64,000 bases of DNA from Saccharopolyspora rosea (GTDB lineage Bacteria; Actinomycetota; Actinomycetes; Mycobacteriales; Pseudonocardiaceae). Under the pieces are notes generated by a model. That model was not told the origin of the DNA. It saw only the letters and a program-made list of their open reading frames with translations, and did not search any database. The stretch covers positions 1,426,001-1,490,000 of the forward strand of contig NZ_CP102826.1 in assembly GCF_025643595.1 (NCBI RefSeq), read 5' to 3'. Made by a program: the position numbers and the translations under genes. Shown here in pieces: positions 1 to 64,000 of the stretch (within the stretch, counting starts at the first letter, position 1; the number at the start of each line of letters is the position of its first letter).

Positions 1-989
1 TGCTGGGGCTGATGCAGCCGACCGACGTGTTCCGGGCGCTGTCGAGCATCTGGGCCGCCGTGCTGGAATCCGCGCTGGACGTGTCGGTGCGCGACGTCGC
101 CCGCCGTTCGGGCGAAGACGTGCCGGCGCGCATCGCCGTCATCGGCATGGGGCGGCTCGGCGGTGCCGAACTGGGCTACGGTTCCGACGCCGACGTCATG
201 TTCGTGTGCGAACCCGTCGAAGGCGCCGAGGAATCCGCGGCGATCCGGTTCGCGACCACGGTCGTCGAGCAGGTGCGGCGCCTGCTGGGAGCGCCGAGCC
301 AGGATCCGCCGTTGGAAGTCGACATCGACCTGCGGCCGGAAGGCAGGCAGGGAGCACTGGTCCGCACCCTCGACTCCTACCTCGCCTACTACCGCCGGTG
401 GAGCGAGGCGTGGGAGTCGCAGGCGCTGTTGCGGGCTCGTGCCGTGGCAGGCGACCGCGACCTCGGTGAGCGGTTCTGCCGCGCGGTCGACCCGATCCGC
501 TACCCCGAAGGCGGCCTGGACGACGCGAAGGTGCGGGAGATCCGGCGGATCAAGGCGCGGGTCGACTCCGAGCGGTTGCCGCGCGGCGCCGATCCGGCCA
601 CCCACACCAAACTCGGCCGGGGTGGGCTGGCCGACGTCGAATGGACCCTGCAGCTGCTGCAACTGCGCCACGGGCACGAACATCCGCAGCTGCGCACTCC
701 GTCGACCGTGGACGGGCTGCGCGCGGCGGTCCGCGCCGGGCTGCTCGACGCCGGCGACGCCGACGAACTCGTCGAGGCGTGGACGCTGGCGATGCGCGTC
801 CGCAACGCGGTCATGCTGGTGCGCGGCAAGCCCGGCGACCAGTTGCCCAAGCAGTTGCGCGAGCTGAGCGCGGTCGCGGCGGCGCTGGGCTATCCGGCGG
901 GCGTCGACGCGGGCGAGGTCGTCGACGACTACCTGCGGGTCACCCGGCACGCGCGGTCCGTGGTGGAGCGGGTTTTCTACGAGTCCTGA
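1..989 (+). CDS. glnE: GlnE, glutamine synthetase adenylyltransferase/adenylyl-removing enzyme, C-terminal part (5' end outside window)
   Basis: The reading frame is open to the window edge, so the start lies upstream. It ends with TGA at 987-989. The visible ~328 residues hold the C-terminal nucleotidyltransferase half of GlnE. The segment [20 protein letters not shown] (about residues 45-64 counted from the ATG at 12) carries the GSD-x-D metal-binding aspartates, and [10 protein letters not shown] supplies the third acidic site. The helical HD-like tail follows. The family is about 1000 aa, so roughly a third is present. GlnE adds AMP to, or removes it from, the conserved tyrosine of GlnA, which is encoded 3.4 kb downstream on the other strand. 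The identification is secure; only the length is unknown. Confidence 0.95.
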
Positions 990-1016
990 TCGCGTTCTGC
1001 GGTCTAGGGTGCGGCT

Positions 1017-1526
1017 ATGACAGCTGACCGGATCCGGCAGGCGAGGGAAAGCGACCACCCCGCGATCGTGGACGCGATCGGGCGGTGGTGGACGGACTCG
1101 CGGAGCCCGGAGCAAGCCCGGGAACTGGCGTTGCTGGTGCCCAGGCTGTTCCTGCAGCACTTCGCCGGCACCAGTTTCGTGGTGGACGGCGACACCGGCC
1201 TGGCGGGGTTCCTGGTCGGTTTCCTCTCCCACGATCGGCCGGACGTCGCCTACATCCACTTCGCGGGCGTGGACCCGCGGCGTCGGCGCAGCGGTCTGGC
1301 ACGGCGGTTGTACGAGGCGTTCTTCGACATCGCCGCGCGCGCCGGGCGCAACCGCGTCCACTGCGTCACCTCGCCGGCCAACACCGGGTCGATCCGGTTC
1401 CACCGCGCGATGGGCTTCGAATTCGTCGCGGGAGACGGCGAAGTCGGCGGAATTCCCGTGCACAGCAACTACGACGGAGCCGGGCACACCCGGGTGTGCT
1501 TGTCCCGGCGGCTCCCGGCGCGCTGA
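1017..1526 (+). CDS. GNAT-family N-acetyltransferase
   Basis: This 169-aa protein has the acetyl-CoA-binding motif A at residues 84-98 (VDPRRRRSGLARRLY, the R-x-x-G-x-A type). The B-motif follows at about 121-134 (ANTGSIRFHRAMGF). The substrate is not predictable. The ATG at 1017 sits exactly 6 nt after a TAGGGT hexamer (1005-1010), so the mRNA is probably leaderless. The stop codon TGA (1524-1526) lies inside a CTGAG sequence (1523-1527) that is the left target duplication of the adjoining insertion sequence. The C-terminus may therefore have been set by transposition, although the following CTGAG plus repeat element at 3106 shows that the same stop existed before the IS arrived. Confidence 0.85.
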   Translation: MTADRIRQARESDHPAIVDAIGRWWTDSRSPEQARELALLVPRLFLQHFAGTSFVVDGDTGLAGFLVGFLSHDRPDVAYIHFAGVDPRRRRSGLARRLYEAFFDIAARAGRNRVHCVTSPANTGSIRFHRAMGFEFVAGDGEVGGIPVHSNYDGAGHTRVCLSRRLPAR

Positions 1527-1535
1527 GCTTGGTTT

Positions 1536-2996
1536 TTAACCTTGTCGTCTGGGTTTGGTGCCCTTGTTGTGGTGGGTGGGGCGTTGGTAGGCCTCGCCGG
1601 TGGTGAGGATGCGTCCGACGTTATGGCGTGGGGCGCGGCGGCGGTTTGTTGAGCCGGGTGGTCGTCCCGGGCCGGGCCGGGTGGGTTTCGGTGCGCCCGC
1701 TGGCGAGGGGGTCTTCGTGCGCAGGTTCCGAAAACCCCGCCGGATGCGGGCGGGCGTGAGCCGCTCGGGTGGGGCTGGTTTCTCCCAGGGGCGCCGCAGG
1801 TCGGCGGTCAGTGGCCGGGCGAGGCGAAGCTGGGTGTGGGCGGTGATGATCAGCCAAGTCCAGCGGTCGGCGGCTTCGGGGTCCCGCAGTTTCGGGACGG
1901 TCCAGCCGAGGGTCTGTTTGAACAGGCGGAAGGTGTGTTCGATGTCGAAGCGGCGCAGGAATGCCTGCCAGCAGCGATCGATGTCGGCGGCGTCCAGGTC
2001 GATTGCGGAGCACCACAGCCACACCGGTTTGGCTTGGCCGCCACTGGGAAGGCGATCGACGGTGAGCCTGATGAGGGTGCCTTCGATGATCGGCAGTGGA
2101 CCCTGGTGTCCGGTCCAGGCGGCGCGGCTGGTCAGGCGGGGATGGAGTCGGTTCCAGGCTTGTGCGGTGGCGGTGCCGTAGAGCCGGGTGGGGGTGCGGG
2201 TGATGACGTGTTCGTCGCCCCAGGAAGCCGGGTCACGGAAGATGAATTCGCCGCCGTGTCGGGCAGGCCGACCGCGCGCGCCGGGCATTCGGGCCGGAGC
2301 GGGCCTGCGCAGGACGCGGTCTGAACGCATCCGGCCGAGAATCTGCACCGGCAGCCCACCCAGCAGGTGGGCGACGCGCGGGGCGTCATACCCCGCATCC
2401 AGCACCACCAGAATCTCCGGATCGCCGGGCTGCCAGTGGCCGGCTGCGATGAGCCGCTCGACGACCTGGCGGATCTGCACCGTGGTCACCGCCGCGACAT
2501 CGCAGCCCGGCTGCAGCCGGATGGCGTCCAGCAGCGCGGTCCACGACGTGCGGCCGGCCTCCAGCGCGGCGACGATCGAGTACGGCCAGCCGGGGATCAT
2601 CAGATGCTGGTCTCTGCCGCGACCGTAGGTGTGACAGAACGAGCGGTCCGGGGAGGTATTGGCATCGGGCCGCACCCAGGGGGACACATCCACCGCCAGC
2701 ACCAGCCGCCCGTCGGCCGCTCGGGGCAGCGGCAGACCCGCCAGTGTCGTCCGCAACCGCTCGATGTCGATCCGGCCGCAGTTCATCGCGTCATACAACG
2801 CGCCGTGCCCGCGCCGGTGCTCCGGCGCCAGCGACAACCCCACCAACGACCGCACCGGGCCATCGGTGCACAACACCGCCTCGGCCAGCTCGAACAACGC
2901 ATCCGCCCGCGCGGTCAGACACGCATAGAACTCCTGGCGGAACCTGACCAACTCCCCGAGCGCAGCTTCGCGATCGGGATCATGCACACTGACCAT
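1536..2996 (-). CDS. DDE transposase of an IS4/IS701-like actinobacterial family (resembles the NF041680 group)
   Basis: The protein has 486 aa from ATG at 2996. The frame stays open upstream to a TTG at 3047, but AAGGG lies 5 nt before the ATG. Candidate catalytic acidic residues are D103 (LVLAVDVSPW), D200 (EILVVLDAGYD) and E353 (FDIEHTFRLFKQ, matching the YREK-like block of IS4-type enzymes). The C-terminal ~70 residues are basic and proline-rich. The N-terminus (LVRFRQEFYACLTARADALFEL) resembles a family common in Streptomyces and relatives; family naming is from memory. Because the stop codon lies in the terminal inverted repeat, the gene fills the element. An inverted repeat at 2998-3054 immediately precedes the start and could limit translation. 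Confidence 0.85.
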   Translation of the reverse strand: MVSVHDPDREAALGELVRFRQEFYACLTARADALFELAEAVLCTDGPVRSLVGLSLAPEHRRGHGALYDAMNCGRIDIERLRTTLAGLPLPRAADGRLVLAVDVSPWVRPDANTSPDRSFCHTYGRGRDQHLMIPGWPYSIVAALEAGRTSWTALLDAIRLQPGCDVAAVTTVQIRQVVERLIAAGHWQPGDPEILVVLDAGYDAPRVAHLLGGLPVQILGRMRSDRVLRRPAPARMPGARGRPARHGGEFIFRDPASWGDEHVITRTPTRLYGTATAQAWNRLHPRLTSRAAWTGHQGPLPIIEGTLIRLTVDRLPSGGQAKPVWLWCSAIDLDAADIDRCWQAFLRRFDIEHTFRLFKQTLGWTVPKLRDPEAADRWTWLIITAHTQLRLARPLTADLRRPWEKPAPPERLTPARIRRGFRNLRTKTPSPAGAPKPTRPGPGRPPGSTNRRRAPRHNVGRILTTGEAYQRPTHHNKGTKPRRQG

Positions 2997-2997
2997 C

Positions 2998-3054
2998 GCA
3001 GCCCTTGGGTTGATCTTCTGTCTGTGGCAAGAGGAATGATCAACCAAGGGCTGC
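2998..3054 (-). promoter_or_regulatory. Inverted repeat at the transposase translation start
   Basis: Arms at 2998-3015 and 3038-3054 match over 17 bp apart from a single bulged G, with a 22-nt loop. On the transposase transcript this hairpin ends 2 nt before the ATG at 2996 and includes the AAGGG ribosome-binding sequence. In IS elements such as IS10 and IS50, comparable structures block translation from outside read-through transcripts. A similar role here is inference. Confidence 0.55.
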
Positions 3055-3110
3055 TTTCATGATCAACCGGGCCCCTGCTACCAGCGGTAGAGGTTAAAAC
3101 TCAAGCTGAG

Positions 3111-3341
3111 AGCCTGTCTCTGAACTCGTTTTGGGTGGCGGTGCCGGTGGCGGAACCTCAGCAGCCGTCTCGACTGCGGAAGCCCCTCCTGATGTATGTC
3201 CGATACACGGCGGAGGGGCTGTCCTCGCGAGACGGCCGCTGAGAACCCGCGGCGGTGCCGGTTGCTTGCGTACTCACCGAAAGAGAAAGCGGCTGGCGCC
3301 GCTTGCCACACCCCTTCCGGGAGCAAGTTCAAAGACAGGCA
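3111..3341 (+). repeat. MITE-like repeat, copy A (231 bp, no 48-bp module)
   Basis: The left end AGCCTGTCTCTGAACT and the right end (reverse complement TGCCTGTCTTTGAACT) form ~16-bp terminal inverted repeats with two mismatches. CTGAG occurs directly before (3106-3110) and after (3342-3346), suggesting a 5-bp target duplication. Inside are a 9-bp-arm hairpin (AGCCCCTCC at 3181-3189, GGAGGGGCT at 3212-3220) and, near the right end, the hairpin AAGCGGC-TGGC-GCCGCTT. No ORF is conserved between copies. Two longer relatives lie at 49798 and 55932. The IS at 1528-3105 has inserted into the left CTGAG flank of this copy. Confidence 0.85.
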
Positions 3342-3511
3342 CTGAGCCCGCCTGGGCGAGCCGGGGGAGATGGTGCTGGTCCGGACGGTGCAACCGCCGT
3401 GAGTTTCCACTGTGGACAGTCCGGACGCCAACCCGCTCGGCGGTGTCCGCCCGTCGTGCTCGGCAGTAACCTGTCGCGGCCAGGGCGTGTTGTCGCGGAT
3501 GGGGGCCGCCG

Positions 3512-4372
3512 ATGTCCGACGAATTCGAGCTGCTCGTCAACAGACAGGCGCTGCACGGTTCGAGCCCGCTGTGGATGCCCGCCCTCAACTGCGTGTACTG
3601 GGTGGACCTGCTGCGGCGGGAACTGCACACCTACCACCGGGACTCCGGGGCCGACGAGGTCGACGTGCTGCCCGCGGCGGTGACCGCGCTCGGTGCGAGC
3701 CGGAACGGGCAGCTGATCGCCGCCACTGAACACGGCTTCGCTCGCGTGCACCTCGGACGTGCCGCGCTGGAACCGGTGGTGCAGGTGCACAACGGCGACC
3801 GGATGAGCGGCGGGACGTGCGATCCTGCCGGGCGGTTCGTCGCGGGTACCACCACCCACGTGGACGAACCGCAGGGCAGCGCGTTCTACGTGCTCGACGG
3901 CAACCGGGCTCGGCTGCTCGCGCGCGGCTTCACGGCGACCCGCGGCATCGCGTGGAGCCCGGACGGCGGCCGGATGTACGCGGTGGATGCCCGGGTGATC
4001 CGGGTCTACGACTACGACCCGGACCGGGCCAGGGCCGTGGCGGGCAGGCAGTGGGTGCTGGTCGGGGAGTCGGAAGGCAGTCCGGAGGGCATCGCGGTGG
4101 ACGCCGACGGCTGCGTGTGGGTCGCGATGCAGTGGACCGGTCGCATCCACCGCTACGCGCCCGGCGGTGAGCTGGAAACCGTGCTGTGGGCGCCGACGCG
4201 GCGGGTCACCAGCCTGGCGTTCGGCGGTGCGCGGTTGGAGGAGATGTACGTGACGTCGGCGTGCTTCGGCTACGACGAGCAGTCCATGCTCACCGACCCG
4301 TACGCCGGGGCGCTGCTGCGGTTCCGGCCCGGCGTGACCGGCACGACGCCGCCTCCGTGGCGCGGCATCTGA
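3512..4372 (+). CDS. SMP-30/gluconolactonase-like beta-propeller protein with altered metal site
   Basis: The 286-aa protein has the six-bladed SMP-30/LRE fold signatures: SPLWMPALNCVYWVDL (18-33), CDPAGRFVAGT (103-113), GIAWSPDGGRMYAVDA (145-160) and PEGIAVDADGCVWVA (191-205). The family residues that bind the divalent metal are replaced. The Glu of the EGPxW motif is Ser (HGSSPLW), the Asn of NGxxWS is Arg144, the Asp of PDG is Glu192, and the NDG triad is SGG (99-101). Lactonase activity is therefore doubtful, and a binding role or an altered metal is possible. ATG at 3512 follows a weak G-rich ribosome site; a TAACCT at 3467-3472 is a possible -10. It is convergent with glnA across a perfect terminator. 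Confidence 0.75.
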   Translation: MSDEFELLVNRQALHGSSPLWMPALNCVYWVDLLRRELHTYHRDSGADEVDVLPAAVTALGASRNGQLIAATEHGFARVHLGRAALEPVVQVHNGDRMSGGTCDPAGRFVAGTTTHVDEPQGSAFYVLDGNRARLLARGFTATRGIAWSPDGGRMYAVDARVIRVYDYDPDRARAVAGRQWVLVGESEGSPEGIAVDADGCVWVAMQWTGRIHRYAPGGELETVLWAPTRRVTSLAFGGARLEEMYVTSACFGYDEQSMLTDPYAGALLRFRPGVTGTTPPPWRGI

Positions 4373-4421
4373 TCGGCGAAGGGGCGGGTGGTCCACAGTG
4401 GACCACCCGCCCCTTCGCCGA
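4373..4421. terminator. Bidirectional terminator between SMP-30-like gene and glnA
   Basis: The arms at 4373-4396 and 4398-4421 are perfectly complementary over 24 bp around a single central base. The left arm begins right after the SMP-30-like stop codon, and the right arm ends 11 nt from the glnA stop. There is no T-tract, as is common for actinobacterial hairpin terminators. Confidence 0.85.
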
Positions 4422-4432
4422 CGGCAAGCCGA

Positions 4433-5857
4433 TCAGACGTCGAAGTACAGCGCGTACTCGTGCGGGTGCGGCCGCAGGCGGATCGGGTCGATCTCGTCCT
4501 CCCGCTTGAGCCGGATCCAGGTCTCGATCAGGTCCGGGGTGAACACGCCGCCTTCGAGCAGGAACTCGTGGTCGGTCTCCAGGTTGTCGATGACCTTGGC
4601 CAGGCTGTCCGGCACCTGCGGGACGTTCCTGGCCTCCTCGGGCGGCAGCTCGTAGAGGTCCTTGTCGATCGGCTCGGCCGGCTCGATCTTGTTCTTGATG
4701 CCGTCCATGCCGGCCATCAGCATCGCGGCGAACGCCAGGTACGGGTTGCCGGACGGGTCCGGGCAGCGGAACTCGACGCGCTTGGCCTTCGGGTTCGAGC
4801 CGGTGATCGGGATGCGCATGCAGGCCGAGCGGTTGCGCTGCGAGTACACCAGGTTCACCGGCGCCTCGAAGCCCGGCACCAGGCGGTGGTAGGAGTTCAC
4901 CGTCGGGTTGGTGAACGCCAGCAGGCTCGGCGCGTGGTGCAGGATGCCGCCGATGTAGTAGCGGGCGGTGTCCGACAGACCGGCGTAGCCGGACTCGTCG
5001 TAGAACAGCGGGGAGCCGTCCTTCCACAGCGACTGGTGGCAGTGCATGCCCGAGCCGTTGTCGCCGAACAGCGGCTTCGGCATGAAGGTGACCGTCTTGC
5101 CCTGCTGCCAGGCGGTGTTCTTGATGATGTACTTGAACAGCTGCAGGTCGTCGGCGGCGTGCAGCATGGTGTTGAACTTGTAGTTGATCTCCGCCTGGCC
5201 GCCGGTGCCGACCTCGTGGTGGGCGCGCTCGACGGTGAAACCGGACGCGATCAGCTGCTGGGTCATCTGGTCGCGCAGGTCGGCGAAGTGGTCGTACGGG
5301 CTGACCGGGAAGTAGCCGCCCTTCATGCGGGTCTTGTAGCCGCGGTTGCCGCCCTCCTCGTCGCGGCCGGTGTTCCACCAGCCCTCGACCGAGTCGACCT
5401 CGGCGAAGGTCTTGTTCGCGGCCTCGCCGAACTTCACCGAGTCGAAGATGTAGAACTCGGCCTCGGCGCCGAAGAACGCGGTGTCCGCGATGCCGGACTC
5501 GGCCAGGTACTGCTCGGCCTTGCGCGCGATGTTGCGCGGGTCGCGGCTGTAGGGCTCCAGGGTGAACGGGTCGTGCACGAAGAAGTTCAGGATCAGCGTC
5601 TTCTCCGCGCGGAACGGGTCCACCCGAGCGGTGTAGGGGTCGGGCAGCAGCAGCATGTCCGACTCGTGGATGGACTGGAAGCCGCGCACCGAGGAACCGT
5701 CGAACGCCAGGCCCTCGGTGAAGGTGTCCGCTTCGAACGCGGCGGCGGGTACCGTGAAGTGCTGCATGACGCCCGGCAGGTCGCAGAACCGGACATCGAC
5801 GAACTTCACGTCCTCGTCGGAGATGAAGCGCAGGACCTCGTCAGGATTCTTGAACAA
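4433..5857 (-). CDS. glnA: Glutamine synthetase type I (GlnA), adenylylation-type
   Basis: This is a 474-aa class I-beta glutamine synthetase that condenses glutamate, ammonia and ATP. Recognisable blocks are the N-terminal DGSSVRGF latch region, the metal-site segment [11 protein letters not shown], the [15 protein letters not shown]/Glu segment and [10 protein letters not shown], whose tyrosine is the site adenylylated by GlnE. The frame is open to an ATG at 5965, but that codon lies inside the GlnR-type operator. The better start is TTG at 5855-5857, preceded by AAGGAG (5867-5872 on the plus strand) at 9-nt spacing. It gives MFKNPDEVL, the usual family N-terminus and length. Nitrogen control by GlnR is strongly suggested by the operator. 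Confidence 0.97.
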
Positions 5858-5949
5858 CCTCGGTGGCTCCTTCACGCACTCGTACAGCTCACCGACGTCA
5901 CGCCGAAAACCACCGCCCGCCGGCTCGCGAACGACGGTATGACACCGGT

Positions 5950-5987
5950 GTTGCCCGGTCGTCACCCATGTGTTTCGCGGGTGTTAA
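5950..5987 (-). promoter_or_regulatory. GlnR-type operator upstream of glnA
   Basis: Reading the minus strand there are four 5-mers, TTAAC, GAAAC, GTGAC and GCAAC, each separated by exactly 6 nt (11-bp periodicity). This matches the two a-b site pairs of the actinobacterial GlnR box (gTnAC-n6-GaAAC repeated). It ends 92 bp upstream of the TTG start of glnA and lies between glnA and the divergent RDD gene. Confidence 0.88.
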
Positions 5988-6064
5988 CGCACGTCTGATC
6001 GGGTGGCCGGGCTTGCGCGGCGGCCGCCGGTGGTGCATGGGGACCGGGACGTACCCTGGGTGAC

Positions 6065-6535
6065 GTGCGTAAAGTCATCGGCTCGTGGCTGGACGGCCCG
6101 AGAGCAGCGTTGCACGACGCGCGGGAGAGGGCCGACGAGGACCGGCCGCGCTGGCGGGGCGAGCGCATGGGCCTGCCGCAGGACGGTCCCGGCTCGGCGG
6201 CGCCGCTGGGCAAGCGCTTCGCGGCCTTCCTGATCGACCTGGTCCTGGCGACGCTCATCACCGGTGCGTTCACCGTGCCGAAGCTCCCGGGCGACTGGAG
6301 CGTGCTCACCTGGTTCGTGATCACCGTGGTCCCGGTGAGCTTCTTCGGCGCGACCCCGGGCATGGCCGCGTTGCGCATCTGGGTGGCCCGGGTGGACGGC
6401 GCCGCGATGGTCGGTCCGCTGCGCGCGGCCCTGCGCTGCGTCCTGACGTTCCTGATCATCCCGGCCGTGGTGTGGAACTTCGACGGCCGGTCCTGGCACG
6501 ACCGGATGTCCGGCACGATCGTGCTGCGCCGCTGA
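6065..6535 (+). CDS. RDD-family membrane protein
   Basis: The protein has 156 aa, with a hydrophilic N-terminus of about 45 residues followed by the RDD-domain segment GKRFAAFLIDLVLATLI (conserved Arg and Asp). Two to three further hydrophobic spans follow, ending RSWHDRMSGTIVL with the last conserved Asp. Function is unknown; RDD proteins are small inner-membrane proteins, some implicated in transport. GTG at 6065 lies 7 nt after TACCCT (6052-6057), so it is probably leaderless. It is divergent from glnA and convergent with the DUF4191 gene, an arrangement I recall as conserved next to glnA in mycobacteria and streptomycetes. Confidence 0.85.
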   Translation: MRKVIGSWLDGPRAALHDARERADEDRPRWRGERMGLPQDGPGSAAPLGKRFAAFLIDLVLATLITGAFTVPKLPGDWSVLTWFVITVVPVSFFGATPGMAALRIWVARVDGAAMVGPLRAALRCVLTFLIIPAVVWNFDGRSWHDRMSGTIVLRR

Positions 6536-6541
6536 CACGAC

Positions 6542-6571
6542 GACGGGCCCGGGACGCGTCCCGGGCCCGTC
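6542..6571. terminator. Perfect 30-bp palindrome between RDD and DUF4191 genes
   Basis: Arms 6542-6556 and 6557-6571 are fully complementary and GC-rich. The palindrome sits 6 nt after the RDD stop codon and 14 nt from the DUF4191 stop, so it can serve both convergent genes. Confidence 0.8.
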
Positions 6572-6585
6572 CGACGTGCGGTCCC

Positions 6586-7323
6586 TCACTTGGCGCGGCG
6601 CGCCGCCCGCTGCACGTTGCGCATCTTGGCGCCCTGCGGCAGCGGCCCCTTCGGCATGGCGTTGCCCCCTCGGCTGGCCAGCGCGGCGAGCCGGTTCTCC
6701 AGCGAGTCGATCTGGTTCGGCCCGATGTTGCGAGGCAGCTTCATGATGTGCGTCTGCAGCTTCCGCAGCGGGATCTGCTTCTCGTCGTCGCCGTTGCCGA
6801 CGAAGATCTCGTAGATCGGGGTTTCGCCGACGACCCGGGCGACCCGCTTCTTCTCCTGCGCCATGAGCGACTTCACGCGGTGCGGTGCGCCTTCCCCGAC
6901 GAGCACGACGCCCGGACGGCCGATCACCCGGTGCACGGCGTCGAGCTGGCTGGTCCCGGCGACCGCCTGGCTGACCACCCACCGGCCCCGGAGGTTGTCC
7001 AGCGCCCAGCCGGCAGCACCCGGTTGCCCCTCCGCCTTGCTGAACACCGTCGCCTGCACGCGGCGGCCGAAGATGATGACGGCGGCGAGCACGCCCAGCG
7101 CCAGGCCCACGGGCAGGAACATCCACTGCAGGCCCCAGATCATGCCGAGCAGGAACACCACGACGGCCACGCCGACGAACGCCCCGAGCATCAGCGGCAG
7201 GAGGAGCTTGTCCTCCCGGCGCTGCATCTTGAACGCCTCGAAGATCTGCTTGACGCGGGCCAGCGCCGCCCCGCGCCGTTCCTTGGCCGCCGCTTTCTTG
7301 GCGGCCTTGTCCTGCTTGGCCAT
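6586..7323 (-). CDS. DUF4191 family membrane protein
   Basis: The protein has 245 aa. It starts with a Lys/Ala-rich basic segment (residues 1-20), then two adjacent transmembrane helices (about 41-61 and 67-87), then a soluble C-terminal domain ending in a basic tail. This matches the actinobacterial DUF4191 family, normally found beside lipA, as here (lipA ends ~100 bp upstream on the same strand). Molecular role is unknown. ATG at 7321-7323 is the only sensible start. Confidence 0.85.
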   Translation of the reverse strand: MAKQDKAAKKAAAKERRGAALARVKQIFEAFKMQRREDKLLLPLMLGAFVGVAVVVFLLGMIWGLQWMFLPVGLALGVLAAVIIFGRRVQATVFSKAEGQPGAAGWALDNLRGRWVVSQAVAGTSQLDAVHRVIGRPGVVLVGEGAPHRVKSLMAQEKKRVARVVGETPIYEIFVGNGDDEKQIPLRKLQTHIMKLPRNIGPNQIDSLENRLAALASRGGNAMPKGPLPQGAKMRNVQRAARRAK

Positions 7324-7423
7324 GGTTTTCAGGATACGGCTGTGCTCGGCACGGGTGCAGGCGCGGTCCGCAGCCCGTGACCGAGATGTGAGGACGGCCG
7401 CTCGCGCCCCGCCTCCGGCGGGC

Positions 7424-8425
7424 TCAGCGGGTCAGGAGGCTGGAGGCTTCCTGGGCGGCGGAACCCGCCTCGGCCAGGTGCTTCAGGTTCTCCGGCAGGG
7501 GCATGCCGCGGTGGACCGTGGCCTTGGCGAACAGCCGTCCCGCGCGGTAGCTGGAGCGCACCAGCGGTCCGGCCATGACGCCGGGGAAACCGATCTCCTC
7601 GGCGGCCTTGGTGTGCTCGACGAACTCCTCCGGCTTGACCCACCGGTGCACCGGCAGGTGGCGCGGGCTGGGCCGCAGGTACTGCGTGATGGTGATGATG
7701 TCGCAGCCCGCGTCGTGGAGTTCCTGCAGCGCGGGGCGGACCTCCTCGGGCTCCTCGCCCATGCCCAGGATGAGGTTCGACTTGGTCACCAGCCCGTCCT
7801 CGCGGGCCCGGGTGAGCACCTCCAGCGACCGCTCGTAGCGGAACGCCGGGCGGATCCGCTTGAACAACCGCGGAACGGTCTCGACGTTGTGCGCCAGCAC
7901 CTCCGGACGGGAGCCGAACACCTCGGCGAGCTGGTCCGGGTCGGCGTTGAAGTCGGGGATGAGCAGCTCCACCCCGGTGCCCGGGTTGAGCGCGTGGATC
8001 TGCCGGACCGTCTCGGCGTACAGCCAGGCGCCGCCGTCGTCCAGGTCGTCCCGGGCGACACCGGTGACCGTGGAGTAGCGCAGGCCCATCGCCTGCACCG
8101 ACTCGGCCACGCGGCGCGGCTCCTCGACGTCGAGCTCGGCGGGCTTGCCGGTGTCGATCTGGCAGAAGTCGCAGCGCCGGGTGCACTGGTCACCGCCGAT
8201 GAGGAAGGTGGCCTCCCGGTCCTCCCAGCATTCGAAGATGTTGGGGCAGCCCGCCTCCTCGCAGACGGTGTGCAGGCCCTCGCGGCGGACCAGGCCCTTG
8301 AGCTCCTTGTACTCCGGGCCCATCCGCGCGCGGGTCTTGATCCACGACGGCTTCTTCTCGATCGGCGTCTGGCTGTTGCGGACTTCCAGCCGCAACAGCT
8401 TCCGCCCCTCCGGCGCGACACTCAC
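7424..8425 (-). CDS. lipA: Lipoyl synthase (radical SAM)
   Basis: LipA (333 aa) inserts two sulfurs into protein-bound octanoyl groups. The auxiliary cluster motif [12 protein letters not shown] (C-x4-C-x5-C) and the radical-SAM motif CTRRCDFC (C-x3-C-x2-C) are both intact. GTG at 8425 lies 7 nt from TAGCCT (8433-8438, minus strand), so the gene is probably leaderless and has its own promoter. The usual partner lipB is not adjacent but 4.3 kb away on the same strand, separated by five unrelated genes. The likely substrate in this window is the E2 subunit encoded at 14463-16214. Confidence 0.97.
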
Positions 8426-8474
8426 GCTCCACAGGCTACGCCCCGCGGCAAGCCGTCCAGCGGCGCGATCCGCC

Positions 8475-9410
8475 TCACTCCGGGTCCGGTTGCACGCCGG
8501 TCAGCTCGGCGGTCGCGGCCCAGAGCCGACGCGCGGTCCGCTCGTCGAGCGCGGCGCGGCGCATCCGGGCGCGGGCCGGGTGGCCGCGGCTCTCGCCGAG
8601 CCCGCTGGGTCCGAAGTAGTCGCCCCCGCGCACGTTCGGGGCGGTCGCGGCGTAGAGCTGCGGCAGGGCGCCCTGCGACGCCGGTTGCAGGACCAGCCGC
8701 GAAGCGAGGCCCAGCAGGGAGTGCACCGCGGCGGGCACGCGCCGGAGGCGGGCGGAGTTGGTGGTCAGCTCCGTGTCGCTCATGCCGGGATGGGCGGCGG
8801 CGCTGACCAGGTCCAGGCCGGCGCGTCGGGCGGCGCGGTGCAGTTCCTGGCTGAACAGCAGGTTCGCCAGCTTCGACTGGGCGTAGGCGCGCACCGGGTC
8901 GTACCGGCGGGCGGTGAAGTTCAGGTCGTCGACGTCCAGGCCGCCGCCGCGGTGGGCGAGGCTGGAGACGGTGACGACGCGGGCACCCGGCCGGTTGCGC
9001 AACGCGGGCATGAGCAACCAGGTCAGCGCGGCGTGCCCGAGGTGGTTGGTGCCCAGCTGCAGCTCGAAGCCGTCCCGGGTGCGGCGCCGCGGGGTCGCCA
9101 TGACGCCCGCGTTGTTCATCAGGACGTCGAGCGCGTCACCGGTGCGGTCGCGGACCTCGGCGGCGGCCCGGTGCACCGAGGCGAGATCGGCGAGGTCCAG
9201 TTCGACGAGTTCGGGAGACGTCGCGGCGGAGGCGGCGACCTCGCGGAGCGCCGAGCGGCCCCGCTCGGCGTCCCGGCAGGCGAGCAGCACCCGGGCGCCG
9301 CGCTGGGCGAGGGCCGTGGCGCTGTGCAGTCCGAGCCCGGAGTTCGCGCCGGTGATCAGCACGGTTCGTCCGGTCTGGTCGGGGATGTCGGCTGTGGTCC
9401 ACCTGGCCAT
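8475..9410 (-). CDS. Short-chain dehydrogenase/reductase (retinol dehydrogenase-like)
   Basis: The 311-aa Rossmann-fold oxidoreductase has the cofactor motif TGANSGLG (about 20-27), the NNAG motif (about 98-101) and the catalytic YAQSK (Y-x3-K). Its length and the C-terminal extension fit the WW-domain-oxidoreductase/retinol-dehydrogenase-like SDRs found widely in actinobacteria. The substrate is unknown. The ATG at 9410 is 6 nt after TAGGTT (9417-9422, minus strand), giving a leaderless promoter that lies inside the 60-bp gap to the divergent membrane gene. It is part of the accessory insert between lipA and lipB. Confidence 0.88.
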
Positions 9411-9470
9411 GGCGGAAACCTACTCGGAGTAGGCCCAGCGGGGAAGGGCGCGCGGGCATACTGCTGCGCC

Positions 9471-10316
9471 GTGTCGACGAGATCGTGGATCGTTCGCCTC
9501 CGCTGGGCGCCGTGGTGCCGCCGGGTGCGCCTCGCCGTGGCCACGCGCAGGTTTCCCCGACTGGTCGAAGGACCGCTGTCGGTCGCGATGCGCCTGCTGT
9601 GGCTGCCGCTGTTCGCCGCGGTGCTGCTGGGCTGTTGGGCGGAGCTGCTGGTCGTGCTGGTCCTGCTGCCGCTCGTGCTGATCGCCCGGGCGTCGGGGCT
9701 CGGTTCGTGGTGGGTGGACGTGCGCGCGCACGGCCGGCGGGTCGGCGCGGTCCGCGTCCACGGGTACCGGGCCGCGCGGCGGTTGCGGCGCGGTCTGCGC
9801 GAGCACCTGAGCACCCGCGAGTCGATCGATGGCGCGGAACGGCTGCTGCACGCCGAGCAGGCCGAGTTCCGCCCGGTGCGGATCGACGAAGCGCGGTGGT
9901 GGGCCACGATGCGCTCGTACTACCCCTACGGGCGGCGGCGGTGGTTCCCGTGGCAGCGCCGGTTGTCGTTCCTGGCCGCGTTGGACCGGATCCCGGACGG
10001 GCTCGGCGACGATCCGGTCTCGTTCCTCATCGCGATCCCGTTCCTGCTGCTGTTCGCGCTCCTGTGCACCGGAGCGGCGGTCGAGCTCGCCGTGCTGGTC
10101 GTGCTGTTGCCGGCGGTCGTCCTGCTCCGGCTCGGCCGCGCGCTGCCGTGGCCGGTCGAGCGCGTCGTGGCCGGTGGCGCGGAGGTGCGCTCCGAGGTGC
10201 GCGGGCTGCTCGCGTCGGTGCGGGCGAGACGCGCGCTGGACGCCGAACTCGCGCGCACCCCACCACCGCCGAACCTGGTCGGCCGAGTCCGCGCGGAGCC
10301 CGCGCGGACTCGATGA
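9471..10316 (+). CDS. Predicted membrane protein of unknown function
   Basis: From GTG at 9471 this encodes 281 aa. A basic N-terminus is followed by a hydrophobic stretch (about 40-72), a charged middle part with RSYYPYGRRRWFPWQRR and a second hydrophobic stretch (about 182-220), then a hydrophilic tail. That predicts two hairpins or four transmembrane helices. TACTGC at 9459-9464 ends 6 nt before the GTG, so a leaderless start is plausible. An ATG further in (about 9588) is an alternative. No family was recognised. It is divergent from the SDR gene. Confidence 0.6.
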   Translation: MSTRSWIVRLRWAPWCRRVRLAVATRRFPRLVEGPLSVAMRLLWLPLFAAVLLGCWAELLVVLVLLPLVLIARASGLGSWWVDVRAHGRRVGAVRVHGYRAARRLRRGLREHLSTRESIDGAERLLHAEQAEFRPVRIDEARWWATMRSYYPYGRRRWFPWQRRLSFLAALDRIPDGLGDDPVSFLIAIPFLLLFALLCTGAAVELAVLVVLLPAVVLLRLGRALPWPVERVVAGGAEVRSEVRGLLASVRARRALDAELARTPPPPNLVGRVRAEPARTR

Positions 10317-10373
10317 CCGCACGGATTCGGGCCCCTGGCCGGTGGCGGTGGGGTGCGGGCGCCCGCGAGCGGA

Positions 10374-10871
10374 TCAGAAGCTCGGGATCAGCCTGCGGAG
10401 CCGGTTGACCTGACAGGCGGCGGGCGCCGGTCCGGAGGCGTCCGGCGTGGCCCGCAGCAACCGGACGAAGGCGGCGCCGACGCGGTCGGCGTCGGACTCG
10501 CCCGGTTCGGCCAGTCCGGCGGCCAACGCGAGCAGCCGGTGCTCGCGCTCGCGGCATTCCCGCAGGTCGGGGTCGGTGTCGTGGTGATCGAGCACGGCGC
10601 GCAGCACGGGGTTCTCGGCCGCGGTGCGCCGCCACGCGGTGGTCACGGCCTGGACGCGGTCGTCGAGCGGGGAGTCCTCGGTCTCGACCAGCGCGATGCC
10701 GATGCGCCCGGTGAGCAGCTGCGTCCACTTGTAGTGCAGGGCGCGCAGCAGTTCGGTGCGATCGGTGAAGGGCGGTGGCGTGGTGGCCGGAGCGCCGGAC
10801 GGGTCCCGGCGGGCGGCGTCGAGGACGGACTGGATCGCGTGTTGCCGCTGGTGGAAGTCGTTCCAACTCAT
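10374..10871 (-). CDS. Hypothetical protein
   Basis: The 165-aa predicted soluble protein starts MSWNDFHQRQHAIQSVL and is rich in Arg, Ala and Glu with a helical character. It may be an uncharacterised actinobacterial family, but I do not recognise a domain. The ATG at 10869-10871 is preceded by GGAGA with 7-nt spacing. The frame extends upstream to 10916, but that start would lie in the shared operator region. It is divergent from the TetR gene, so it is a candidate target of that repressor. Confidence 0.65.
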   Translation of the reverse strand: MSWNDFHQRQHAIQSVLDAARRDPSGAPATTPPPFTDRTELLRALHYKWTQLLTGRIGIALVETEDSPLDDRVQAVTTAWRRTAAENPVLRAVLDHHDTDPDLRECREREHRLLALAAGLAEPGESDADRVGAAFVRLLRATPDASGPAPAACQVNRLRRLIPSF

Positions 10872-10913
10872 GGCGTCGTCTCCGGGCAGAACGGTCGTAC
10901 CCTGGGTGTGCGG

Positions 10914-10966
10914 CATACCGGGAGTATGTCCACGACCGACGGTACCACGAGTCCGTACCGGCGGTA
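10914..10966. promoter_or_regulatory. Candidate TetR operators in the divergent promoter region
   Basis: Two short inverted repeats lie between the divergent genes. CATAC-5 nt-GTATG spans 10914-10928, and TACCG-G-CGGTA spans 10956-10966; the latter overlaps the region just upstream of the TAGGGT -10 (10972-10977) of the TetR gene. Half-sites CATACCG (10914) and CGGTATG (10962) also pair with each other across the region. Autoregulation is inferred from position only. Confidence 0.5.
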
Positions 10967-10984
10967 TGTCATAGGGTTGTGAAC

Positions 10985-11602
10985 ATGGCGACAGCCCGAC
11001 CCCGACGCGTGGAGTACTCGGAGAGCACCAGGCAGGCCCTGGTGGACTCCGCCGTGGCCCTGTTCACCGAGCACGGGTACGCGGGTACGTCGCTGGACGA
11101 GATCGCCCGGCGGGCCCGGGTCACCAAGGGCGCGCTCTACCACCACTTCGGCGGCAAGCAGGCGTTGTTCGAGGCGGCCTTCGACGCCGTGGAGACCAAC
11201 GTCGTCGCCCGGCTGGCCGGTGTGGTGTCGGGCCCGGGCAGTCCGTGGGAGACCACGCGCGCCGCTCTGCAGGCGTTCCTGGAGGTCTGCCTGGAGCCGT
11301 CCTACCAGCGCATCGTGGTCCAGGAGGGGCCTGCCGTGATGGGCTGGGAGCGGTGGCGCGAGGCCGAGGAGGGCTACACCTTCGGCGTGGTCCGCGAAGC
11401 GGTCGCTGGCCTGGTCGAGGCGGACGAGATCGAGCCCCTCCCGATCGACGCGCTCGCGCGGGTCGTGTTCGGGGCCCTGTCGGCGGGAGCCACCGCCATC
11501 GCGGGTTCCGCCGATCCGCAGCAGTCGCGGGCCGAGGTCGGCGAGTGCGTCGAGCGCGTCATGAACGGGCTCCGCAAGGGCGAGAAACCGGCCTGCTGCT
11601 GA
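10985..11602 (+). CDS. TetR/AcrR-family transcriptional regulator
   Basis: The 205-aa protein has an N-terminal helix-turn-helix: TRQALVDSAVALFTEHGYAG followed by TSLDEIARRARVTKGALYHHFGGKQALF (about residues 16-62). A TetR ligand-binding C-terminal domain with QEGPAVMGW follows, and the tail ends in Cys-Cys. The ATG at 10985 lies 7 nt after TAGGGT (10972-10977), so it is probably leaderless. It is divergent from the hypothetical gene at 10374 and 50 bp upstream of the LLM oxidoreductase, both possible targets. Ligand unknown. Confidence 0.9.
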   Translation: MATARPRRVEYSESTRQALVDSAVALFTEHGYAGTSLDEIARRARVTKGALYHHFGGKQALFEAAFDAVETNVVARLAGVVSGPGSPWETTRAALQAFLEVCLEPSYQRIVVQEGPAVMGWERWREAEEGYTFGVVREAVAGLVEADEIEPLPIDALARVVFGALSAGATAIAGSADPQQSRAEVGECVERVMNGLRKGEKPACC

Positions 11603-11652
11603 CGAACCGGCGGCACGACGCCGGATTCCGGGCCCGACTAGCCTCGGGGGCC

Positions 11653-12597
11653 GTGGACGAGAACTTCAAGCTCAGGATCTTCACCGAGCCGCAGCAGGGC
11701 GCGACCTACGACGACCTCCTGCGGGTCGCCAAGACCGCGGAGAACGCCGGCTACGACGCCTTCTTCCGCTCCGACCACTACCTGAAGATGGGGCCGGTCA
11801 CGGGTGAGCCGGGACCGACCGACGCGTGGGTCACGCTCGCCGGTCTGGCGCGCGAGACCAGCGGGCTGCGGCTGGGCACGCTGATGACCGCCGGGACGTT
11901 CCGGCTGCCCGGGCCGCTGGCCATCGCGGTCGCCCAGGTCGACCAGATGTCCGGCGGTCGCGTCGAGCTCGGGCTCGGCACCGGTTGGTACGCCGAGGAG
12001 CACACCGCCTACGGGATCCCGTTCCCGTCGCTGAAGGAGCGGTTCGACCGCTACGCCGAGCAGCTGGAGATCATCACCGGGCTGTGGGGCACCCCGGTCG
12101 GCGAGGCGTTCGCGTTCGACGGCGAGTACTACCAGCTGGCCGACTCGCCCGCGCTGCCCAAGCCGGTGCAGCGCCCCCGCCCGCCGGTGCTGATCGGCGG
12201 CACCGGCAAGAAGCGCACGCCGCGACTGGCCGCGCGGTTCGCCGACGAGTTCAACCTGCCGTTCGTCGACCTCGACACCGCCGCCGCCCAGTACGAGCGG
12301 GTCGCCGAGGCGTGCCGCGAGATCGGCCGGGATCCGGGCGAGGTCGTGCGGTCGGCGGCCCTGGTGCTGTGCGTCGGCAAGGACGACGCGGAGATCGCCC
12401 GCCGGGCCGAGGCCATCGGCCGCGAGGTCGACGAGCTGCGGCTGAACGGTCTGTGCGGCACGCCCGCCGAGGTGGCCGACAAGATCGGCACCTGGCGGGA
12501 GCGCACCGGCATCACCCGGCTCTACCTGCAGGTGCTCGACCTGTCCGATCTGGACCACCTCGAACTGGTCGCCGCCGAGGTGGCGCCGCAGCTGTGA
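11653..12597 (+). CDS. LLM-class F420-dependent oxidoreductase
   Basis: The 314-aa luciferase-like TIM barrel has the typical N-terminus (AENAGYDAFFRSDHYLKM), RVELGLGTGWYAEEH and the VLIGGTGKKRTPRLAARFADEFN block. These place it among actinobacterial F420-dependent enzymes of the TIGR03560 type. The substrate is unknown. GTG at 11653 follows TAGCCT (11639-11644) by 8 nt, giving a separate near-leaderless promoter although the TetR gene is 50 bp upstream. It ends in a strong hairpin shared with lipB. Confidence 0.88.
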   Translation: MDENFKLRIFTEPQQGATYDDLLRVAKTAENAGYDAFFRSDHYLKMGPVTGEPGPTDAWVTLAGLARETSGLRLGTLMTAGTFRLPGPLAIAVAQVDQMSGGRVELGLGTGWYAEEHTAYGIPFPSLKERFDRYAEQLEIITGLWGTPVGEAFAFDGEYYQLADSPALPKPVQRPRPPVLIGGTGKKRTPRLAARFADEFNLPFVDLDTAAAQYERVAEACREIGRDPGEVVRSAALVLCVGKDDAEIARRAEAIGREVDELRLNGLCGTPAEVADKIGTWRERTGITRLYLQVLDLSDLDHLELVAAEVAPQL

Positions 12598-12627
12598 GGT
12601 CCGCCGGGGCCCGGCGTCCACAACGGA

Positions 12628-12670
12628 CCGGGTCGGGAATTCGCGGTGCTCGCGCGGATTCCCGACCCGG
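12628..12670. terminator. Hairpin terminator between the LLM gene and lipB
   Basis: Arms 12628-12645 and 12653-12670 pair over 17 of 18 bp with a 7-nt loop. It lies in the 93-bp gap between convergent genes. Confidence 0.8.
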
Positions 12671-12690
12671 CAGCTGACCACCCGGACCCG

Positions 12691-13437
12691 TCAGCGCAGG
12701 CTCGGGTCCAGGGACAGGGTCACGCCCGCGGCGGTCGGCTGGTTGCGGGGGATGAAGCGCTCGGTCACCGGGATGTCGCCGTCGAGCGCGGCCGGCACCG
12801 CCTCGCGGACCAGCTGCAGGGCTTCCGACACCGGCACGTCGCGACCGGTCTCCGCCGACAGCGAGGTGGTGCCCGCGTCCCGGATGCCGCACGGCACGAT
12901 CCGGTCGAACTCGGCGAGGTCGGCGTTGCAGTTGAGCTCCAGCCCGTGCATCGTGACGCCGCGCTGGACGCGGATGCCGATCGCGGCGATCTTGCGCTCC
13001 GGTCGGGAGTCGTCGGCGGGCAGCCACACGCCGCTGCGTCCCTTGACCCGCCCGGCCGGAAGGCCGAACTGGTCGCAGACCTGGATCAGCGCCTGTTCGA
13101 GGCGGCGCACGTAGTCGACCACGTCGATCGGATCGGTCAGCTGGATGATCGGGTAGCCGACCAGCTGACCGGGACCGTGCCAGGTGATCTTCCCGCCGCG
13201 GTCGACGTCGATGACCGGCGTCCCGTCCTGCGGCCGGTCCTCCGGCTCGGTGCGCTTGCCCGCGGTGTAGACCGACGGGTGCTCCAGCAGCAGCAGGGTG
13301 TCCGGGTTGGTGCCCGCGCTGCGTCCGGTGGCCAGTTCCTTCTGCAGGTCCCAGGCGGACAGGTAATCGATGGTTCCCAGCTCGCGCACGTCGACGGGGT
13401 CCGACGAAGCGCGACACGATTTTTCGCCACGACTCAC
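12691..13437 (-). CDS. lipB: Lipoyl(octanoyl) transferase
   Basis: LipB (248 aa) transfers octanoate from acyl carrier protein to lipoyl domains. Conserved blocks are [23 protein letters not shown] with the catalytic lysine and FDRIVPCGI with the acyl-accepting cysteine. GTG at 13437 lies exactly 6 nt from TAGCCT (13444-13449, minus strand), so it is probably leaderless. In most actinobacteria lipB directly precedes lipA; here accessory genes separate them. The next gene upstream on the strand (TIGR01777 type) ends 46 bp away. Confidence 0.96.
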
Positions 13438-13483
13438 GGCGCCAGGCTACGCCTGCCCGTCACGGCCTCGCGGACCTGGGCTT

Positions 13484-14371
13484 TCACCCCGCCAGGGCGC
13501 TCGCCAGGGCGGCTGCCAGCGCCGGGTGCTGGAAAGTGAAGCCGTGGCCCTCCAGCACCGTCGGCAGCGCCCGCTGGCCCGCCAGCAACTCGTCGGCCAT
13601 CTCGCCGAGCACCAGGCGCAGCACCGGTCGCGGCACGATCCACGGCGCCGGGCGCCCCAGCGCCTCGGCCAGCACGCGGGTGAACTCCGCGTTCGTCACC
13701 GGCGCCGGACCGGTGAGGTTGACCGGCCCGGAGATCTGCGGGTGCTCCAGCACGAAGCGGATCGCCGAGACCTCGTCGTCCAGCGAAATCCACGGCATGT
13801 ACTGGTCGCCGGAGCCCAGCCGCGCGCCGAGCGCCGCCGCGAACAGCGGGCGCAGCCGCGGCAGCAGGCCGCCCGAGGACGTCAGCACCAGGCCGGTCCG
13901 CAACCGGACCACGCGCGTGCCCGCGTGCGCCGCCGGTTCGGTCGCGGCCTCCCACCGGCTGCACAGGTCGGCGAGGAAACCCGTGCCGGCCGGGAAGGCT
14001 TCGGTGACCGGCTGCGGACCGGTGTCCCCGTAGACCCCGACCGCCGAGGCGTTGGCCAGCGTCGGCACGCGGTGCCGCGCCGCGGCGTCGGCGAGCACCG
14101 AGGTCGGGCGCACCCGCGTGTGCACCAGGGTGCGCTTGCGCTCCGGGGTCCAGCGCCGATCGCCGATGCCCGCGCCGCACAAGTTCACCACCGCGTCGGC
14201 ACCGGCGAGCGCGTCCCGGTCGAGCTGGCCGCTGGCGGGATCCCAGCCCCGTTCGTCAGCGGCCAGCGGCAGGCGACGGACCAGTCGCACGACCTCGTGC
14301 CCGGCGTTGCGCAGCGCGGGCACCAGCGCCGAGCCGATCAGCCCGGACGCCCCGGCCACCACCACGCGCAT
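13484..14371 (-). CDS. TIGR01777-family NAD-dependent epimerase/dehydratase
   Basis: From ATG at 14371 this is a 295-aa protein beginning MRVVVAGASGLIGSALV, with the glycine-rich dinucleotide motif at residues 6-12. The characteristic family blocks VVNLCGAGIGDRRW, VGVYGDTG and YMPWISLDDEV follow. The family is an atypical extended SDR, related to plant SULA and to cell-division-inhibitor annotations without proof. The frame extends to 14428, but that start would fall in the upstream terminator. A conserved neighbour of the lipoate/E2 genes. Confidence 0.9.
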   Translation of the reverse strand: MRVVVAGASGLIGSALVPALRNAGHEVVRLVRRLPLAADERGWDPASGQLDRDALAGADAVVNLCGAGIGDRRWTPERKRTLVHTRVRPTSVLADAAARHRVPTLANASAVGVYGDTGPQPVTEAFPAGTGFLADLCSRWEAATEPAAHAGTRVVRLRTGLVLTSSGGLLPRLRPLFAAALGARLGSGDQYMPWISLDDEVSAIRFVLEHPQISGPVNLTGPAPVTNAEFTRVLAEALGRPAPWIVPRPVLRLVLGEMADELLAGQRALPTVLEGHGFTFQHPALAAALASALAG

Positions 14372-14410
14372 GCCACCGATCGTCCCGCACTCGGCGAGGA
14401 CCCGCGAGGA

Positions 14411-14452
14411 CGGAGAAGGGCCGCTCACCAGGCGGTGAGCGGCCCTTCTCCG
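14411..14452 (-). terminator. Terminator of the lpd-E2 operon
   Basis: The 19-bp perfect arms (14411-14429, 14434-14452) have a 4-nt loop, starting 11 nt after the E2 stop codon on the minus strand and upstream of the TIGR01777 gene. Confidence 0.85.
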
Positions 14453-14462
14453 GTGCTGCGCG

Positions 14463-16214
14463 TCAGAGGCCGAGATCGGCCTCGAAGGCGCCCTCCTCCA
14501 ACCGCTGCTTGAGCGTGCTCAGGAAGCGGGCGGCGTCCGCGCCGTCGACGAGCCGGTGGTCGTAGGACAGCGCCAGGTACGCCATCGAACGGATGGCGAT
14601 GGTGTCGCCGCCGTTGCCGTCGGAGACCACGACGGGGCGCTTGACGACCGCGCCGGTGCCGAGCATGCCCACCTGCGGCGGGTTCAGGATCGGCGTGTCG
14701 AACAGCGCACCGCGGCTGCCCGTGTTGGTGATCGTGAACGTGCCGCCGGACAGCTCGTCTGGCTTGATCTTGTTGTTCCGGGTCCGCGCCGCCAGGTCGG
14801 CGATCTTGCGGGCCAGCCCGCCGAGGTTGAGGTCCCCGGCGTCGTGGATCACCGGCGAGACCAGGCCGCGGTCGGTGTCCACCGCGATCGACAGGTGCTC
14901 GGCCCCGTGGTAGGTGACTTCCTTGTTGTCCTCGTCCACGGAGGCGTTCAGCTTCGGGTGCAGCTTCAGCGCCTCGGCCGCGGCCTTGGCGAAGAACGGC
15001 AGGAAGCTGAGCTTGACGCCCTCGGACGCCTCGAAGTTGGCCTTGGCCCGCTCCCGCAGCCGGGCGATCCGGGTCACGTCGACCTCGACCACCGTGGTCA
15101 GCTGCGCCGCGGTCTGCAGCGACTCGACCATCCGGCGGGCCAGCAGCTGGCGCAGCCGGGACATCTTCTGCGTGGTGCCGCGCAGCGCCTGGGCCTCCTC
15201 GGACGGCTCCGGCAGGCTCGGCGCGCTCGCCTGCTGCGCGGCCGGAGCAGCGGCCTGCGCCGGGGCAGCGGCAGCGGGGGCCTTCGCGGCGTCGATGGCT
15301 GCCTGCACGTCCTGCTTGCGGATCCGGCCGCCGACACCGCTGCCCTGGATCGCGGACAGGTCGATGCCGTGCTCGTTGGCCAGCTTGCGCACCAGCGGCG
15401 TGACGTACGGCGTGGTGCCGTTCGACCGGACGGCCTCGGACTCGGCCGGAGCGGCCTGCGCCGGGGCGGAGGGAGCCGGAGCGGCCTGGGCCGGGCTCGG
15501 CTGGGCCGGTGCGGCGGGCTGCTGCGGGGCCTGCTGCTGCGGCGCGGGTTCGGCCTTCGGCGGTTCCGGCGCCGGAGCGGGCTGCTGCGGAGCAGCCGGG
15601 GCGGCACCCTTCTCGCCGATGACCGCGAGCTTGGCGCCGACCTCGACGGTCTCGTCCTCACCGGCGGCGATCTCCAGCAGCGTGCCGCCGATCGGGGAGG
15701 GGATCTCGGTGTCGACCTTGTCGGTGGAGACCTCCAGCAGCGGCTCGTCGACCTCGACGCTGTCGCCGACCTGCTTGAGCCACCGGGTCACGGTGCCCTC
15801 GGTGACGCTCTCGCCGAGCGCGGGCATGGTGACGTCGGTGCCCTGCGCGGCGCCACCGGACGGGGCCGGTGCGGCGGGCTGCTGCGGGGCTTCCTGCTGT
15901 TGCGGCGCGGGCGCCGCCGCCTCTTCCTGCTGCTGCGGGGCGGGCTGCTCGGCCGGGGCCGCGGGGGCGGACTCGCCGGCGTCGCCGATCAGGGCGAGCT
16001 CGGCGCCGATCTCAACGGTGTCGTCCTCCTGGGCGATGATGCGCTGGAGGACACCGGCCGCGGGCGAGGGGATCTCGGTGTCGACCTTGTCGGTGGAGAC
16101 CTCCAGGAGGGGCTCGTCGACCTCGACGGTGTCGCCCTCCTGCTTGAGCCACCGGGTGATCGTCCCTTCGGTGACGCTCTCGCCGAGTGCCGGCATCTGA
16201 ACGGAGAAGGCCAT
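14463..16214 (-). CDS. sucB: 2-oxoacid dehydrogenase E2 component, dihydrolipoamide acyltransferase (two lipoyl domains)
   Basis: This 583-aa E2 has two N-terminal lipoyl domains (about 1-76 and 127-202), each with the lipoylation lysine in [12 protein letters not shown]. They are joined by Ala/Pro/Gln-rich linkers with many PAPQQQ-like repeats. A peripheral subunit-binding domain follows ([19 protein letters not shown], about 268-286), then the catalytic domain with SYDHRLVDG. In mycobacteria the orthologue (dlaT) serves pyruvate dehydrogenase, while elsewhere it is named sucB; the sequence alone does not settle the substrate. It is cotranscribed with lpd, whose stop lies 51 bp upstream. Confidence 0.92.
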
Positions 16215-16265
16215 CTGTTGCTGACTCCTCGTGTGTGGCGGGTGCTGGCTGACTTCGTGCCGACG

Positions 16266-17636
16266 TCAGCCGTGCACGTGCAGCGGCTTGCCGGCCAAGG
16301 CGAGGTGGGCCTCGCCCAGTGCTTCGGTCTGGGTCGGGTGGGCGTGCACCAGCGGGGCCACGTCCTCGGGCAGGGCCTCCCAGTTGTAGATCAGCTGCGC
16401 CTCGCCGATCAGCTCGCCGACTCGGTCACCGATCAGGTGCAGGCCGACGACCGGCCCGTCGGCGGCGCGGACCAGCTTCACCGCGCCCGAAGTCTTGAGG
16501 ATCTGGCTCTTGCCGTTGCCGGCCAGGTCGTAGGTGAAGGTCTCCACGGAGCCGTACTGCTCCTTGGCGGCGGCCTCGGTCAGGCCCACCGAGGCGACCT
16601 CGGGGTGGCAGTAGGTGACGCGCGGGATGCCGGCCTCGTCGATCGGCTGCGGGTTGAGCCCGGCGATGTCCTCGGCGATGAAGATGCCCTGCTGGAAGCC
16701 GCGGTGCGCCAGCTGCAGGCCCGGCACGATGTCGCCGACCGCGTAGACGCCGGGCAGGTTCGTGCGCAGCCGCTCGTCGGTGCGCACGAAGCCGCGCTCC
16801 ATGTTCACCCCGGCTTCCTCGAAGCCGTGGCCCGCGGTGTTCGGCCCGCGGCCGACGGCGACCAGCAGCAGGTCGGCGTCGTAGGTCTCGCCGTTCTCCA
16901 GGCTGACCGACACCCCGGAGTCGGTCTGCGTGGCACCGGTGAACTTGACCCCGGTCTTGAACTTGATGCCGCGCTTGCGGAAGGCGCGCTCCAGGCGCTT
17001 GGAGGCGAACTCGTCCTCGTTGGGCACCAGGTGCGGCAGCGCTTCCACGATGGTCACGTCGGCGCCGAAGGAGCGCCACACGCTGGCGAACTCGACGCCG
17101 ATCACACCGCCGCCGAGCACGACGACCTTCTCCGGGACGAAGTCGAGGTTGAGCGCCTGCTCGCTGGCGATGACCCGGCCGCCCAGCTCCAGGCCGGGCA
17201 GCGTCTTGGAGTACGAACCGGTGGCCAGCACGACGTTCTTCCCGGTGTACCGGGTGCCGTCGACCTCGACGGTGCGGGCGTCCACCAGCGTGCCCGCGCC
17301 CTCCACGAGGGTCACCTTGTGCGCCTTGGCCAGCCCCTGCAGCCCCTTGTAGAGACCGGCGACGATGCCGTCCTTGTACTTGTTGACGCCGTCGATGTCG
17401 ATGCCTTCGAGGGCCGTCTTGACGCCGAACTGGTCGGCGTCGCGTGCGGAGTCGGCGACCTCCGCGGCGTGCAGCAGCGCCTTGGTCGGAATGCACCCGC
17501 GGTGGAGGCAGGTGCCACCGAGCTTGTCCTTTTCGATGAGGACGACGGACAGGCCGAGCTCGGCCGCGCGGAAGGCGCAGGCGTAGCCGCCCGAACCGCC
17601 ACCGAGAACGACTAGATCGGCGGACGTGTCGGTCAC
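16266..17636 (-). CDS. lpd: Dihydrolipoyl dehydrogenase (E3)
   Basis: This flavoprotein reoxidises the lipoyl groups of the E2 encoded just downstream. It has 456 aa from GTG at 17636, preceded by GAGGAG with 6-nt spacing; an in-frame TTG at 17657 is less likely. Features are the N-terminal FAD motif VVLGGGSGGYACA, the redox disulfide GGTCLHRGCIPTK, the NAD motif VVVLGGGVIGVEFA and the C-terminal catalytic HAHPTQTEALGEA (His and Glu). It is first gene of the lpd-E2 operon. The ~250 bp upstream must hold its promoter, but I could not assign one. Confidence 0.95.
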   Translation of the reverse strand: MTDTSADLVVLGGGSGGYACAFRAAELGLSVVLIEKDKLGGTCLHRGCIPTKALLHAAEVADSARDADQFGVKTALEGIDIDGVNKYKDGIVAGLYKGLQGLAKAHKVTLVEGAGTLVDARTVEVDGTRYTGKNVVLATGSYSKTLPGLELGGRVIASEQALNLDFVPEKVVVLGGGVIGVEFASVWRSFGADVTIVEALPHLVPNEDEFASKRLERAFRKRGIKFKTGVKFTGATQTDSGVSVSLENGETYDADLLLVAVGRGPNTAGHGFEEAGVNMERGFVRTDERLRTNLPGVYAVGDIVPGLQLAHRGFQQGIFIAEDIAGLNPQPIDEAGIPRVTYCHPEVASVGLTEAAAKEQYGSVETFTYDLAGNGKSQILKTSGAVKLVRAADGPVVGLHLIGDRVGELIGEAQLIYNWEALPEDVAPLVHAHPTQTEALGEAHLALAGKPLHVHG

Positions 17637-17893
17637 TTCGCACTCCTCGACAGGCAACGTTGACTCGTGACGGCGCCGCGAGACCTTCAGACCCCAAGGT
17701 CAAGGGCACCTGAGAGCCATCTTGTCACCACCCGATGGGTCGATGCGACGTGGGCCGTGTGATAGGCCCCGCCCTCTGTCGGAGATCACAGTGGACACGT
17801 GAGGCCGTTTCGGGGAATTCGGGGCGGCCCCCGACCGCGCGGTGGCATCATCACGAGCGGGTGATGGATGCACCCTGGTGAGGGAGGCAGCAC

Positions 17894-18244
17894 GTGGGCC
17901 TGTTCGACCGGTTGCGCGGTCGGCGGCGTCCCGCGGTCGGACGCGGGGCCCGCCACTCGCGGGACATCGCGCACCTCATCGACTGGGCCGCCAGCCACCG
18001 CGGTGTCGAGGGGTACCTGGAACCCCGCACGACGGTCATCGAGACCACGCTGGTGCTCATCGCCCACGATGGCGAGTGGACCCGACGCCGCGTCGACGGT
18101 CCGGCCGCGGCGCACAAGCTCGCCCACCGGCTGGGCATCCCGTGCTACGAGGTGGCCAAGGTCGGCTACCCGCAGCGGATGCGCGACTACCTGGCGCGCC
18201 AGCGGATCCTGCGAGAGCGGCGGCGCCGCGGGACCGACGGCTGA
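17894..18244 (+). CDS. Conserved hypothetical actinobacterial protein
   Basis: This small basic protein (116 aa) starts MGLFDRLRGRR and contains HLIDWAASHRGVEGYLEPRTTVIETTLVLIAHDGEWTRRR, then a basic C-terminus. Similar short proteins are common in actinobacteria near lpd and pepA, and function is unknown. GTG at 17894 has GGGAGG 7 nt upstream. Its TGA is immediately followed by the OsmC stop codon on the opposite strand, with no space for a separate terminator. Confidence 0.75.
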   Translation: MGLFDRLRGRRRPAVGRGARHSRDIAHLIDWAASHRGVEGYLEPRTTVIETTLVLIAHDGEWTRRRVDGPAAAHKLAHRLGIPCYEVAKVGYPQRMRDYLARQRILRERRRRGTDG

Positions 18245-18730
18245 TCAGTTCGCCACGCGCGCGGTCGGTTCGCAGCGGACCGGGAACGTCACCGAGCGGG
18301 CCACGTAGCACAGCTCCTGGGCCCGGGGGTGCAGCGCCTGCGCCACCTCGACGCTGGACCGGTCGGCCACGGTGACCTCCGGGGTGAGCACGACCTCCTC
18401 GAACTGGCCCGAACCGTCGGGGTTCTCGGTGAGGACCCCGCGCGCCTGATCGTGGTAGCCGGTGACGACCACCCCGCTGTCGGCCGCGAGGTGCAGGAAC
18501 CACAGCATGTGGCACTGCGACAGCGACGCGACGAGCAGCTCCTCCGGGTTGTACCGCTCTGCCTCGCCGAGGAAGACCGGGTCCGCCGAGGCGTCGATCG
18601 CGTTCTTGCCCTCGGCCCGCACCTCGTGGGTGCGCGCGTAGCCGCGGTAGCTGGTGGTGCCCTGCCCGGTGTTCCCGGTCCACACCACGTCGACCCGGTA
18701 GTCGTGGCGCGCCGGTTCGGTATCCGTCAT
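18245..18730 (-). CDS. OsmC/Ohr-family protein
   Basis: The 161-aa OsmC-fold protein carries the two conserved peroxidatic-type cysteines, in LSQCHMLWFLHL and HPRAQELCYVARSV. The family reduces organic hydroperoxides with thiol help. The ATG at 18730 is 6 nt from CAGGAT (18737-18742, minus strand), suggesting a leaderless transcript with a slightly off-consensus -10. It is convergent with the preceding gene with zero spacing. Confidence 0.9.
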   Translation of the reverse strand: MTDTEPARHDYRVDVVWTGNTGQGTTSYRGYARTHEVRAEGKNAIDASADPVFLGEAERYNPEELLVASLSQCHMLWFLHLAADSGVVVTGYHDQARGVLTENPDGSGQFEEVVLTPEVTVADRSSVEVAQALHPRAQELCYVARSVTFPVRCEPTARVAN

Positions 18731-18751
18731 CGGCCCATCCTGGCACCGCGC

Positions 18752-18803
18752 CGCGGTGGCGTGGTCATCTGTTTGAGCGACAGATCACAACCACGCCACC
18801 GCG
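18752..18803. terminator. Hairpin between the OsmC and pepA genes
   Basis: The outer 14-bp arms (18752-18765, 18790-18803) are perfect, with a second helix inside (ATCTGT 18767-18772 with ACAGAT 18780-18785). It lies just after the pepA stop codon (minus strand) and probably terminates pepA. Confidence 0.75.
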
Positions 18804-18812
18804 TCGGAGCAA

Positions 18813-20306
18813 TCAGCCGTGGTCGGCGATGTCGGCGAGCACGGCCGCCAGGGTGCGGACCGGGACGCCGGTGCCGCCCTTCGGCGTGTAGCCCCACGGC
18901 GAGTTGCTGTTGTAGGCCGGGCCCGCGATGTCGATGTGCGCCCACTGCACGTCGCCGGTGACGAACTCGCGGAGGAAGACGCCCGCCACGAGCATGCCGC
19001 CCCAGCGGTGCCCGGTGACGTTGGCCAGGTCGGCGAGCTTGGAGTCCAGGTCGCCGCGCAGCTCGTCGGGCAGCGGCATCGGCCAGCCGCCCTCCCCGGT
19101 GGCCTGGGACAGCCGGGCCACGCGGTCGCGGAACTCCTCGCTGCCCATCACGCCCGGGGTGCGCTTGCCCAGCGCGACGACCTGCGCGCCGGTGAGCGTG
19201 GAGGTTTCGACGAGGTAGTCGGGCTCGTCCTCGCAGGCGCGGGTGATCGCATCGGCCAGGATCAGCCGGCCCTCGGCATCGGTGTTGAGCACCTCGACGG
19301 TCCGGCCGCCGTACATGGTCAGCACGTCACCGGGCCGGTAGGCGGTGCCGGACGGCATGTTCTCGGCCATCGGCACGGTCGCGGTGATCTCCAGCGGGTA
19401 GTTCAGCCGGGCCGCCAGCACCATGGTCGCGATCACGGCCGCCGCCCCGGACATGTCCGAGGTCATCTCGTCCATGCCGGCGCCGGGCTTGAGCGAGATG
19501 CCGCCGGTGTCGAAGGTGATGCCCTTGCCGATCAGCGCGACCTTCTTCGTCGCCTTCGGCCCCTTGTGCCGCAGCCGCACCAACCGCGGCGGCCGGGAGG
19601 ACCCGGCGCCGACGCCGAGGATCCCGCCGTACCCGTGCTTGCGCAGCGCCGCCTCGTCGAGGACCTCGACCTCCAGGCCCGCGGCGCGGCCGAGTTCGGA
19701 GGCGCGCTCGGCGAAGCTGGCCGGGAACAGGTCGTTGGGCGGGGTGTTGATGAAGTCGCGAGCGGTGTTGACCGCCTCGGCGATCGCCCCGGCTCCCTTG
19801 AGCGCGTGGTTGCCCGCCGCGTCCTTGGCGTCGTCCACCACGAATTCCACTTCGGACAGCGGCGCGTCGCCGGTCTCCGACTTGTACTGGCTGAACTTGT
19901 AGGAGCCCAGCACCGTTCCCTGCACGGCCGCGGACAGGTCGAGCGCGGACAGGGTGGTGGCGGCGCGACCGGTCCCGGCCAGCGCGCGGGCCACCGCGCC
20001 AGAGGCTCGCCGCACCGCCTCCGCGGGCACCGCGCCGTCGCCGTCCGGCTTGCCCAGGCCGACGGCGACCACGACGTCGGCGCGCAGCTTGCCGCCGGCG
20101 GGCAGCTTCACCACCTCGTCGGCCTTGCCGGTGGCGCCCAGCGATGCCAGCACCTTCGCCAGATCACCGTCGAACGCGGCGGCGACCTGCTCGGTTCCGG
20201 GAGCGAGTTCGACGCCGTCCGAGCCCTGGACGGTGCCGACGACGATCGCGTCCGCGGTCAGCTTGGCGGCCGCGGCGTCGGTGAGGGCGAGTTTCGGGGT
20301 GGTCAC
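18813..20306 (-). CDS. pepA: Leucyl aminopeptidase (M17 family)
   Basis: The 497-aa M17 cytosolic aminopeptidase has an N-terminal macro-like domain and a C-terminal catalytic domain. The signature [13 protein letters not shown] and the metal/catalytic segment [16 protein letters not shown] are present. GTG at 20306 has GGAGG 8 nt upstream; the frame runs on to 20648 but without family similarity. It releases N-terminal residues during protein turnover. A hairpin follows the stop codon. Confidence 0.94.
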
Positions 20307-20500
20307 GTGGTCATCCTCCGGCCTGCTACTGCGATGCTCTTTTCCGCACTCTAGAACGCCCGGCCACGCGCGGGCCCGACCAGGCGGCCCGCCCGGCGCG
20401 CCGACGTCCGGGTGGACGGGACTACGCTTCGTGACGGCGGGCCGCCCGGCGTCACGGATCAGCCGACAGGCGGCTGATAGTTCGGACGTCCTCTGCAAGG

Positions 20501-21757
20501 GTGGTCGGCGTGACCGGGAAGGTTGACTCGCCCCGACGGCTCTCGGCCGGGACCGGGGCGGTCCCGCTGGCGCTCGGTGGCATGCTCGGCGCCGGCGTCT
20601 TCGCAGGTCCGGCGCTGGCGGCCGCGGCCGCCGGGCCGTGGTGGCCACTCGGTCTGCTGCTCGGCGCCCTGACCGCGGCCTGCGCGGCGAGTTCCACCGC
20701 GCACCAGTCGACGAGCTACCGGGGCGGGGGTGCCGTCCACGCGTGCGTGCGCTCCCGGATGGGTCTCGTGCCCGCCCGCATCGCGGCGTCCGCGCACCTG
20801 GCCGGTCACGTCGGTGCGCTGGCCGCGGTCGCCGGAGTGCTCGGCGGGTTCGTCGCCCCCGGCGCCCCGTCCCGCGCGGCGGCGGTCGCGATCCTGCTGG
20901 TCGTGCTGGCGTCGACCGCCGGGCTGCGGATCCGCGGTGGCGCGGCCTGGCTGTGGCTGGCGGTGACCCTCGCGGTGCTCGCCCTGGTGGTGGCCGTCTG
21001 CTTCGCGATCGAACCGGTCCCCGCCGCCCCGAGCGGCAGGACGGTCGCGGAGAGCGCGGTGGGGACCACCGGCGGGGCCGGGGTGTTGTTCTTCGCCTTC
21101 CTCGGTTTCGAACGGCTCACCGCACCCGCCGACGAGCACGACCGCGTCGCCTGGACGGCGGTCCGGCGCGGCGCGATGACCGGGATCGCGGGGGTCTGCG
21201 TCGCGCTCGTGGTGGTCACCGCGGCGCTGGTGCACCAGCTCGGCGTGGCGCGCCTCGCGCTGTCGCCGACGCCGATCCTGGACGTCCTGGGTGCCGCTGC
21301 GGCCTCCGGCATCGCGCCGCTCGTCAGCGCGGGTGCGGCGGTCGCGTTGCTGCCGGTCCTGCTGGGCGTCCTGGAGGCGCAGCGGTCGACGGCGCTGGCC
21401 GTGGCGGACGACGGGGACCTCCCGAAGGGCCTGGCCCGGAAGGGACGCCACGGGACGCCGTACGTGCTGGACGTGTGCGCGGGCGTCGCGGCGGTGGTGG
21501 TGTCCTCGCTGGTGGAGCCGACGTCGGCGATGGCGTTCGCCGCCTGCTGCATGCTCGTCCACTACGCGTTCGCCAACGCCGGGGCCCGCGTTCTGCTGTC
21601 CGAGGACCGGACCTGGCCGACGCGCATGGCGTGCCTGGGCATGGGGTTGTCCGTGGTGCTCGCGATGAGCCTGCCGGTCCCCGCGATGCTTGCGACCCTT
21701 GCGGTGGTCATCATCGGTCCCGTCGCGATGGGCCTGGTGTCCCGTCGCTGGAGCTGA
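20501..21757 (+). CDS. APC-superfamily amino acid permease-like membrane protein
   Basis: The 418-aa protein has about 11-12 predicted transmembrane helices. The N-terminal [15 protein letters not shown] resembles the unwound TM1 glycine motif of APC transporters (GxG-x-GIF type), and [12 protein letters not shown] resembles TM6 (FFAFxGF). The substrate is unknown, but amino acid or amine uptake is the best guess. GTG at 20501 or 20510 could start translation. It is followed by the DUF402 gene after 7 bp, so the two are probably cotranscribed. Confidence 0.82.
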
Positions 21758-21764
21758 GGCGGTC

Positions 21765-22418
21765 ATGTTCGACACGAGCACGCGCGCACTGGCGCCCGAG
21801 AAGTGGGAAAACGGGCAGCAGGTCCTCTACAACTTCTGGCGGCTCGACGGATCGCTGGGCACGGTGCACCCGGCGCGCGTGCTGTCCGACGACGGTCGGC
21901 GGCTGCTGTGCTGGGTGCTCGCGGGAACCCCGATCCGGGTCACGACGTCCCCGGACGGGCGGGGCCCGCGCGAAATGCCGTTGCACGAGCGCTTCAGCGG
22001 GCCGCGCGTCCCGGCCCGCTCGGTGTGGCGGGGGACCTCCACGTTGCGGCTGGTGTACGAGGACCGCTGGGCGTCGGTGTGGTGGTTCTTCGATCCGCTC
22101 GGCGACTTCCGCAACTGGTACGTCAACCTGGAGATCCCGCAGGGCCGCGACGCCTCCGGCGTGCGTCGTGTCGATGGCGTGCTCGACTTGGAGGTCTTCC
22201 CCGACGGCAAGTGGGCGTGGAAGGACGAGGACGAGGTGGAGCCCGCGATCGAGGCGGGCCGGTTCACCGAGGCGCACGCCGCGAGGCTGCGCGCCGAGGG
22301 GGAGCGGATGGTCGAACTCGCCGAGGCGGGCCGCTTCCCGTTCGACGGCACCTACTGCGACGCCGCGCCCGACCCCGCCTGGGACCTGCCGACGCTGCCG
22401 GACGACCTGCTGCGCTGA
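21765..22418 (+). CDS. DUF402 domain protein
   Basis: The 217-aa protein has the DUF402/FomD-like core: WWFFDPLGDFRNWYVNLEIP, VDGVLDLEVFPDGKWAWKDEDE and EAGRFTEAHAARLRAEGERM. Some relatives (FomD) hydrolyse cytidylylated phosphonates, and others are nucleotide phosphatases; the specific role here is unknown. ATG at 21765 has GAGG about 6 nt upstream and lies 7 bp after the transporter stop. Confidence 0.82.
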   Translation: MFDTSTRALAPEKWENGQQVLYNFWRLDGSLGTVHPARVLSDDGRRLLCWVLAGTPIRVTTSPDGRGPREMPLHERFSGPRVPARSVWRGTSTLRLVYEDRWASVWWFFDPLGDFRNWYVNLEIPQGRDASGVRRVDGVLDLEVFPDGKWAWKDEDEVEPAIEAGRFTEAHAARLRAEGERMVELAEAGRFPFDGTYCDAAPDPAWDLPTLPDDLLR

Positions 22419-22419
22419 C

Positions 22420-22710
22420 TCACAGCGCGATGAACAGCATCACCGTGATCACGCAGACGAACACGGCGAGCCGGCCGACCGAGCCGCCGCGCAGGTCCTT
22501 CGGGAAGAACCGGCCGTGCTTGCCGCGCCACCAGACCGCCCACCAGACGACTCCGGCCACCCCCAGGATCGCGCCGAACGCGCCCAACCAGGCATAACCG
22601 AGCGCGATCAGCACGCCCCCGCCCAACGGCATGAGCGCGGCCAACGCGGCGGCTTGGGCGTCCTGCTGCACGGTCGTGGGGCCGATCGGGGCGTTCGGAG
22701 CGTCGGTCAT
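22420..22710 (-). CDS. Small membrane protein of unknown function
   Basis: The 96-aa protein has a short acidic N-terminus, two transmembrane helices (about 27-60, including WLGAFGAILGVAGVVWWAVWW), a basic loop GKHGRFFPKDL and a last helix to the C-terminus. No family was recognised. ATG at 22710 lies 7 nt from TATCAT (22718-22723, minus strand), so it is probably leaderless. It ends 1 bp from the convergent DUF402 gene. Confidence 0.7.
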   Translation of the reverse strand: MTDAPNAPIGPTTVQQDAQAAALAALMPLGGGVLIALGYAWLGAFGAILGVAGVVWWAVWWRGKHGRFFPKDLRGGSVGRLAVFVCVITVMLFIAL

Positions 22711-22803
22711 GGCACACATGATAGGCGGCCCGCACATCCCCCGAACGGATCGCCGGATACGAACCGTGGCGACGTCTTCGCGGCCAGTAGGTGGAATGTT
22801 GAT

Positions 22804-22819
22804 ACTTGGACGGCCAAGT
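22804..22819. promoter_or_regulatory. Short inverted repeat in the ilvE promoter region
   Basis: ACTTGG (22804-22809) and CCAAGT (22814-22819) form a perfect 6-bp inverted repeat with 4-nt spacing. It is centred ~45 bp upstream of the presumed -10 TACGGT (22857-22862). It may be a regulator site, but no named motif matches. Confidence 0.35.
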
Positions 22820-22868
22820 TCTGACAAGCCGGTTTCCACTGATCGCGGGCGCGCGATACGGTACGCGC

Positions 22869-23972
22869 ATGAGCGAAGCACTGTCTTTCACCCGGACCCC
22901 CAGCCCGCGACCGGCCACCGACGAGCGCCGCGCGGAGGTACTGGCGAATCCGGGGTTCGGACGGTACTTCACCGACCACATGGTGACGATCCGCTGGTCC
23001 GAGGAGCAGGGCTGGCACGACGCCCGCGTCGAGCCGTACCACGCGCTGGAGTTCGACCCGGCGACCTCGGTCCTGCACTACGCGCAGGCGATCTTCGAGG
23101 GGCTGAAGGCGTACCGGCAGCCCGACGGCTCGATCGCCGCGTTCCGGCCCGACGCCAACGCGCGCCGCTTCCAGCAGTCGGCGCAGCGCATCGCGATGCC
23201 GGAGCTGCCCGAGGAGCTGTTCCTGGCCTCGCTGCGCGAGCTGCTCGCCGTGGATTCGGCGTGGGTGCCCTCCGCCGAGGAGAGTTCGCTGTACCTGCGG
23301 CCGTTCATGATCTCCACCGAGATCGGCCTCGGGGTGAACCACCCGGCCAACTCCTACCTGTACGCGCTGATCGCTTCGCCGTCCGGCTCCTACTTCGCCG
23401 GCGGCATCAAGCCGGTGACCGTGTGGTTGAGCCACGAGTACGTGCGCGCCGCCCCGGGCGGCACCGGCGCGGCGAAGTTCGCGGGCAACTACGCCGCCTC
23501 GTTCGCCGCCCAGGCGCAGGCCCTGGAGAAGGGCTGCGACCAGGTGGTCTGGTTGGACGCGTGCGAGCGCCAGGTCGTCGAGGAAATGGGCGGCATGAAC
23601 CTGTTCTTCGTGTTCGGTTCGGGTTCCGACGCCCGTCTGGTGACGCCCTCGTTGTCCGGCAGCCTGCTGCCGGGCGTGACCCGTTCCTCGCTGCTGGAGC
23701 TGGGTCGCGAACTGGGCATGCAGGTCGAGGAGCGGCGGGTCACCGTCGACGAGTGGGAGAAGAAGGCCGCCAGCGGTGAGCTCACCGAGGTCTTCGCCTG
23801 CGGCACCGCCGCGGTGATCACCCCCGTCGGGCACGTCAAGCACCGGGACGGCGAGTTCGCCATCGCCGACGGCAAGCCCGGCGAGGTGACCATGAAGCTG
23901 CGCGAGCGGCTGACCGGCATCCAGCACGGCGCGGTCGCCGACTCCCACGACTGGATGGTCAAGCTGGCCTGA
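22869..23972 (+). CDS. ilvE: Branched-chain amino acid aminotransferase
   Basis: The 367-aa fold-type IV PLP aminotransferase catalyses the last step of Val, Leu and Ile synthesis. The PLP lysine is in [15 protein letters not shown], and the [11 protein letters not shown] and [13 protein letters not shown] segments are typical. The frame opens at 22806, but ATG 22869 is 6 nt after TACGGT (22857-22862). It gives the usual family N-terminus and suggests a leaderless mRNA. An imperfect hairpin follows before the next gene. Confidence 0.95.
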
Positions 23973-24003
23973 GGCCCCGCGCCGACCGACCGATGAATTC
24001 CGG

Positions 24004-24050
24004 GTCCTCCTGGAGTCCAACAGGGTGCACACCCAGGACTCCAGGAGGAC
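24004..24050 (+). promoter_or_regulatory. Stem-loop that occludes the Shine-Dalgarno of the beta-propeller gene
   Basis: The perfect 15-bp arms (24004-24018, 24036-24050) enclose a smaller GGGTG/CACCC hairpin. The 3' arm contains AGGAGG (24043-24048), the ribosome-binding site of the gene starting at 24054, so the folded RNA hides it. The same structure could terminate ilvE transcription. Which role dominates is not decidable from sequence. Confidence 0.65.
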
Positions 24051-24053
24051 GCC

Positions 24054-25142
24054 ATGACCGAGCCCGTCCTGCTCATGATCGGCACGCGGAAGGGGCTGTG
24101 GCTGGCCACCAGCCATGACGGCCGGATCGGCTGGGAGTTGTCCGGCCCGCACCTGCCGATGTCGGAGATCTACGCGGTCGCCATCGACACCCGGCGGTCC
24201 ACCCCGCGCCTGCTCGTCGGCACGTCCAGCAGCCATTGGGGGCCGGGCGTCGCGATCAGCGACGACCTCGGCCGGACGTGGCAGGAGTCCGACGCGGCGC
24301 CGATCGCGTTCCCGGAGGACACCGGGGCCGCGCTGCAGCGCGTCTGGCAGCTGGCGCCCGGACCCGACGACGAGCCCGACGTGGTCTACGCCGGGACCGA
24401 ACCGGCCGCGCTGTTCCGCTCCGAGGACGGCGGCCGGAGCTTCCGGCTGGTGCGCGGGTTGTGGGACCACCCGCACCGGGCCCGTTGGTCGCCCGGGTTC
24501 GGCGGGCTCGGGTTGCACACCGTCATCCCGCACCCGCGCGATCACCGGCGGGTCGCGGTCGCGATCTCGGCGGGCGGGGTGTACCGCAGCGAGGACGGCG
24601 GTACGACCTGGCATCCGAGCAACAGCGGGGTGCAGGCGAAGTTCCTCCCCGATCCGTACCCGGAGTGGGGGCAGTGCGTGCACAAGATCAGCTGTCACCC
24701 GGCGGTTCCGGAGCGGTTGTTCCTGCAGAACCACCACGGCGTCTACCGCAGCGATGACGGCGGGGCGTCGTGGCACTCCATCGCCGAGGGGCTGCCCAGC
24801 GACTTCGGCTTCCCGATCGCCGTGCACCCGCACCGGCCGGACGTCGTCTACGGCTTCCCGCTGGTCGCGGACATGCGCCGGTTCCCGCCGGACGGCCGGT
24901 GCCGGGTGTTCCGCAGCGCGGACGCGGGCGGGACGTGGAGCGGGCTGTCCGCGGGGTTGCCGGAGGTGTTCTGGTCAGCGGTGATGCGCGACGCGCTGTG
25001 GCTCGACGACGCCGACCCGGCGGGCGTGTACTTCGGTTCCCGGTCGGGCGAGGTGTACGCCAGCCGCGACGAGGGGGAGAGCTGGCGGCAGGTCGCGGCG
25101 CACCTGCCCGACGTCATGTCGGTGCGCGCCGCGGTGGTGTGA
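24054..25142 (+). CDS. Asp-box (BNR) beta-propeller protein, sialidase-like fold, function unknown
   Basis: The 362-aa protein has at least six Asp-box motifs (S-x-D-x-G-x-T/S-W/F): SDDLGRTW, SEDGGRSF, SEDGGTTW, SDDGGASW, SADAGGTW and SRDEGESW. That pattern predicts a six- or seven-bladed propeller. I see no arginine triad or Tyr/Glu nucleophile pair arranged as in sialidases, so an exo-sialidase annotation would be unsafe. No signal peptide is visible, so it is probably cytoplasmic. The AGGAGG ribosome site is inside a hairpin. A MoaD/ThiS-like gene follows after 10 bp, a pairing I recall as recurrent in actinobacteria. Confidence 0.8.
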   Translation: MTEPVLLMIGTRKGLWLATSHDGRIGWELSGPHLPMSEIYAVAIDTRRSTPRLLVGTSSSHWGPGVAISDDLGRTWQESDAAPIAFPEDTGAALQRVWQLAPGPDDEPDVVYAGTEPAALFRSEDGGRSFRLVRGLWDHPHRARWSPGFGGLGLHTVIPHPRDHRRVAVAISAGGVYRSEDGGTTWHPSNSGVQAKFLPDPYPEWGQCVHKISCHPAVPERLFLQNHHGVYRSDDGGASWHSIAEGLPSDFGFPIAVHPHRPDVVYGFPLVADMRRFPPDGRCRVFRSADAGGTWSGLSAGLPEVFWSAVMRDALWLDDADPAGVYFGSRSGEVYASRDEGESWRQVAAHLPDVMSVRAAVV

Positions 25143-25152
25143 GGAGGCGGTC

Positions 25153-25437
25153 ATGCGGGTCACGTTGCTGGTGCCGCAGGTGCTGCGGGCGAGCGCGGAC
25201 GGGGTGGCGCGGCTCGAACTGGACCTCGACGGCGAGCCGACGCTCGCCGGGGCGCTGGACGAGGTGCGGACGCGGCACCCCGCCCTGGAGCGCAGGCTCC
25301 GGGATGAGACCAGGGCACTGCGCCGGTACGTCAACTTCTACGTGGACGGCGAGGAGTGCCGGAACCTTGGCGGCGCGGCGACACGCCTCGCCGACGGCGC
25401 CGAGATCCAGGTGATCCCGTCGGTCGCGGGCGGGTGA
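25153..25437 (+). CDS. MoaD/ThiS-family ubiquitin-like sulfur-carrier protein
   Basis: The 94-aa beta-grasp protein starts MRVTLLVPQVLR, has the LAGALDEVRTRHPALERRL helix and ends in the Gly-Gly tail (SVAGG) needed for thiocarboxylation or conjugation. No dedicated MoeB/ThiF-type activating enzyme is in the window. It is presumably cotranslated with the beta-propeller gene 10 bp upstream (GAGGAGG precedes the start). The real role may be sulfur transfer or protein modification, rather than molybdopterin synthesis. It abuts the cobS stop codon on the other strand. Confidence 0.85.
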   Translation: MRVTLLVPQVLRASADGVARLELDLDGEPTLAGALDEVRTRHPALERRLRDETRALRRYVNFYVDGEECRNLGGAATRLADGAEIQVIPSVAGG

Positions 25438-26163
25438 TCAGCCGAACGCGCAGACCGCGAGCACGACCGTGGTGGCCAGTTCCGACGACGCCCCGAGCAC
25501 GTCACCGGTGATGCCGCCGAAGCGGCGCTGGACGTGGCCGATCAGGGCGACCAGCACGGCACCGGCCAGCACCACCGCGACCGCGCCGCGCCACCCCGCG
25601 GCGAACCCGAGCACGACCAGCGCCAGCCACCACGCGGCCACGAGCCAGGTGCGCTGGCTGCCCGCGACCAGGGCTCCCATGCCCTCGGGGCGGGCCGAGC
25701 CGACGCCCTCCCGGCAGCCCAGCACGAAACCCGCCCGGCCGACCGCGCAGGCCAGGACGACGGCGGCGGGGTTGCCGACCAGTGCGGACAGGCTCACCGC
25801 CTGCACCCCGAGGGCGAGCACCAGCGCCACGACCGCGAACGGCCCGGCGCCGCCGTCGCGCATCACGCTCAACGCGCGCTCAGGAGGTCCGTAGCAGCCC
25901 AGCCCGTCCACGGTGTCGGCCAGCCCGTCGACGTGCATACCCCTGGTGACCAGCACGAACGCGGTCACCGTCAGCAGTCCGGCGAGCAGTGGCGGCGCTC
26001 CGAGGAGGCTCAGCAGCCACAGCACCGCCGCGCCGAACGCCCCGATGACCACGCCCACCAGCGGAGCGAGGGAGATCGCCTGCCGGCAGGTGCGCTCGTC
26101 GACGCGGTCGGTGCCCACGGGCACGACGCTCAGCCACGAGACCGCCAGCCGCAGACCGTCCAC
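25438..26163 (-). CDS. cobS: Adenosylcobinamide-GDP ribazoletransferase (cobalamin synthase)
   Basis: The 241-aa integral membrane enzyme joins adenosylcobinamide-GDP and alpha-ribazole. Conserved MHVDGLADTVDGLG (metal-binding acidic motif) and RRFGGITGDVLGASSE are present among about six hydrophobic segments. GTG at 26163 starts 4 bp after the cobT stop, so it is translationally coupled as third gene of cobU-cobT-cobS. Confidence 0.94.
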   Translation of the reverse strand: MDGLRLAVSWLSVVPVGTDRVDERTCRQAISLAPLVGVVIGAFGAAVLWLLSLLGAPPLLAGLLTVTAFVLVTRGMHVDGLADTVDGLGCYGPPERALSVMRDGGAGPFAVVALVLALGVQAVSLSALVGNPAAVVLACAVGRAGFVLGCREGVGSARPEGMGALVAGSQRTWLVAAWWLALVVLGFAAGWRGAVAVVLAGAVLVALIGHVQRRFGGITGDVLGASSELATTVVLAVCAFG

Positions 26164-26167
26164 GGCG

Positions 26168-27268
26168 TCACAGCTCGCTGGACTCGGCGGCCGGACCGAT
26201 CGCCTCCGACTCGGTGGGGCCGCCCACTCCGGCCTCGGCGAACGTAGCCATCTCGCCGAGCACCCGGACCGCGGCGGTGACCAGCGGCAGCGCCGTCAGC
26301 GCCCCGGACCCCTCGCCGAGCCGGAGCTGCAGGTCGACGATGGGCTGCAGGTCGAGGTGGTCGAGCACCAGCCGGCCGCCCGGCTCGGCGGACCGGTGGC
26401 CGGCCAGCCACCACTGCCGAGCGCCCGGCGCCAGCTCCTCGGCGACCAGCGCGGCGGCGCCGACCACGACACCGTCGAGGATCACCGGGGTGCGCCGCAC
26501 CGCGGCCTGCGCGAGGAAACCGCTCAGCGCGGCGATGTCCGCACCGGCCGAGGTCCGCAGCAGCGCGACCGGGTCGTCGAGCACCTTGCGGGCGCGGCGC
26601 AGCGCGTCGCGGATAGCCGCCGTCTTGCGCATCCAGGCCCGGTCGTCGATGCCGGTGCCGCGTCCGACGACGGCCACCGGCTCGGTTCCGGTCAGCGCCG
26701 CGATCAGCACCGCCGCCGGGGTGGTGTTGCCGATGCCCATGTCCCCGGCGATCAGCAGGTCGGCGCCGGAGTCGATCTCCTCGTCGGCGACCGCCCGGCC
26801 GACGTTGAGCGCAGCCCGGGCCTGCTCGGCGGTGAGCGCGTCCTCGCGGTCGATCGAGCCGGAGCTGCGGCGGATCTTGCGGGCGCTGACCGCGGCCGGG
26901 GTGTCGGCGTCGACGGCCACGTCGACCACGCGGACGGTGGCGCCCGCGTTGGCCGCGAGCACGTTCACCGCCGCACCGCCGTCCAGGAAGTTGCGGACCA
27001 TCTGCCCGGTGACCTCGCTGGGGTAGGCGGACACGCCGTGCTGGGCGATGCCGTGGTCACCGGCGAACACGACCACCCGGGCGCGGTCGAACGGCCGCGG
27101 CGGGCACGTGCCCTGCCTGGCGGCCACCCACACCCCGATCTCCTCCAGGCGTCCCAGGGAACCGGCCGGTTTGGTCAGCAGCTCCTGGCGCACGACGGCC
27201 TGCCGCCGGGCCTGCTCGTCGGGCGCGGGGACCTCCGGGAACCGGATCGCGGTGGGGTCGGTGGACAC
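26168..27268 (-). CDS. cobT: Nicotinate-nucleotide-dimethylbenzimidazole phosphoribosyltransferase
   Basis: The 366-aa enzyme activates the lower ligand of cobalamin. Typical blocks are [15 protein letters not shown] (N-terminal), [35 protein letters not shown] and the C-terminal LGEGSGA with the catalytic glutamate. GTG at 27268 is preceded by GGAGG with 6-nt spacing; the upstream extension to 27535 lies over cobU and is spurious. It is 19 nt downstream of cobU. Confidence 0.95.
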
Positions 27269-27287
27269 GTGGAACCTCCGTGGTAGA

Positions 27288-27833
27288 TCAGCGCAGCCGG
27301 AGCGGAACCCCGGCCACCAGCAGGAGAACCTCGTCGCACGACTCGGCGAGCCGAGCGTTGAGCGCTCCCAGCTCGTCGCGGAAGAGTCTTCCAGACCTGG
27401 TCGTGGGGACGATCCCCAACCCGACCTCGGCGGACACGAACACCAGCCGCGCGGCGCACCGCCCGGTGGCCGCCACCAGCGCGTCGCAGTGCCCGGCGAC
27501 GACGTCGAGCGCGGCGGGATCCCGCTCCCACGCACCGGCGTCGTCGAGCGCTCCGGTCAGCCAGGTCGCGACGTCGTCGACCAGCAGCACGTCCCCGGCA
27601 CCGGCTCCGTCCAGCACCGCGGGCAATTCATCCGGTGCACCGGCCTCCACGGTCCGCCACCCGGACGGACGCCGGGCGACGTGCGCGGCGATCCGCGCCG
27701 CCCACTCGTCGTCACCGGGCACCTGCCGCGCGGTCGCCACGTAGGTGACGGCCTCGTCCTGCCCGACCAGCCCCTCGGCGTGCGCCGACTTGCCCGACCG
27801 GGCACCACCGAGCACCAGGGTTCGCGACGCCAA
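27288..27833 (-). CDS. cobU: Adenosylcobinamide kinase/adenosylcobinamide-phosphate guanylyltransferase
   Basis: CobU phosphorylates and guanylylates adenosylcobinamide. The P-loop [12 protein letters not shown] is at the N-terminus, followed by [21 protein letters not shown] and [13 protein letters not shown]. The start is ambiguous. TTG at 27833 has GGAGG 6 nt upstream and gives 181 aa (normal length), while GTG at 27851 would add six residues. First gene of the cobUTS operon; no cobalamin riboswitch was recognised in the 71 bp upstream. Confidence 0.92.
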
Positions 27834-27904
27834 GGACGACCTCCGCAGCACAGGGACCGAACTGCCGCGGCGACGCTACCCGCCCGCACCCGCCGGGGAA
27901 GAGG

Positions 27905-28891
27905 TCAGTGCGACGCGGTGTGACGTGGGTCGCTGGTGATGAGGTCGCCGAGGACGTCGTCGATCTTGGCGAGGGCGTCCTCGGGGATGCGGACACCGGC
28001 CGCGGCGGCGTTCTCCTGGACCTGTTCCGGTCGGGACGCGCCGATGATCGCCGCGGAGACGTTCGGGTTCTGCAGCACCCAGGCCACGGCGAGCTGCGCC
28101 AGGGACAGGTCCAGGTCGGAGGCGATCGGCTTGAGCTGCTGGACGGCCTCCAACACCTCGTCGCGCATCCAACGGGAGATCATGTCGGCACCGCCCGACC
28201 GGTCGGTGGCGCGGGAGCCCTCCGGGGGCTGCTGTCCGGGGAGGTACTTGCCGGTCAGGACGCCCTGGGCGATCGGCGACCACACGATCTGGCCGATGCC
28301 CTCGCGTTCGCAGGCCGGGATGACCTGGGGCTCGATGACCCGCCACAGCATCGAGTACTGCGGCTGGTTGGAGATCAGCGGGACCGAGAGCTCGCGGGCC
28401 AGCTCGGCGCCGCGGGTGATCTGCTCCGCAGTCCACTCCGAGACGCCGATGTAGAGGGCCTTGCCCTGGCGCACCAGGTCGGCGAAGGCCGTCATGGTCT
28501 CCTCCAGCGGCACCGAGGGGTCGAACCGGTGCGCCTGGTAGAGGTCGACGTAGTCGGTCTGCAAACGCCGCAGCGAGGCGTTGCACGACTCGATGATGTG
28601 CTTGCGCCCCAGACCGCGGTCGTTGGGACCCGAACCGGTCGGGAAGAAGACCTTGGTGAAGATCTCCACGCTCTCCCGGCGCGCCTCGGACAGCGCGCGG
28701 CCGAGCACCGACTCGGCCCGGGTCTGCGCGTAGACGTCGGCGGTGTCGAACGTGGTGATGCCCGCGTCCAGCGCGGCCTGCACGCACTTGCGGGCCTGCT
28801 CCTCCTCGACCTGCGACCCGTGGGTCAGCCAGTTGCCGTACGCGATCTCGCTGATGGACAGGCCGCTGTTGCCAAGACGACGAAACTCCAT
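27905..28891 (-). CDS. Aldo/keto reductase
   Basis: The 328-aa TIM-barrel NADPH oxidoreductase has the full catalytic tetrad: Asp in TTFDTADVY, Tyr in the same motif, Lys in VEIFTKVFF and His in YVDLYQAHRFD. The C-terminal GASRPEQVQEN binds the 2'-phosphate of NADPH. It is closest to the voltage-gated K+ channel beta-subunit/YghZ-type group (AKR14-like) by its length and GNWLTHGSQVEEEQA start. ATG at 28891 lies 7 nt from TAGGCT (28899-28904, minus strand), so it is probably leaderless. Confidence 0.92.
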   Translation of the reverse strand: MEFRRLGNSGLSISEIAYGNWLTHGSQVEEEQARKCVQAALDAGITTFDTADVYAQTRAESVLGRALSEARRESVEIFTKVFFPTGSGPNDRGLGRKHIIESCNASLRRLQTDYVDLYQAHRFDPSVPLEETMTAFADLVRQGKALYIGVSEWTAEQITRGAELARELSVPLISNQPQYSMLWRVIEPQVIPACEREGIGQIVWSPIAQGVLTGKYLPGQQPPEGSRATDRSGGADMISRWMRDEVLEAVQQLKPIASDLDLSLAQLAVAWVLQNPNVSAAIIGASRPEQVQENAAAAGVRIPEDALAKIDDVLGDLITSDPRHTASH

Positions 28892-28933
28892 GCGCCCGAG
28901 CCTAGGGGAGTTCCGCGGGCGGCCGGTGCGCGC

Positions 28934-29575
28934 TCAGTCGATCGAGGCGGCGTCCTTCGGCGAGTAGCGGGGGCGGGGAACCCGCAGCTTGCGGATCTGC
29001 ATGGCGCGGGTGAACGCGTACCACCCCAGCGACATGGACCGGTCCTGCGCCTTCGGGAACTTCTTGCGGACCCGCTTGTTCACGTGCATGCCCAGCAGGG
29101 TTCCCTCGATGACCATCATGATCAGGATCGCCATGCACACCAACGTCGCGTACTGCTGGATCACCAGGTTCTGCGTCAGGGTCGCGGCGAAGACGACCAG
29201 CACGATCGGCATGAACAGGCCCATCAGGTGACGCCGGGTGTCGACGATGTCGCGCACGTACGCGCGCACCGGTCCCTTGTCGCGCGGCATCAGGTAGCGG
29301 TCGTCGCCCTGCATCATGCGTTCGCGCCGCTCCTGGGCGGCCTTGCGCCGCTCCTCCTTGGTGCCGCGGGCGCGCTTGGCGGCCTCCCGCTGGGTTTTCG
29401 GGGGCGGCGGCACCGGGCCGCGGCGCTTGCCCTCGACCTCCCGGCGCTTCGGCGTCGGGCGTCCCTTCTTGGGCGTGCGGTTGTTGTTGGTGACATGCTC
29501 CGCCGACTGGGCAGCATCGGGCTCGGACTCGGTCGGGGCGGTCTGCTCAGCGCTGTTGCGGCGAAGGAACCTCAC
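28934..29575 (-). CDS. DUF3043 family membrane protein
   Basis: The 213-aa protein has a long hydrophilic N-terminus rich in Lys, Arg and Pro (about 1-105) that starts MRFLRRNSAEQ. Two central transmembrane helices follow (LFMPIVLVVFAATLTQNLVI and TLVCMAILIMMVIEGTLLG), then a basic C-terminus with GWYAFTRAMQIRKLRVPRP. This is the actinobacterial DUF3043 family, whose function is unknown. A GGAGG lies only 1 nt before the GTG at 29575, too close for ideal initiation. Confidence 0.85.
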   Translation of the reverse strand: MRFLRRNSAEQTAPTESEPDAAQSAEHVTNNNRTPKKGRPTPKRREVEGKRRGPVPPPPKTQREAAKRARGTKEERRKAAQERRERMMQGDDRYLMPRDKGPVRAYVRDIVDTRRHLMGLFMPIVLVVFAATLTQNLVIQQYATLVCMAILIMMVIEGTLLGMHVNKRVRKKFPKAQDRSMSLGWYAFTRAMQIRKLRVPRPRYSPKDAASID

Positions 29576-29795
29576 ACCTCCAGGGTATTCGACGGGTTCT
29601 GGTGTGATGAACGAGACCGCGCGGCGGCCCGCGTCGAGGTCGGTTCGCCAGGCCGGTCACACCAGTTCGGCGCGGAACTGTGCCACCATGGGCTGAGGAA
29701 GACAGTCCCCGGGTCCGCCCGCGGGAATAGCCCGGCTCCACGTGGGGTTGCACCTCACGCCGGAATCGGACGAGCGAGACCTCTAGGGAGAGTCC

Positions 29796-30161
29796 ATGAC
29801 CGCCCCAGACACCACGACCGAGACCGAGGCGCCCGCCCACGGTGTGACGTTGACCGAAGCGGCGGCCCAGAAGGCCAAGGCCCTGCTCGACCAGGAGGGC
29901 CGCGACGACATGCACCTGCGCATCGCCGTCCAGCCCGGTGGCTGCGCGGGCCTGCGGTACCAGCTGTTCTTCGACGAGCGCACCCTCGACGGGGATGCCC
30001 GGCGCGAGTTCGAGGGTCTCGGCGTGGTCGTCGACCGGATGAGCGCTCCCTACCTGGAGGGCGCGGTGATCGACTTCGTCGACACCATCGAGAAGCAGGG
30101 CTTCACCATCGACAACCCGAACGCCGGTGGCTCCTGCGCCTGCGGCGATTCCTTCCACTGA
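29796..30161 (+). CDS. erpA: Iron-sulfur cluster insertion protein, HesB/IscA (ErpA) family
   Basis: The 121-aa A-type carrier has the three conserved cysteines in GGCAGLRYQL and GSCACGDSF. It delivers Fe-S clusters to apoproteins such as LipA (also in this window), and its single-copy conservation fits a housekeeping role. The first ~16 residues are a variable acidic extension. ATG at 29796 is preceded by AGGGAGA. A classic hairpin follows the stop. Confidence 0.93.
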   Translation: MTAPDTTTETEAPAHGVTLTEAAAQKAKALLDQEGRDDMHLRIAVQPGGCAGLRYQLFFDERTLDGDARREFEGLGVVVDRMSAPYLEGAVIDFVDTIEKQGFTIDNPNAGGSCACGDSFH

Positions 30162-30187
30162 CGGCGGTACCGCCGATCTGGCGTGTG

Positions 30188-30215
30188 GCCGGTGCCCGCG
30201 GGGCACCGGCCTTTC
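30188..30215 (+). terminator. Rho-independent-type terminator of erpA
   Basis: The perfect 10-bp arms (30188-30197 and 30201-30210) have a 3-nt loop, followed by CTTTCT. It lies 26 nt after the erpA stop codon. Confidence 0.85.
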
Positions 30216-31746
<1,531 letters not shown>

Positions 31747-31895
31747 TCCGCTGCGGGCTGCACCTGATCGTGTAATGGCGAACGGGTGTTCGAGTCCGGA
31801 TCATGGAGTTCATGAAGATCTCGAAGATCCATCAGATCATGTTGCCGTGCCCGCGGAGGACCGCTGCGGCGAAGAGGTCGGAGGGGTGGTGCGCG

Positions 31896-32768
31896 TCAGA
31901 ATTCCCGGGCCAGTGCGGCGATCTCGGCCGGACCGACGCGGCAGCAGCCGCCGATCAGCCGGGCACCGGCCGCGTACCACTCGCGCGCTCGGGACGCCGA
32001 GAACGTGGCGGGGCCTGTCCAGGCGCGCCGCCGCGCGTCCCAGCTTTCGCCGCTGTTCGGATAGGCGACGACCGGTTTCCCGGTGATCTCGCGCGCGACC
32101 TGCACCGCGCGGGGCACGTCGTCCGGGTCCGAGCAGTTGACCCCGACGGCGACGATCGCGTCGACATCCCGCGCGACGGCGAAGGCTTCGGGCAGTGGCT
32201 GCTCGGCGCGGGTGTGCTCGCCGGCGATGGAGTACGACAGCCAGGCCGGTACGCCGAAGCCGGCCACCGCGTCCACCAGCGCTTCGGCTTCGTCGACGTC
32301 CGGGACGGTCTCCAGCGCGAAGAGGTCGGGCTCGGCCGCGGCCAGTGCTTCGATCCGCGGTCGGTGGAAAGACCGCAGTTCACGCACCGTCCTGCCGTAG
32401 CGGCCCCGGTACTCCGAACCGTCCGCGAGCATCGCCCCGTACGGACCGACGGACGCCGCGACGAGATCGCTCGGCCCGGCGGCCTGCCGCGCCAGCCGGA
32501 CGCTGCGCCGCATCAGCTCCGCGGCCTCCTCGCGGCGCAGGCCGCGCGCCACGAACCCCTCGAAACTCGCCTGGTAGCTCGCCGTGATCGCGACCTGCGC
32601 ACCGGCCCGGAAGAACGCCTCATGCGCCGCCACGATCTCCGACGGCGCGTCCGCCAGGAGCCGTGCGGACCACAGGGCGTCGGAGAGGTCGTGGCCGCGG
32701 GCCTCCAGCGCAGTGGCCAGGCCGCCGTCCAGGATCACCGGCGCGTCACCGACGTCGAAAGCGTCCAC
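31896..32768 (-). CDS. mmuM: Homocysteine S-methyltransferase
   Basis: The 290-aa zinc enzyme transfers a methyl group, normally from S-methylmethionine, to homocysteine. N-terminal ILDGGLATALEARG and the zinc-binding cysteines in VGVNCSDPDDV and GGCCRVGP are present. GTG at 32768 lies 6 nt from TACGCT (32775-32780, minus strand), so it is probably leaderless. It is convergent with adoK and upstream of nothing cotranscribed; an accessory gene relative to the mycobacterial order. Confidence 0.92.
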   Translation of the reverse strand: MDAFDVGDAPVILDGGLATALEARGHDLSDALWSARLLADAPSEIVAAHEAFFRAGAQVAITASYQASFEGFVARGLRREEAAELMRRSVRLARQAAGPSDLVAASVGPYGAMLADGSEYRGRYGRTVRELRSFHRPRIEALAAAEPDLFALETVPDVDEAEALVDAVAGFGVPAWLSYSIAGEHTRAEQPLPEAFAVARDVDAIVAVGVNCSDPDDVPRAVQVAREITGKPVVAYPNSGESWDARRRAWTGPATFSASRAREWYAAGARLIGGCCRVGPAEIAALAREF

Positions 32769-32840
32769 GCGGTCAGCGTAGGCGAACGGCCCGCCCGTCC
32801 CCGCGGGACGAACAGGCCGTTCGACGGGATCGCGCTGCGT

Positions 32841-34769
32841 TCAGAGGCGGACCGGGTAATGCGGTTCCGGGACCTCCGGCGACAGACGGCCCTCGATGAA
32901 GATCCCGTGCCAGAGCATGAACACCAGCAGCGCCCAGAGCCGACGGCTGTGGTCGAGCACGCCGGAACGGTGCTCCTCCAGCAGGCGCAGCACCGCCGAC
33001 CGGTCCAGCAGGTGGTCGGTCTGGGACTGCTGGATGATGTTGCGCGCCCAGTCGTGCATCTCGTCGCGCAGCCAGTGCCGGATCGGCACCGGGAAGCCCA
33101 GCTTCCGCCGGTTCAGGACGTGCGGCGGCACGACCTGCAGCATCGCCTGCCGCAGGGCGTACTTCGTCGTCTCCTTCGTGATCTTCTGCTCCAGCGGCAC
33201 GGTGCTCGCCACCCGGAAGACCTCGGGATCCAGGAACGGCACGCGCAGCTCAAGCGAGTTGGCCATGGTCATCTTGTCGGCCTTGACCAGGATGTCGCCG
33301 CGCAGCCAGGTGAACAGGTCCACGTGCTGCATGCGCGTGACCGGGTCCCACCCGTCCGACGTGCGGTACGGGACCGCGGTGATGTCCTTGTGCGAGACCC
33401 CCGGGTCGAAGCTCCGCATGATGCTGTGCAGCTGGTCGTCGCGGAAGATCCGGGCATTGCCGTAGTAGCGCTCCTCCAGGCTCAGCGAGCCGCGGCGCAG
33501 GAGGTCCTTGCCGCGCACGCCTTCGGGGATCGCCGAGGACACGCGCCCCATCGCCTTGCGCAGCGCGCCCGGAACCTTCTCGAACGGCGCCAGCGACAGC
33601 GGCTCGCGGTAGATCGTGTAGCCGCCGAACAGCTCGTCGGCGCCCTCGCCGGAGAGCACCACCTTGACGTGCTGGCGGGCCTCGCGGGCGATGAACCACA
33701 GCGGCACCAGCGCCGGGTCGGCCACCGGGTCGTCGAGGTACCACACGATCAGCGGCAGGGTCTCCATCATCTCCTCGGCGGAGACGGTGCGGACCACGTG
33801 CTTGACGCCGATCGCCGCCGCGGACTCGGCGGCCACGTCGACCTCCGAGTAGCCCTGGCGCTCGAACCCGGTGGTGAACGTGATCAGGTTCGGGTTGTGC
33901 TCCTTGGCCAGTGCGGCGATCGCCGTCGAGTCGATGCCGCCGGACAGGAACGCACCCACGGTCACGTCCGCCCGCATGTGCTTGGCCACGGAGTCGCGCA
34001 TCACGCCGACGATCTCGTCGTGCAGCCGCCGGGCGTCGGTGTCGGTGTTGACCGGGCGCGGCCGGAAGTTCGGGTGGAAGTAGCGCTCGGTGACCACCTG
34101 GCCGCCGGGAGACACGGTGAACGAGGTACCGGACTCGATCCTGCGGATCGAGCGGTGCAGCGTCTCGGGCTCCGGGACGTACTGCAGCACCAGGTAGTGC
34201 TGCATCGCCTTGTGGTCGACCTCTTCGTTGATCCGCAGCGTGTTCGCCAGGCTCAGCAGGCTCTTCTTCTCGCTGGCGAAAGCGACACCGCCCGGGCCCG
34301 AGGCGCAGAACAGCGGCTTGATGCCGAAGGGGTCGCGCGCCCCGAACACCACGCGGCGCTGGTTGTCCCAGATCAGGAACGCGAACATGCCGCGCAGCCG
34401 ACCGACCATGGACGGGCCGAGGTAGTGGTACGCGGCGACGATGACCTCGGTGTCGCCGTCGGTGTTGAACCGGGCCCCGAACCGTTCGACCAGTTCGGCG
34501 CGCAACTCAAGGTAGTTGTAGATCTCGCCGTTGAAGTTGATCGTGTAGCGCTGCGGGTCCTCGGGCGGGCCCCACGTCAGCGGCTGGTGCGAGTGCTCCA
34601 GGTCGATGATCGACAGCCGGTTGAAGCCGAAGACCACCTCGCCGCCCTGCCAGGTGTCGCTCTCGTCGGGTCCCCGGTGTCGTTGACACGGCAGCGCGTT
34701 GGCCACGGCGTTAACGGCATAGCCGGCATTCTCTTCGGTGGGACAAATGAGTCCAATCAGGCCGCACAC
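32841..34769 (-). CDS. asnB: Asparagine synthetase (glutamine-hydrolysing)
   Basis: The 642-aa class II amidotransferase has an N-terminal glutaminase domain (about 1-190), whose nucleophile Cys2 is preserved by the GTG-TGC start. RHRGPDESD and FNGEIYNYLELR follow, then the synthetase domain with PP-loop SGGIDSTAIAALA and LSGEGADELFGGY. In actinobacteria AsnB-type enzymes next to ctaC have also been linked to amidation reactions in the cell envelope, so plain asparagine synthesis is likely but not certain. It is divergent from ctaC across 328 bp. Confidence 0.93.
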   Translation of the reverse strand: MCGLIGLICPTEENAGYAVNAVANALPCQRHRGPDESDTWQGGEVVFGFNRLSIIDLEHSHQPLTWGPPEDPQRYTINFNGEIYNYLELRAELVERFGARFNTDGDTEVIVAAYHYLGPSMVGRLRGMFAFLIWDNQRRVVFGARDPFGIKPLFCASGPGGVAFASEKKSLLSLANTLRINEEVDHKAMQHYLVLQYVPEPETLHRSIRRIESGTSFTVSPGGQVVTERYFHPNFRPRPVNTDTDARRLHDEIVGVMRDSVAKHMRADVTVGAFLSGGIDSTAIAALAKEHNPNLITFTTGFERQGYSEVDVAAESAAAIGVKHVVRTVSAEEMMETLPLIVWYLDDPVADPALVPLWFIAREARQHVKVVLSGEGADELFGGYTIYREPLSLAPFEKVPGALRKAMGRVSSAIPEGVRGKDLLRRGSLSLEERYYGNARIFRDDQLHSIMRSFDPGVSHKDITAVPYRTSDGWDPVTRMQHVDLFTWLRGDILVKADKMTMANSLELRVPFLDPEVFRVASTVPLEQKITKETTKYALRQAMLQVVPPHVLNRRKLGFPVPIRHWLRDEMHDWARNIIQQSQTDHLLDRSAVLRLLEEHRSGVLDHSRRLWALLVFMLWHGIFIEGRLSPEVPEPHYPVRL

Positions 34770-35097
34770 GCGTCTCGTGCACCTCTCGATCGGCGGTGTC
34801 GTCTTCAGCCCCCCACGGGTCGCCCCAGTATGCCGTCTGCCCGCACGCGGCGTGCACGCGCGGGGCCCGTTCGGACCCCGCTGACGAGCTCATCGGTCAC
34901 GCCTGGTGACGACGGTGGTGATCTCCGTCTCGGCTCGCGGCGCCGACTGGCGCCCAGGGTGACCCCGAAGCAGTATCGCGGCTACACCTGGGCTAGGCTC
35001 GCCGCAGGATTCCGGCGGCAGATCGGGCCATCGCCCGGACCGGGCGGACCCGATCGTGGGCCGCATCGGTGAGTTTTGCACGAGGAGGCGTCGCGCA
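34770..35097. promoter_or_regulatory. Divergent promoter region of asnB and ctaC
   Basis: A 328-bp gap. On the plus strand TAGGCT at 34994-34999 is the best -10 for ctaC, giving a leader of about 90 nt. No gene, regulator box or strong hairpin was recognised in the rest. Confidence 0.5.
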
Positions 35098-36018
35098 GTG
35101 GGCCTGAAGGAGGGGACCCGAGTGCCACGGCTGGTCAAAGTCGCTGGGCTGATCGGCCTGGTTGGTGTCGCGGCCACGGGCTGCTCGACCGACGAGGTCC
35201 TGCGGTTCGGGTGGCCGACGGGTGTCACCCCGCAGGCCGATGCGATGCGGCAGCTGTGGACTTGGTCGGTCATCGCGGCACTCATTGTCGGTGTGATCGT
35301 GTGGGGGCTGATCTTCTGGTCGGTCGCCTTCCACCGCAAGAAGAGCGAGGAACTGCCGCGCCAGTTCCAGTACAACCTGCCGCTGGAAGTGATCTACACG
35401 GCCATCCCGTTCGTGATGGTCGTGGTGCTGTTCTACTTCACCGCGGTCACGCAGAACTACGTGCTGGCCAAGCCGGCGAAGCCGGACCAGACGGTGAACG
35501 TGGTCGCGTTCCAGTGGAACTGGGAGTTCGACTACCCGGGTTACAAGACCCCGGACGGGCAGCCGGTCCGGACCGTGGGCAGCAGCAACGAGATCCCGCT
35601 GCTGGTCCTGCCGACCAACCAGCGGGTCGAGTACCACCTGCGGTCGACGGACGTCATCCACTCGTTCTTCGTTCCGGAGTTCCACTTCAAGCGGGACACC
35701 TTCCCGGACCCGGAGAAGAACAACCAGGACGACGTGTTCCAGAACGTCATCGACAAGGAGGGCTCGTTCGTCGGCCGCTGCGCCGAGCTGTGCGGTACCT
35801 ACCACTCGATGATGAACTTCGAGGTCCGCGCGTTGTCCCCGGACAAGTTCGACCAGTACATGCGGCTGCGGACGCAGGTGAACCCGCGTACCGGTCAGCC
35901 GTACACCGCCGCCGAGGCGCTGAGCGAGATGAAGTGCGGCGAGCTGTGCACCCCGCACGCGGTGACCAGCGTCCCGTTCAACACCGACCGCACCTCCGGG
36001 CAGCCTTCGGGCGCGTGA
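35098..36018 (+). CDS. ctaC: Cytochrome c oxidase subunit II (aa3-type)
   Basis: The 306-aa lipoprotein-type subunit has a signal sequence ending in the lipobox AATGC, then two transmembrane helices (WTWSVIAALIVGVIVWGLIFW and VIYTAIPFVMVVVLFYF). A periplasmic cupredoxin domain with the complete CuA site follows (HSFFVPEFHF and GRCAELCGTYHSMMNF). It accepts electrons from the bcc complex. Two starts look good: GTG 35098 (GAGGAGG, 9-nt spacing) and GTG 35122 (AAGGAGG, 8-nt spacing). The shorter one gives a more standard signal peptide. It is followed by ctaF after 59 bp; ctaD is not in the window. Confidence 0.94.
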   Translation: MGLKEGTRVPRLVKVAGLIGLVGVAATGCSTDEVLRFGWPTGVTPQADAMRQLWTWSVIAALIVGVIVWGLIFWSVAFHRKKSEELPRQFQYNLPLEVIYTAIPFVMVVVLFYFTAVTQNYVLAKPAKPDQTVNVVAFQWNWEFDYPGYKTPDGQPVRTVGSSNEIPLLVLPTNQRVEYHLRSTDVIHSFFVPEFHFKRDTFPDPEKNNQDDVFQNVIDKEGSFVGRCAELCGTYHSMMNFEVRALSPDKFDQYMRLRTQVNPRTGQPYTAAEALSEMKCGELCTPHAVTSVPFNTDRTSGQPSGA

Positions 36019-36077
36019 GCGGGACTACCAAGTAGGGGTGCCCTCGGCAGGGCGTAGGGCATGAGAGCGAGGACTCC

Positions 36078-36476
36078 ATGAAGGTCGAAGCGAGGATCTT
36101 CAACGTCATCACCGTCTTCTTCTTCCTGTCCGCGATCGTGTACGGACTGTGGGCGAAGGAGCCGGTGGGCACGGTGGCGCTGATCCTGGTGGGTGGGCTG
36201 TCGCTGATCATCGGCACTTACTTCCAGTTCGTTGCTCGCCGGATCGAGGAGCGTCCGGAGGACAACCCGGACGCGGAGATCAGTGACGGTGCCGGTGAGC
36301 TGGGCTTCTTCAGCCCGGGCAGCTACTGGCCGGTCGGCCTGGCGGCAGCCGCCGCCTTCGCCGGTATCGCGCTGGCGTTCTTCCACGTGTGGATGATCGT
36401 CATCGCGGTCGGCGTCGTGCTGATCATGGTCGCCGGGCTGGTGTTCGAGTACCACACCGGCCCGAGCCACCACTGA
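36078..36476 (+). CDS. ctaF: Cytochrome c oxidase subunit IV, actinobacterial type
   Basis: The 132-aa membrane protein has four predicted helices: FNVITVFFFLSAIVYGLWA, ALILVGGLSLIIGTYFQF and two C-terminal ones including AFFHVWMIVIAVGVVLIMVAGLVFEY. The ARRIEERPEDNPDAEISDGAGELGFFSPGSYWP loop is diagnostic of the family. It is part of the aa3 oxidase in the bcc-aa3 supercomplex and cotranscribed with ctaC. Confidence 0.93.
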   Translation: MKVEARIFNVITVFFFLSAIVYGLWAKEPVGTVALILVGGLSLIIGTYFQFVARRIEERPEDNPDAEISDGAGELGFFSPGSYWPVGLAAAAAFAGIALAFFHVWMIVIAVGVVLIMVAGLVFEYHTGPSHH

Positions 36477-36493
36477 GCGAGCGTTCGACGGAC

Positions 36494-36533
36494 GTGCAGG
36501 CCCCCGAGTCCCGCGGGACTCGGGGGCCTGCAC
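36494..36533. terminator. Terminator after ctaC-ctaF
   Basis: A 40-bp perfect palindrome (20-bp arms meeting at 36513/36514) lies 17 nt downstream of the ctaF stop and is followed by GCGGTTT. Confidence 0.85.
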
Positions 36534-36579
36534 GCGGTTTAGGATCCTTCTCACCGCCGTAGAGCAGGAGGTCCCACCC

Positions 36580-36864
36580 GTGATCACCGCGATCGTGCTG
36601 ATCCAGACCGCAGCCGACCGCCTCGCCGAGGCGGCGCAGGAGATCGCCGACCTGGACGGCGTGGACGAGGTGTACTCCTGCGCGGGCGATGTCGACCTGA
36701 TCGCGATCCTCCGCGTGCCGCGCCACGAGGACCTGGCCGACATCGTGCCCGGGCGCATCAACAAGGTCGACGGCGTCCTGGACACCGACACCCACATCGC
36801 TTTCCGCAGCTACTCCCGGCGCGACGCCGAGGCGGCCTTCTCCATCGGTTTCGACCAGGGCTGA
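36580..36864 (+). CDS. Stand-alone Lrp/AsnC ligand-binding (RAM) domain protein
   Basis: The 94-aa protein corresponds to only the C-terminal effector-binding domain of Lrp/AsnC regulators (MITAIVLIQTAADRLAEAAQEIADLDGVDEVYSCAGDVDLIAILRV). There is no DNA-binding helix-turn-helix. Such proteins bind amino acids and can oligomerise with, or act apart from, full regulators. GTG at 36580 has AGGAGG 8 nt upstream. It is convergent with trpD. Confidence 0.88.
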   Translation: MITAIVLIQTAADRLAEAAQEIADLDGVDEVYSCAGDVDLIAILRVPRHEDLADIVPGRINKVDGVLDTDTHIAFRSYSRRDAEAAFSIGFDQG

Positions 36865-36891
36865 ACGCCCGCTGCCCCGGGCCGGTGCCCG

Positions 36892-37953
36892 TCAGCCGAG
36901 TTCGATGGCGAGGGCGGTGGAGCGTTCGGCCCAGCGGGCGAGGAGTTCCGCGGCCGCCCCGGAGTCGATGGCCTGCTCGGCGCGTTCGAGCCCGGCGCTG
37001 ATTTCGGCCTGGAGGTCGTTTCCGGGCCCGTCGTAGGCGACCATCGCGCCCGCCGCGTTCAGCACGACAGCGTCGCGCACAGGACCCTTGGTGCCCCTCA
37101 GCAGTTCCCGCACGGCTTCCGCGTTGACCTCGGCGTCCCCGCCCTGGAGATCGGCCGCCGTGCTGTACGGGATGCCGTGATCGGTGAGGGCGATGCGCTC
37201 CTCGCGGACGGTGCCCTCGCGGACCACCCAGACCGTGCTGTCGGCGGTGGTGGTGATCTCGTCCATCCCGTCATCGCCGCGCACCAGCAGGACCGAGCTG
37301 CCGCGGTTGGCGAAGACCTCGGCCATCACCGGCGCGAGGCGGGGGTCCGCGCAGCCGATCAGGCCCGCCGAGGGCAGCGCCGGGTTGGTGAGCGGCCCCA
37401 GGATGTTGAACGCCGTGGGGATGCCGATCTCGCGGCGCGGACCGGCGGTGTACTTGAACGCGGGGTGGAACACCGGGGCGAAGCAGAACCCGATTCCGAC
37501 CTCTTCGACGCACCGCCGCACGCCCTCCGGCGGGAGGTCGATGGCGACGCCGAGGGTCTCCAGCACGTCCGCGGTGCCGCACTTGGACGACGCGGCGCGG
37601 TTGCCGTGCTTGACCACCGTGCGCCCCGTCGCGGCCACGACGACCGAGGCCATGGTCGAGATGTTCACACTGCCGCTGCGGTCGCCGCCGGTGCCGACGA
37701 TGTCGATCGCGCGGCGCGAGATGTCCAGCGGGAGGGCGTGGGCGAGCATCGCGTCGGCCAGGCCGAGCACTTCCGCGGGGGTCTCGCCCTTGGCCCGCAG
37801 CGCCACGACGAACGCGGCGACTCGGGCCGGGCTCGCCTCCCCGGTCATGATCAGGTCCATGGCCCAGGCGGTGTCCTCCGCGGAGAGGTCCTCGCCCGCG
37901 ACCAGGCTCCCCAGCATGGCCGCCCAGTGTCCCGCCGTGGTTCCCACGCTCAT
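36892..37953 (-). CDS. trpD: Anthranilate phosphoribosyltransferase
   Basis: The 353-aa enzyme performs the second step of tryptophan synthesis. DIVGTGGDRSGSVNISTMAS is the PRPP-binding site, and KHGNRAASSKCGTADVLE and the acidic DDGMDE Mg site are intact. ATG at 37953. No other trp gene is nearby, in line with the scattered trp genes of actinobacteria. The receiver-like gene lies 31 bp upstream on the same strand, so the two could be cotranscribed. Confidence 0.95.
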   Translation of the reverse strand: MSVGTTAGHWAAMLGSLVAGEDLSAEDTAWAMDLIMTGEASPARVAAFVVALRAKGETPAEVLGLADAMLAHALPLDISRRAIDIVGTGGDRSGSVNISTMASVVVAATGRTVVKHGNRAASSKCGTADVLETLGVAIDLPPEGVRRCVEEVGIGFCFAPVFHPAFKYTAGPRREIGIPTAFNILGPLTNPALPSAGLIGCADPRLAPVMAEVFANRGSSVLLVRGDDGMDEITTTADSTVWVVREGTVREERIALTDHGIPYSTAADLQGGDAEVNAEAVRELLRGTKGPVRDAVVLNAAGAMVAYDGPGNDLQAEISAGLERAEQAIDSGAAAELLARWAERSTALAIELG

Positions 37954-37984
37954 CGTCCCGTCGTGCCCGGCGGTCGGCCCCGCG

Positions 37985-38395
37985 TCAGGCGGGGACGACC
38001 GGTTTTCCCTTCGTGCGCAGCACTTCCGCCACCGTCTCGGCCGCCGCGAGCGGGTCCAGCGGGTGGACCAGCACCGCGTCGGCCTGCGACCAGGTCGCCA
38101 GCCATCGGTCGTCCTTGCGGCGGACCGCGACGATGACCGGCGGGCACTCGGTGATCTCGTTCTTCAGCTGCCGCGACACGCCCATGCCACCGGTGGGCTG
38201 GGCCTCGCCGTCCAGGATGACCAGGTCCGCCCTGGCCGCGTCGACCTCGCTGAGCACGTCGGCGACGGTCTCGGCCTCGACGTAGTGCAGGCGGCCCAGG
38301 TCGGGGGCCGGCCGACGGCCGATCGCCGTGATGATGGCCTCCCGGACCTCGGGGCGGTGGCTGAACACGAGAACGGTCGTGGTCGGTGTGCTCAT
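37985..38395 (-). CDS. Atypical response-regulator receiver-like protein
   Basis: The 136-aa protein is predicted to have the CheY fold. The beta3 aspartate is present (ADLVILDGEAQP), but the acidic pair after beta1 is replaced (VLVFSHRPEVR instead of VVDDxP) and the beta5 lysine is His (ADAVLVHPLDP instead of VKP). Phosphorylation in the usual way is therefore doubtful. There is no output domain. ATG at 38395 has GAGGAG with 6-nt spacing. A similar gene near qcr/cta clusters occurs in other actinobacteria as I recall, which hints at a link with respiration, unproven. Confidence 0.75.
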   Translation of the reverse strand: MSTPTTTVLVFSHRPEVREAIITAIGRRPAPDLGRLHYVEAETVADVLSEVDAARADLVILDGEAQPTGGMGVSRQLKNEITECPPVIVAVRRKDDRWLATWSQADAVLVHPLDPLAAAETVAEVLRTKGKPVVPA

Positions 38396-38496
38396 CACGT
38401 TCTCCTCGCTGGTCGGCGAAGTGGCCCCTGTCGGCGCTGTGATTTCGGATGCTATCCGCCCGGCGGGTCCGGGCAGTAGTCACCCGGCCGAATCGA

Positions 38497-38919
38497 TCAC
38501 CCGGGTTGCAGCGCGTCCCAGCCGAACGACCGGCCGTCGTGCCGCTGCGCGAGGCCCGCCATCCGCGAGGTCTCCTGTGAGCAATGCAACGCGTCCAGTT
38601 TCTGCACACGCAGCGCGACCAGCGGGATCAGACCTTCTCCGCGACCCCGACCACCCGGGCGGAGCTGCCAGCCGTCCGCGGTCAACAGCGCGCGGGCGGC
38701 CTCCAGGCGCTCGTCGGGCAGTGCCAGGTGGTGGCGCAAAACCGCAGGCAGATCGGGTTGCCACCGGGTCGCGCGGGCCAATGCCGCCGACGCTGCCTCG
38801 GTCTCGTCGAACGATTCGACGACCACTTCCAGCTCCGGATCGTCCGGGTCGACGACGGTGCGCCGGCGGCCGTGCGCGGAGCCGGTCCAGCGGGCCCACA
38901 GTTCGCGAATGCCTTTCAC
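38497..38919 (-). CDS. Conserved hypothetical protein
   Basis: The 140-aa soluble protein starts [20 protein letters not shown] and contains [32 protein letters not shown] and [28 protein letters not shown] do not recognise a named domain; its conservation beside ctaE in related genomes is likely but unverified. GTG at 38919 has GGAGG with 9-nt spacing. Divergent from ctaE. Confidence 0.65.
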
Positions 38920-39013
38920 GGTGTGTCACCTCCGGGTCGCAATCCGATCACCCTGCGGCAGACGTCCGGACCCGAGGGCGCGAGCGGAAAACGTGCAAGA
39001 CATAATGCGTCGC

Positions 39014-39616
39014 GTGACAACGGCAGCGCCCTCAATCAGTCAACGCGTGCACTCGCTGAACCGGCCGAACATGGTCAGCGTGGGCACCATCGTTTGGTTG
39101 GCCAGCGAGCTGATGTTCTTCGCTGGGCTCTTCGCCATGTTCTTCACGGTGAAGGCGCAGAACGAGGGCGAGTGGCCACCACCGCCCACTCACCTGAACC
39201 TCCCGTACGCCCTCCCGTTCACGATCATCCTGGTGGCATCGTCCTTCACCTGCCAGTGGGGCGTGTTCGCGGCCGAGCGGGGCGACGTCTTCGGCCTCCG
39301 CAGGTGGTACGTGGTCACGCTGATCATGGGCGCGATCTTCGTGGTCGGTCAGGCCGGCGAGTACTACCAGCTGGTGACCGAACACGCGACGACCATCGCC
39401 TCGTCGGCCTACGGCACGGTCTTCTACCTGACGACCGGCTTCCACGGGCTGCACGTCATCGGTGGTCTGGTCGCGTTCGTCTTCCTGATCATCCGGACGA
39501 AGCTCAGCAAGTTCACGCCTGCTCAGGCCATCGCCGCGATCGTGGTGTCCTACTACTGGCACTTCGTCGACATCGTGTGGATCGGCCTGTTCGCCGTGAT
39601 CTACCTCGTCCCGTGA
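39014..39616 (+). CDS. ctaE: Cytochrome c oxidase subunit III (aa3-type)
   Basis: The 200-aa integral membrane protein has five helices. [33 protein letters not shown] and the C-terminal [26 protein letters not shown] are near-identical to actinobacterial CtaE as I recall it. GTG at 39014 is 7 nt after CATAAT (39001-39006), a very good -10, which points to a leaderless mRNA. An ATG at 39005 would fall inside that -10. It heads the ctaE-qcrC-qcrA-qcrB operon. Confidence 0.94.
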
Positions 39617-39683
39617 TCGGCTCAGGCGCAGCACGAGGTCGTAACCGAACACCCCGAACCGGACAGCAAGGGTTGCCGCACTC

Positions 39684-40490
39684 ATGACCACCAACAAGAA
39701 ACGGAACCGCGCGGGCTCGAAGCTACGGCGACGGATCTCCGGTGTACTGGCGCTGGGCATCGCCCTGGTGGGTGCCGGTGGGCTCTACACCGTCGTGACC
39801 CCCGAGCCGCAGACCGCGCACGCCAGTGCGGACCCGGCTCTGGTGAGGCAGGGCGAGCAGCTCTACAGCAACGCCTGCATCACCTGCCACGGCGCGAACC
39901 TGCAGGGCGTCAAGGACCGTGGCCCGAGCCTGGTCGGCGTCGGTGACGCCGCCGTCCACTTCCAGGTCAGCTCCGGCCGCATGCCGATGGTCCGCCAGGA
40001 GGCGCAGGCCGAGCGCAAGCCGCCGAAGTTCAACCCGCAGGAGATCGACGCCCTGGCCGCCTACGTGCAGACCTACGGCGGCGGGCCCGAGGCGCCGAAG
40101 GAGTCCGGCGCCGCGCTGCAGGGGCCGGACCCGGCCCGCGGCGGTGAGCTCTTCCGCCTCAACTGCGCGTCGTGCCACAACTTCACCGGCCGCGGTATCG
40201 CCATGTCCTCCGGCAAGTTCGCGCCGAACCTCCACGAGTCCACCGAGCAGCAGATCTACGAGGCGATGCTCACCGGGCCGCAGAACATGCCGAAGTTCTC
40301 GGACCGGCAGCTCACTCCGGAGGAGAAGAAGGACATCATCGCCTACGTCAAGTCGGTGACCAACGGCAAGAACAACCCCGGTGGTAACGACCTCGGTGGT
40401 TACGGACCGGGTCCGGAGATGGTGATCGCCTGGGTGGTCGGCCTCGGCGCGCTGATCGGCCTGACCCTCTGGATCGGAGCCAGGGCATGA
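39684..40490 (+). CDS. qcrC: Diheme cytochrome c subunit of the bcc complex
   Basis: The 268-aa protein has an N-terminal membrane anchor (about 20-38) and two cytochrome c domains with CITCH and CASCH heme-binding motifs, plus downstream methionine ligands (GRMPMV and [11 protein letters not shown]). A C-terminal helix ([19 protein letters not shown]) completes it. In actinobacteria this subunit passes electrons directly to CuA of CtaC, replacing soluble cytochrome c. The stop overlaps the qcrA ATG by 4 bp. Confidence 0.95.
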
Positions 40491-41611
40491 GTGAGCAGAA
40501 GAAGGAATACACGGAGGCCGAACTGGCCGAGATGAGCCGTGACGAGAAGGTCCGGCTCGGGTTGGCTCTCGACGACGTCGAGCTCGTCGAGTACCGGGAC
40601 AACTGGCCCGTCAAGGGCACCCGCGCCGAGCGCCGCGCGGAGCGCGCCGTCGCTGCGTGGTTCGCGCTCGCCGGGTTGTCCGCGCTCGCGTTCATCGCGG
40701 TGTTCGTCTTCTGGCCGTGGCACTACCAGGCGCCCAGCGACCCGAAGGCGCACTTCATCTACTCGCTGTACAACCCGCTGATCGGCTTCTTCCTGGGGCT
40801 GTCGATCCTGGCGGTGGGCATCGGCGTGGTGCTCTACCAGAAGAAGTTCATCCCGCACGAGGTCGCCGTCCAGCAGCGCCACGACGGCCACGGCTCCGAC
40901 GAGGTGGACCGGCAGACCACGGCCGCCCTGCTGGCCGACGCGGGCAACCGCAGCGGCATCGCCCGCCGGTCGATGATCAAGCGCACCGCCGGGTTCGGCC
41001 TCGGCGCCTTCGGGGTCGGGGCGGGCGTCTTCGCCCTCGGTGGCATCGTCCGCAACCCGTGGGCCACGGACGGACCGGACTCGCTGAAGCACACCCAGTG
41101 GATGTCCGAGAACGGCGAGAAGACCTTCCTGCGCCGCGACACCGGCAACCCGAGCGACGTGTCCCTGCTGCGCCCGGAGGACATCGACCCGGGCGGCTTC
41201 GAGACCGTGTACCCGTTCCGGGAGTCGATGCGGCACAACGAGGAGGAGCTGGCCGAGTCGATGCGGCGCAGCGACGCCCCGGTCATGCTGATCCGGCTGC
41301 GGCCCGGCAGCGCGCCGATCAAGCGCAAGGGCCAGGAGGACTTCAACTACGGCGACTACTACGCCTACTCGAAGATCTGCACGCACGTCGGCTGCCCGAC
41401 CTCGCTGTTCGAGCAGCAGACCGGGCGCCTGCTGTGCCCCTGCCACCAGTCGCAGTTCGACGTGGTCCACACCTACGCCAAGCCGGTGTTCGGGCCCGCG
41501 ACCCGTGCGCTGCCGCAGCTGCCGATCACGGTTGACGAGAACGGCTACTTCGTGGCCAAGCACGACTTCATCGAGCCCGTCGGGCCGGCCTTCTGGGAGC
41601 GCGAAGCATGA
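40487..41611 (+). CDS. qcrA: Rieske iron-sulfur subunit of the bcc complex
   Basis: The 374-aa subunit has three N-terminal transmembrane helices and a C-terminal Rieske domain with both cluster-binding boxes (CTHVGC and CPCHQS). The third helix is preceded by a twin-arginine-like RRSMIKR sequence and [18 protein letters not shown]. This fits the mixed Sec/Tat insertion described for S. coelicolor QcrA. Overlaps at both ends (ATGA) indicate translational coupling with qcrC and qcrB. Confidence 0.95.
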
Positions 41612-43263
41612 GTTCGATCACGAGTCCGACAAAGGCGGAAAGCGCCGCGTACCGCAAGGCGGCCACCGCCGCCGACGAACTCGACCAGCGGTACCAGTTC
41701 GCCAAGGGCCTGCGGCGGCAGATCAACAAGGTCTTCCCGACGCACTGGTCGTTCCTGCTGGGTGAGATCGCGCTCTACACGTTCATCATCCTGATCATCA
41801 CGGGTGTCTACCTGACGCTGTTCTTCGACCCGTCGATGCAGGAGGTCGTCTACCACGGCCGCTACCAGAACCTGCAGGGCGTGGCGATGTCCCGTGCCTT
41901 CGAGAGCACGTTGGACATCTCGTTCGAGGTCCGCGGCGGCATGTTCATCCGCCAGCTGCACCACTGGGCGGCGTTGATCTTCGTCGCCGCGATGATGGCG
42001 CACATGCTGCGCGTGTTCTTCACGGGTGCGTTCCGGCGCCCCCGGGAGACGAACTGGATGATCGGCGCGCTGCTGCTGATCCTGGGCATGTTCGAGGGCT
42101 TCTTCGGCTACTCGCTGCCGGACGACCTGCTGTCCGGTACCGGTATCCGCGCCACGATGTCCGGCATCGTGCTGTCGATCCCGATCATCGGCACCTGGCT
42201 GCACTGGGCGCTGTTCGGCGGTGAGTTCCCGGGCACCGAGATCATCCCGCGGCTGTACATGCTGCACATCCTGGTGATCCCCGGGATCATGCTCGGCCTG
42301 GTCGCGGCGCACCTGGCGCTGGTCTGGTACCAGAAGCACACCCAGTTCCCGGGTGTGCGGCGCACCGAGCGCAACGTGGTCGGCGTGCGGATCATGCCGG
42401 TCTTCGCGCTCAAGGCCGGGGCGTTCTTCGCGCTGGTCACCGGTGTCTGCGCGATCATGGCCGGGGTGTTCCAGATCAACGCCATCTGGAACCTGGGGCC
42501 GTACAACCCGTCGCAGGTGTCCGCCGCGTCGCAGCCCGACTGGTACCTGATGTGGGCGGACGGCATCCTCCGCATCTGGCCCGCGTGGGAGCTCTACATC
42601 GGCCCGTACACCGTGCCGCCGGTGTTCTTCGCCGGTGCGGGCGGCATGGGGCTGCTGTTCACGCTGCTGCTCGCCTACCCGGCGATCGAGCGGAAGCTGT
42701 CCAAGGACAACGCGCACCACAACCTGCTGCAGCGGCCGCGCGACGTGCCCGTGCGCACCGGTCTCGGTGCGATGGCGCTGACGCTGTTCGGCGTGCTCAC
42801 CATCTCCGGCGCCAACGACATCTTCGCGTTCGAGTTCAACATCTCGCTGAACGCGATGACCTGGGCCGGCCGCATCGGTCTGCTGGTGCTGCCGCCGCTG
42901 GCGTACTACATCACCTACCGGCTGTGCCTGGGCTTGCAGCGCAGCGACCGCGAGGTGCTGGAGCACGGTGTCGAGACCGGCATCATCAAGCGCCTGCCGC
43001 ACGGTGAGTTCATCGAGATCCACCAGCCGCTGGGCCCGGTGGACGACCACGGCCACCCGGAGCCGCTGCCCTACCAGGGCGCTCCGGTGCCGAAGAAGAT
43101 GAACAAGCTCGGCGCGGCCGGGCACCCGGTGGAGGGCAGCCTGCTGCGCCCCGACCCGTCCGAGGAGTCGGCGGCGCTGGAGCACGCCCGCGCCGAGGAC
43201 GCGGCCCGAGAGGCCGAGGAGCGCGAGCTCACCTCCGGCAGGTCGCAGCAGTCCGGCGAATAA
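41608..43263 (+). CDS. qcrB: Cytochrome b subunit of the bcc complex
   Basis: The 551-aa protein has about 8-9 helices and the bis-heme histidine pairs ([28 protein letters not shown] and [27 protein letters not shown]). A long hydrophilic C-terminal tail (about 430-551) is rich in charged residues, as in other actinobacteria. It oxidises menaquinol. Its ATG overlaps the qcrA stop. Confidence 0.95.
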
Positions 43264-43279
43264 CGCCGTCCGATCCGCC

Positions 43280-43311
43280 AGGCCCGGTACCCCGCACGGG
43301 GTGCCGGGCCT
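43280..43311 (+). terminator. Terminator of the ctaE-qcrCAB operon
   Basis: Arms 43280-43294 and 43297-43311 pair over 15 bp with one G-U pair, 17 nt after the qcrB stop codon. Confidence 0.8.
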
Positions 43312-43358
43312 CGGTTCATCGCGGGGCCCGGTGCGCCGGTCGCCACTACCGTGACCGC

Positions 43359-43787
43359 ATGCAGACGACGCTCCAGGACCCCGAGGTCCGCGCTTTCCTC
43401 GAACACGGCACCCGCACCGGCGTGCTCGACTTCACCGCCTCCGACGGACGGCCGCTGGCCGCCCCGGTGTGGTTCGCGCTGGACGGCGACGAGGTGGTCT
43501 TCAACACCGGCGGGGACACCGCGAAGGGCCGCGCGATCCGTCGCGACCCGCGGGTCGTGCTCTGCGTCGACCTGCCGGCACCGCCGTACGCCTTCGTGCA
43601 GGTCCAGGGCGTGGCGACCACGTCCGAGGAACCGGACGAGCTGCTGCGCACCGCGACCCGGATCGGCGGCCGCTACATGGGCGAGGACCGCGCCGAGGAG
43701 TTCGGCCGGCGCAACGCGGTGCCCGGCGAACTCGTGGTCCGCGTGCGGCCCACCAGGGTGAACGCGGTGCTGGACGTGACCTCGTGA
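43359..43787 (+). CDS. PPOX-class (split beta-barrel) F420/FMN-dependent oxidoreductase
   Basis: The 142-aa protein has the flavin-reductase-like split barrel: GVLDFTASDGRPLAAPVWFALDGDEVVFNTGGDTAKGRAIRRDPRVVLCVD. The KGRAIRRDPR segment is the type that binds F420 phosphate in the TIGR03618 group. Substrate unknown. The ATG is 6 nt after TACCGT (43347-43352), hence probably leaderless. It is convergent with the exonuclease gene 16 bp away. Confidence 0.88.
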   Translation: MQTTLQDPEVRAFLEHGTRTGVLDFTASDGRPLAAPVWFALDGDEVVFNTGGDTAKGRAIRRDPRVVLCVDLPAPPYAFVQVQGVATTSEEPDELLRTATRIGGRYMGEDRAEEFGRRNAVPGELVVRVRPTRVNAVLDVTS

Positions 43788-43803
43788 CCGCCCGGTCCGC
43801 GGG

Positions 43804-45516
43804 TCAGTCCACGCCCGCGTAGGGCGTTCGCCCGGTGAGGGCCTTCTCCAGCCAGGTGCGCCACGCCCCGGCCGAGCCGGCCGGTTCCGACCAGGGCAGC
43901 GAGCAGCGGACCATGCGGGTGCCGCCCGTGGTGAGCCAGCGGTGCACGACGCGGACTTCGTCGACCGGGGCGCCGTGCAGCGGTCCCGCGTCGGCGATGA
44001 CCGTCTCGGCGGAGGCTTGCAGCGCGTCCACGACCGGCATCGGTGGCACGCCGCGCCGCGCGCCGCCCGCGGCGGCGAGCCGACCGTGGCGGATCACCGC
44101 GAGATGCCAGCCGCCCCGGCCGTCCGGGCGGGCGGCGACGAGTTCGGGGACGGCGGCCAGCGCGGCGAGGTGTTGGCCGCGGTCCAGCGAACGCACGAGC
44201 GCCGCGAGCCGGTCCCGGTGCGCCGCGGCGTCCTCGAAGCGCTGCGCCGCCGACAGCCGGTCCAGCTCGGCCCGCAGCCGTCGCAGCAGGGTGTCGTCGC
44301 GACCGCCGATCAGGTCCCGGACGGCGATCACCTCCGGTTCGTACTCCGCGGCGCTCTGGTGGCCCGCGCAGGGCGCTCCGCAGCGGCCCAGCTCGTGCAG
44401 CGCGCACGGACGACCGCGCGGGTTCCTGGCCGGGATGCGTTCAGTGCAGCGCCGCACCGCGCTCGCGGCGTGCAGCGCCTCGACGGCGTCGGCCGCCGCG
44501 CGGCGGGAACCGAACGGGCCCAGACCACCGGGTTTGCGGGTGATCGACAGGCGGGGGAACGGTTCGTCGGTGAGCACCACCCACCACGCGCGCTGCGGGA
44601 ACTTCGACCGGCGGTTGTAGCGGGGCTGGTGCGCGGCCAGCAACCGCAGTTCGCGGACCTCGGCCTCCAGCGGGTGGGCGCAGCGCACGTGGTCCACGCG
44701 CTGGGCCAGCGCCACCATCTCCTTGATGCGGCCGCGGCGTTCCCCGGCGGTGAAGTACTGCCGGACCCGGCGCCGCAGGTCGGTGGCGGTGCCGACGTAG
44801 AGCACCTCGTCGTTCGGGCCGCGGAACAGGTAGACGCCGGGGGCGTTGGGCAGGTCGTCGGCCAGCCCGCGCTTGCGCCGCTGGTGCGGGGTGACGTCGG
44901 GCAGGTGGTCGAGCAGGTCCTCCAACGTCCGCACGCCCAGCGGACCGACCCGCTCCAGCAGCGAGTGCAGCACGTCCACGGTGGCTCGGGCGTCGTCGAG
45001 CGCCCGGTGCACCGGGACCGTGCGGGCGTGCAGCACGCGGGCGAGCGTGGCCAGCTTGTGGTTGGGGGTCTCGTCGCGGGTCAGCACCCGGCGGGCCAGC
45101 CTCGCGGTGTCCACCACCCGGGGCTTCGGCCAGCGCAACCCGAGCCGTTCGCAGTTCGCGCGCAGGAATCCGACGTCGAACGGCGCGTTGTGGGCGACCA
45201 GCACGGCTCCCCGGCTGAACTCCAGGAACGCGGGCAGCACCGAGTCGAAGCCGGGAGCGTCGGCGACCATCGCTTCGGTGATGCCGGTGATCGACACCAC
45301 TGCGGGCGGGATGTCGCGGCCCGGGTCGACCAGGGTGGCGAACTCGCCGAGCACCTCGCCGCCGCGGACCTTGACCGCGCCGATCTCGGTCACCGCGTCC
45401 GCGGTGCGGTCACCACCGGTGGTCTCCAGGTCCACGACGACGAACGTGACCTCGTGCAACGGTGTCTCTTCGGTGGTGGTGAGCTCGTCGAAGGACAACT
45501 GGGGGTGCGCGGACAT
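43804..45516 (-). CDS. DEDDh exonuclease fused to a GIY-YIG/UvrC-like nuclease (Cho-type)
   Basis: The 570-aa two-domain protein has an N-terminal DnaQ-like DEDDh 3'-5' exonuclease (VVVDLETTGG, VAHNAPFDVGFL, HRALDDARAT). Then comes a GIY-YIG domain (NAPGVYLFRGPNDEVLYVGTATDLRRRVRQYF) followed by UvrC-like sequence with a cysteine-rich stretch and a UVR-like helical segment. The helix-hairpin-helix pair of UvrC is absent. The orthologue in mycobacteria (Rv2191) has the same fusion and place. It may act as an alternative excision nuclease with its own trimming exonuclease; untested. Confidence 0.92.
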   Translation of the reverse strand: MSAHPQLSFDELTTTEETPLHEVTFVVVDLETTGGDRTADAVTEIGAVKVRGGEVLGEFATLVDPGRDIPPAVVSITGITEAMVADAPGFDSVLPAFLEFSRGAVLVAHNAPFDVGFLRANCERLGLRWPKPRVVDTARLARRVLTRDETPNHKLATLARVLHARTVPVHRALDDARATVDVLHSLLERVGPLGVRTLEDLLDHLPDVTPHQRRKRGLADDLPNAPGVYLFRGPNDEVLYVGTATDLRRRVRQYFTAGERRGRIKEMVALAQRVDHVRCAHPLEAEVRELRLLAAHQPRYNRRSKFPQRAWWVVLTDEPFPRLSITRKPGGLGPFGSRRAAADAVEALHAASAVRRCTERIPARNPRGRPCALHELGRCGAPCAGHQSAAEYEPEVIAVRDLIGGRDDTLLRRLRAELDRLSAAQRFEDAAAHRDRLAALVRSLDRGQHLAALAAVPELVAARPDGRGGWHLAVIRHGRLAAAGGARRGVPPMPVVDALQASAETVIADAGPLHGAPVDEVRVVHRWLTTGGTRMVRCSLPWSEPAGSAGAWRTWLEKALTGRTPYAGVD

Positions 45517-45594
45517 CGGCGGTCACGGTACGTCGCGGCACCGACAGGCCCGGCGGACTCCGACGTCACCGGTCCCGGCGATTAGCCTGTGGGG

Positions 45595-46965
45595 GTGGCA
45601 CCGCCGAACCCGGGGTCCGAGCCGACCCCCCTCCCGGACGAGTCCGCTGTGGACAGTGCACAGCGGACAGGTGGTGGCCCGCCGGTCGACTGGGACCGGT
45701 TGCCCGGTCCGGTGCGCCAGCGCCTGGCGCACCTGGCCGCCGCCGCGCTGGACGAGACGCGGCCCGCCGACGTCCCCGCGCAGCTGCGGCCGGTGACGCG
45801 GTTCGCCCCGGCCAAACGTGCGAAGCTCGGCGAGTCCGCGCTGGTCGCGGCGCTGCGGGACTCCTCGGTGTTCCGCACCGCGGTCGTGGACTGGTGCCGC
45901 AACCACCGGCCCGACGCCCTGGCCCTGGAGCACGACGACCCGGCGGTGGTGGCTGCCGCGGCGCTGCTGCAGTGCGCACCGGTCGCCGCGCACTACGTCG
46001 AACTGGTGGGCTTCCGGGCCGAACAGGGGCAGCTGCGCGCCGAGCGGGACTCCGCGGTGGCGCGCGCCGACCGGCTGGCGGGCGAACTCGACCGCCTCCG
46101 CCGGGAACTGGACGAGGCCCGACAGGCCGCGGCCCGGGTCGGGCAGGAGAACAGCGCCGAGGCCGACCGGCTGCGCAAGCGGCTGCGCGAGCAGGGCATG
46201 AAGCTGCGCGAGGCCAAGGACGCCGCGGCGGCGGCGCGCGGCGAACTGGAGCAGCTGCGGGAGCGCACCGACGCGGAGGTCGAGGAGATCGCCGCGGAGC
46301 GCGACCGCGAGCGGACGCGCGCGCAGGAGGAGCGCAAGCGCGCGGAGCGCGCGGCGGCCGAGGTGGAGGTCGCGCGGCAGTCGGCGCGCGAGGCCCGGCA
46401 GGGCGACGAGGTGCGGCTGACCCTGCTGCTGGACACCCTCGAAGGCGCGATCGGCGGACTGCGCCGCGAGCTGGGGGCCAGCGGCTCCGGTCCGCGTCCC
46501 GCGGACGTGGTGCAGCGGGTGCGCGCCCACTCCGGCACCACGCGGGAGATCCCGGACGTCGCGTCGCTGGACCGCCTGCTGACCCTGCCCGCGGTGCACC
46601 TGATCGTCGACGGCTACAACGTGACCAAGACCGGGTACCCGGACCTGCCGCTGTCCGATCAGCGGGACCGGCTGGCCCACCAGCTGGCCGCGCTGGTGGC
46701 CCGCACCTCGGCCGAGGTGACGGTGGTCTTCGACGGTGCCGACGTGCTGGCGGTGCCGACCGCGGGGCCGCGCGGGGTGCGGGTGCTGTTCAGCGAGTCC
46801 GGGGTGCAGGCCGACGACGTGATCCGCGACCTGGTGTCGGCCGAGCCGCTGGGGCGCCAGCTGGTGGTGGCGACCTCCGACCGGGCGGTGGTGGCGTCGG
46901 TCCGCCGCCGCGGCGCCTACGCGGTGCCGTCCTCGGTGCTGCTGGCCCGGTTGAACCGGGTGTAG
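45595..46965 (+). CDS. NYN-domain (PIN-like RNase) protein with long coiled coil
   Basis: The 456-aa protein has an N-terminal helical part (about 30-140), then a heavily charged coiled coil (about 140-270, heptad-like RDRERTRAQEERKRAERAAAEVEVARQ). The C-terminal NYN domain has the acidic motifs IVDGYNVTKTGYPDL, VVFDGAD and VQADDVIRDLV, plus LVVATSDRAVVASVRRRGA. These fit a PIN-like ribonuclease of the YacP/Rae1 relation (DUF901). GTG at 45595 lies exactly 6 nt after TAGCCT (45583-45588), so it is probably leaderless. It is divergent from the exonuclease gene. Confidence 0.85.
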   Translation: MAPPNPGSEPTPLPDESAVDSAQRTGGGPPVDWDRLPGPVRQRLAHLAAAALDETRPADVPAQLRPVTRFAPAKRAKLGESALVAALRDSSVFRTAVVDWCRNHRPDALALEHDDPAVVAAAALLQCAPVAAHYVELVGFRAEQGQLRAERDSAVARADRLAGELDRLRRELDEARQAAARVGQENSAEADRLRKRLREQGMKLREAKDAAAAARGELEQLRERTDAEVEEIAAERDRERTRAQEERKRAERAAAEVEVARQSAREARQGDEVRLTLLLDTLEGAIGGLRRELGASGSGPRPADVVQRVRAHSGTTREIPDVASLDRLLTLPAVHLIVDGYNVTKTGYPDLPLSDQRDRLAHQLAALVARTSAEVTVVFDGADVLAVPTAGPRGVRVLFSESGVQADDVIRDLVSAEPLGRQLVVATSDRAVVASVRRRGAYAVPSSVLLARLNRV

Positions 46966-47172
46966 TTGTTCGGCGCGGACTTCGACCGCTCGGCGATCCG
47001 ACCGCCAGTGGTGGAAGTCATAGTGATCGCGGAAGTGGTGCGGATCTCTCGATCGGGTGAGAGTCGGGTTCACAATTCCAGGTCACCGACCTCGCGCTGC
47101 GACTACCGTGAGCGCATAACTCTCCTCCGTTAGAGGTCTTGTGTATGCCCGCGCGAAATTGGGGACCCACTT

Positions 47173-47202
47173 CTGGACCTTGCGGCTCACCTTTCGTAAC
47201 CT
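47173..47202 (+). promoter_or_regulatory. Candidate promoter of the ripC gene
   Basis: CTGGAC (47173-47178) and TAACCT (47197-47202) are separated by 18 bp. Transcription would start near 47209 and give a leader of about 143 nt that contains the structured element at 47227-47332. Confidence 0.45.
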
Positions 47203-47226
47203 TACCGGGACTTCGCGGCGATCAGT

Positions 47227-47332
47227 CCGCCCAACCGGGCGGCCCGCGGAGCACCGCCGAATCGGCTGGTCGGGGAGCCGAACCGGGATCGCACTGGGGG
47301 CGCTGTACGACGGATCACTCCCGGTAGGCGGT
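47227..47332 (+). promoter_or_regulatory. Structured leader (possible riboswitch) upstream of the NlpC/P60 gene
   Basis: The leader can form a hairpin (CCGCCC 47227-47232 with GGGCGG 47237-47242), then a three-way junction. P1 is ACCGCC (47253-47258) with GGCGGT (47327-47332). P2 is TCGGCT (47262-47267) with AGCCGA (47276-47281). P3 is ACCGGGA (47282-47288) with TCCCGGT (47319-47325). The junction ends 19 nt before the GTG start and just before the AAGGAG ribosome site. Actinobacterial NlpC/P60 genes are a known home of the ydaO (c-di-AMP) riboswitch, but I cannot confirm its conserved core here. Confidence 0.6.
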
Positions 47333-47351
47333 CTGGAGAGAAGAAGGAGCA

Positions 47352-48410
47352 GTGCGCGACGTGGCGTCGCACCGACTGAAGCGCTCGCTGCGAGGAGCCC
47401 TGACCGCAACGGCGGTCGCCGCCGCCGTCGGCATCTCGGCCTCGGCCGCACCGGCCCTCGCGGATCCGCAACTTCCCGACAACGCCTCGGACGCGGCCAA
47501 GCAGGTACGCGACCTGCAGCACCAGGCCGAGCAGCTCACCGAGGACAAGAAGAAGGCCGAGGACGACCACGCGGCCAAGCAGGCCGAACTCGATCGCGCC
47601 AACGCCGAGGCCGCCCAGGCCGAGCAAGTGGCCAACCAGGCGCGGGCCACCGAGGAGCAGTTCCGCGAACAGGTCGACCGGCTCACCGCGGCCTCCTACC
47701 AGGGCGCACGGCTGAACAAGCTGTCCGCGCTGCTGGTCAGCGAGTCGCCCAACGACTTCCTGGACCGGGCCTCCGCGCTGGACGCGCTGGCCAAGGACAA
47801 CAACGACGCGATCAAGAAGTTCTCCTCCGCGACCCACCAGGCGGAGGCGGCGGAGAAGGCGGCCAAGGACGCCCGCGCCCGCGCCGCGCAGGCCGAGGCG
47901 GACGCCGCCCGCATCGCCGCCGACCTGCAGGCGAAGACCCAGGCGATGCAGGACCAGATCAACAAGGTCCAGCAGCGCTACAACCAGCTCAGCTCCGCCG
48001 ACCGCCAGTCGCTGGTCAGCGACGGCGACACCGGTGTCGGCAAGCTGCTCGGCTCCGGCGCGGCGGTGACGGCGGTCAACGCCGCGCTGAGCAAGCAGGG
48101 TTCGGAATACGTGTGGGGCGCCAAGGGACCGAGCACGTTCGACTGCTCGGGCCTGATGCAGTGGGCCTACAAGCAGGCCGGTGTGAGCATCGGCGCGTCG
48201 ACCAAGACCCAGGTGAGCGAGGGGCGCAGCGTCTCGGCCAGCCAGTTGCAGCCGGGCGACCTGATCTTCTTCTACAGCCCGGTCAGCCACGTCGGCATGT
48301 ACGTCGGCAACGGCAAGGTGGTGCACGCCCCGACCGAGGGCGACGTCGTCAAGGTGACCGACTACAAGAAGATCGGCAACGTCACGGCGATGCGCCGCAT
48401 CGTGGGCTGA
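47352..48410 (+). CDS. ripC: NlpC/P60 peptidoglycan endopeptidase, RipC-like
   Basis: The 352-aa secreted enzyme has a signal peptide (about 1-38, ALTATAVAAAVGISASAAPALA), then a long coiled coil (about 45-240). The C-terminal NlpC/P60 domain has catalytic Cys in STFDCSGLMQWAY, His in SPVSHVGMYVG and the third polar residue in VVHAPTEG. It cleaves stem peptides at D-Glu-mDAP. The architecture and place next to the DEDDh-GIY-YIG gene match mycobacterial RipC (Rv2190c), which is activated by FtsEX through the coiled coil. GTG at 47352 is preceded by AAGGAG, and the leader is strongly structured. Confidence 0.9.
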   Translation: MRDVASHRLKRSLRGALTATAVAAAVGISASAAPALADPQLPDNASDAAKQVRDLQHQAEQLTEDKKKAEDDHAAKQAELDRANAEAAQAEQVANQARATEEQFREQVDRLTAASYQGARLNKLSALLVSESPNDFLDRASALDALAKDNNDAIKKFSSATHQAEAAEKAAKDARARAAQAEADAARIAADLQAKTQAMQDQINKVQQRYNQLSSADRQSLVSDGDTGVGKLLGSGAAVTAVNAALSKQGSEYVWGAKGPSTFDCSGLMQWAYKQAGVSIGASTKTQVSEGRSVSASQLQPGDLIFFYSPVSHVGMYVGNGKVVHAPTEGDVVKVTDYKKIGNVTAMRRIVG

Positions 48411-48509
48411 GTCCACAGGCGACTTCGCGCACGCCAGGGGGCCGGGTGACCGGCCCCTGGCGTGCGTGTGCGGCGGCACGAGGCCACGGCCCGGCTTACG
48501 ATCCGGGCC

Positions 48510-49790
48510 GTGCCTGATTCGGGCGGCCGGCCGACCGCCGCGGTCACCGCGGCGGTGATGGTGGCCGCGGGCGCGGCGGTCTGGTGGTGGCGGCCCGCGC
48601 CGGAGCCGGACGCGACGCGCCCGGCGGGGGTCGCCGAGCCCCGCGGGCAGGCGGTCGCCCATCTGCTGGAGCGGCGCGAGAACGCGGTGCGGCGCGGCGA
48701 CGAGCGGGCGTTCCTGGCCACCGTGGACCCGGCCGCGCCGCCCGATTTCCGGGATCGCCAGCGCCACCTGTTCCGCGATCTCACCGATGTCCCGTTCGCC
48801 GAGTTCGACTACCGCGTGGACTCCTCGGAGGCGGGCACCGCGCCGGATGTTCCCGGAGCCGAGGAGTCGTGGGTCCCGCGCGTCGCGCTGCGCTACGCGC
48901 TGACCGGGGTGGACATCGTGCCGACGCTGCGCCCGCTCGGCTACGTGTTCGCCCGCCGGGGTGGTGCGTGGTACCTGGCCGCCGACGAAGCGCCCGGACG
49001 GCGCACCTGGCGCGGCCCGTGGGACTTCGACGACCTCGTCGTCCGGCGCACCGCCCAGGGCATGGTCCTCGGCCATCCCGGCACCGCCGCGCTCGCCGAC
49101 CGGGTGGCCCGGCAGATCGACGGGACGGTCGAGCAGGTGTCCGAGGTGTGGGGGCAGGGCTGGTCGCGCCGCGTCGCGGTGGTGCTCCCGGAATCGCGCG
49201 CTGAGCTGGAATCGCTGGTGGGCCAGGAGTTCTCGGGTGACGGCATCGCGGCCGTCGCGGTCGCCGACCGCGTGGACACCTCGGCCCGGCGCGTCGAGGG
49301 ACCCCGCGTGGTGCTCAACCCGCGCACCGCCGCGCGGCTGTCCGACAACGCCCTGCACGTCGTGCTGCAGCACGAGATCACCCACATCGCGACCCGGGCG
49401 GACACCGCCGAGGGCGCTCCGATGTGGATGGTCGAGGGGTTCGCCGACTACGTCGGCTACCGCGACAGCGGTCTGAGACCCCGCGACATCGCGCCCGAAC
49501 TGGTCAGATCGGTGCGCGCGCACGGCCCGCCGCGCGCGCTGCCCGCCGACGCCGACTTCCGCGCCACCGGACGCACCCTCGACCTCGCCTACCAGCGCTC
49601 CTGGTCGCTGGTGCGGCACCTGGTCCAACGGCTGGGCGAGCCCCGAGCGGCCCTGCTGTACCGGCGGATCGCCGCGTCCCCCGATCCGTCCGCTGTGGAC
49701 GCCGCGCTGCACGAGATCGCCGGGATGAGCACCGAACAACTCGTCCGCGACTGGGCCGCCGAGCTGCCACGCACCCTCGGGTCCGGTTAG
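48510..49790 (+). CDS. Membrane-anchored zinc peptidase-like protein (HExxH)
   Basis: The 426-aa protein has an N-terminal membrane segment (about 9-27), an SnoaL/NTF2-like accessory region and a gluzincin-type domain. The zinc motif HEITH (VVLQHEITHIATR) is followed about 20 residues later by MVEGFADYVGY, which supplies the third ligand glutamate. It fits the peptidase MA-like group. Substrate unknown; extracytoplasmic location inferred from the anchor. GTG at 48510 is 7 nt after TACGAT (48497-48502), so it is probably leaderless. A repeat element begins 7 nt after the stop. Confidence 0.82.
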   Translation: MPDSGGRPTAAVTAAVMVAAGAAVWWWRPAPEPDATRPAGVAEPRGQAVAHLLERRENAVRRGDERAFLATVDPAAPPDFRDRQRHLFRDLTDVPFAEFDYRVDSSEAGTAPDVPGAEESWVPRVALRYALTGVDIVPTLRPLGYVFARRGGAWYLAADEAPGRRTWRGPWDFDDLVVRRTAQGMVLGHPGTAALADRVARQIDGTVEQVSEVWGQGWSRRVAVVLPESRAELESLVGQEFSGDGIAAVAVADRVDTSARRVEGPRVVLNPRTAARLSDNALHVVLQHEITHIATRADTAEGAPMWMVEGFADYVGYRDSGLRPRDIAPELVRSVRAHGPPRALPADADFRATGRTLDLAYQRSWSLVRHLVQRLGEPRAALLYRRIAASPDPSAVDAALHEIAGMSTEQLVRDWAAELPRTLGSG

Positions 49791-49797
49791 CCCTCAG

Positions 49798-50079
49798 TGC
49801 CTGTCTTTGAACCTGCTCCCGGAACCCGCGTGGCAAGCGGCGACAGCCGCTTTCTCTTTCGGTGAGTGGTCTCGCCGCTGGCACCGCCGCGGGTTCTCAG
49901 CGGTCGTCTCGCGAGGACAGCCCCTCCGCCGTGTATTGGGCATACATCAGGAGGGGCTCCCGGAGCCGGTGTGGCTGTGGCGCGTCAGCGCCTCGTTGGG
50001 GGGTGGTGGTCGGGTGACGGGCGGGCCGCTGAGGTTCCGCTCCCGGCACCGCCACGCACAACGAGTTCAAAGACAGGAA
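49798..50079 (-). repeat. MITE-like repeat, copy B (282 bp, one 48-bp module)
   Basis: It is inverted relative to copies A and C. The ends are TGCCTGTCTTTGAACC and, reading inward from the right, TTCCTGTCTTTGAACTCG. It is flanked by CTCAG on both sides (49793-49797 and 50080-50084), a 5-bp direct repeat. The right flank holds the fadD stop codon (TGA on the minus strand, 50081-50083). It contains the common hairpin (49919-49927 with 49950-49958) and one copy of the GC-rich module (49979-50026). It lies between two convergent genes and may act as their terminator. Confidence 0.87.
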
Positions 50080-50080
50080 C

Positions 50081-51889
50081 TCAGGAGTAGATGGCCTCGA
50101 TCTCGGTCGCGTGGTTCTCGGCGACCCTGCCGCGCCGGAGCTTCATGCTGGGGGTCAGTTCCCCGGTCGCCTCGGTGAAATCCGCCGGCAGGATGCGGAA
50201 CTGCTTGATGCGCTCGGCCCGCGACACCGCCCGGTTCGCCTCGTCCACGGCCTCCTGCACGGCCGCGCGCAGTTCCGGGTCGTCGACCAGGTCGGTGACC
50301 GGGGTGTCGCGCGGGCGGCCGCGGTCGGCCAGCCAGGACGGCAGGAACTCCGGGTCCAGCGTGATCAGGGCGCCGACGAACGGCTTCTTGTCGCCGACCA
50401 CCATGCACTGGCTGATCAGCGGGTGCGCCCGCAGGGCGTCCTCCAGCACGGCCGGGGCGACGTTCTTGCCGCCCGCCGTGACGATGATCTCCTTCTTGCG
50501 GCCGGTGATCCGCAGGAACCCGTCCTCGTCGAGGGAACCGAGGTCGCCGGTGTGGAACCAGCCGTCTGAGAAGGACTCCGCGGTCGCCTCCGGGTTGTTC
50601 CAGTACTCCCGGAACACCACGTCGCCGCGGACCAGCACCTCGCCGTCGTCGGCGATGCGCACCGACGTCCCGGCGACCGGGCGGCCCACCGTGCCGATGC
50701 GGCTGGCGCGTTCGACGTTGACCGCGGCCGCCGCGGTCGTCTCCGTCAGCCCGTAGCCCTCCAGCACGGGCACCCCGACGCCCCGGAAGAAGTGCGCGAG
50801 CCGCTCGCCGAGCGGAGCCCCGCCGGACACGGCGGCCGCGCAGCGTCCGCCCAGGGCGGCGCGCAGCCTGCCGTACACCAGCTTGTCGAACAGCAGGTGC
50901 CTCAGCCGCAGCGGCAGCGAGGGGCCACCGGTGTCCCGGGCCCGGCTGTGGGCGATGGCGGTCTCCTCGGCGGCGTCGAAGATCCGGCCCTTGCCGGTGG
51001 CGTGCGCCCGCTGCTTGGCGGTGTTGTAGACCTTCTCGAACACGCGCGGCACGGCGAGCACGAACGTCGGACGGAACGACCGCAGGTCGGCGACCAGGTT
51101 CCGCACGTCGCCGGTGTGCCCCAGGGTGATCCGCGCGTACACGCAGGAGATCGCGATGGCGCGGGCCAGCACGTGCGCCATCGGCAGGAACATCAGCATC
51201 GAGTTGCCCGGCCGCATCAGCTGCGGGAAGGCGTCGACGTCGGCGCGGACCTCGGCGAGCAGGTTGCGGTGGGTGAGCACGCAGCCCTTGGGGCGGCCGG
51301 TGGTCCCGGACGTGTAGATCAGCGTCGCCATGTCGTCGGCGCGCACCGCGCGGCGGCGCCGGTGCACCTCGCGGTCGTCGACGTCGGTGCCCAGCGCGGT
51401 CAGCTCGTCCACCGCGCCCGCGGCGCCGTCGCTGGTCGGCCCGTCGATCTGCCAGACGTGGCTGACCTCGGCGAGCCGGCCGACGACCTCGTCGACCTCG
51501 GCGCGCTGCTGCTCGGTCTCCACGATGACCGCCCGCGCCCCGGAGTCGCCGAGGATCCACTCCACCTGGTCGGCCGAGGACGTCTCGTACACCGGGACCG
51601 TGACGCACCCGGCGGCCCAGATCGCGAAGTCCAGCAGGCTCCACTCGTAGCGGGTCCGCGACATCAGCCCGATCCGGTCGCCGGGTCGCAGACCGGCCGC
51701 GACGAACCCGCGCGCCACCGCCAGCACCTGGGCGGCGAAGTCCGCCGCGGTCACGTCCACCCAGGTGCCCTCGACGCGGCGGCGGAAGCTGACGGTGCTG
51801 CCGAACCGCTCGGCGTTGGCCCACACCACGTCGGTGAGGTTCTCGTCCTCGGACACCGGGGTGGTGGGGGGTGCGCTGAACTCTCGCAC
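50081..51889 (-). CDS. fadD15: Long-chain fatty-acid-CoA ligase (AMP-forming), FadD15-like
   Basis: The 602-aa ANL-superfamily enzyme has the P-loop-like YTSGTTGRPKG, the GYGLTETTAAAAVN motif, the GWFHTGDLGSLDEDGFLRITGRKKE hinge region and the C-terminal lysine near MKLRRGRV. Length and place match mycobacterial FadD15 (600 aa). GTG at 51889 has GGAGG with 7-nt spacing; the frame continues to 51922 without a better start. Its TGA stop is part of the CTCAG flank of repeat copy B. Confidence 0.94.
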   Translation of the reverse strand: MREFSAPPTTPVSEDENLTDVVWANAERFGSTVSFRRRVEGTWVDVTAADFAAQVLAVARGFVAAGLRPGDRIGLMSRTRYEWSLLDFAIWAAGCVTVPVYETSSADQVEWILGDSGARAVIVETEQQRAEVDEVVGRLAEVSHVWQIDGPTSDGAAGAVDELTALGTDVDDREVHRRRRAVRADDMATLIYTSGTTGRPKGCVLTHRNLLAEVRADVDAFPQLMRPGNSMLMFLPMAHVLARAIAISCVYARITLGHTGDVRNLVADLRSFRPTFVLAVPRVFEKVYNTAKQRAHATGKGRIFDAAEETAIAHSRARDTGGPSLPLRLRHLLFDKLVYGRLRAALGGRCAAAVSGGAPLGERLAHFFRGVGVPVLEGYGLTETTAAAAVNVERASRIGTVGRPVAGTSVRIADDGEVLVRGDVVFREYWNNPEATAESFSDGWFHTGDLGSLDEDGFLRITGRKKEIIVTAGGKNVAPAVLEDALRAHPLISQCMVVGDKKPFVGALITLDPEFLPSWLADRGRPRDTPVTDLVDDPELRAAVQEAVDEANRAVSRAERIKQFRILPADFTEATGELTPSMKLRRGRVAENHATEIEAIYS

Positions 51890-52064
51890 GGGCAAACCTC
51901 CGAAAATGCGCTGGCGCAGCACAACCTAACGCCGACCGCCGCGGCGGCGCGATCGCCCGTGCCTTCCCGCGCCGTGGGAGGACCGGGCGGCACCGCGTGA
52001 CCACCGGTCGCTGAACGCAGTAGTTTCGACGTGCGCCCGGATCGTCGTCGGAATGGAGCTGCAC

Positions 52065-52853
52065 TTGCGCGTCCACGTCGTCTCGGACGTCCACGGCAAC
52101 GCCGAGGACCTCAAGCGCGCCGGGGAAGGTGCCGACGCGCTCGTGGTGCTCGGCGACCTGATCGACTTCGTCGACTACCACGACCACGCGCGCGGCATCC
52201 TCGGACGCGTCTTCGGTCCGGAGAAGGTCGCCCGGTTCGCCGAACTGCGCCGCACCCGGCGGGGCCCCGAGTTCGGCGCCTACGCGCGCTCGCTGTGGGA
52301 GAGCCTGTCCAACCCGGCCAAGGTCGTCGAGGAGGCCGTGCGCGAGCAGTACGCCGAGCTGTTCGGCGCGATGACCGCGCCCACCTACGCCACGCCCGGC
52401 AACGTCGACGCCCCGCACCTGTGGCCGGAGTTCGCCGGTTCGGGAGTGCACATCCTCGACGGCGACAGCGCGGACATCGGCGGGCTGCGGTTCGGGTTCA
52501 TCGGCGGCACCTTGATCCCGCCGGGCGCGACGCTGCGGCGGCACGCCGCCTGGGTGCCCTACCTGCGCCCGGAGGACGAGTACGACCAGGTCCTCGCCTC
52601 GCTGCCGCCGGTGGACGTGCTGTGCAGCCACCTGCCGCCGGCGGTCCCGGAGCTGACCTACGACGTGGTGGCGCGGCGTCCGGAGCACGGCTCGGCCGCG
52701 CTGCTGGAGCGCATCCGCACCGACCGCCCCCGGTGGTCGTTGTTCGGGCACGTGCACCAGCCGCTCGCGCAGCGGGTGCGCGTCGGGCGCACCGAGTGCG
52801 TCAACGTGGGGCATTTCCAGCGGACCGGTCGGCCGTACGTCATCGAATGGTGA
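52065..52853 (+). CDS. Metallophosphoesterase
   Basis: The 262-aa calcineurin-like phosphoesterase has D-x-H in VHVVSDVHGNAED, GDLIDFVDYHDH, an unusual GNVDAPH (GNxD type) and the C-terminal SHLPP and FGHVHQP histidine motifs. TTG at 52065 is favoured as start because GGAG lies 6 nt upstream and the protein then begins MRVHVVSD; ATG 52053 would add four residues. Substrate unknown. It is divergent from fadD15 across 175 bp. Confidence 0.87.
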   Translation: MRVHVVSDVHGNAEDLKRAGEGADALVVLGDLIDFVDYHDHARGILGRVFGPEKVARFAELRRTRRGPEFGAYARSLWESLSNPAKVVEEAVREQYAELFGAMTAPTYATPGNVDAPHLWPEFAGSGVHILDGDSADIGGLRFGFIGGTLIPPGATLRRHAAWVPYLRPEDEYDQVLASLPPVDVLCSHLPPAVPELTYDVVARRPEHGSAALLERIRTDRPRWSLFGHVHQPLAQRVRVGRTECVNVGHFQRTGRPYVIEW

Positions 52854-52917
52854 ACGTCGCGACGTCTCGGCGGCTCCTGCGCCCGCCGGTCGCGCACCCA
52901 CCCGGTAACCTGCGCCC

Positions 52918-53361
52918 ATGGTCGATCAGTCCACCCAGTCCATCGTGATCGAGGCGCCGGCCGCGGAGATCATGGCCGTCATCGCTGATTTCGCCGCGTA
53001 TCCGGAGTGGGCGGAGGCGGTCAAGGAGACCGAGGTGCTGGCGTGGGGCCCGGACGGCAAGGCCGAGCAGGTCCGCTTCATCCTGGACGCGGGTGTGGTC
53101 AGGGACACCTACGTCAACGCCTACGACTGGGCCGACGACGGGCTGTCGGTGAGCTGGACGCTGACCGAGGGGCAGGTGCAGAAGGCGCAGCGCGGCAGCT
53201 ACCGGCTCGACCCGCTGTCCGCGGAGCGCACCGAGGTCACCTACAGCCTGGCGGTCGACCTGGCGATCCCGATGATCGGCCTGTTCAAGCGCAAGGCCGA
53301 GAAGATGATCATGGACACGGCGCTGAAGGAGCTCAAGCGCCGGGTCGAGGGCGCCCGCTGA
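52918..53361 (+). CDS. SRPBCC (polyketide cyclase/START-like) family protein
   Basis: The 147-aa helix-grip lipid/ligand-binding fold starts STQSIVIEAPAAEIMAVIADFAAYPEWAEAVKETEVL. The C-terminal amphipathic helix contains FKRKAEKMIMDTALKELKRRVEG. The orthologue in mycobacteria is Rv2185c. The ligand is unknown. ATG at 52918 is exactly 6 nt after TAACCT (52906-52911), so it is probably leaderless. The ArsA-like gene follows after 20 bp and is likely cotranscribed. Confidence 0.9.
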   Translation: MVDQSTQSIVIEAPAAEIMAVIADFAAYPEWAEAVKETEVLAWGPDGKAEQVRFILDAGVVRDTYVNAYDWADDGLSVSWTLTEGQVQKAQRGSYRLDPLSAERTEVTYSLAVDLAIPMIGLFKRKAEKMIMDTALKELKRRVEGAR

Positions 53362-53381
53362 CCGACCAGAGAGCGAGGCCG

Positions 53382-54596
53382 TTGCGAATCCTGCTGTTCA
53401 CCGGCAAGGGCGGGGTCGGCAAGACGACCCTCGCCGCCGCCACCGCGGCCCGCGTGGCCGGCCGCGGCGGCAAGGTGCTGGTCGTGTCCACCGACCCGGC
53501 GCACTCCCTGGCCGACGCGCTGGGCACCGCGCTCGGGCCGCGACCGCGCGAGGTCCGGCTGCCTGGAGCGGCCGCGCTGCACGCCGCCGAGATCCAGACC
53601 CGCGACCTCGTCGACGGGGTGTGGTCCGAGCTGCGCGAACACCTGCGGACCGTGCTGCACGGCGCCGGGGTGGGCGAGGTCGACGCCGAGGAGCTCACCG
53701 TGCTCCCCGGGGTGGAGGACCTGCTCGCGCTGAGCGAGGTGCACCGGCTGGCCACCGGGGGCGTGTGGGACACCGTGATCGTCGACTGCGGCCCCACCGC
53801 GGAGACGCTGCGCCTGCTCGCGCTGCCCGAGTCGCTGGCCGGGTACCTGGAGCGGCTGTTCCCGACGCACCGCCGCGCGGTGCGCGGACTGCTGGCAGGT
53901 CTCGCGGGCAGCGACAACGTGCAGCGCTGGGACGCGGCGGCCGACGCGCTCGGCCGGCTCGCGGAACGCCTGTCCTCGCTCGGCGACCTGCTCACCGCGC
54001 CCGGTACCGGCGTGCGGCTGGTGCTCACCCCGGAGGCCGTGGTCACCGCCGAGACCCGGCGCACGCTGACCGCGCTCGCGTTGCAGCAGATCCGGGTGGA
54101 GGGCCTGGTCGCCAACCGGCTCGTCCCGCACCCCGGTTCGGCGCGCGGCACGGCCGCCGGCTGGCTGCGCACCCGGCGCCGGGAGCAGGAGCGGGTGCTG
54201 GCGGAGCTGCGCGACTCGACCGACCTGCCGGTGCGCACCGTCGAGCACCGCGCGGCCGAACCGGTCGGTGCGGAGGCGCTGCTGGAGCTCGGCGACGAGC
54301 TCTACGCCGACGACGACCCGCTCACCGCACCGGCACCGGCACCGGTGATGGAGGTCGGTGGCGGCGGGAAGGAACTGGACGCCGAGTACTCGCTGCGGAT
54401 CGCGCTGCCGCTGCACCGCGACGCCGAACTGGAGCTGGCGCGCGTCGGCGACGAGCTGGCGATCACCGTCGACGGTCGGCGCCGCCTGGTCGCGCTGCCC
54501 GCGGTGCTGCGCCGCTGCGTCGTGGTGTCCGCGGTGGCCGGTGACGATGGGCTGACCGTCGGGTTCCGGCCCGACCCGGACGTCTGGATGCGGTGA
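53382..54596 (+). CDS. ArsA/Get3-like P-loop ATPase
   Basis: The 404-aa protein has the deviant Walker A FTGKGGVGKTTLAA at residues 6-19, VSTDPAHSLADAL (switch I) and VDCGPTAETLRLLALPE, which corresponds to the DTAPTGHTLRLL signature of Get3/ArsA. A C-terminal extension (about 320-404) folds as beta strands and resembles the alpha-crystallin-like addition of some bacterial ArsA homologues. No arsenite-binding cysteine triad or arsB neighbour is present, so arsenic transport is unlikely. The start TTG at 53382 is chosen from the conserved MRILLFTGKGG N-terminus; the ribosome site is weak. Confidence 0.88.
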   Translation: MRILLFTGKGGVGKTTLAAATAARVAGRGGKVLVVSTDPAHSLADALGTALGPRPREVRLPGAAALHAAEIQTRDLVDGVWSELREHLRTVLHGAGVGEVDAEELTVLPGVEDLLALSEVHRLATGGVWDTVIVDCGPTAETLRLLALPESLAGYLERLFPTHRRAVRGLLAGLAGSDNVQRWDAAADALGRLAERLSSLGDLLTAPGTGVRLVLTPEAVVTAETRRTLTALALQQIRVEGLVANRLVPHPGSARGTAAGWLRTRRREQERVLAELRDSTDLPVRTVEHRAAEPVGAEALLELGDELYADDDPLTAPAPAPVMEVGGGGKELDAEYSLRIALPLHRDAELELARVGDELAITVDGRRRLVALPAVLRRCVVVSAVAGDDGLTVGFRPDPDVWMR

Positions 54597-54597
54597 A

Positions 54598-54984
54598 GTG
54601 GTGGACCACATGGGACGAGAGGCGAACCACGAGCAACTCGTGGAGGAGCTGCGCGGACTGCTGGACGCGATCGCCGAACGCGCCGAGGACTACCTGCGCG
54701 GCTGCCGCCCGGACGGCGCGGACGGCTGCGGCTGGTGCCCGGTGTGCGCGGCCGTGGCGCTGGTGCGCGGGCAACGCCCCGAGGTGGCCGCGCGGTTGAC
54801 CGAGCACGTCGCCGGTCTCCTGCAGGCGTTGCGGCAGGTCCTCGCCGAGCAGGCGGCGGAACCGGCCGCGGAGGAAGAGCCCGACGAGGAGCAGGAGAAG
54901 GGGAAGGTGCAGCGGATCAGCGTGCGCCGGGTGGGCGGGAGCGTGCTGCGCGAACCGGGGAACGGAGCCGATGCGCGGTGCTGA
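54598..54984 (+). CDS. Conserved hypothetical protein with CxxC pair
   Basis: The 128-aa protein has an N-terminal helical part (HEQLVEELRGLLDAIAERAEDYLRG), a CGWCPVC motif (residues 44-50, two close cysteine pairs that could bind zinc), and an acidic then basic C-terminus. It is conserved downstream of the ArsA-like gene in actinobacteria (Rv2183c in mycobacteria as I recall). Start choices are GTG 54598, GTG 54601 or ATG 54610. The 3' end overlaps the glucokinase start by 7 bp. Confidence 0.75.
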   Translation: MVDHMGREANHEQLVEELRGLLDAIAERAEDYLRGCRPDGADGCGWCPVCAAVALVRGQRPEVAARLTEHVAGLLQALRQVLAEQAAEPAAEEEPDEEQEKGKVQRISVRRVGGSVLREPGNGADARC

Positions 54985-55931
54985 CGATCGGTGTTGACGT
55001 CGGCGGGACGAGCGTGCGCGCCAGCGTCGTGGACCCGCAGGGCGAGATCCTGGAAACGCTGCGGCGCCCCACCCCTGCCACCGGCCCGGAGCTCAACGCG
55101 GCGATCGCGGGCACGGTGCGCGAGCTGGCCGATCGCCACCCGGTGGCCGGAGTCGGGCTCGCCGTCGCCGGTTTCGTCAGCGAGGACCGGCGGGTGGTGC
55201 GCTTCGCGCCGCACCTGGCGTGGCGGCACGTCGCGGTCGCCGACGAACTGGCCGAGCGGTTGGGCCTGCCGGTGGTGCTGGAGCACGACGCGAACGCCGC
55301 GGGCATCGCCGAGCAGCGGTTCGGAGCCGCGATGGGTGCCGGCGTCGCGGCGCTGGTCGCCATCGGCACCGGGATCGGCGGCGCGCTGGTGATCCGCGGC
55401 GAGGTGTTCCGCGGCGCCTACGGCGTCGCACCCGAGCTCGGGCACCTGCGGCTGGTGCCGGACGGCAGGCCCTGCTCGTGCGGCAAGCGCGGCTGCTGGG
55501 AGCGCTACTGCAGCGGCACCGCGCTGGCGAGCACCGCCGCCGAGTTCCTCGCCACCGACCCGGACGCGGGCACGCTGCTCGCGGCGACCGATCCGGCGGC
55601 GCTGACCGGTGTCGACGTGGCCCGCGCGGCCGAGGCCGGGGATCCGGTCGCCCGCCGCGCGGTCGACGAGCTGGCCCGGTGGTTGGGGGAGGGGCTGGCG
55701 CTGGTCGCCGACGTCTACGACCCCGAGGTCGTGGTCATCGCCGGTGGCGTGTCCGACTCGGCGCACCTGTTCCTGGACGCCGCCCGCGAGCACTACGCCG
55801 CCTCGGTCACCGGTGCCGGGCACCGGCCGCTGGCCGCGGTCCGGGTGGCCCGCTGCGGCGACATGGCGGCGATCGTCGGAGCCGCCACCCTGGCCCGCGA
55901 ACACGTCGCGGCAACCCCGAACCCGGCCTAG
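54978..55931 (+). CDS. glk: ROK-family glucokinase
   Basis: The 317-aa sugar kinase has an ATP-binding DVGGTSVRASVVD at the N-terminus, catalytic Asp in LEHDANAAGIAEQ, GTGIGGALVIRGEVFRG and the ROK zinc signature CSCGKRGCWERYCSG. It corresponds to the Streptomyces glkA neighbourhood. GTG at 54978 has GGAG 10 nt upstream, within the overlapping preceding gene. The TAG stop (55929-55931) is the last part of the flank of repeat copy C. Confidence 0.92.
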   Translation: MLTIGVDVGGTSVRASVVDPQGEILETLRRPTPATGPELNAAIAGTVRELADRHPVAGVGLAVAGFVSEDRRVVRFAPHLAWRHVAVADELAERLGLPVVLEHDANAAGIAEQRFGAAMGAGVAALVAIGTGIGGALVIRGEVFRGAYGVAPELGHLRLVPDGRPCSCGKRGCWERYCSGTALASTAAEFLATDPDAGTLLAATDPAALTGVDVARAAEAGDPVARRAVDELARWLGEGLALVADVYDPEVVVIAGGVSDSAHLFLDAAREHYAASVTGAGHRPLAAVRVARCGDMAAIVGAATLAREHVAATPNPA

Positions 55932-56268
55932 AGCCTGTCTTTGAACTCGTTTTGGGTGGCGGTGCCGGTGGCGGAACCTCAGCGGCCCGCCCGTCACCCG
56001 ACCACCACCCCCCCAACGAGGCGCTGACGCGCCACAGCCACACCGGCTCCGGAAGCCCCTCCTGATGTATGTCCGATACACGGCGGAGGGGCTGTCCTCG
56101 CGAGACGCCCGCCCGTCGCCCGACCACCGCCCCCCACGGAGGCGCTGACGCGCCGCTGTGCTTGTCGGAGAACCCGCGGCGGTGCACGTGGCGAGACCAC
56201 TCACCGAAAGAGAAAGCGGCTCACGCCGCTTGCCACGCGGGTTCCGGGAGCAGGTTCGAAGACAGGCA
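55932..56268 (+). repeat. MITE-like repeat, copy C (337 bp, two 48-bp modules)
   Basis: The longest copy has ends AGCCTGTCTTTGAACTCG and, reading inward from the right, TGCCTGTCTTCGAACC. The flanks are CCTAG (55927-55931) and CTTAG (56269-56273), matching in 4 of 5 bases. Two copies of the GC-rich module (55985-56033 and 56107-56154) bracket the common hairpin (56054-56062 with 56085-56093). The 3' third, including ACCGAAAGAGAAAGCGGC, is shared with copies A and B. It begins immediately after the glucokinase stop codon. Confidence 0.87.
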
Positions 56269-56271
56269 CTT

Positions 56272-56288
56272 AGCCGGCCGTTCCGGCT
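56272..56288. terminator. Small hairpin between repeat copy C and the minus-strand operon end
   Basis: AGCCGG (56272-56277) pairs with CCGGCT (56283-56288). It is weak, but it lies in the ~90-bp gap before the stop codon of the gene at 56358. The remainder of the gap shows nothing. Confidence 0.4.
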
Positions 56289-56357
56289 GAGCTCGCGTTC
56301 GTCGGCCTTCGGTGCTGGCGCGCAGTCGGCACCGCTGCGGGGCCGAAGACGGAATTC

Positions 56358-56789
56358 CTAAACCTGGGCGCCGTCGTCGTCGGAGTCGGGTGGGCGTTGG
56401 CGCATCCGCAGCAGGAGCCAGCCGATGCCGCCGCTGATCAGCACCAGTCCCAGCGGCAGCGTCACGGTGGTCGCGAGCCCGGCCAGACCCGGCACCAGCA
56501 ACAGCAGCAGGCCGACCGCGATCAGCGCGATGCCCACCAGCGTCAGCGGGCGCGGCGTGGGCAGCGGCGGCGGTTCGGGCGGGACGAAGTGCTCCTCGTC
56601 CTCGGACTCGGCCGCAGTCCAGTCCCGCGGCCCCTCGGCACGCGGTTCCTCCGCGGCCGGTGCGGACTCGGCGGCGGTGTCCTCCTCCGGCCAGCGGGCG
56701 AACGTCGCATCCCGCTCCAGATCGGCCACGATCTCGGCGAAAGCGGCGTCGATGTCCTCCGGGCCGTCGTGGTCGCGGCGCGCGTTCAT
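56358..56789 (-). CDS. Hypothetical membrane protein with acidic N-terminus
   Basis: The 143-aa protein has an acidic, Pro-rich N-terminal region (about 1-80, with EDIDAAFAEIVADLERDATF), followed by two transmembrane helices (about 82-99 and 103-127). An acidic tail follows. It is a conserved actinobacterial architecture without known function. The ATG at 56789 overlaps the upstream hydrolase stop by 4 bp, so it is translationally coupled. Confidence 0.78.
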   Translation of the reverse strand: MNARRDHDGPEDIDAAFAEIVADLERDATFARWPEEDTAAESAPAAEEPRAEGPRDWTAAESEDEEHFVPPEPPPLPTPRPLTLVGIALIAVGLLLLLVPGLAGLATTVTLPLGLVLISGGIGWLLLRMRQRPPDSDDDGAQV

Positions 56790-57553
56790 ACGGGTTCCTC
56801 GACGCGTTCGCGGTGGATTCGGTGCAGGAACTCGACGCTACCCGCGAACACGCGGGGCGCGTCGTGGTCCAGGGTCGCGACGTGGAAGCTGTCCGCCAAC
56901 ACGATCTCGGTGACGTCCCGGCTGCGCACACCGCCCAGCACCAGTTGCGAGTTCACCGGTTCGACGACGTGGTCCACCGCCGACCGGTAGAGCAGCAGCG
57001 GTTGCCGGACCGCGGGGAGGTCGGCGCGCACGACCGTCCACAGTCGCCGCAGGCTCGCCAACGCCCGCAGCGGCACCCGGTCGTAGGCGAGTTCGACGAT
57101 GCCGGGAGCGGCGATGTCGCCGCCGAGCCCGGCGACCGAGGGCACCACGCGGCTGAGCACCGGTGCCAGCGCCACGGCCTTGCGCAGCGTGGTCACCGAC
57201 GGGTTGACCAGCACGATCCCGGCGATGTCGGGATGGCGCTGGGCCAGTCGGAGGGTGAGCGCGCCGCCCATCGACTGCCCGAACACGAACACCGACCGGC
57301 ACCGCTCGCGCAGTGCGGCGAGTTCCCGCTCGACGACGGCGTACCAGTCGGTCCAGCGGGTGCGGCTGAGGTCCTGCCAACGCGTGCCGTGCCCCGGCAG
57401 CAGCGGGCAGCGGACCGTGATCCCGGCGGCGGCGAGGTGCTCGCCCCAACCGCGCATGCTCTGCGGTGTGCTGGTGAACCCGTGGCAGAGCAGCACCCCG
57501 ATGTCGTCCGAGCCGTCGTGCGCGAACGGTTCGGACCCGGAAAGTACGGGCAC
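56786..57553 (-). CDS. Alpha/beta hydrolase (carboxylesterase/monoacylglycerol lipase-like)
   Basis: The 255-aa serine hydrolase has an oxyanion HGFTSTP, nucleophile elbow FGQSMGG (Ser), Asp in YRSAVDHVV and His in ADSFHVATLDHD. This is similar to Est30-type carboxylesterases and to SCO2123-like proteins. It probably acts on short acyl esters or monoglycerides. GTG at 57553 has GGGAGG 6 nt upstream. It is divergent from plsC, which also handles acyl lipids. Confidence 0.9.
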   Translation of the reverse strand: MPVLSGSEPFAHDGSDDIGVLLCHGFTSTPQSMRGWGEHLAAAGITVRCPLLPGHGTRWQDLSRTRWTDWYAVVERELAALRERCRSVFVFGQSMGGALTLRLAQRHPDIAGIVLVNPSVTTLRKAVALAPVLSRVVPSVAGLGGDIAAPGIVELAYDRVPLRALASLRRLWTVVRADLPAVRQPLLLYRSAVDHVVEPVNSQLVLGGVRSRDVTEIVLADSFHVATLDHDAPRVFAGSVEFLHRIHRERVEEPV

Positions 57554-57723
57554 CGCAAGCCTCCCAACCGCCTCGGCATCCCCTCCTGCGCCACATCATC
57601 GTCGCACGCGGGACCGACATGTGGGGCGCTTCGCGGCCAGCCGTCCGGGGCCGCATTGTGCCCGCCCCCGGCGCTTCGTAGGCTGAGCAGGGAACTCGGC
57701 GCGGCAGAGGAGGCGGCGGCACA

Positions 57724-58470
57724 GTGCTGTACTGGGTGATGAAGCACATCCTGCTCGGACCCCTGATGAAGCTCACCTGCCGGCCGCGCATCGAAGGCGT
57801 CGAGCACGTTCCCGCCGAGGGCGGGGCGATCCTGGTCAGCAATCACCTGGCGGTCGCCGACTCGTTCTTCATGCCGCTGATGATGCCCCGCCGGGTCACG
57901 TTCCTGGCCAAGCGCGAGTACTTCACCGGCAGCGGCCTGAAGGGCAGGTTCAAGAAGTACTTCTTCTCCGGCGTCGGGCAGGTCCCCATCGACCGCTCCA
58001 GCGGCGCCGCCGCCCAGGCCGCGTTGGACACCGGCGTCCGGTTGCTGCGCGAGGGCAACCTGCTCGGCGTCTACCCGGAGGGCACCCGCTCCCCGGACGG
58101 CCGCTTGTACAAGGGCAAGACCGGGGTGGCCCGGATGGCGCTGGAGTCGAGCGCACCGGTGATCCCGATCGCGATGTTCGGCACCGACAAGGTCAACCCG
58201 ATCGGCTCGAAGATGTGGCGTCCGCACCGCGTGGTCGTCAAGGTCGGGCCGCCGCTGGACTTCTCCCGCTACGAGGGCCTCGCGGGCGACCGCTTCGTCG
58301 AGCGGGCGATCACCGACGAGATCATGTACGCCCTGATGGAACTGTCCGGGCAGGAGTACGTGGACGTCTACGCCGCCAAGGTCAAGGACGACCTGGCCGC
58401 CCAGGGCAAGCAGGTCGCCGGCTGGGGCACCCGGTCCGCCGACCGCGTCCCGGAAACCAAGGCGGGCTGA
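57724..58470 (+). CDS. plsC: 1-acyl-sn-glycerol-3-phosphate acyltransferase (PlsC family)
   Basis: The 248-aa lysophospholipid acyltransferase has the catalytic NHLAVADSFF (H-x4-D), KREYFTGSGLKGRFKKYFF, GQVPIDR and the substrate-binding YPEGTRSPDG. An N-terminal hydrophobic stretch associates it with the membrane. GTG at 57724 has AGAGGAGG upstream at 10-nt spacing. A hairpin with T-tract follows. Confidence 0.92.
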   Translation: MLYWVMKHILLGPLMKLTCRPRIEGVEHVPAEGGAILVSNHLAVADSFFMPLMMPRRVTFLAKREYFTGSGLKGRFKKYFFSGVGQVPIDRSSGAAAQAALDTGVRLLREGNLLGVYPEGTRSPDGRLYKGKTGVARMALESSAPVIPIAMFGTDKVNPIGSKMWRPHRVVVKVGPPLDFSRYEGLAGDRFVERAITDEIMYALMELSGQEYVDVYAAKVKDDLAAQGKQVAGWGTRSADRVPETKAG

Positions 58471-58495
58471 CCCCGCCGGACCTCCGCAGCTCGCA

Positions 58496-58528
58496 CCGCC
58501 CCCGTCCTGCCCGGCCGGGGGCGGTTTT
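58496..58528 (+). terminator. Intrinsic terminator of plsC
   Basis: CCGCCCCCG (58496-58504) pairs with CGGGGGCGG (58516-58524) and is followed by TTTT (58525-58528), 25 nt after the plsC stop. It is one of the few T-tract terminators in the window. Confidence 0.88.
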
Positions 58529-58759
58529 CGCGCGGCCGGACGCGCTTCCGGGGTGCGCAGCGCCGCCCTCTATGGTCACGGGGCGAAGCCACCCGTCGCG
58601 GAGCGCGGTGGGTGGTCGCGGAAATGCTGAGCGTGCTGGGGGAGGGCGGCACATGGAGACCGAGGAGCAGGCCGGAAGGGGGTCCGGCGCTGCGCGGCGG
58701 ACCGCGGGCCTAGGCTGGGCCGTGCGGAAGCCTGGCGGAGGAAGTGCAGGTCGCGCGCG

Positions 58760-59269
58760 GTGACGAGGCGATTCTTCTACGACTGCGAGTTCATCGAGGA
58801 CGGCTACACCATCGACCTGGTGTCGATCGGCGTCGTCGACGAGTCGGGCCGCGAGTTCTACGCGGTGTCCACGGAGTTCGACGAGAGCCGGGCCGGGATG
58901 TGGGTGCGCCGCCACGTCCTCCCGCAGTTGCCACCGCCGGCGGACGCGAGCTGGCGGTCCCGGGCCCAGATCCGGGACGACCTGTTCTCCTTCCTGACCG
59001 CGCGCGGCGGCGAGAACATCGAGCTGTGGGCCTGGTACGCCGCCTACGACCACGTCGCGCTCGCGCAGCTGTGGGGCGCGATGCCCGCCCTGCCGTCGCG
59101 GATCCCCAAGTTCACCCGGGACCTGCGGCAGCGGTGGGAGGACGTGGGCAAGCCGAAGCTGCCCGCGGCGCCACCGAACGCGCACGACGCGCTCGCCGAC
59201 GCCCGCCACAACCTCGAACGATGGAAGATCATCGAAGAGGTCCGCCGCAAGCGCGGCTACCCGCTGTGA
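58760..59269 (+). CDS. Polyadenylate-specific 3'-exoribonuclease AS
   Basis: The 169-aa DEDDh exonuclease has FFYDCEFIEDG (first D and E), LWAWYAAYDHVALAQLWG and the terminal HDALADARHN. It matches RNase AS of mycobacteria (Rv2179c), which trims adenylate-containing RNAs. GTG at 58760 is the only start giving the conserved MTRRFFYDCEF; GGAGG lies 19 nt upstream, far for a ribosome site. Confidence 0.93.
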   Translation: MTRRFFYDCEFIEDGYTIDLVSIGVVDESGREFYAVSTEFDESRAGMWVRRHVLPQLPPPADASWRSRAQIRDDLFSFLTARGGENIELWAWYAAYDHVALAQLWGAMPALPSRIPKFTRDLRQRWEDVGKPKLPAAPPNAHDALADARHNLERWKIIEEVRRKRGYPL

Positions 59270-59371
59270 GCGCGCGGGTACTTGCTGCACCGATCCAGTT
59301 CGTGACAGTCTGTCCGTGTCGGGGAGAGACGTGGATCACTGATCGGTGCTACTGAGGAGGCGGCGAGTCAG

Positions 59372-60409
59372 ATGCCGGCTGGAATGCGTGTCGGAGTGCT
59401 CACGGGCGGCGGTGACTGCCCGGGGCTCAACGCGGTGCTGCGCGCGGTGACCCGCAAGGGGATCTCCGTGCACGGCCACGAGATCCTCGGGTTCCGCAGC
59501 GGTTGGCTCGGGCCCGTCGAGGGTCTGACGATGCCGCTGTCGCTGGACACCGTGGAGGAGATCCTCGACCGCGGCGGCACGATCCTCGGCTCCTCCCGCA
59601 CCAATCCGTACAAGGTGGACGACGGCGTGGCCCGGCTCAGGGCCACCCTGGCCGAGCACCGGGTGGACGCGCTGGTGGCCATCGGCGGCGAGGACACGCT
59701 GGGAGTCGCCGAGCAGCTCACGCACGACGGCGTCCCGGTGGTCGGCGTGCCCAAGACGATCGACAACGACCTGGACGCCACCGATTACACCTTCGGTTTC
59801 GACACCGCGGTGCACATCGCCACCGAGGCCATCGACCGGCTCCGCACCACCGCGGAATCGCACCACCGGGCGCTGGTCGTGGAGGTCATGGGCCGGCACG
59901 CCGGGTGGATCGCGCTGCACTCGGGACTGGCCGGGGGCGCGAACGTGATCCTGGTGCCCGAGCAGCCGTTCAGCGTCGACCAGGTCTGCGAGTGGGTCGA
60001 GCGGCGCTTCGAGCGGCAGTACGCGCCGATCATCGTCGTCGCCGAGGGCGCGATCCCGGAGGGCGGCAAGGAACTGCTGGTGACCGGTGAGCGGGACGCC
60101 TTCGGGCACGTGCGGCTGGGCGGTGTCGGCACGTGGCTGGCCGACGAGATCGCCAAGCGCACCGGCAAGGAGTCGCGCGCGGTGGTGCTCGGCCACACGC
60201 AGCGCGGCGGCACGCCCACCGCCTACGACCGGGTGCTGGCCACGCGGTTCGGGCTGCACGCCATCGACGCGGTGACCGAGGGCGACTTCGGCAAGATGGT
60301 CGCGCTGCGCGGGACCGAGATCGTCCGGGTCCCGCTGCGGGAGGCGACCGCGTCGCTGAAGACCGTCCCGCTCGAACGCTACGCCGAGGCCGAGGTCCTG
60401 TTCGGCTGA
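59372..60409 (+). CDS. pfkA: 6-phosphofructokinase, group III, with residues typical of the PPi-dependent form
   Basis: The 345-aa phosphofructokinase has GGGDCPGLNA at 12-21, GVPKTIDND at 125-133, the catalytic GFDTA and EVMGRHAGWIALH. Phosphoryl-donor residues are Asp108 (AIGGEDTLG) and Lys128 (PKTIDND). Asp at the first position is the PPi-type residue, whereas ATP-type actinobacterial enzymes have Gly (GGEGT in M. tuberculosis PfkA as I recall). The PPi-dependent enzyme of Amycolatopsis methanolica, a relative, is the best analogue. ATG at 59372 has GAGGAGG upstream; ATG 59384 is the alternative. Confidence 0.92.
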   Translation: MPAGMRVGVLTGGGDCPGLNAVLRAVTRKGISVHGHEILGFRSGWLGPVEGLTMPLSLDTVEEILDRGGTILGSSRTNPYKVDDGVARLRATLAEHRVDALVAIGGEDTLGVAEQLTHDGVPVVGVPKTIDNDLDATDYTFGFDTAVHIATEAIDRLRTTAESHHRALVVEVMGRHAGWIALHSGLAGGANVILVPEQPFSVDQVCEWVERRFERQYAPIIVVAEGAIPEGGKELLVTGERDAFGHVRLGGVGTWLADEIAKRTGKESRAVVLGHTQRGGTPTAYDRVLATRFGLHAIDAVTEGDFGKMVALRGTEIVRVPLREATASLKTVPLERYAEAEVLFG

Positions 60410-60442
60410 CGTCCGGGGCGGGCGCCGGGCGGCGCCCGCCCG

Positions 60443-62035
60443 TCAGATCTCCAGGCGGGCCTCTTCGAGGTCGAAGTCGTGGATCACGCGGAGCATGACC
60501 TCGTTGGAGATCTCCCCGCTGTTGCGCATCCGCACCAGCTGTTCGCGCTGCGCCTCCAGCACCAGCACGACCATCCGCTGGTAGGCCAGCGACCGGTCCT
60601 CGTAGTCCTCGTCCCCGCCGTCGCCGTCGTCCGCGAGCGCGCTGAGCCTGCGCCTGCGGTAGTCGTACGCGCGCCGCATCCGATCCACCGAGTCGTCGCG
60701 GGTCCAGTCCTGCGCGGCGAGTTCCTCGATCCGCTCCAACGCGGCGTGGGTGGCGGCCAACCGGGCGCGGATCTCGTCGTCGTTCGCGGCGGTTCCCCCG
60801 TCGCTGACCCCCAGGGCCCGGATCAGCGCGGGCAACGACAGCCCCTGCACGACGAGCGTTCCCAGGATCACCGCGAAGGTGAGGAACACGATGAGGTCGC
60901 GCGGTGCGAACGGGACACCGGGACCGGTGGTCAGCGGCAGGGCGAGCGCCGCGGCGAGCGAGACGCTGCCGCGCATGCCGCTCCACCCGATCAGCAGGCG
61001 GTGCCGCGCCCCCGCCCGGCGGTTCCGTTGGCTCGGCCGCCGGTCCACCGCGCGCACCAGGTACGGGACGCTGAAGAACCAGGCCAGCCGCGTCAGCACG
61101 ACCACTCCGCACACCGCCAGCGAGTAGCCGACGAGGGCGGTCGCCGGGTACCGGCCGAGCCCTTCGATCGTGCCGTCCAGCTGGAGTCCGATGAGGACGA
61201 ACAGCACGGCGTTGATCAGGAAGTTCACGATGTCCCACACCAGGTAGCCCTGCAGGCGGGCGCGGGCGGGCAGCGCCGGGAAGCTCCGGACGCCGGCGTG
61301 CAGACCGGCCGTCACGGCGGCGAGCACGCCCGACGCGCCCACGGCGTTGGCCGGGATGAACGCGGCGTAGCCGGTCAGCAGCGATACCGTCACGCTCACC
61401 TGGGGGTCGGCCAGCCGTCCGCGGACCAGCCCGGCCAGCCAGCCGATCACCAGGCCGATGGCGATCCCGCCGACCGCGCCGAGCACGAACGAGAGCGCGG
61501 CACCACCCAGCGAGACGGTCCCGCCGACGACGGCCGCGAGCGCCACCCGGTAGGCCACCAGCGCGGTGGCGTCGTTGAACAGCCCCTCGCCCTCGACCGT
61601 GCTGACGAGCCGCCGGGGCACCCCCAACCGGCGCATGACCAGGCCCGCCGCGAGCGGGTCGGTCGGGGACACGATCGCCCCGAGGGCGAAGGCGGCGGGC
61701 CACGCCAGCTCCGGGACCAGGGTGTGCGCCACCGCGGCGACCGCGACCATCGTCGCCAGCACCAGGCCGACCGAACTCAGCGTCAGCCCGCGCAGGTTCT
61801 CCCGGAGGTCGCGGAAGTTCGCCTGGTACGCCGCCAGGTACAGCAGCGGCGGCAGGAACACCAGCAGCACGACGTCCGGTTCGAGCTGGACGTGCGGCAG
61901 ACCGGGCACGAAGCCGATCACGGCACCGCCGACGACCAGGACGATCGGGTACGGGATCGACAGCAGCCGGGCGAGCGCGGCGAGCGCGGCCACGGCCACC
62001 AGCAGTCCGCCGACGAGCACACCCGTGGCACCCAT
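60443..62035 (-). CDS. CPA1-family Na+/H+ antiporter
   Basis: The 530-aa protein has 12-13 predicted helices and a cytoplasmic C-terminal tail (about 420-530). Transport motifs are FALGAIVSPTDPLAAGLV and EGEGLFNDATALVAYRV (the ND ion-binding pair), with LIGWSGMRGSVSLAAALALP near the end. It exchanges Na+ or K+ for protons. The tail contains a GDGGDEDYED acidic run and a helical RLAATHAALERIEEL segment. It ends 33 bp from the convergent phosphofructokinase gene. Confidence 0.92.
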   Translation of the reverse strand: MGATGVLVGGLLVAVAALAALARLLSIPYPIVLVVGGAVIGFVPGLPHVQLEPDVVLLVFLPPLLYLAAYQANFRDLRENLRGLTLSSVGLVLATMVAVAAVAHTLVPELAWPAAFALGAIVSPTDPLAAGLVMRRLGVPRRLVSTVEGEGLFNDATALVAYRVALAAVVGGTVSLGGAALSFVLGAVGGIAIGLVIGWLAGLVRGRLADPQVSVTVSLLTGYAAFIPANAVGASGVLAAVTAGLHAGVRSFPALPARARLQGYLVWDIVNFLINAVLFVLIGLQLDGTIEGLGRYPATALVGYSLAVCGVVVLTRLAWFFSVPYLVRAVDRRPSQRNRRAGARHRLLIGWSGMRGSVSLAAALALPLTTGPGVPFAPRDLIVFLTFAVILGTLVVQGLSLPALIRALGVSDGGTAANDDEIRARLAATHAALERIEELAAQDWTRDDSVDRMRRAYDYRRRRLSALADDGDGGDEDYEDRSLAYQRMVVLVLEAQREQLVRMRNSGEISNEVMLRVIHDFDLEEARLEI

Positions 62036-62167
62036 GGCCCACCACCGAACCCGGCCCCGGGGAGCCGCGCCAGAGGACGAAGCCCCGGCATCTCAGCATC
62101 CGGACAGCACAGTCCCGGCAGGTAGGTTCTGCGTGCACCGCCCGCGAGCCGCCGAGGAGGAGGGGCC

Positions 62168-63601
62168 CTGTCCACGCAGCCGGTCGCCGAACGGGAACCC
62201 GTCCTGATCCGCTCGGCGCGAGACGTCACCGACCTGGTCAACTCGGGTGCCGCGCGGGGCAGCCACTCGCGGATGATCGTGGCGCTGGCGCTGGGCGGGA
62301 TCTTCCTCGACGCCTACGACCTCACGTCGCTGGCCTACGGCATCACCGACATCCGCGCCCAGTTCGGGCTCTCGCCCGTCGCGGCGGGAGCGGTCAGCGC
62401 CTCGATCAGCGTCGGGGCGATCTTCGGGGCGTGGCTCGGCGGCGTGCTGGTGGACCGGCTCGGCCGGTACCGGGTGTTCATGGCGGACATGCTGTTCTTC
62501 GTGGTGTCCGCGCTCGGCTGCGCGCTCGCGCCCAACGCCGCTGTGCTCATCGCCTTCCGGTTCCTGATGGGGTTCGGCGTCGGCATGGACATCCCGGTGG
62601 CGATGGCCTTCCTCGCCGAGTTCTCCCGGTTGCGCGGTCGGGGCAGCAAGGGGTCGAGGACCGCCGCGTGGTCACCGGCCTGGTACGGCGCGACCAGCGG
62701 CTGCTACCTGGTGATCATGGCGGTGTACTTCCTGCTGCCCGCGGAGCACCACGGTCTGCTGTGGCGGTTCACCGTCGGCTTCGGCGCGGTGCCCGCACTG
62801 GTGATCCTGCTGGTGCGCAACAAGTACATGAACGAGTCGCCGTCCTGGGCCGCCGACCAGGGCGACCTGCGGCGCGCCGCGGAGATCCTGCGCGAGTCCT
62901 ACGGCGTGCACGCCGTCGTCGCCGACGACGCGGAGGACGCCCCGCGCCGGCCGGAGCGGCGCGGGCTGCGCGACTTCGCGCTGCTGTTCCGGCGCCGGTA
63001 CCGGGCGCGGACGGTGCAGGCGCTGGTCATCGGGCTGGCCCAGACCTTCGGCTACAACGCGGTGGCCTACGGCCTGCCGCTGATCATCGCCGGGCTGCTC
63101 GGGCAGGCGGCGCTGAGCACGATCAGCGCCTCGCTGGTGCTCAACCTGGTCTTCGCGATGTCCGGCGGACTGCTGGGCATCCGGCTGGCGAACCGGCCCG
63201 GTGCGTGGCCGACGACCACGGCCGGGTTCGCCGTGCAGCTGGCCGCGATGGTCGCGCTGGCGCTGATCGGCGAACCGACCCGGACCGGGTGGGTGCTCGC
63301 CGCGATCTGCGCGCTCGGCGCGTTCATGTTCGCCCAGGCCGCTGGCCCGGGCGCGCACTTCATGAGCTTCGCCTCGCTGAGCTACCCGACCTCGATCCGC
63401 GGTGTCGGCATCGGGTTCAACCAGGGCACCCTGCGCGTCGGCTCGACGCTGGCGCTGTTCTTCTTCCCGGTGCTCAGCTCCGGGCTCGGCAGCGACGTGT
63501 TCTGGGTGCTGGCGGGTGCCCCGGTCCTCGGGCTGGTGGCACTGCTGGCCGAGCGCTGGGAGCCGGTGGGGTACGACGCCGACGCCGGGACCGGCCGTTG
63601 A
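62168..63601 (+). CDS. MFS transporter, sugar-porter-like
   Basis: The protein has 12 predicted helices with the MFS loop signature [14 protein letters not shown] and RFLMGFGVGMDIPVAMAF (YncC/sugar-porter style). The ATG at 62273 would begin directly at the first helix. Upstream in frame the sequence TQPVAEREPVLIRSARDVTDLVNSG continues the usual N-terminal tail. The only initiation site there is a CTG at 62168 placed 4-7 nt after GGAGGAGG, giving 477 aa. An in-frame TAG at 62123 limits further extension. Substrate unknown. Confidence 0.85.
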   Translation: MSTQPVAEREPVLIRSARDVTDLVNSGAARGSHSRMIVALALGGIFLDAYDLTSLAYGITDIRAQFGLSPVAAGAVSASISVGAIFGAWLGGVLVDRLGRYRVFMADMLFFVVSALGCALAPNAAVLIAFRFLMGFGVGMDIPVAMAFLAEFSRLRGRGSKGSRTAAWSPAWYGATSGCYLVIMAVYFLLPAEHHGLLWRFTVGFGAVPALVILLVRNKYMNESPSWAADQGDLRRAAEILRESYGVHAVVADDAEDAPRRPERRGLRDFALLFRRRYRARTVQALVIGLAQTFGYNAVAYGLPLIIAGLLGQAALSTISASLVLNLVFAMSGGLLGIRLANRPGAWPTTTAGFAVQLAAMVALALIGEPTRTGWVLAAICALGAFMFAQAAGPGAHFMSFASLSYPTSIRGVGIGFNQGTLRVGSTLALFFFPVLSSGLGSDVFWVLAGAPVLGLVALLAERWEPVGYDADAGTGR

Positions 63602-63662
63602 CGGGGCGTCGGCGCCCGCCCGAAGATCGGCCGGTCCCACCACCTCGCAGCGAGGAGCTGGC

Positions 63663-64000
63663 ATGTCGCGGCGCTCCCAGATCACCATGACCGACGACGA
63701 GGTCGTCGACTTCATCGCCGACCGGCGCACCGTGGTGCTCGCCACGGTCAAGGCCGACGGTCGCCCGCACCTGGTGCCGATGTGGTTCGTCCCCGACGGC
63801 AGCACGATCGAGGTGTGGTCCTACGCCCGGTCGCAGAAGACCGTGAACCTGCGCCGCGACCCGCGAGCGACGCTGCTGCTGGAGACCGGCACCGCCTACG
63901 ACCAACTGCGCGGCGTCTCCCTGGAGTGCGACGTCGAGGTCATCGAGGACGTCGACGACGTGGTCCGCATCGGCACGGCGCTCGCCGAGCGCTACTCCGG
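63663..64000 (+). CDS. PPOX-class split-barrel flavoprotein, N-terminal part (runs off the window)
   Basis: At least 112 residues from ATG 63663, preceded by GAGGAG at 6-nt spacing. The sequence begins MSRRSQITMTDDEVVDFIADRR. It then has VVLATVKADGRPHLVPMWFVPDGSTIEVW and SQKTVNLRRDPRATLLLE, typical of pyridoxamine-5'-phosphate-oxidase-like F420/FMN proteins (TIGR03618/03667 type). The frame is open to the last base, so the C-terminus is missing. It is unrelated in detail to the copy at 43359. Confidence 0.85.
   Translation, partial: MSRRSQITMTDDEVVDFIADRRTVVLATVKADGRPHLVPMWFVPDGSTIEVWSYARSQKTVNLRRDPRATLLLETGTAYDQLRGVSLECDVEVIEDVDDVVRIGTALAERYS

Follow-up and report, generated by a model that had tools for sequence, protein, structure and literature searches.

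A covarying folded core carried by small mobile repeats at gene 3′ ends in Saccharopolyspora rosea and its relatives

The window, a 64,000-nucleotide stretch of the Saccharopolyspora rosea genome (contig NZ_CP102826.1, positions 1,426,001 to 1,490,000), contains three copies of a small repeat built around a core of ~137 nt. This core is an old, strongly conserved and folded module. It is found in other genera without the ends that the repeats carry in the window's genome and, within the genomes covered here, is practically confined to one actinobacterial family, a group of soil bacteria; S. spinosa is among its carriers. The strand on which base pairing is followed is the complement of the upstream gene's sense strand, and most copies are found at gene 3′ ends, many of them at the stop codon or shortly past it. 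The earlier note, made from the window alone, described a MITE or a structured-RNA-bearing repeat; two further points, the wider spread of the core compared with the MITE ends and the placing of its covarying fold on the complementary strand, go beyond this description.

Three copies in the window and their number in the genome

The positions and orientations assigned to the three copies were borne out, with terminal G/C bases widening each copy by one base per side (Table 1). The three size classes are real: the 231-bp copy is the plain form, the 282-bp copy contains one extra module of ~65 bp and the 337-bp copy contains two related modules. Both the central hairpin and the AAGCGGC/GCCGCTT hairpin noted earlier were found. 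Single-strand folding surpassed that of shuffles in copy 1 (z −8.5) and copy 3 (z −4.9).

Table 1. Repeat copies, structured cores and adjoining genes in the window
Feature	Position	Strand	Remarks
Copy 1, plain MITE form	3110..3342	+	Flanked by TGA (3107-3109) and TGA (3343-3345)
Structured core in copy 1	3130..3267	-	Covariance model R1, complete match, 147.2 bits; contig 1429130-1429267; modelled strand of R1 is the complement
Copy 2, one extra ~65-bp module	49797..50080	-	TGA at both flanks
Upstream TGA of copy 2	50081-50083		Stop codon of the acyl-CoA ligase-like gene
Structured core in copy 2	49872..49999	+	R1, 70.7 bits; contig 1475872-1475999
Host gene, acyl-CoA ligase-like (by reading)	50081..51922	-	3′ end adjoins copy 2
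Host gene, ROK sugar kinase-like (by reading)	54978..55931	+	3′ end adjoins copy 3
Copy 3, two extra modules	55931..56269	+	Flanks CTA/TTA, non-identical; starts on the final base of the ROK-like gene's TAG stop (55929-55931)
CTCAG within GGAACCTCAGCGG, copy 3	55978..55982	+	Site used elsewhere in the genome for insertion by the IS5-family element and by other repeat copies
First extra module, copy 3	55983..56050	+	Limits approximate
Core of copy 3, inner part	56043..56104	-	R1 model positions 37-98; contig 1482043-1482104
Second extra module, copy 3	56108..56168	+	Resembles the first, same orientation; limits approximate

A high genomic copy number had been expected from three copies in 64 kb, and each way of counting agrees with it. 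A 14-base end pattern in which one base is free has 106 matches (reversed control, 0), BLAST finds the repeat in at least 65 places (40 of 463 candidates scored) and the R1 model puts core matches at 121 or more in the 6.56-Mb genome, a lower bound because 150 of 11641 candidates were scored. Merged loci number 49 in the 1.2 Mb sampled, and repeat copies were found nested in one another.

Origin of the three loci by one segmental duplication is ruled out, because their flanking genes differ and most relatives have no core at the two orthologous positions that were compared. Both host genes are present in 22/22 genomes of the genus. A core lies behind the copy-2 gene in three of the 22 and is absent in 19, one of which is not assessable; behind the copy-3 gene the numbers are two and 20. 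Fourteen of the 18 assessable core-free orthologues of the copy-2 gene have a perfect hairpin (arm ≥10, ≤90 nt from the stop), compared with none of the three core-bearing orthologues, in which the core's own stem falls only partly inside the 90 nt.

Ends, target sites and a likely IS5-family partner

The repeats in the window's genome are non-autonomous MITEs. They end in G(A/T)GCCTGTCTTTGAAC, and 13 of the 25 candidates with both ends have identical flanking 3-mers, each being TGA or TCA (a TNA target). An IS5-family element of ~962 bp, whose transposase matches NF033580 (IS5 family), has the end core GWGCCTGTCTTTGA and the TNA target in common with the repeats; its ends, compared by eye, are nearly identical to the MITE right ends. 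The TNA duplication is seen in 10/10 copies of this element, and 9/10 two-ended copies are inserted at one CTCAG site within the repeat. Judged by its ends and target, the element is likely the partner of the MITEs. Among IS5-family MITEs, a TNA target of this kind is IS1031-like. The MITE half of the earlier description is supported by the terminal inverted repeats (TIRs), the TNA duplications, the nesting, the core-free sites and the IS5-family element whose ends are almost those of the repeats.

The repeats resemble IS5-family MITEs in being short, in having TIRs and TNA duplications and in sharing their genome with an IS5 transposase bounded by near-identical ends. They differ in having a core that occurs in other genera without these ends and that forms a covarying, strand-specific fold; the available part of a MITE review describes stable stem-loops and mentions no such core (PMC10969869). 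REP sequences offer another parallel, being described in the accessible text of one study as high-copy extragenic palindromes and specific insertion sites for IS elements, with IS5 among the five families named (PMC1525189). Their size, however, is given as 20-40 bp in the part of a further paper that was available (PMC3733652), compared with a core of ~137 nt here, and in our case the IS and the repeat have terminal sequence in common.

In relatives, inverted ends are little above chance: compared with mismatched pairs, they occur in 26/89 versus 30/174 at score 8 and in 14/89 versus 14/174 at score 9, and a TNA duplication was found in 1/89. The IS5 route is therefore shown only in the window's genome. 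Subfamilies in relatives have fixed left ends. The idea of one core riding on many different TIRs came from reading flanks by eye and was dropped, since the mismatched-pair test gives no clear TIRs in relatives. A viral or phage origin was likewise set aside after a scan of viral contigs with one exact pattern returned 0 matches.

The core and its pairing strand

The core is an imperfect hairpin in which the internal loops, including asymmetric ones, are conserved and not homogenised. Two-sided changes occur in 24 of 36 core pairs, and 95.4% of cells are paired, a level reached in 0/500 shuffles; versions of the core pairing slid along the alignment give 39–49%. Covariation of the stems thus exceeds the controls, and its extent across species argues for the structured-element half of the earlier description. 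The module is maintained as a fold. It is kept at gatB in five species of one genus, where 8 of 15 stem pairs have two-sided changes and no ends are recognisable by eye. This site is not the ancestral locus of the whole family, as a core was present there in one of 14 genomes, the already known one; the other 13 comprised two of the same genus and 11 from eight other genera.

The mispairs in the stem indicate which strand is involved. Read on the sense strand, C·A mispairs number 72 and G·U mispairs 7 (65/72 sequences), and the bias was replicated at 95 versus 6 (71/75); with pair 7 left out, the counts are 92 versus 16, and 69 stems versus 5. Because the mispairs are C·A and not G·U, the maintained fold is on the complement of the upstream gene's sense strand. 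Unpaired columns are without such a bias (G>A 1.1%, C>T 1.7%) and lend no support to a mutational strand bias as the source of the C·A excess. The alifold value is also lower for the complement (−59.4) than for the sense strand (−49.2). Taken one by one, the sequences give a slightly better fold for the sense strand (mean −72.1 versus −68.9), the complement being lower in 22/72, and some sense-strand G·U occurs among the inner apical-stem pairs. Helix P2 and the first two columns of the apical stem are left out of this evidence.

An Rfam search of the window at the gathering cut-off gave 0 matches, and one of six relatives' loci at E up to 1 gave two weak sub-cut-off matches, both outside the cores. 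A literature search that covered few subscription papers listed nothing on a MITE of Saccharopolyspora or on the present repeat.

Gene ends and possible roles

In relatives, 71/90 and 65/75 cores start at the 3′ end of a gene on the same strand, and 52/71 and 45/65 of these start 14-33 nt past the stop. Between tandem genes the sense orientation is the commoner (38 versus 13 and 38 versus 7), and divergent gene pairs hold few cores (6/90 and 3/75). As a general rule the sense orientation fails in the window's own genome, where tandem pairs hold 7 sense and 8 antisense copies and 30/49 loci are convergent. Reading through the sequences revealed no conserved promoter or terminator.

Our tentative preference, with the chances somewhat below even, is for MITEs moved by the IS5-family transposase and carrying a fold-conserved module that serves as a 3′-end insulator. 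The transposase would recognise the GWGCCTGTCTTTGA ends, cut at the TNA inside CTNAG and move the MITEs, and the module may make insertions at gene ends tolerable or useful. Transcripts arriving from the downstream side, convergent or antisense, would carry the G·U-tolerant fold and could be stopped, processed or bound there; sense read-through toward the next gene would be less affected. A broader proposal, which we regard as possible and hold more loosely, is that the core represents a new structured RNA family, encoded antisense and downstream of genes in a single actinobacterial family; it would number up to hundreds of copies in a genome, travel as a passenger of at least one transposon system and persist elsewhere as low-copy, vertically inherited loci.

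Several features could also be read as those of a mobile sense-strand terminator or mRNA 3′-end stabiliser, a 3′ UTR replacing the ordinary terminator hairpin in the manner of SPRITE or REP. The cores sit, suitably oriented, just past stop codons, the sense strand folds well and the hairpin found in most core-free orthologues of the copy-2 gene is missing where the core is present. The stem mispairs, however, are C·A, which disrupt a sense fold, the 3′ hairpin is followed by no T-run in the sequences read by eye and cores in low-copy genomes lie between same-direction, operonic-looking genes; we consider such a role somewhat unlikely. The mobility of the repeats would suit a selfish element with no host function, its core acting only in cis to bind transposase or a host factor. 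In palindromes one arm can serve to correct the other, and strand-switch correction of an imperfect palindrome would account for matched arms and for the very few sense-strand G·U intermediates. The selfish reading would sit poorly with the conserved asymmetric loops, the strand-specific mispair bias and the persistence of the gatB core, and is in our judgement unlikely. In attC and RAYT/REP systems a recombinase recognises the hairpin of one DNA strand, and strand-specific pairing with wobble tolerance, like dispersal in relatives without clear TIRs, would also fit a maintained single-stranded DNA hairpin. We think this improbable: in the window's genome the repeats have the TIRs and TNA duplications of a DDE element.

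The usual view of small bacterial repeats is that they are decayed transposon ends. In this case a passenger module reaches well beyond its ends, holds its fold by compensatory change even at low copy and lies at gene ends across many genera. If the complementary-strand fold is a functional RNA, each genome may offer hundreds of natural replicates for studying how gene 3′ ends are protected when transcription arrives from the wrong side, together with an IS that targets such modules as safe landing places.

The pneumococcal BOX and SPRITE elements are likewise small repeats with extensive folds, BOX being modular, in the portion of their description available to us (PMC3049150). The same portion places 61-63% of BOX, RUP and SPRITE on the leading strand, reports SPRITE enriched near gene 3′ ends and suggests them as co-opted terminators, with BOX and SPRITE hardly found beyond S. 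pneumoniae and S. mitis (PMC3049150). Our core differs in being GC-rich, in its presence in many genera, in the missing T-run (by eye) and in a fold tracked on the opposite strand. The same-direction pairs flanking low-copy cores include benB/benC-like genes in two species and two acyl-CoA dehydrogenase-like genes in two species, named by reading.

The repeat family and its mobility in the window's genome

The earlier note had placed three copies of a repeat in the window and expected a high genomic copy number; rereading the sequence confirms the three places, and searches of the organism's own genome by end pattern, profile and covariance model bear out the number. In the 6562638-base contig from which the window (1426001–1490000) is taken, a 14-base end pattern with one base free has 106 matches against none for its reversed control. 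A profile search of three 400-kb pieces (1.2 of 6.56 Mb) gave 73 matches that merge into 49 unevenly spread loci, and a covariance model of the core, the ~137-nt structured module inside the repeat, finds at least 121 matches (150 of 11641 candidates scored). Only 7 of these 121 lie in the first 1 Mb; elsewhere there are 6–15 per 0.5 Mb, the partial last bin excepted.

The plain element is ~233 bp long and is composed, in order, of a left end with a GGCGGTGCCGGTGGCGGAACC box, CTCAG, a long hairpin, CTGAG, GAACCCGCGGCGGTGC, the short hairpin AAGCGGC/GCCGCTT and the right end. In the longer forms the stem arms also include a ~65-bp module, once in the 282-bp form and twice in the 337-bp form. 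Judged from the sequence, the shorter forms appear to derive from deletion between direct repeats. Five copies of 78–95 bp end at nearly the same point of the apical loop and at least one then has an inverted left end; they are possibly a palindromic subfamily.

Coordinates of the repeat copies and associated features
Feature	Position	Strand	Remark
Copy 1	window 3110–3342	+	plain form, flanked by TGA on both sides
Copy 2	window 49797–50080	-	abuts the 3' end of an acyl-CoA ligase-like gene
Copy 3	window 55931–56269	+	abuts the 3' end of a ROK sugar kinase-like gene
~65-bp module	window 55983–56050 (approximate limits)
~65-bp module	window 56108–56168 (approximate limits)
IS transposase	G000 (own genome) 1803885–1804715		one of nine full-length copies
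78–95 bp copies	S3 54515, 137815, 205398, 248786, 267891

In this genome the repeats very probably belong to IS5-type MITEs, an assignment that is well supported. Among the profile loci of the 1.2 Mb, elements are inserted in other elements at CTCAG with the site duplicated on either side, and 13 of 25 two-ended candidates, a set that takes in overlapping pairings and decayed copies, have the same 3 bp on both sides, always TGA or TCA. The partner IS, ~962 bp with a 277-aa transposase (PF13340, PF01609; NF033580), starts with the same first bases as the repeat, GTGCCTGTCTTTGA. Nine of its copies are full-length and a tenth is matched in two parts; the twelfth match is weak and belongs to something other than this IS. 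TNA lies on both sides of all ten copies that have both ends, nine of which are inserted at the repeat's CTCAG, and the target of the tenth also reads ACCTCAGCG. Because 1.2 Mb contains 1030 CTNAG, 76 CCTCAGCG and 25 of the repeat's GGAACCTCAGCGG, this preference may be due in large part to an extended target motif. Eight of the nine full-length transposase copies have an identical protein, which suggests a recent burst.

Fold of the core and the strand that carries it

Each of the 89 loci retrieved from relatives through a BLAST search with copy 1 contains a core, and 72 less similar cores from such loci were aligned. Of the 41 pairs predicted for the sense strand, 31 have changed on both sides. 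For the complement (38 chosen sequences, 36 pairs), 95.4% of cells pair, against only 39–49% when partners are slid. Covariation of the stems, raised in the earlier note as a check, is seen in two-sided changes at 24 of the 36 pairs, with none of 500 shuffles attaining that or any other of five measures, in a test that somewhat favours a structure derived from the tested sequences themselves.

A C.A mispair on one strand corresponds to a G.U wobble on its complement. Within the 15-bp main stem, sense mispairs are C.A or A.C in 72 cases, G.T or T.G in 7 and other in 19 (65 of the 72 sequences); further cores (71 of 75, four with irregular stems being skipped) give 95, 6 and 12, the counts in both sets coming from related sequences and not from independent events. 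Many of the C.A mispairs come from one nearly fixed pair; when it is left out, the pooled counts are 92 C.A against 16 G.U, and of 136 stems 69 have more C.A, 5 more G.U and 62 are tied. A bias of this kind is absent from conserved unpaired columns (G>A 1.1%, C>T 1.7%). Consensus folding favours the complement (-59.4 versus -49.2); single sequences fold better as complement in only 22 of 72, and the inner pairs of the apical stem include some G.U on the sense strand.

Paired changes could also be produced by conversion between copies, which is unlikely in genus g33 because its genomes are low-copy, with 1–4 core matches in each of seven species. Five of these species have a core directly behind a gatB-like gene; none was found at gatB in G053, in G312 or in 11 genomes of eight other genera. 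By our count, the five gatB-side cores differ from one another on both sides of 8 of the 15 stem pairs; three of their stems have C.A as the sole mispair, one is perfect and one (L396) is decaying. Correction from arm to arm within one palindrome may be the source of paired changes in such low-copy cores. Other sites of the core, with genes named by our own reading, are the 3' side of a benB-like gene in three species (a benC-like gene follows in two of them) and the gap between a pair of acyl-CoA dehydrogenase-like genes in two species. A relative of the ~65-bp module is recognizable by eye as an insert within the apical part of the benB-side cores of this other genus (L399, L404), so that the module may be a second one that moves independently.

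Distribution and ends of the core in relatives

The core is a separate structured module, more widespread than the MITE, and has no Rfam match. BLAST with copy 1 matched 38 of 150 genomes (own included) in 15 of 79 genera, among them 20 of 21 other genomes of the same genus; outside the family there were two weak matches (E about 2.5e-4). Under strict filters, with eight candidates scored per genome, the covariance model matched 33 of 397 genomes across the order (own included; 11 of 85 genera, one family throughout) and 2 of 394 across the class, the own genome and one of the same family. Saccharopolyspora (many species; Pseudonocardiaceae in NCBI), Amycolatopsis and Halopolyspora are among the matches listed by a pattern scan, in which the own genome may be missing.

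Reading flanks by eye had suggested that relatives' cores ride many different inverted ends; this was withdrawn after a test with mismatched pairs. Among 89 real and 174 mismatched pairs, inverted ends reach score 8 in 26 and 30, score 9 in 14 and 14, and score 12 in 3 and 0, respectively; a TNA duplication occurs in one of the 89 loci. In subfamilies the left end has a constant position (for example, GGTTTTTCCA at -17 or -18 in 20 of 177 elements), which indicates that they do have boundaries. In two other genera, flank reading places IS relatives at the core's stem-base CTCAG or CTGAG in 4 of 30 loci (L223, L232, L241, L224), and the core profile matches these four and L251. The IS5-family copies of genome G013 (L225, L234, L243, L252) have unusually long inverted repeats (44–68 aligned bases), extending into palindromic flanks around CTATAG, and this IS may target a larger palindrome around that motif.

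Position of the core relative to genes

Genes were called with our own simple codon-usage gene finder, and 90 of 93 relatives' core matches could be classed. No core lies inside a gene, and 71 start at the 3' end of a same-strand gene, a median of 21 nt from the stop (14–33 nt in 52 of 71). Tandem pairs number 38 sense versus 13 antisense, with 33 convergent and 6 divergent. A second set of 75 cores (95 matches in 80 loci, less 2 partial, 2 duplicate and 16 at edges) has 65 at a same-strand 3' end (median 24 nt), tandem pairs of 38 sense versus 7 antisense, 27 convergent and 3 divergent. Gaps of at least 150 nt in the 80 loci are divergent in 57 of 153 cases without a core versus 3 of 83 with one. 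The 49 loci of the own genome comprise 30 convergent and 4 divergent and show no sense bias, since tandem pairs are 7 sense versus 8 antisense. The sense strand runs with the presumed direction of replication in 84 of 121 own matches, the origin being placed from skew alone; no dnaA-like motif turned up in the first 60 kb of G000. We tentatively propose that the core might act as a 3'-end insulator through the complementary strand, a role that we consider somewhat less likely than not.

The neighbour genes of copies 2 and 3 are each found in all 22 genomes of the genus. The 700 nt that follow the copy-2 gene contain a core in three genomes (own, G003, G012), and those that follow the copy-3 gene in two (own and, in opposite orientation, G010), a comparison of core presence and absence rather than of base-exact empty sites. 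With the G018 orthologue unreadable to its true end, 18 coreless copy-2 orthologues were assessable. A perfect hairpin with an arm of at least 10 lies within 90 nt behind the stop in 14 of these 18, and in none of the three orthologues with a core. Some hairpins behind the acyl-CoA ligase-like gene (L443–L463) resemble separate repeat families (GTGAAGGGCACCTT...; AATTTCG...GAAATT).
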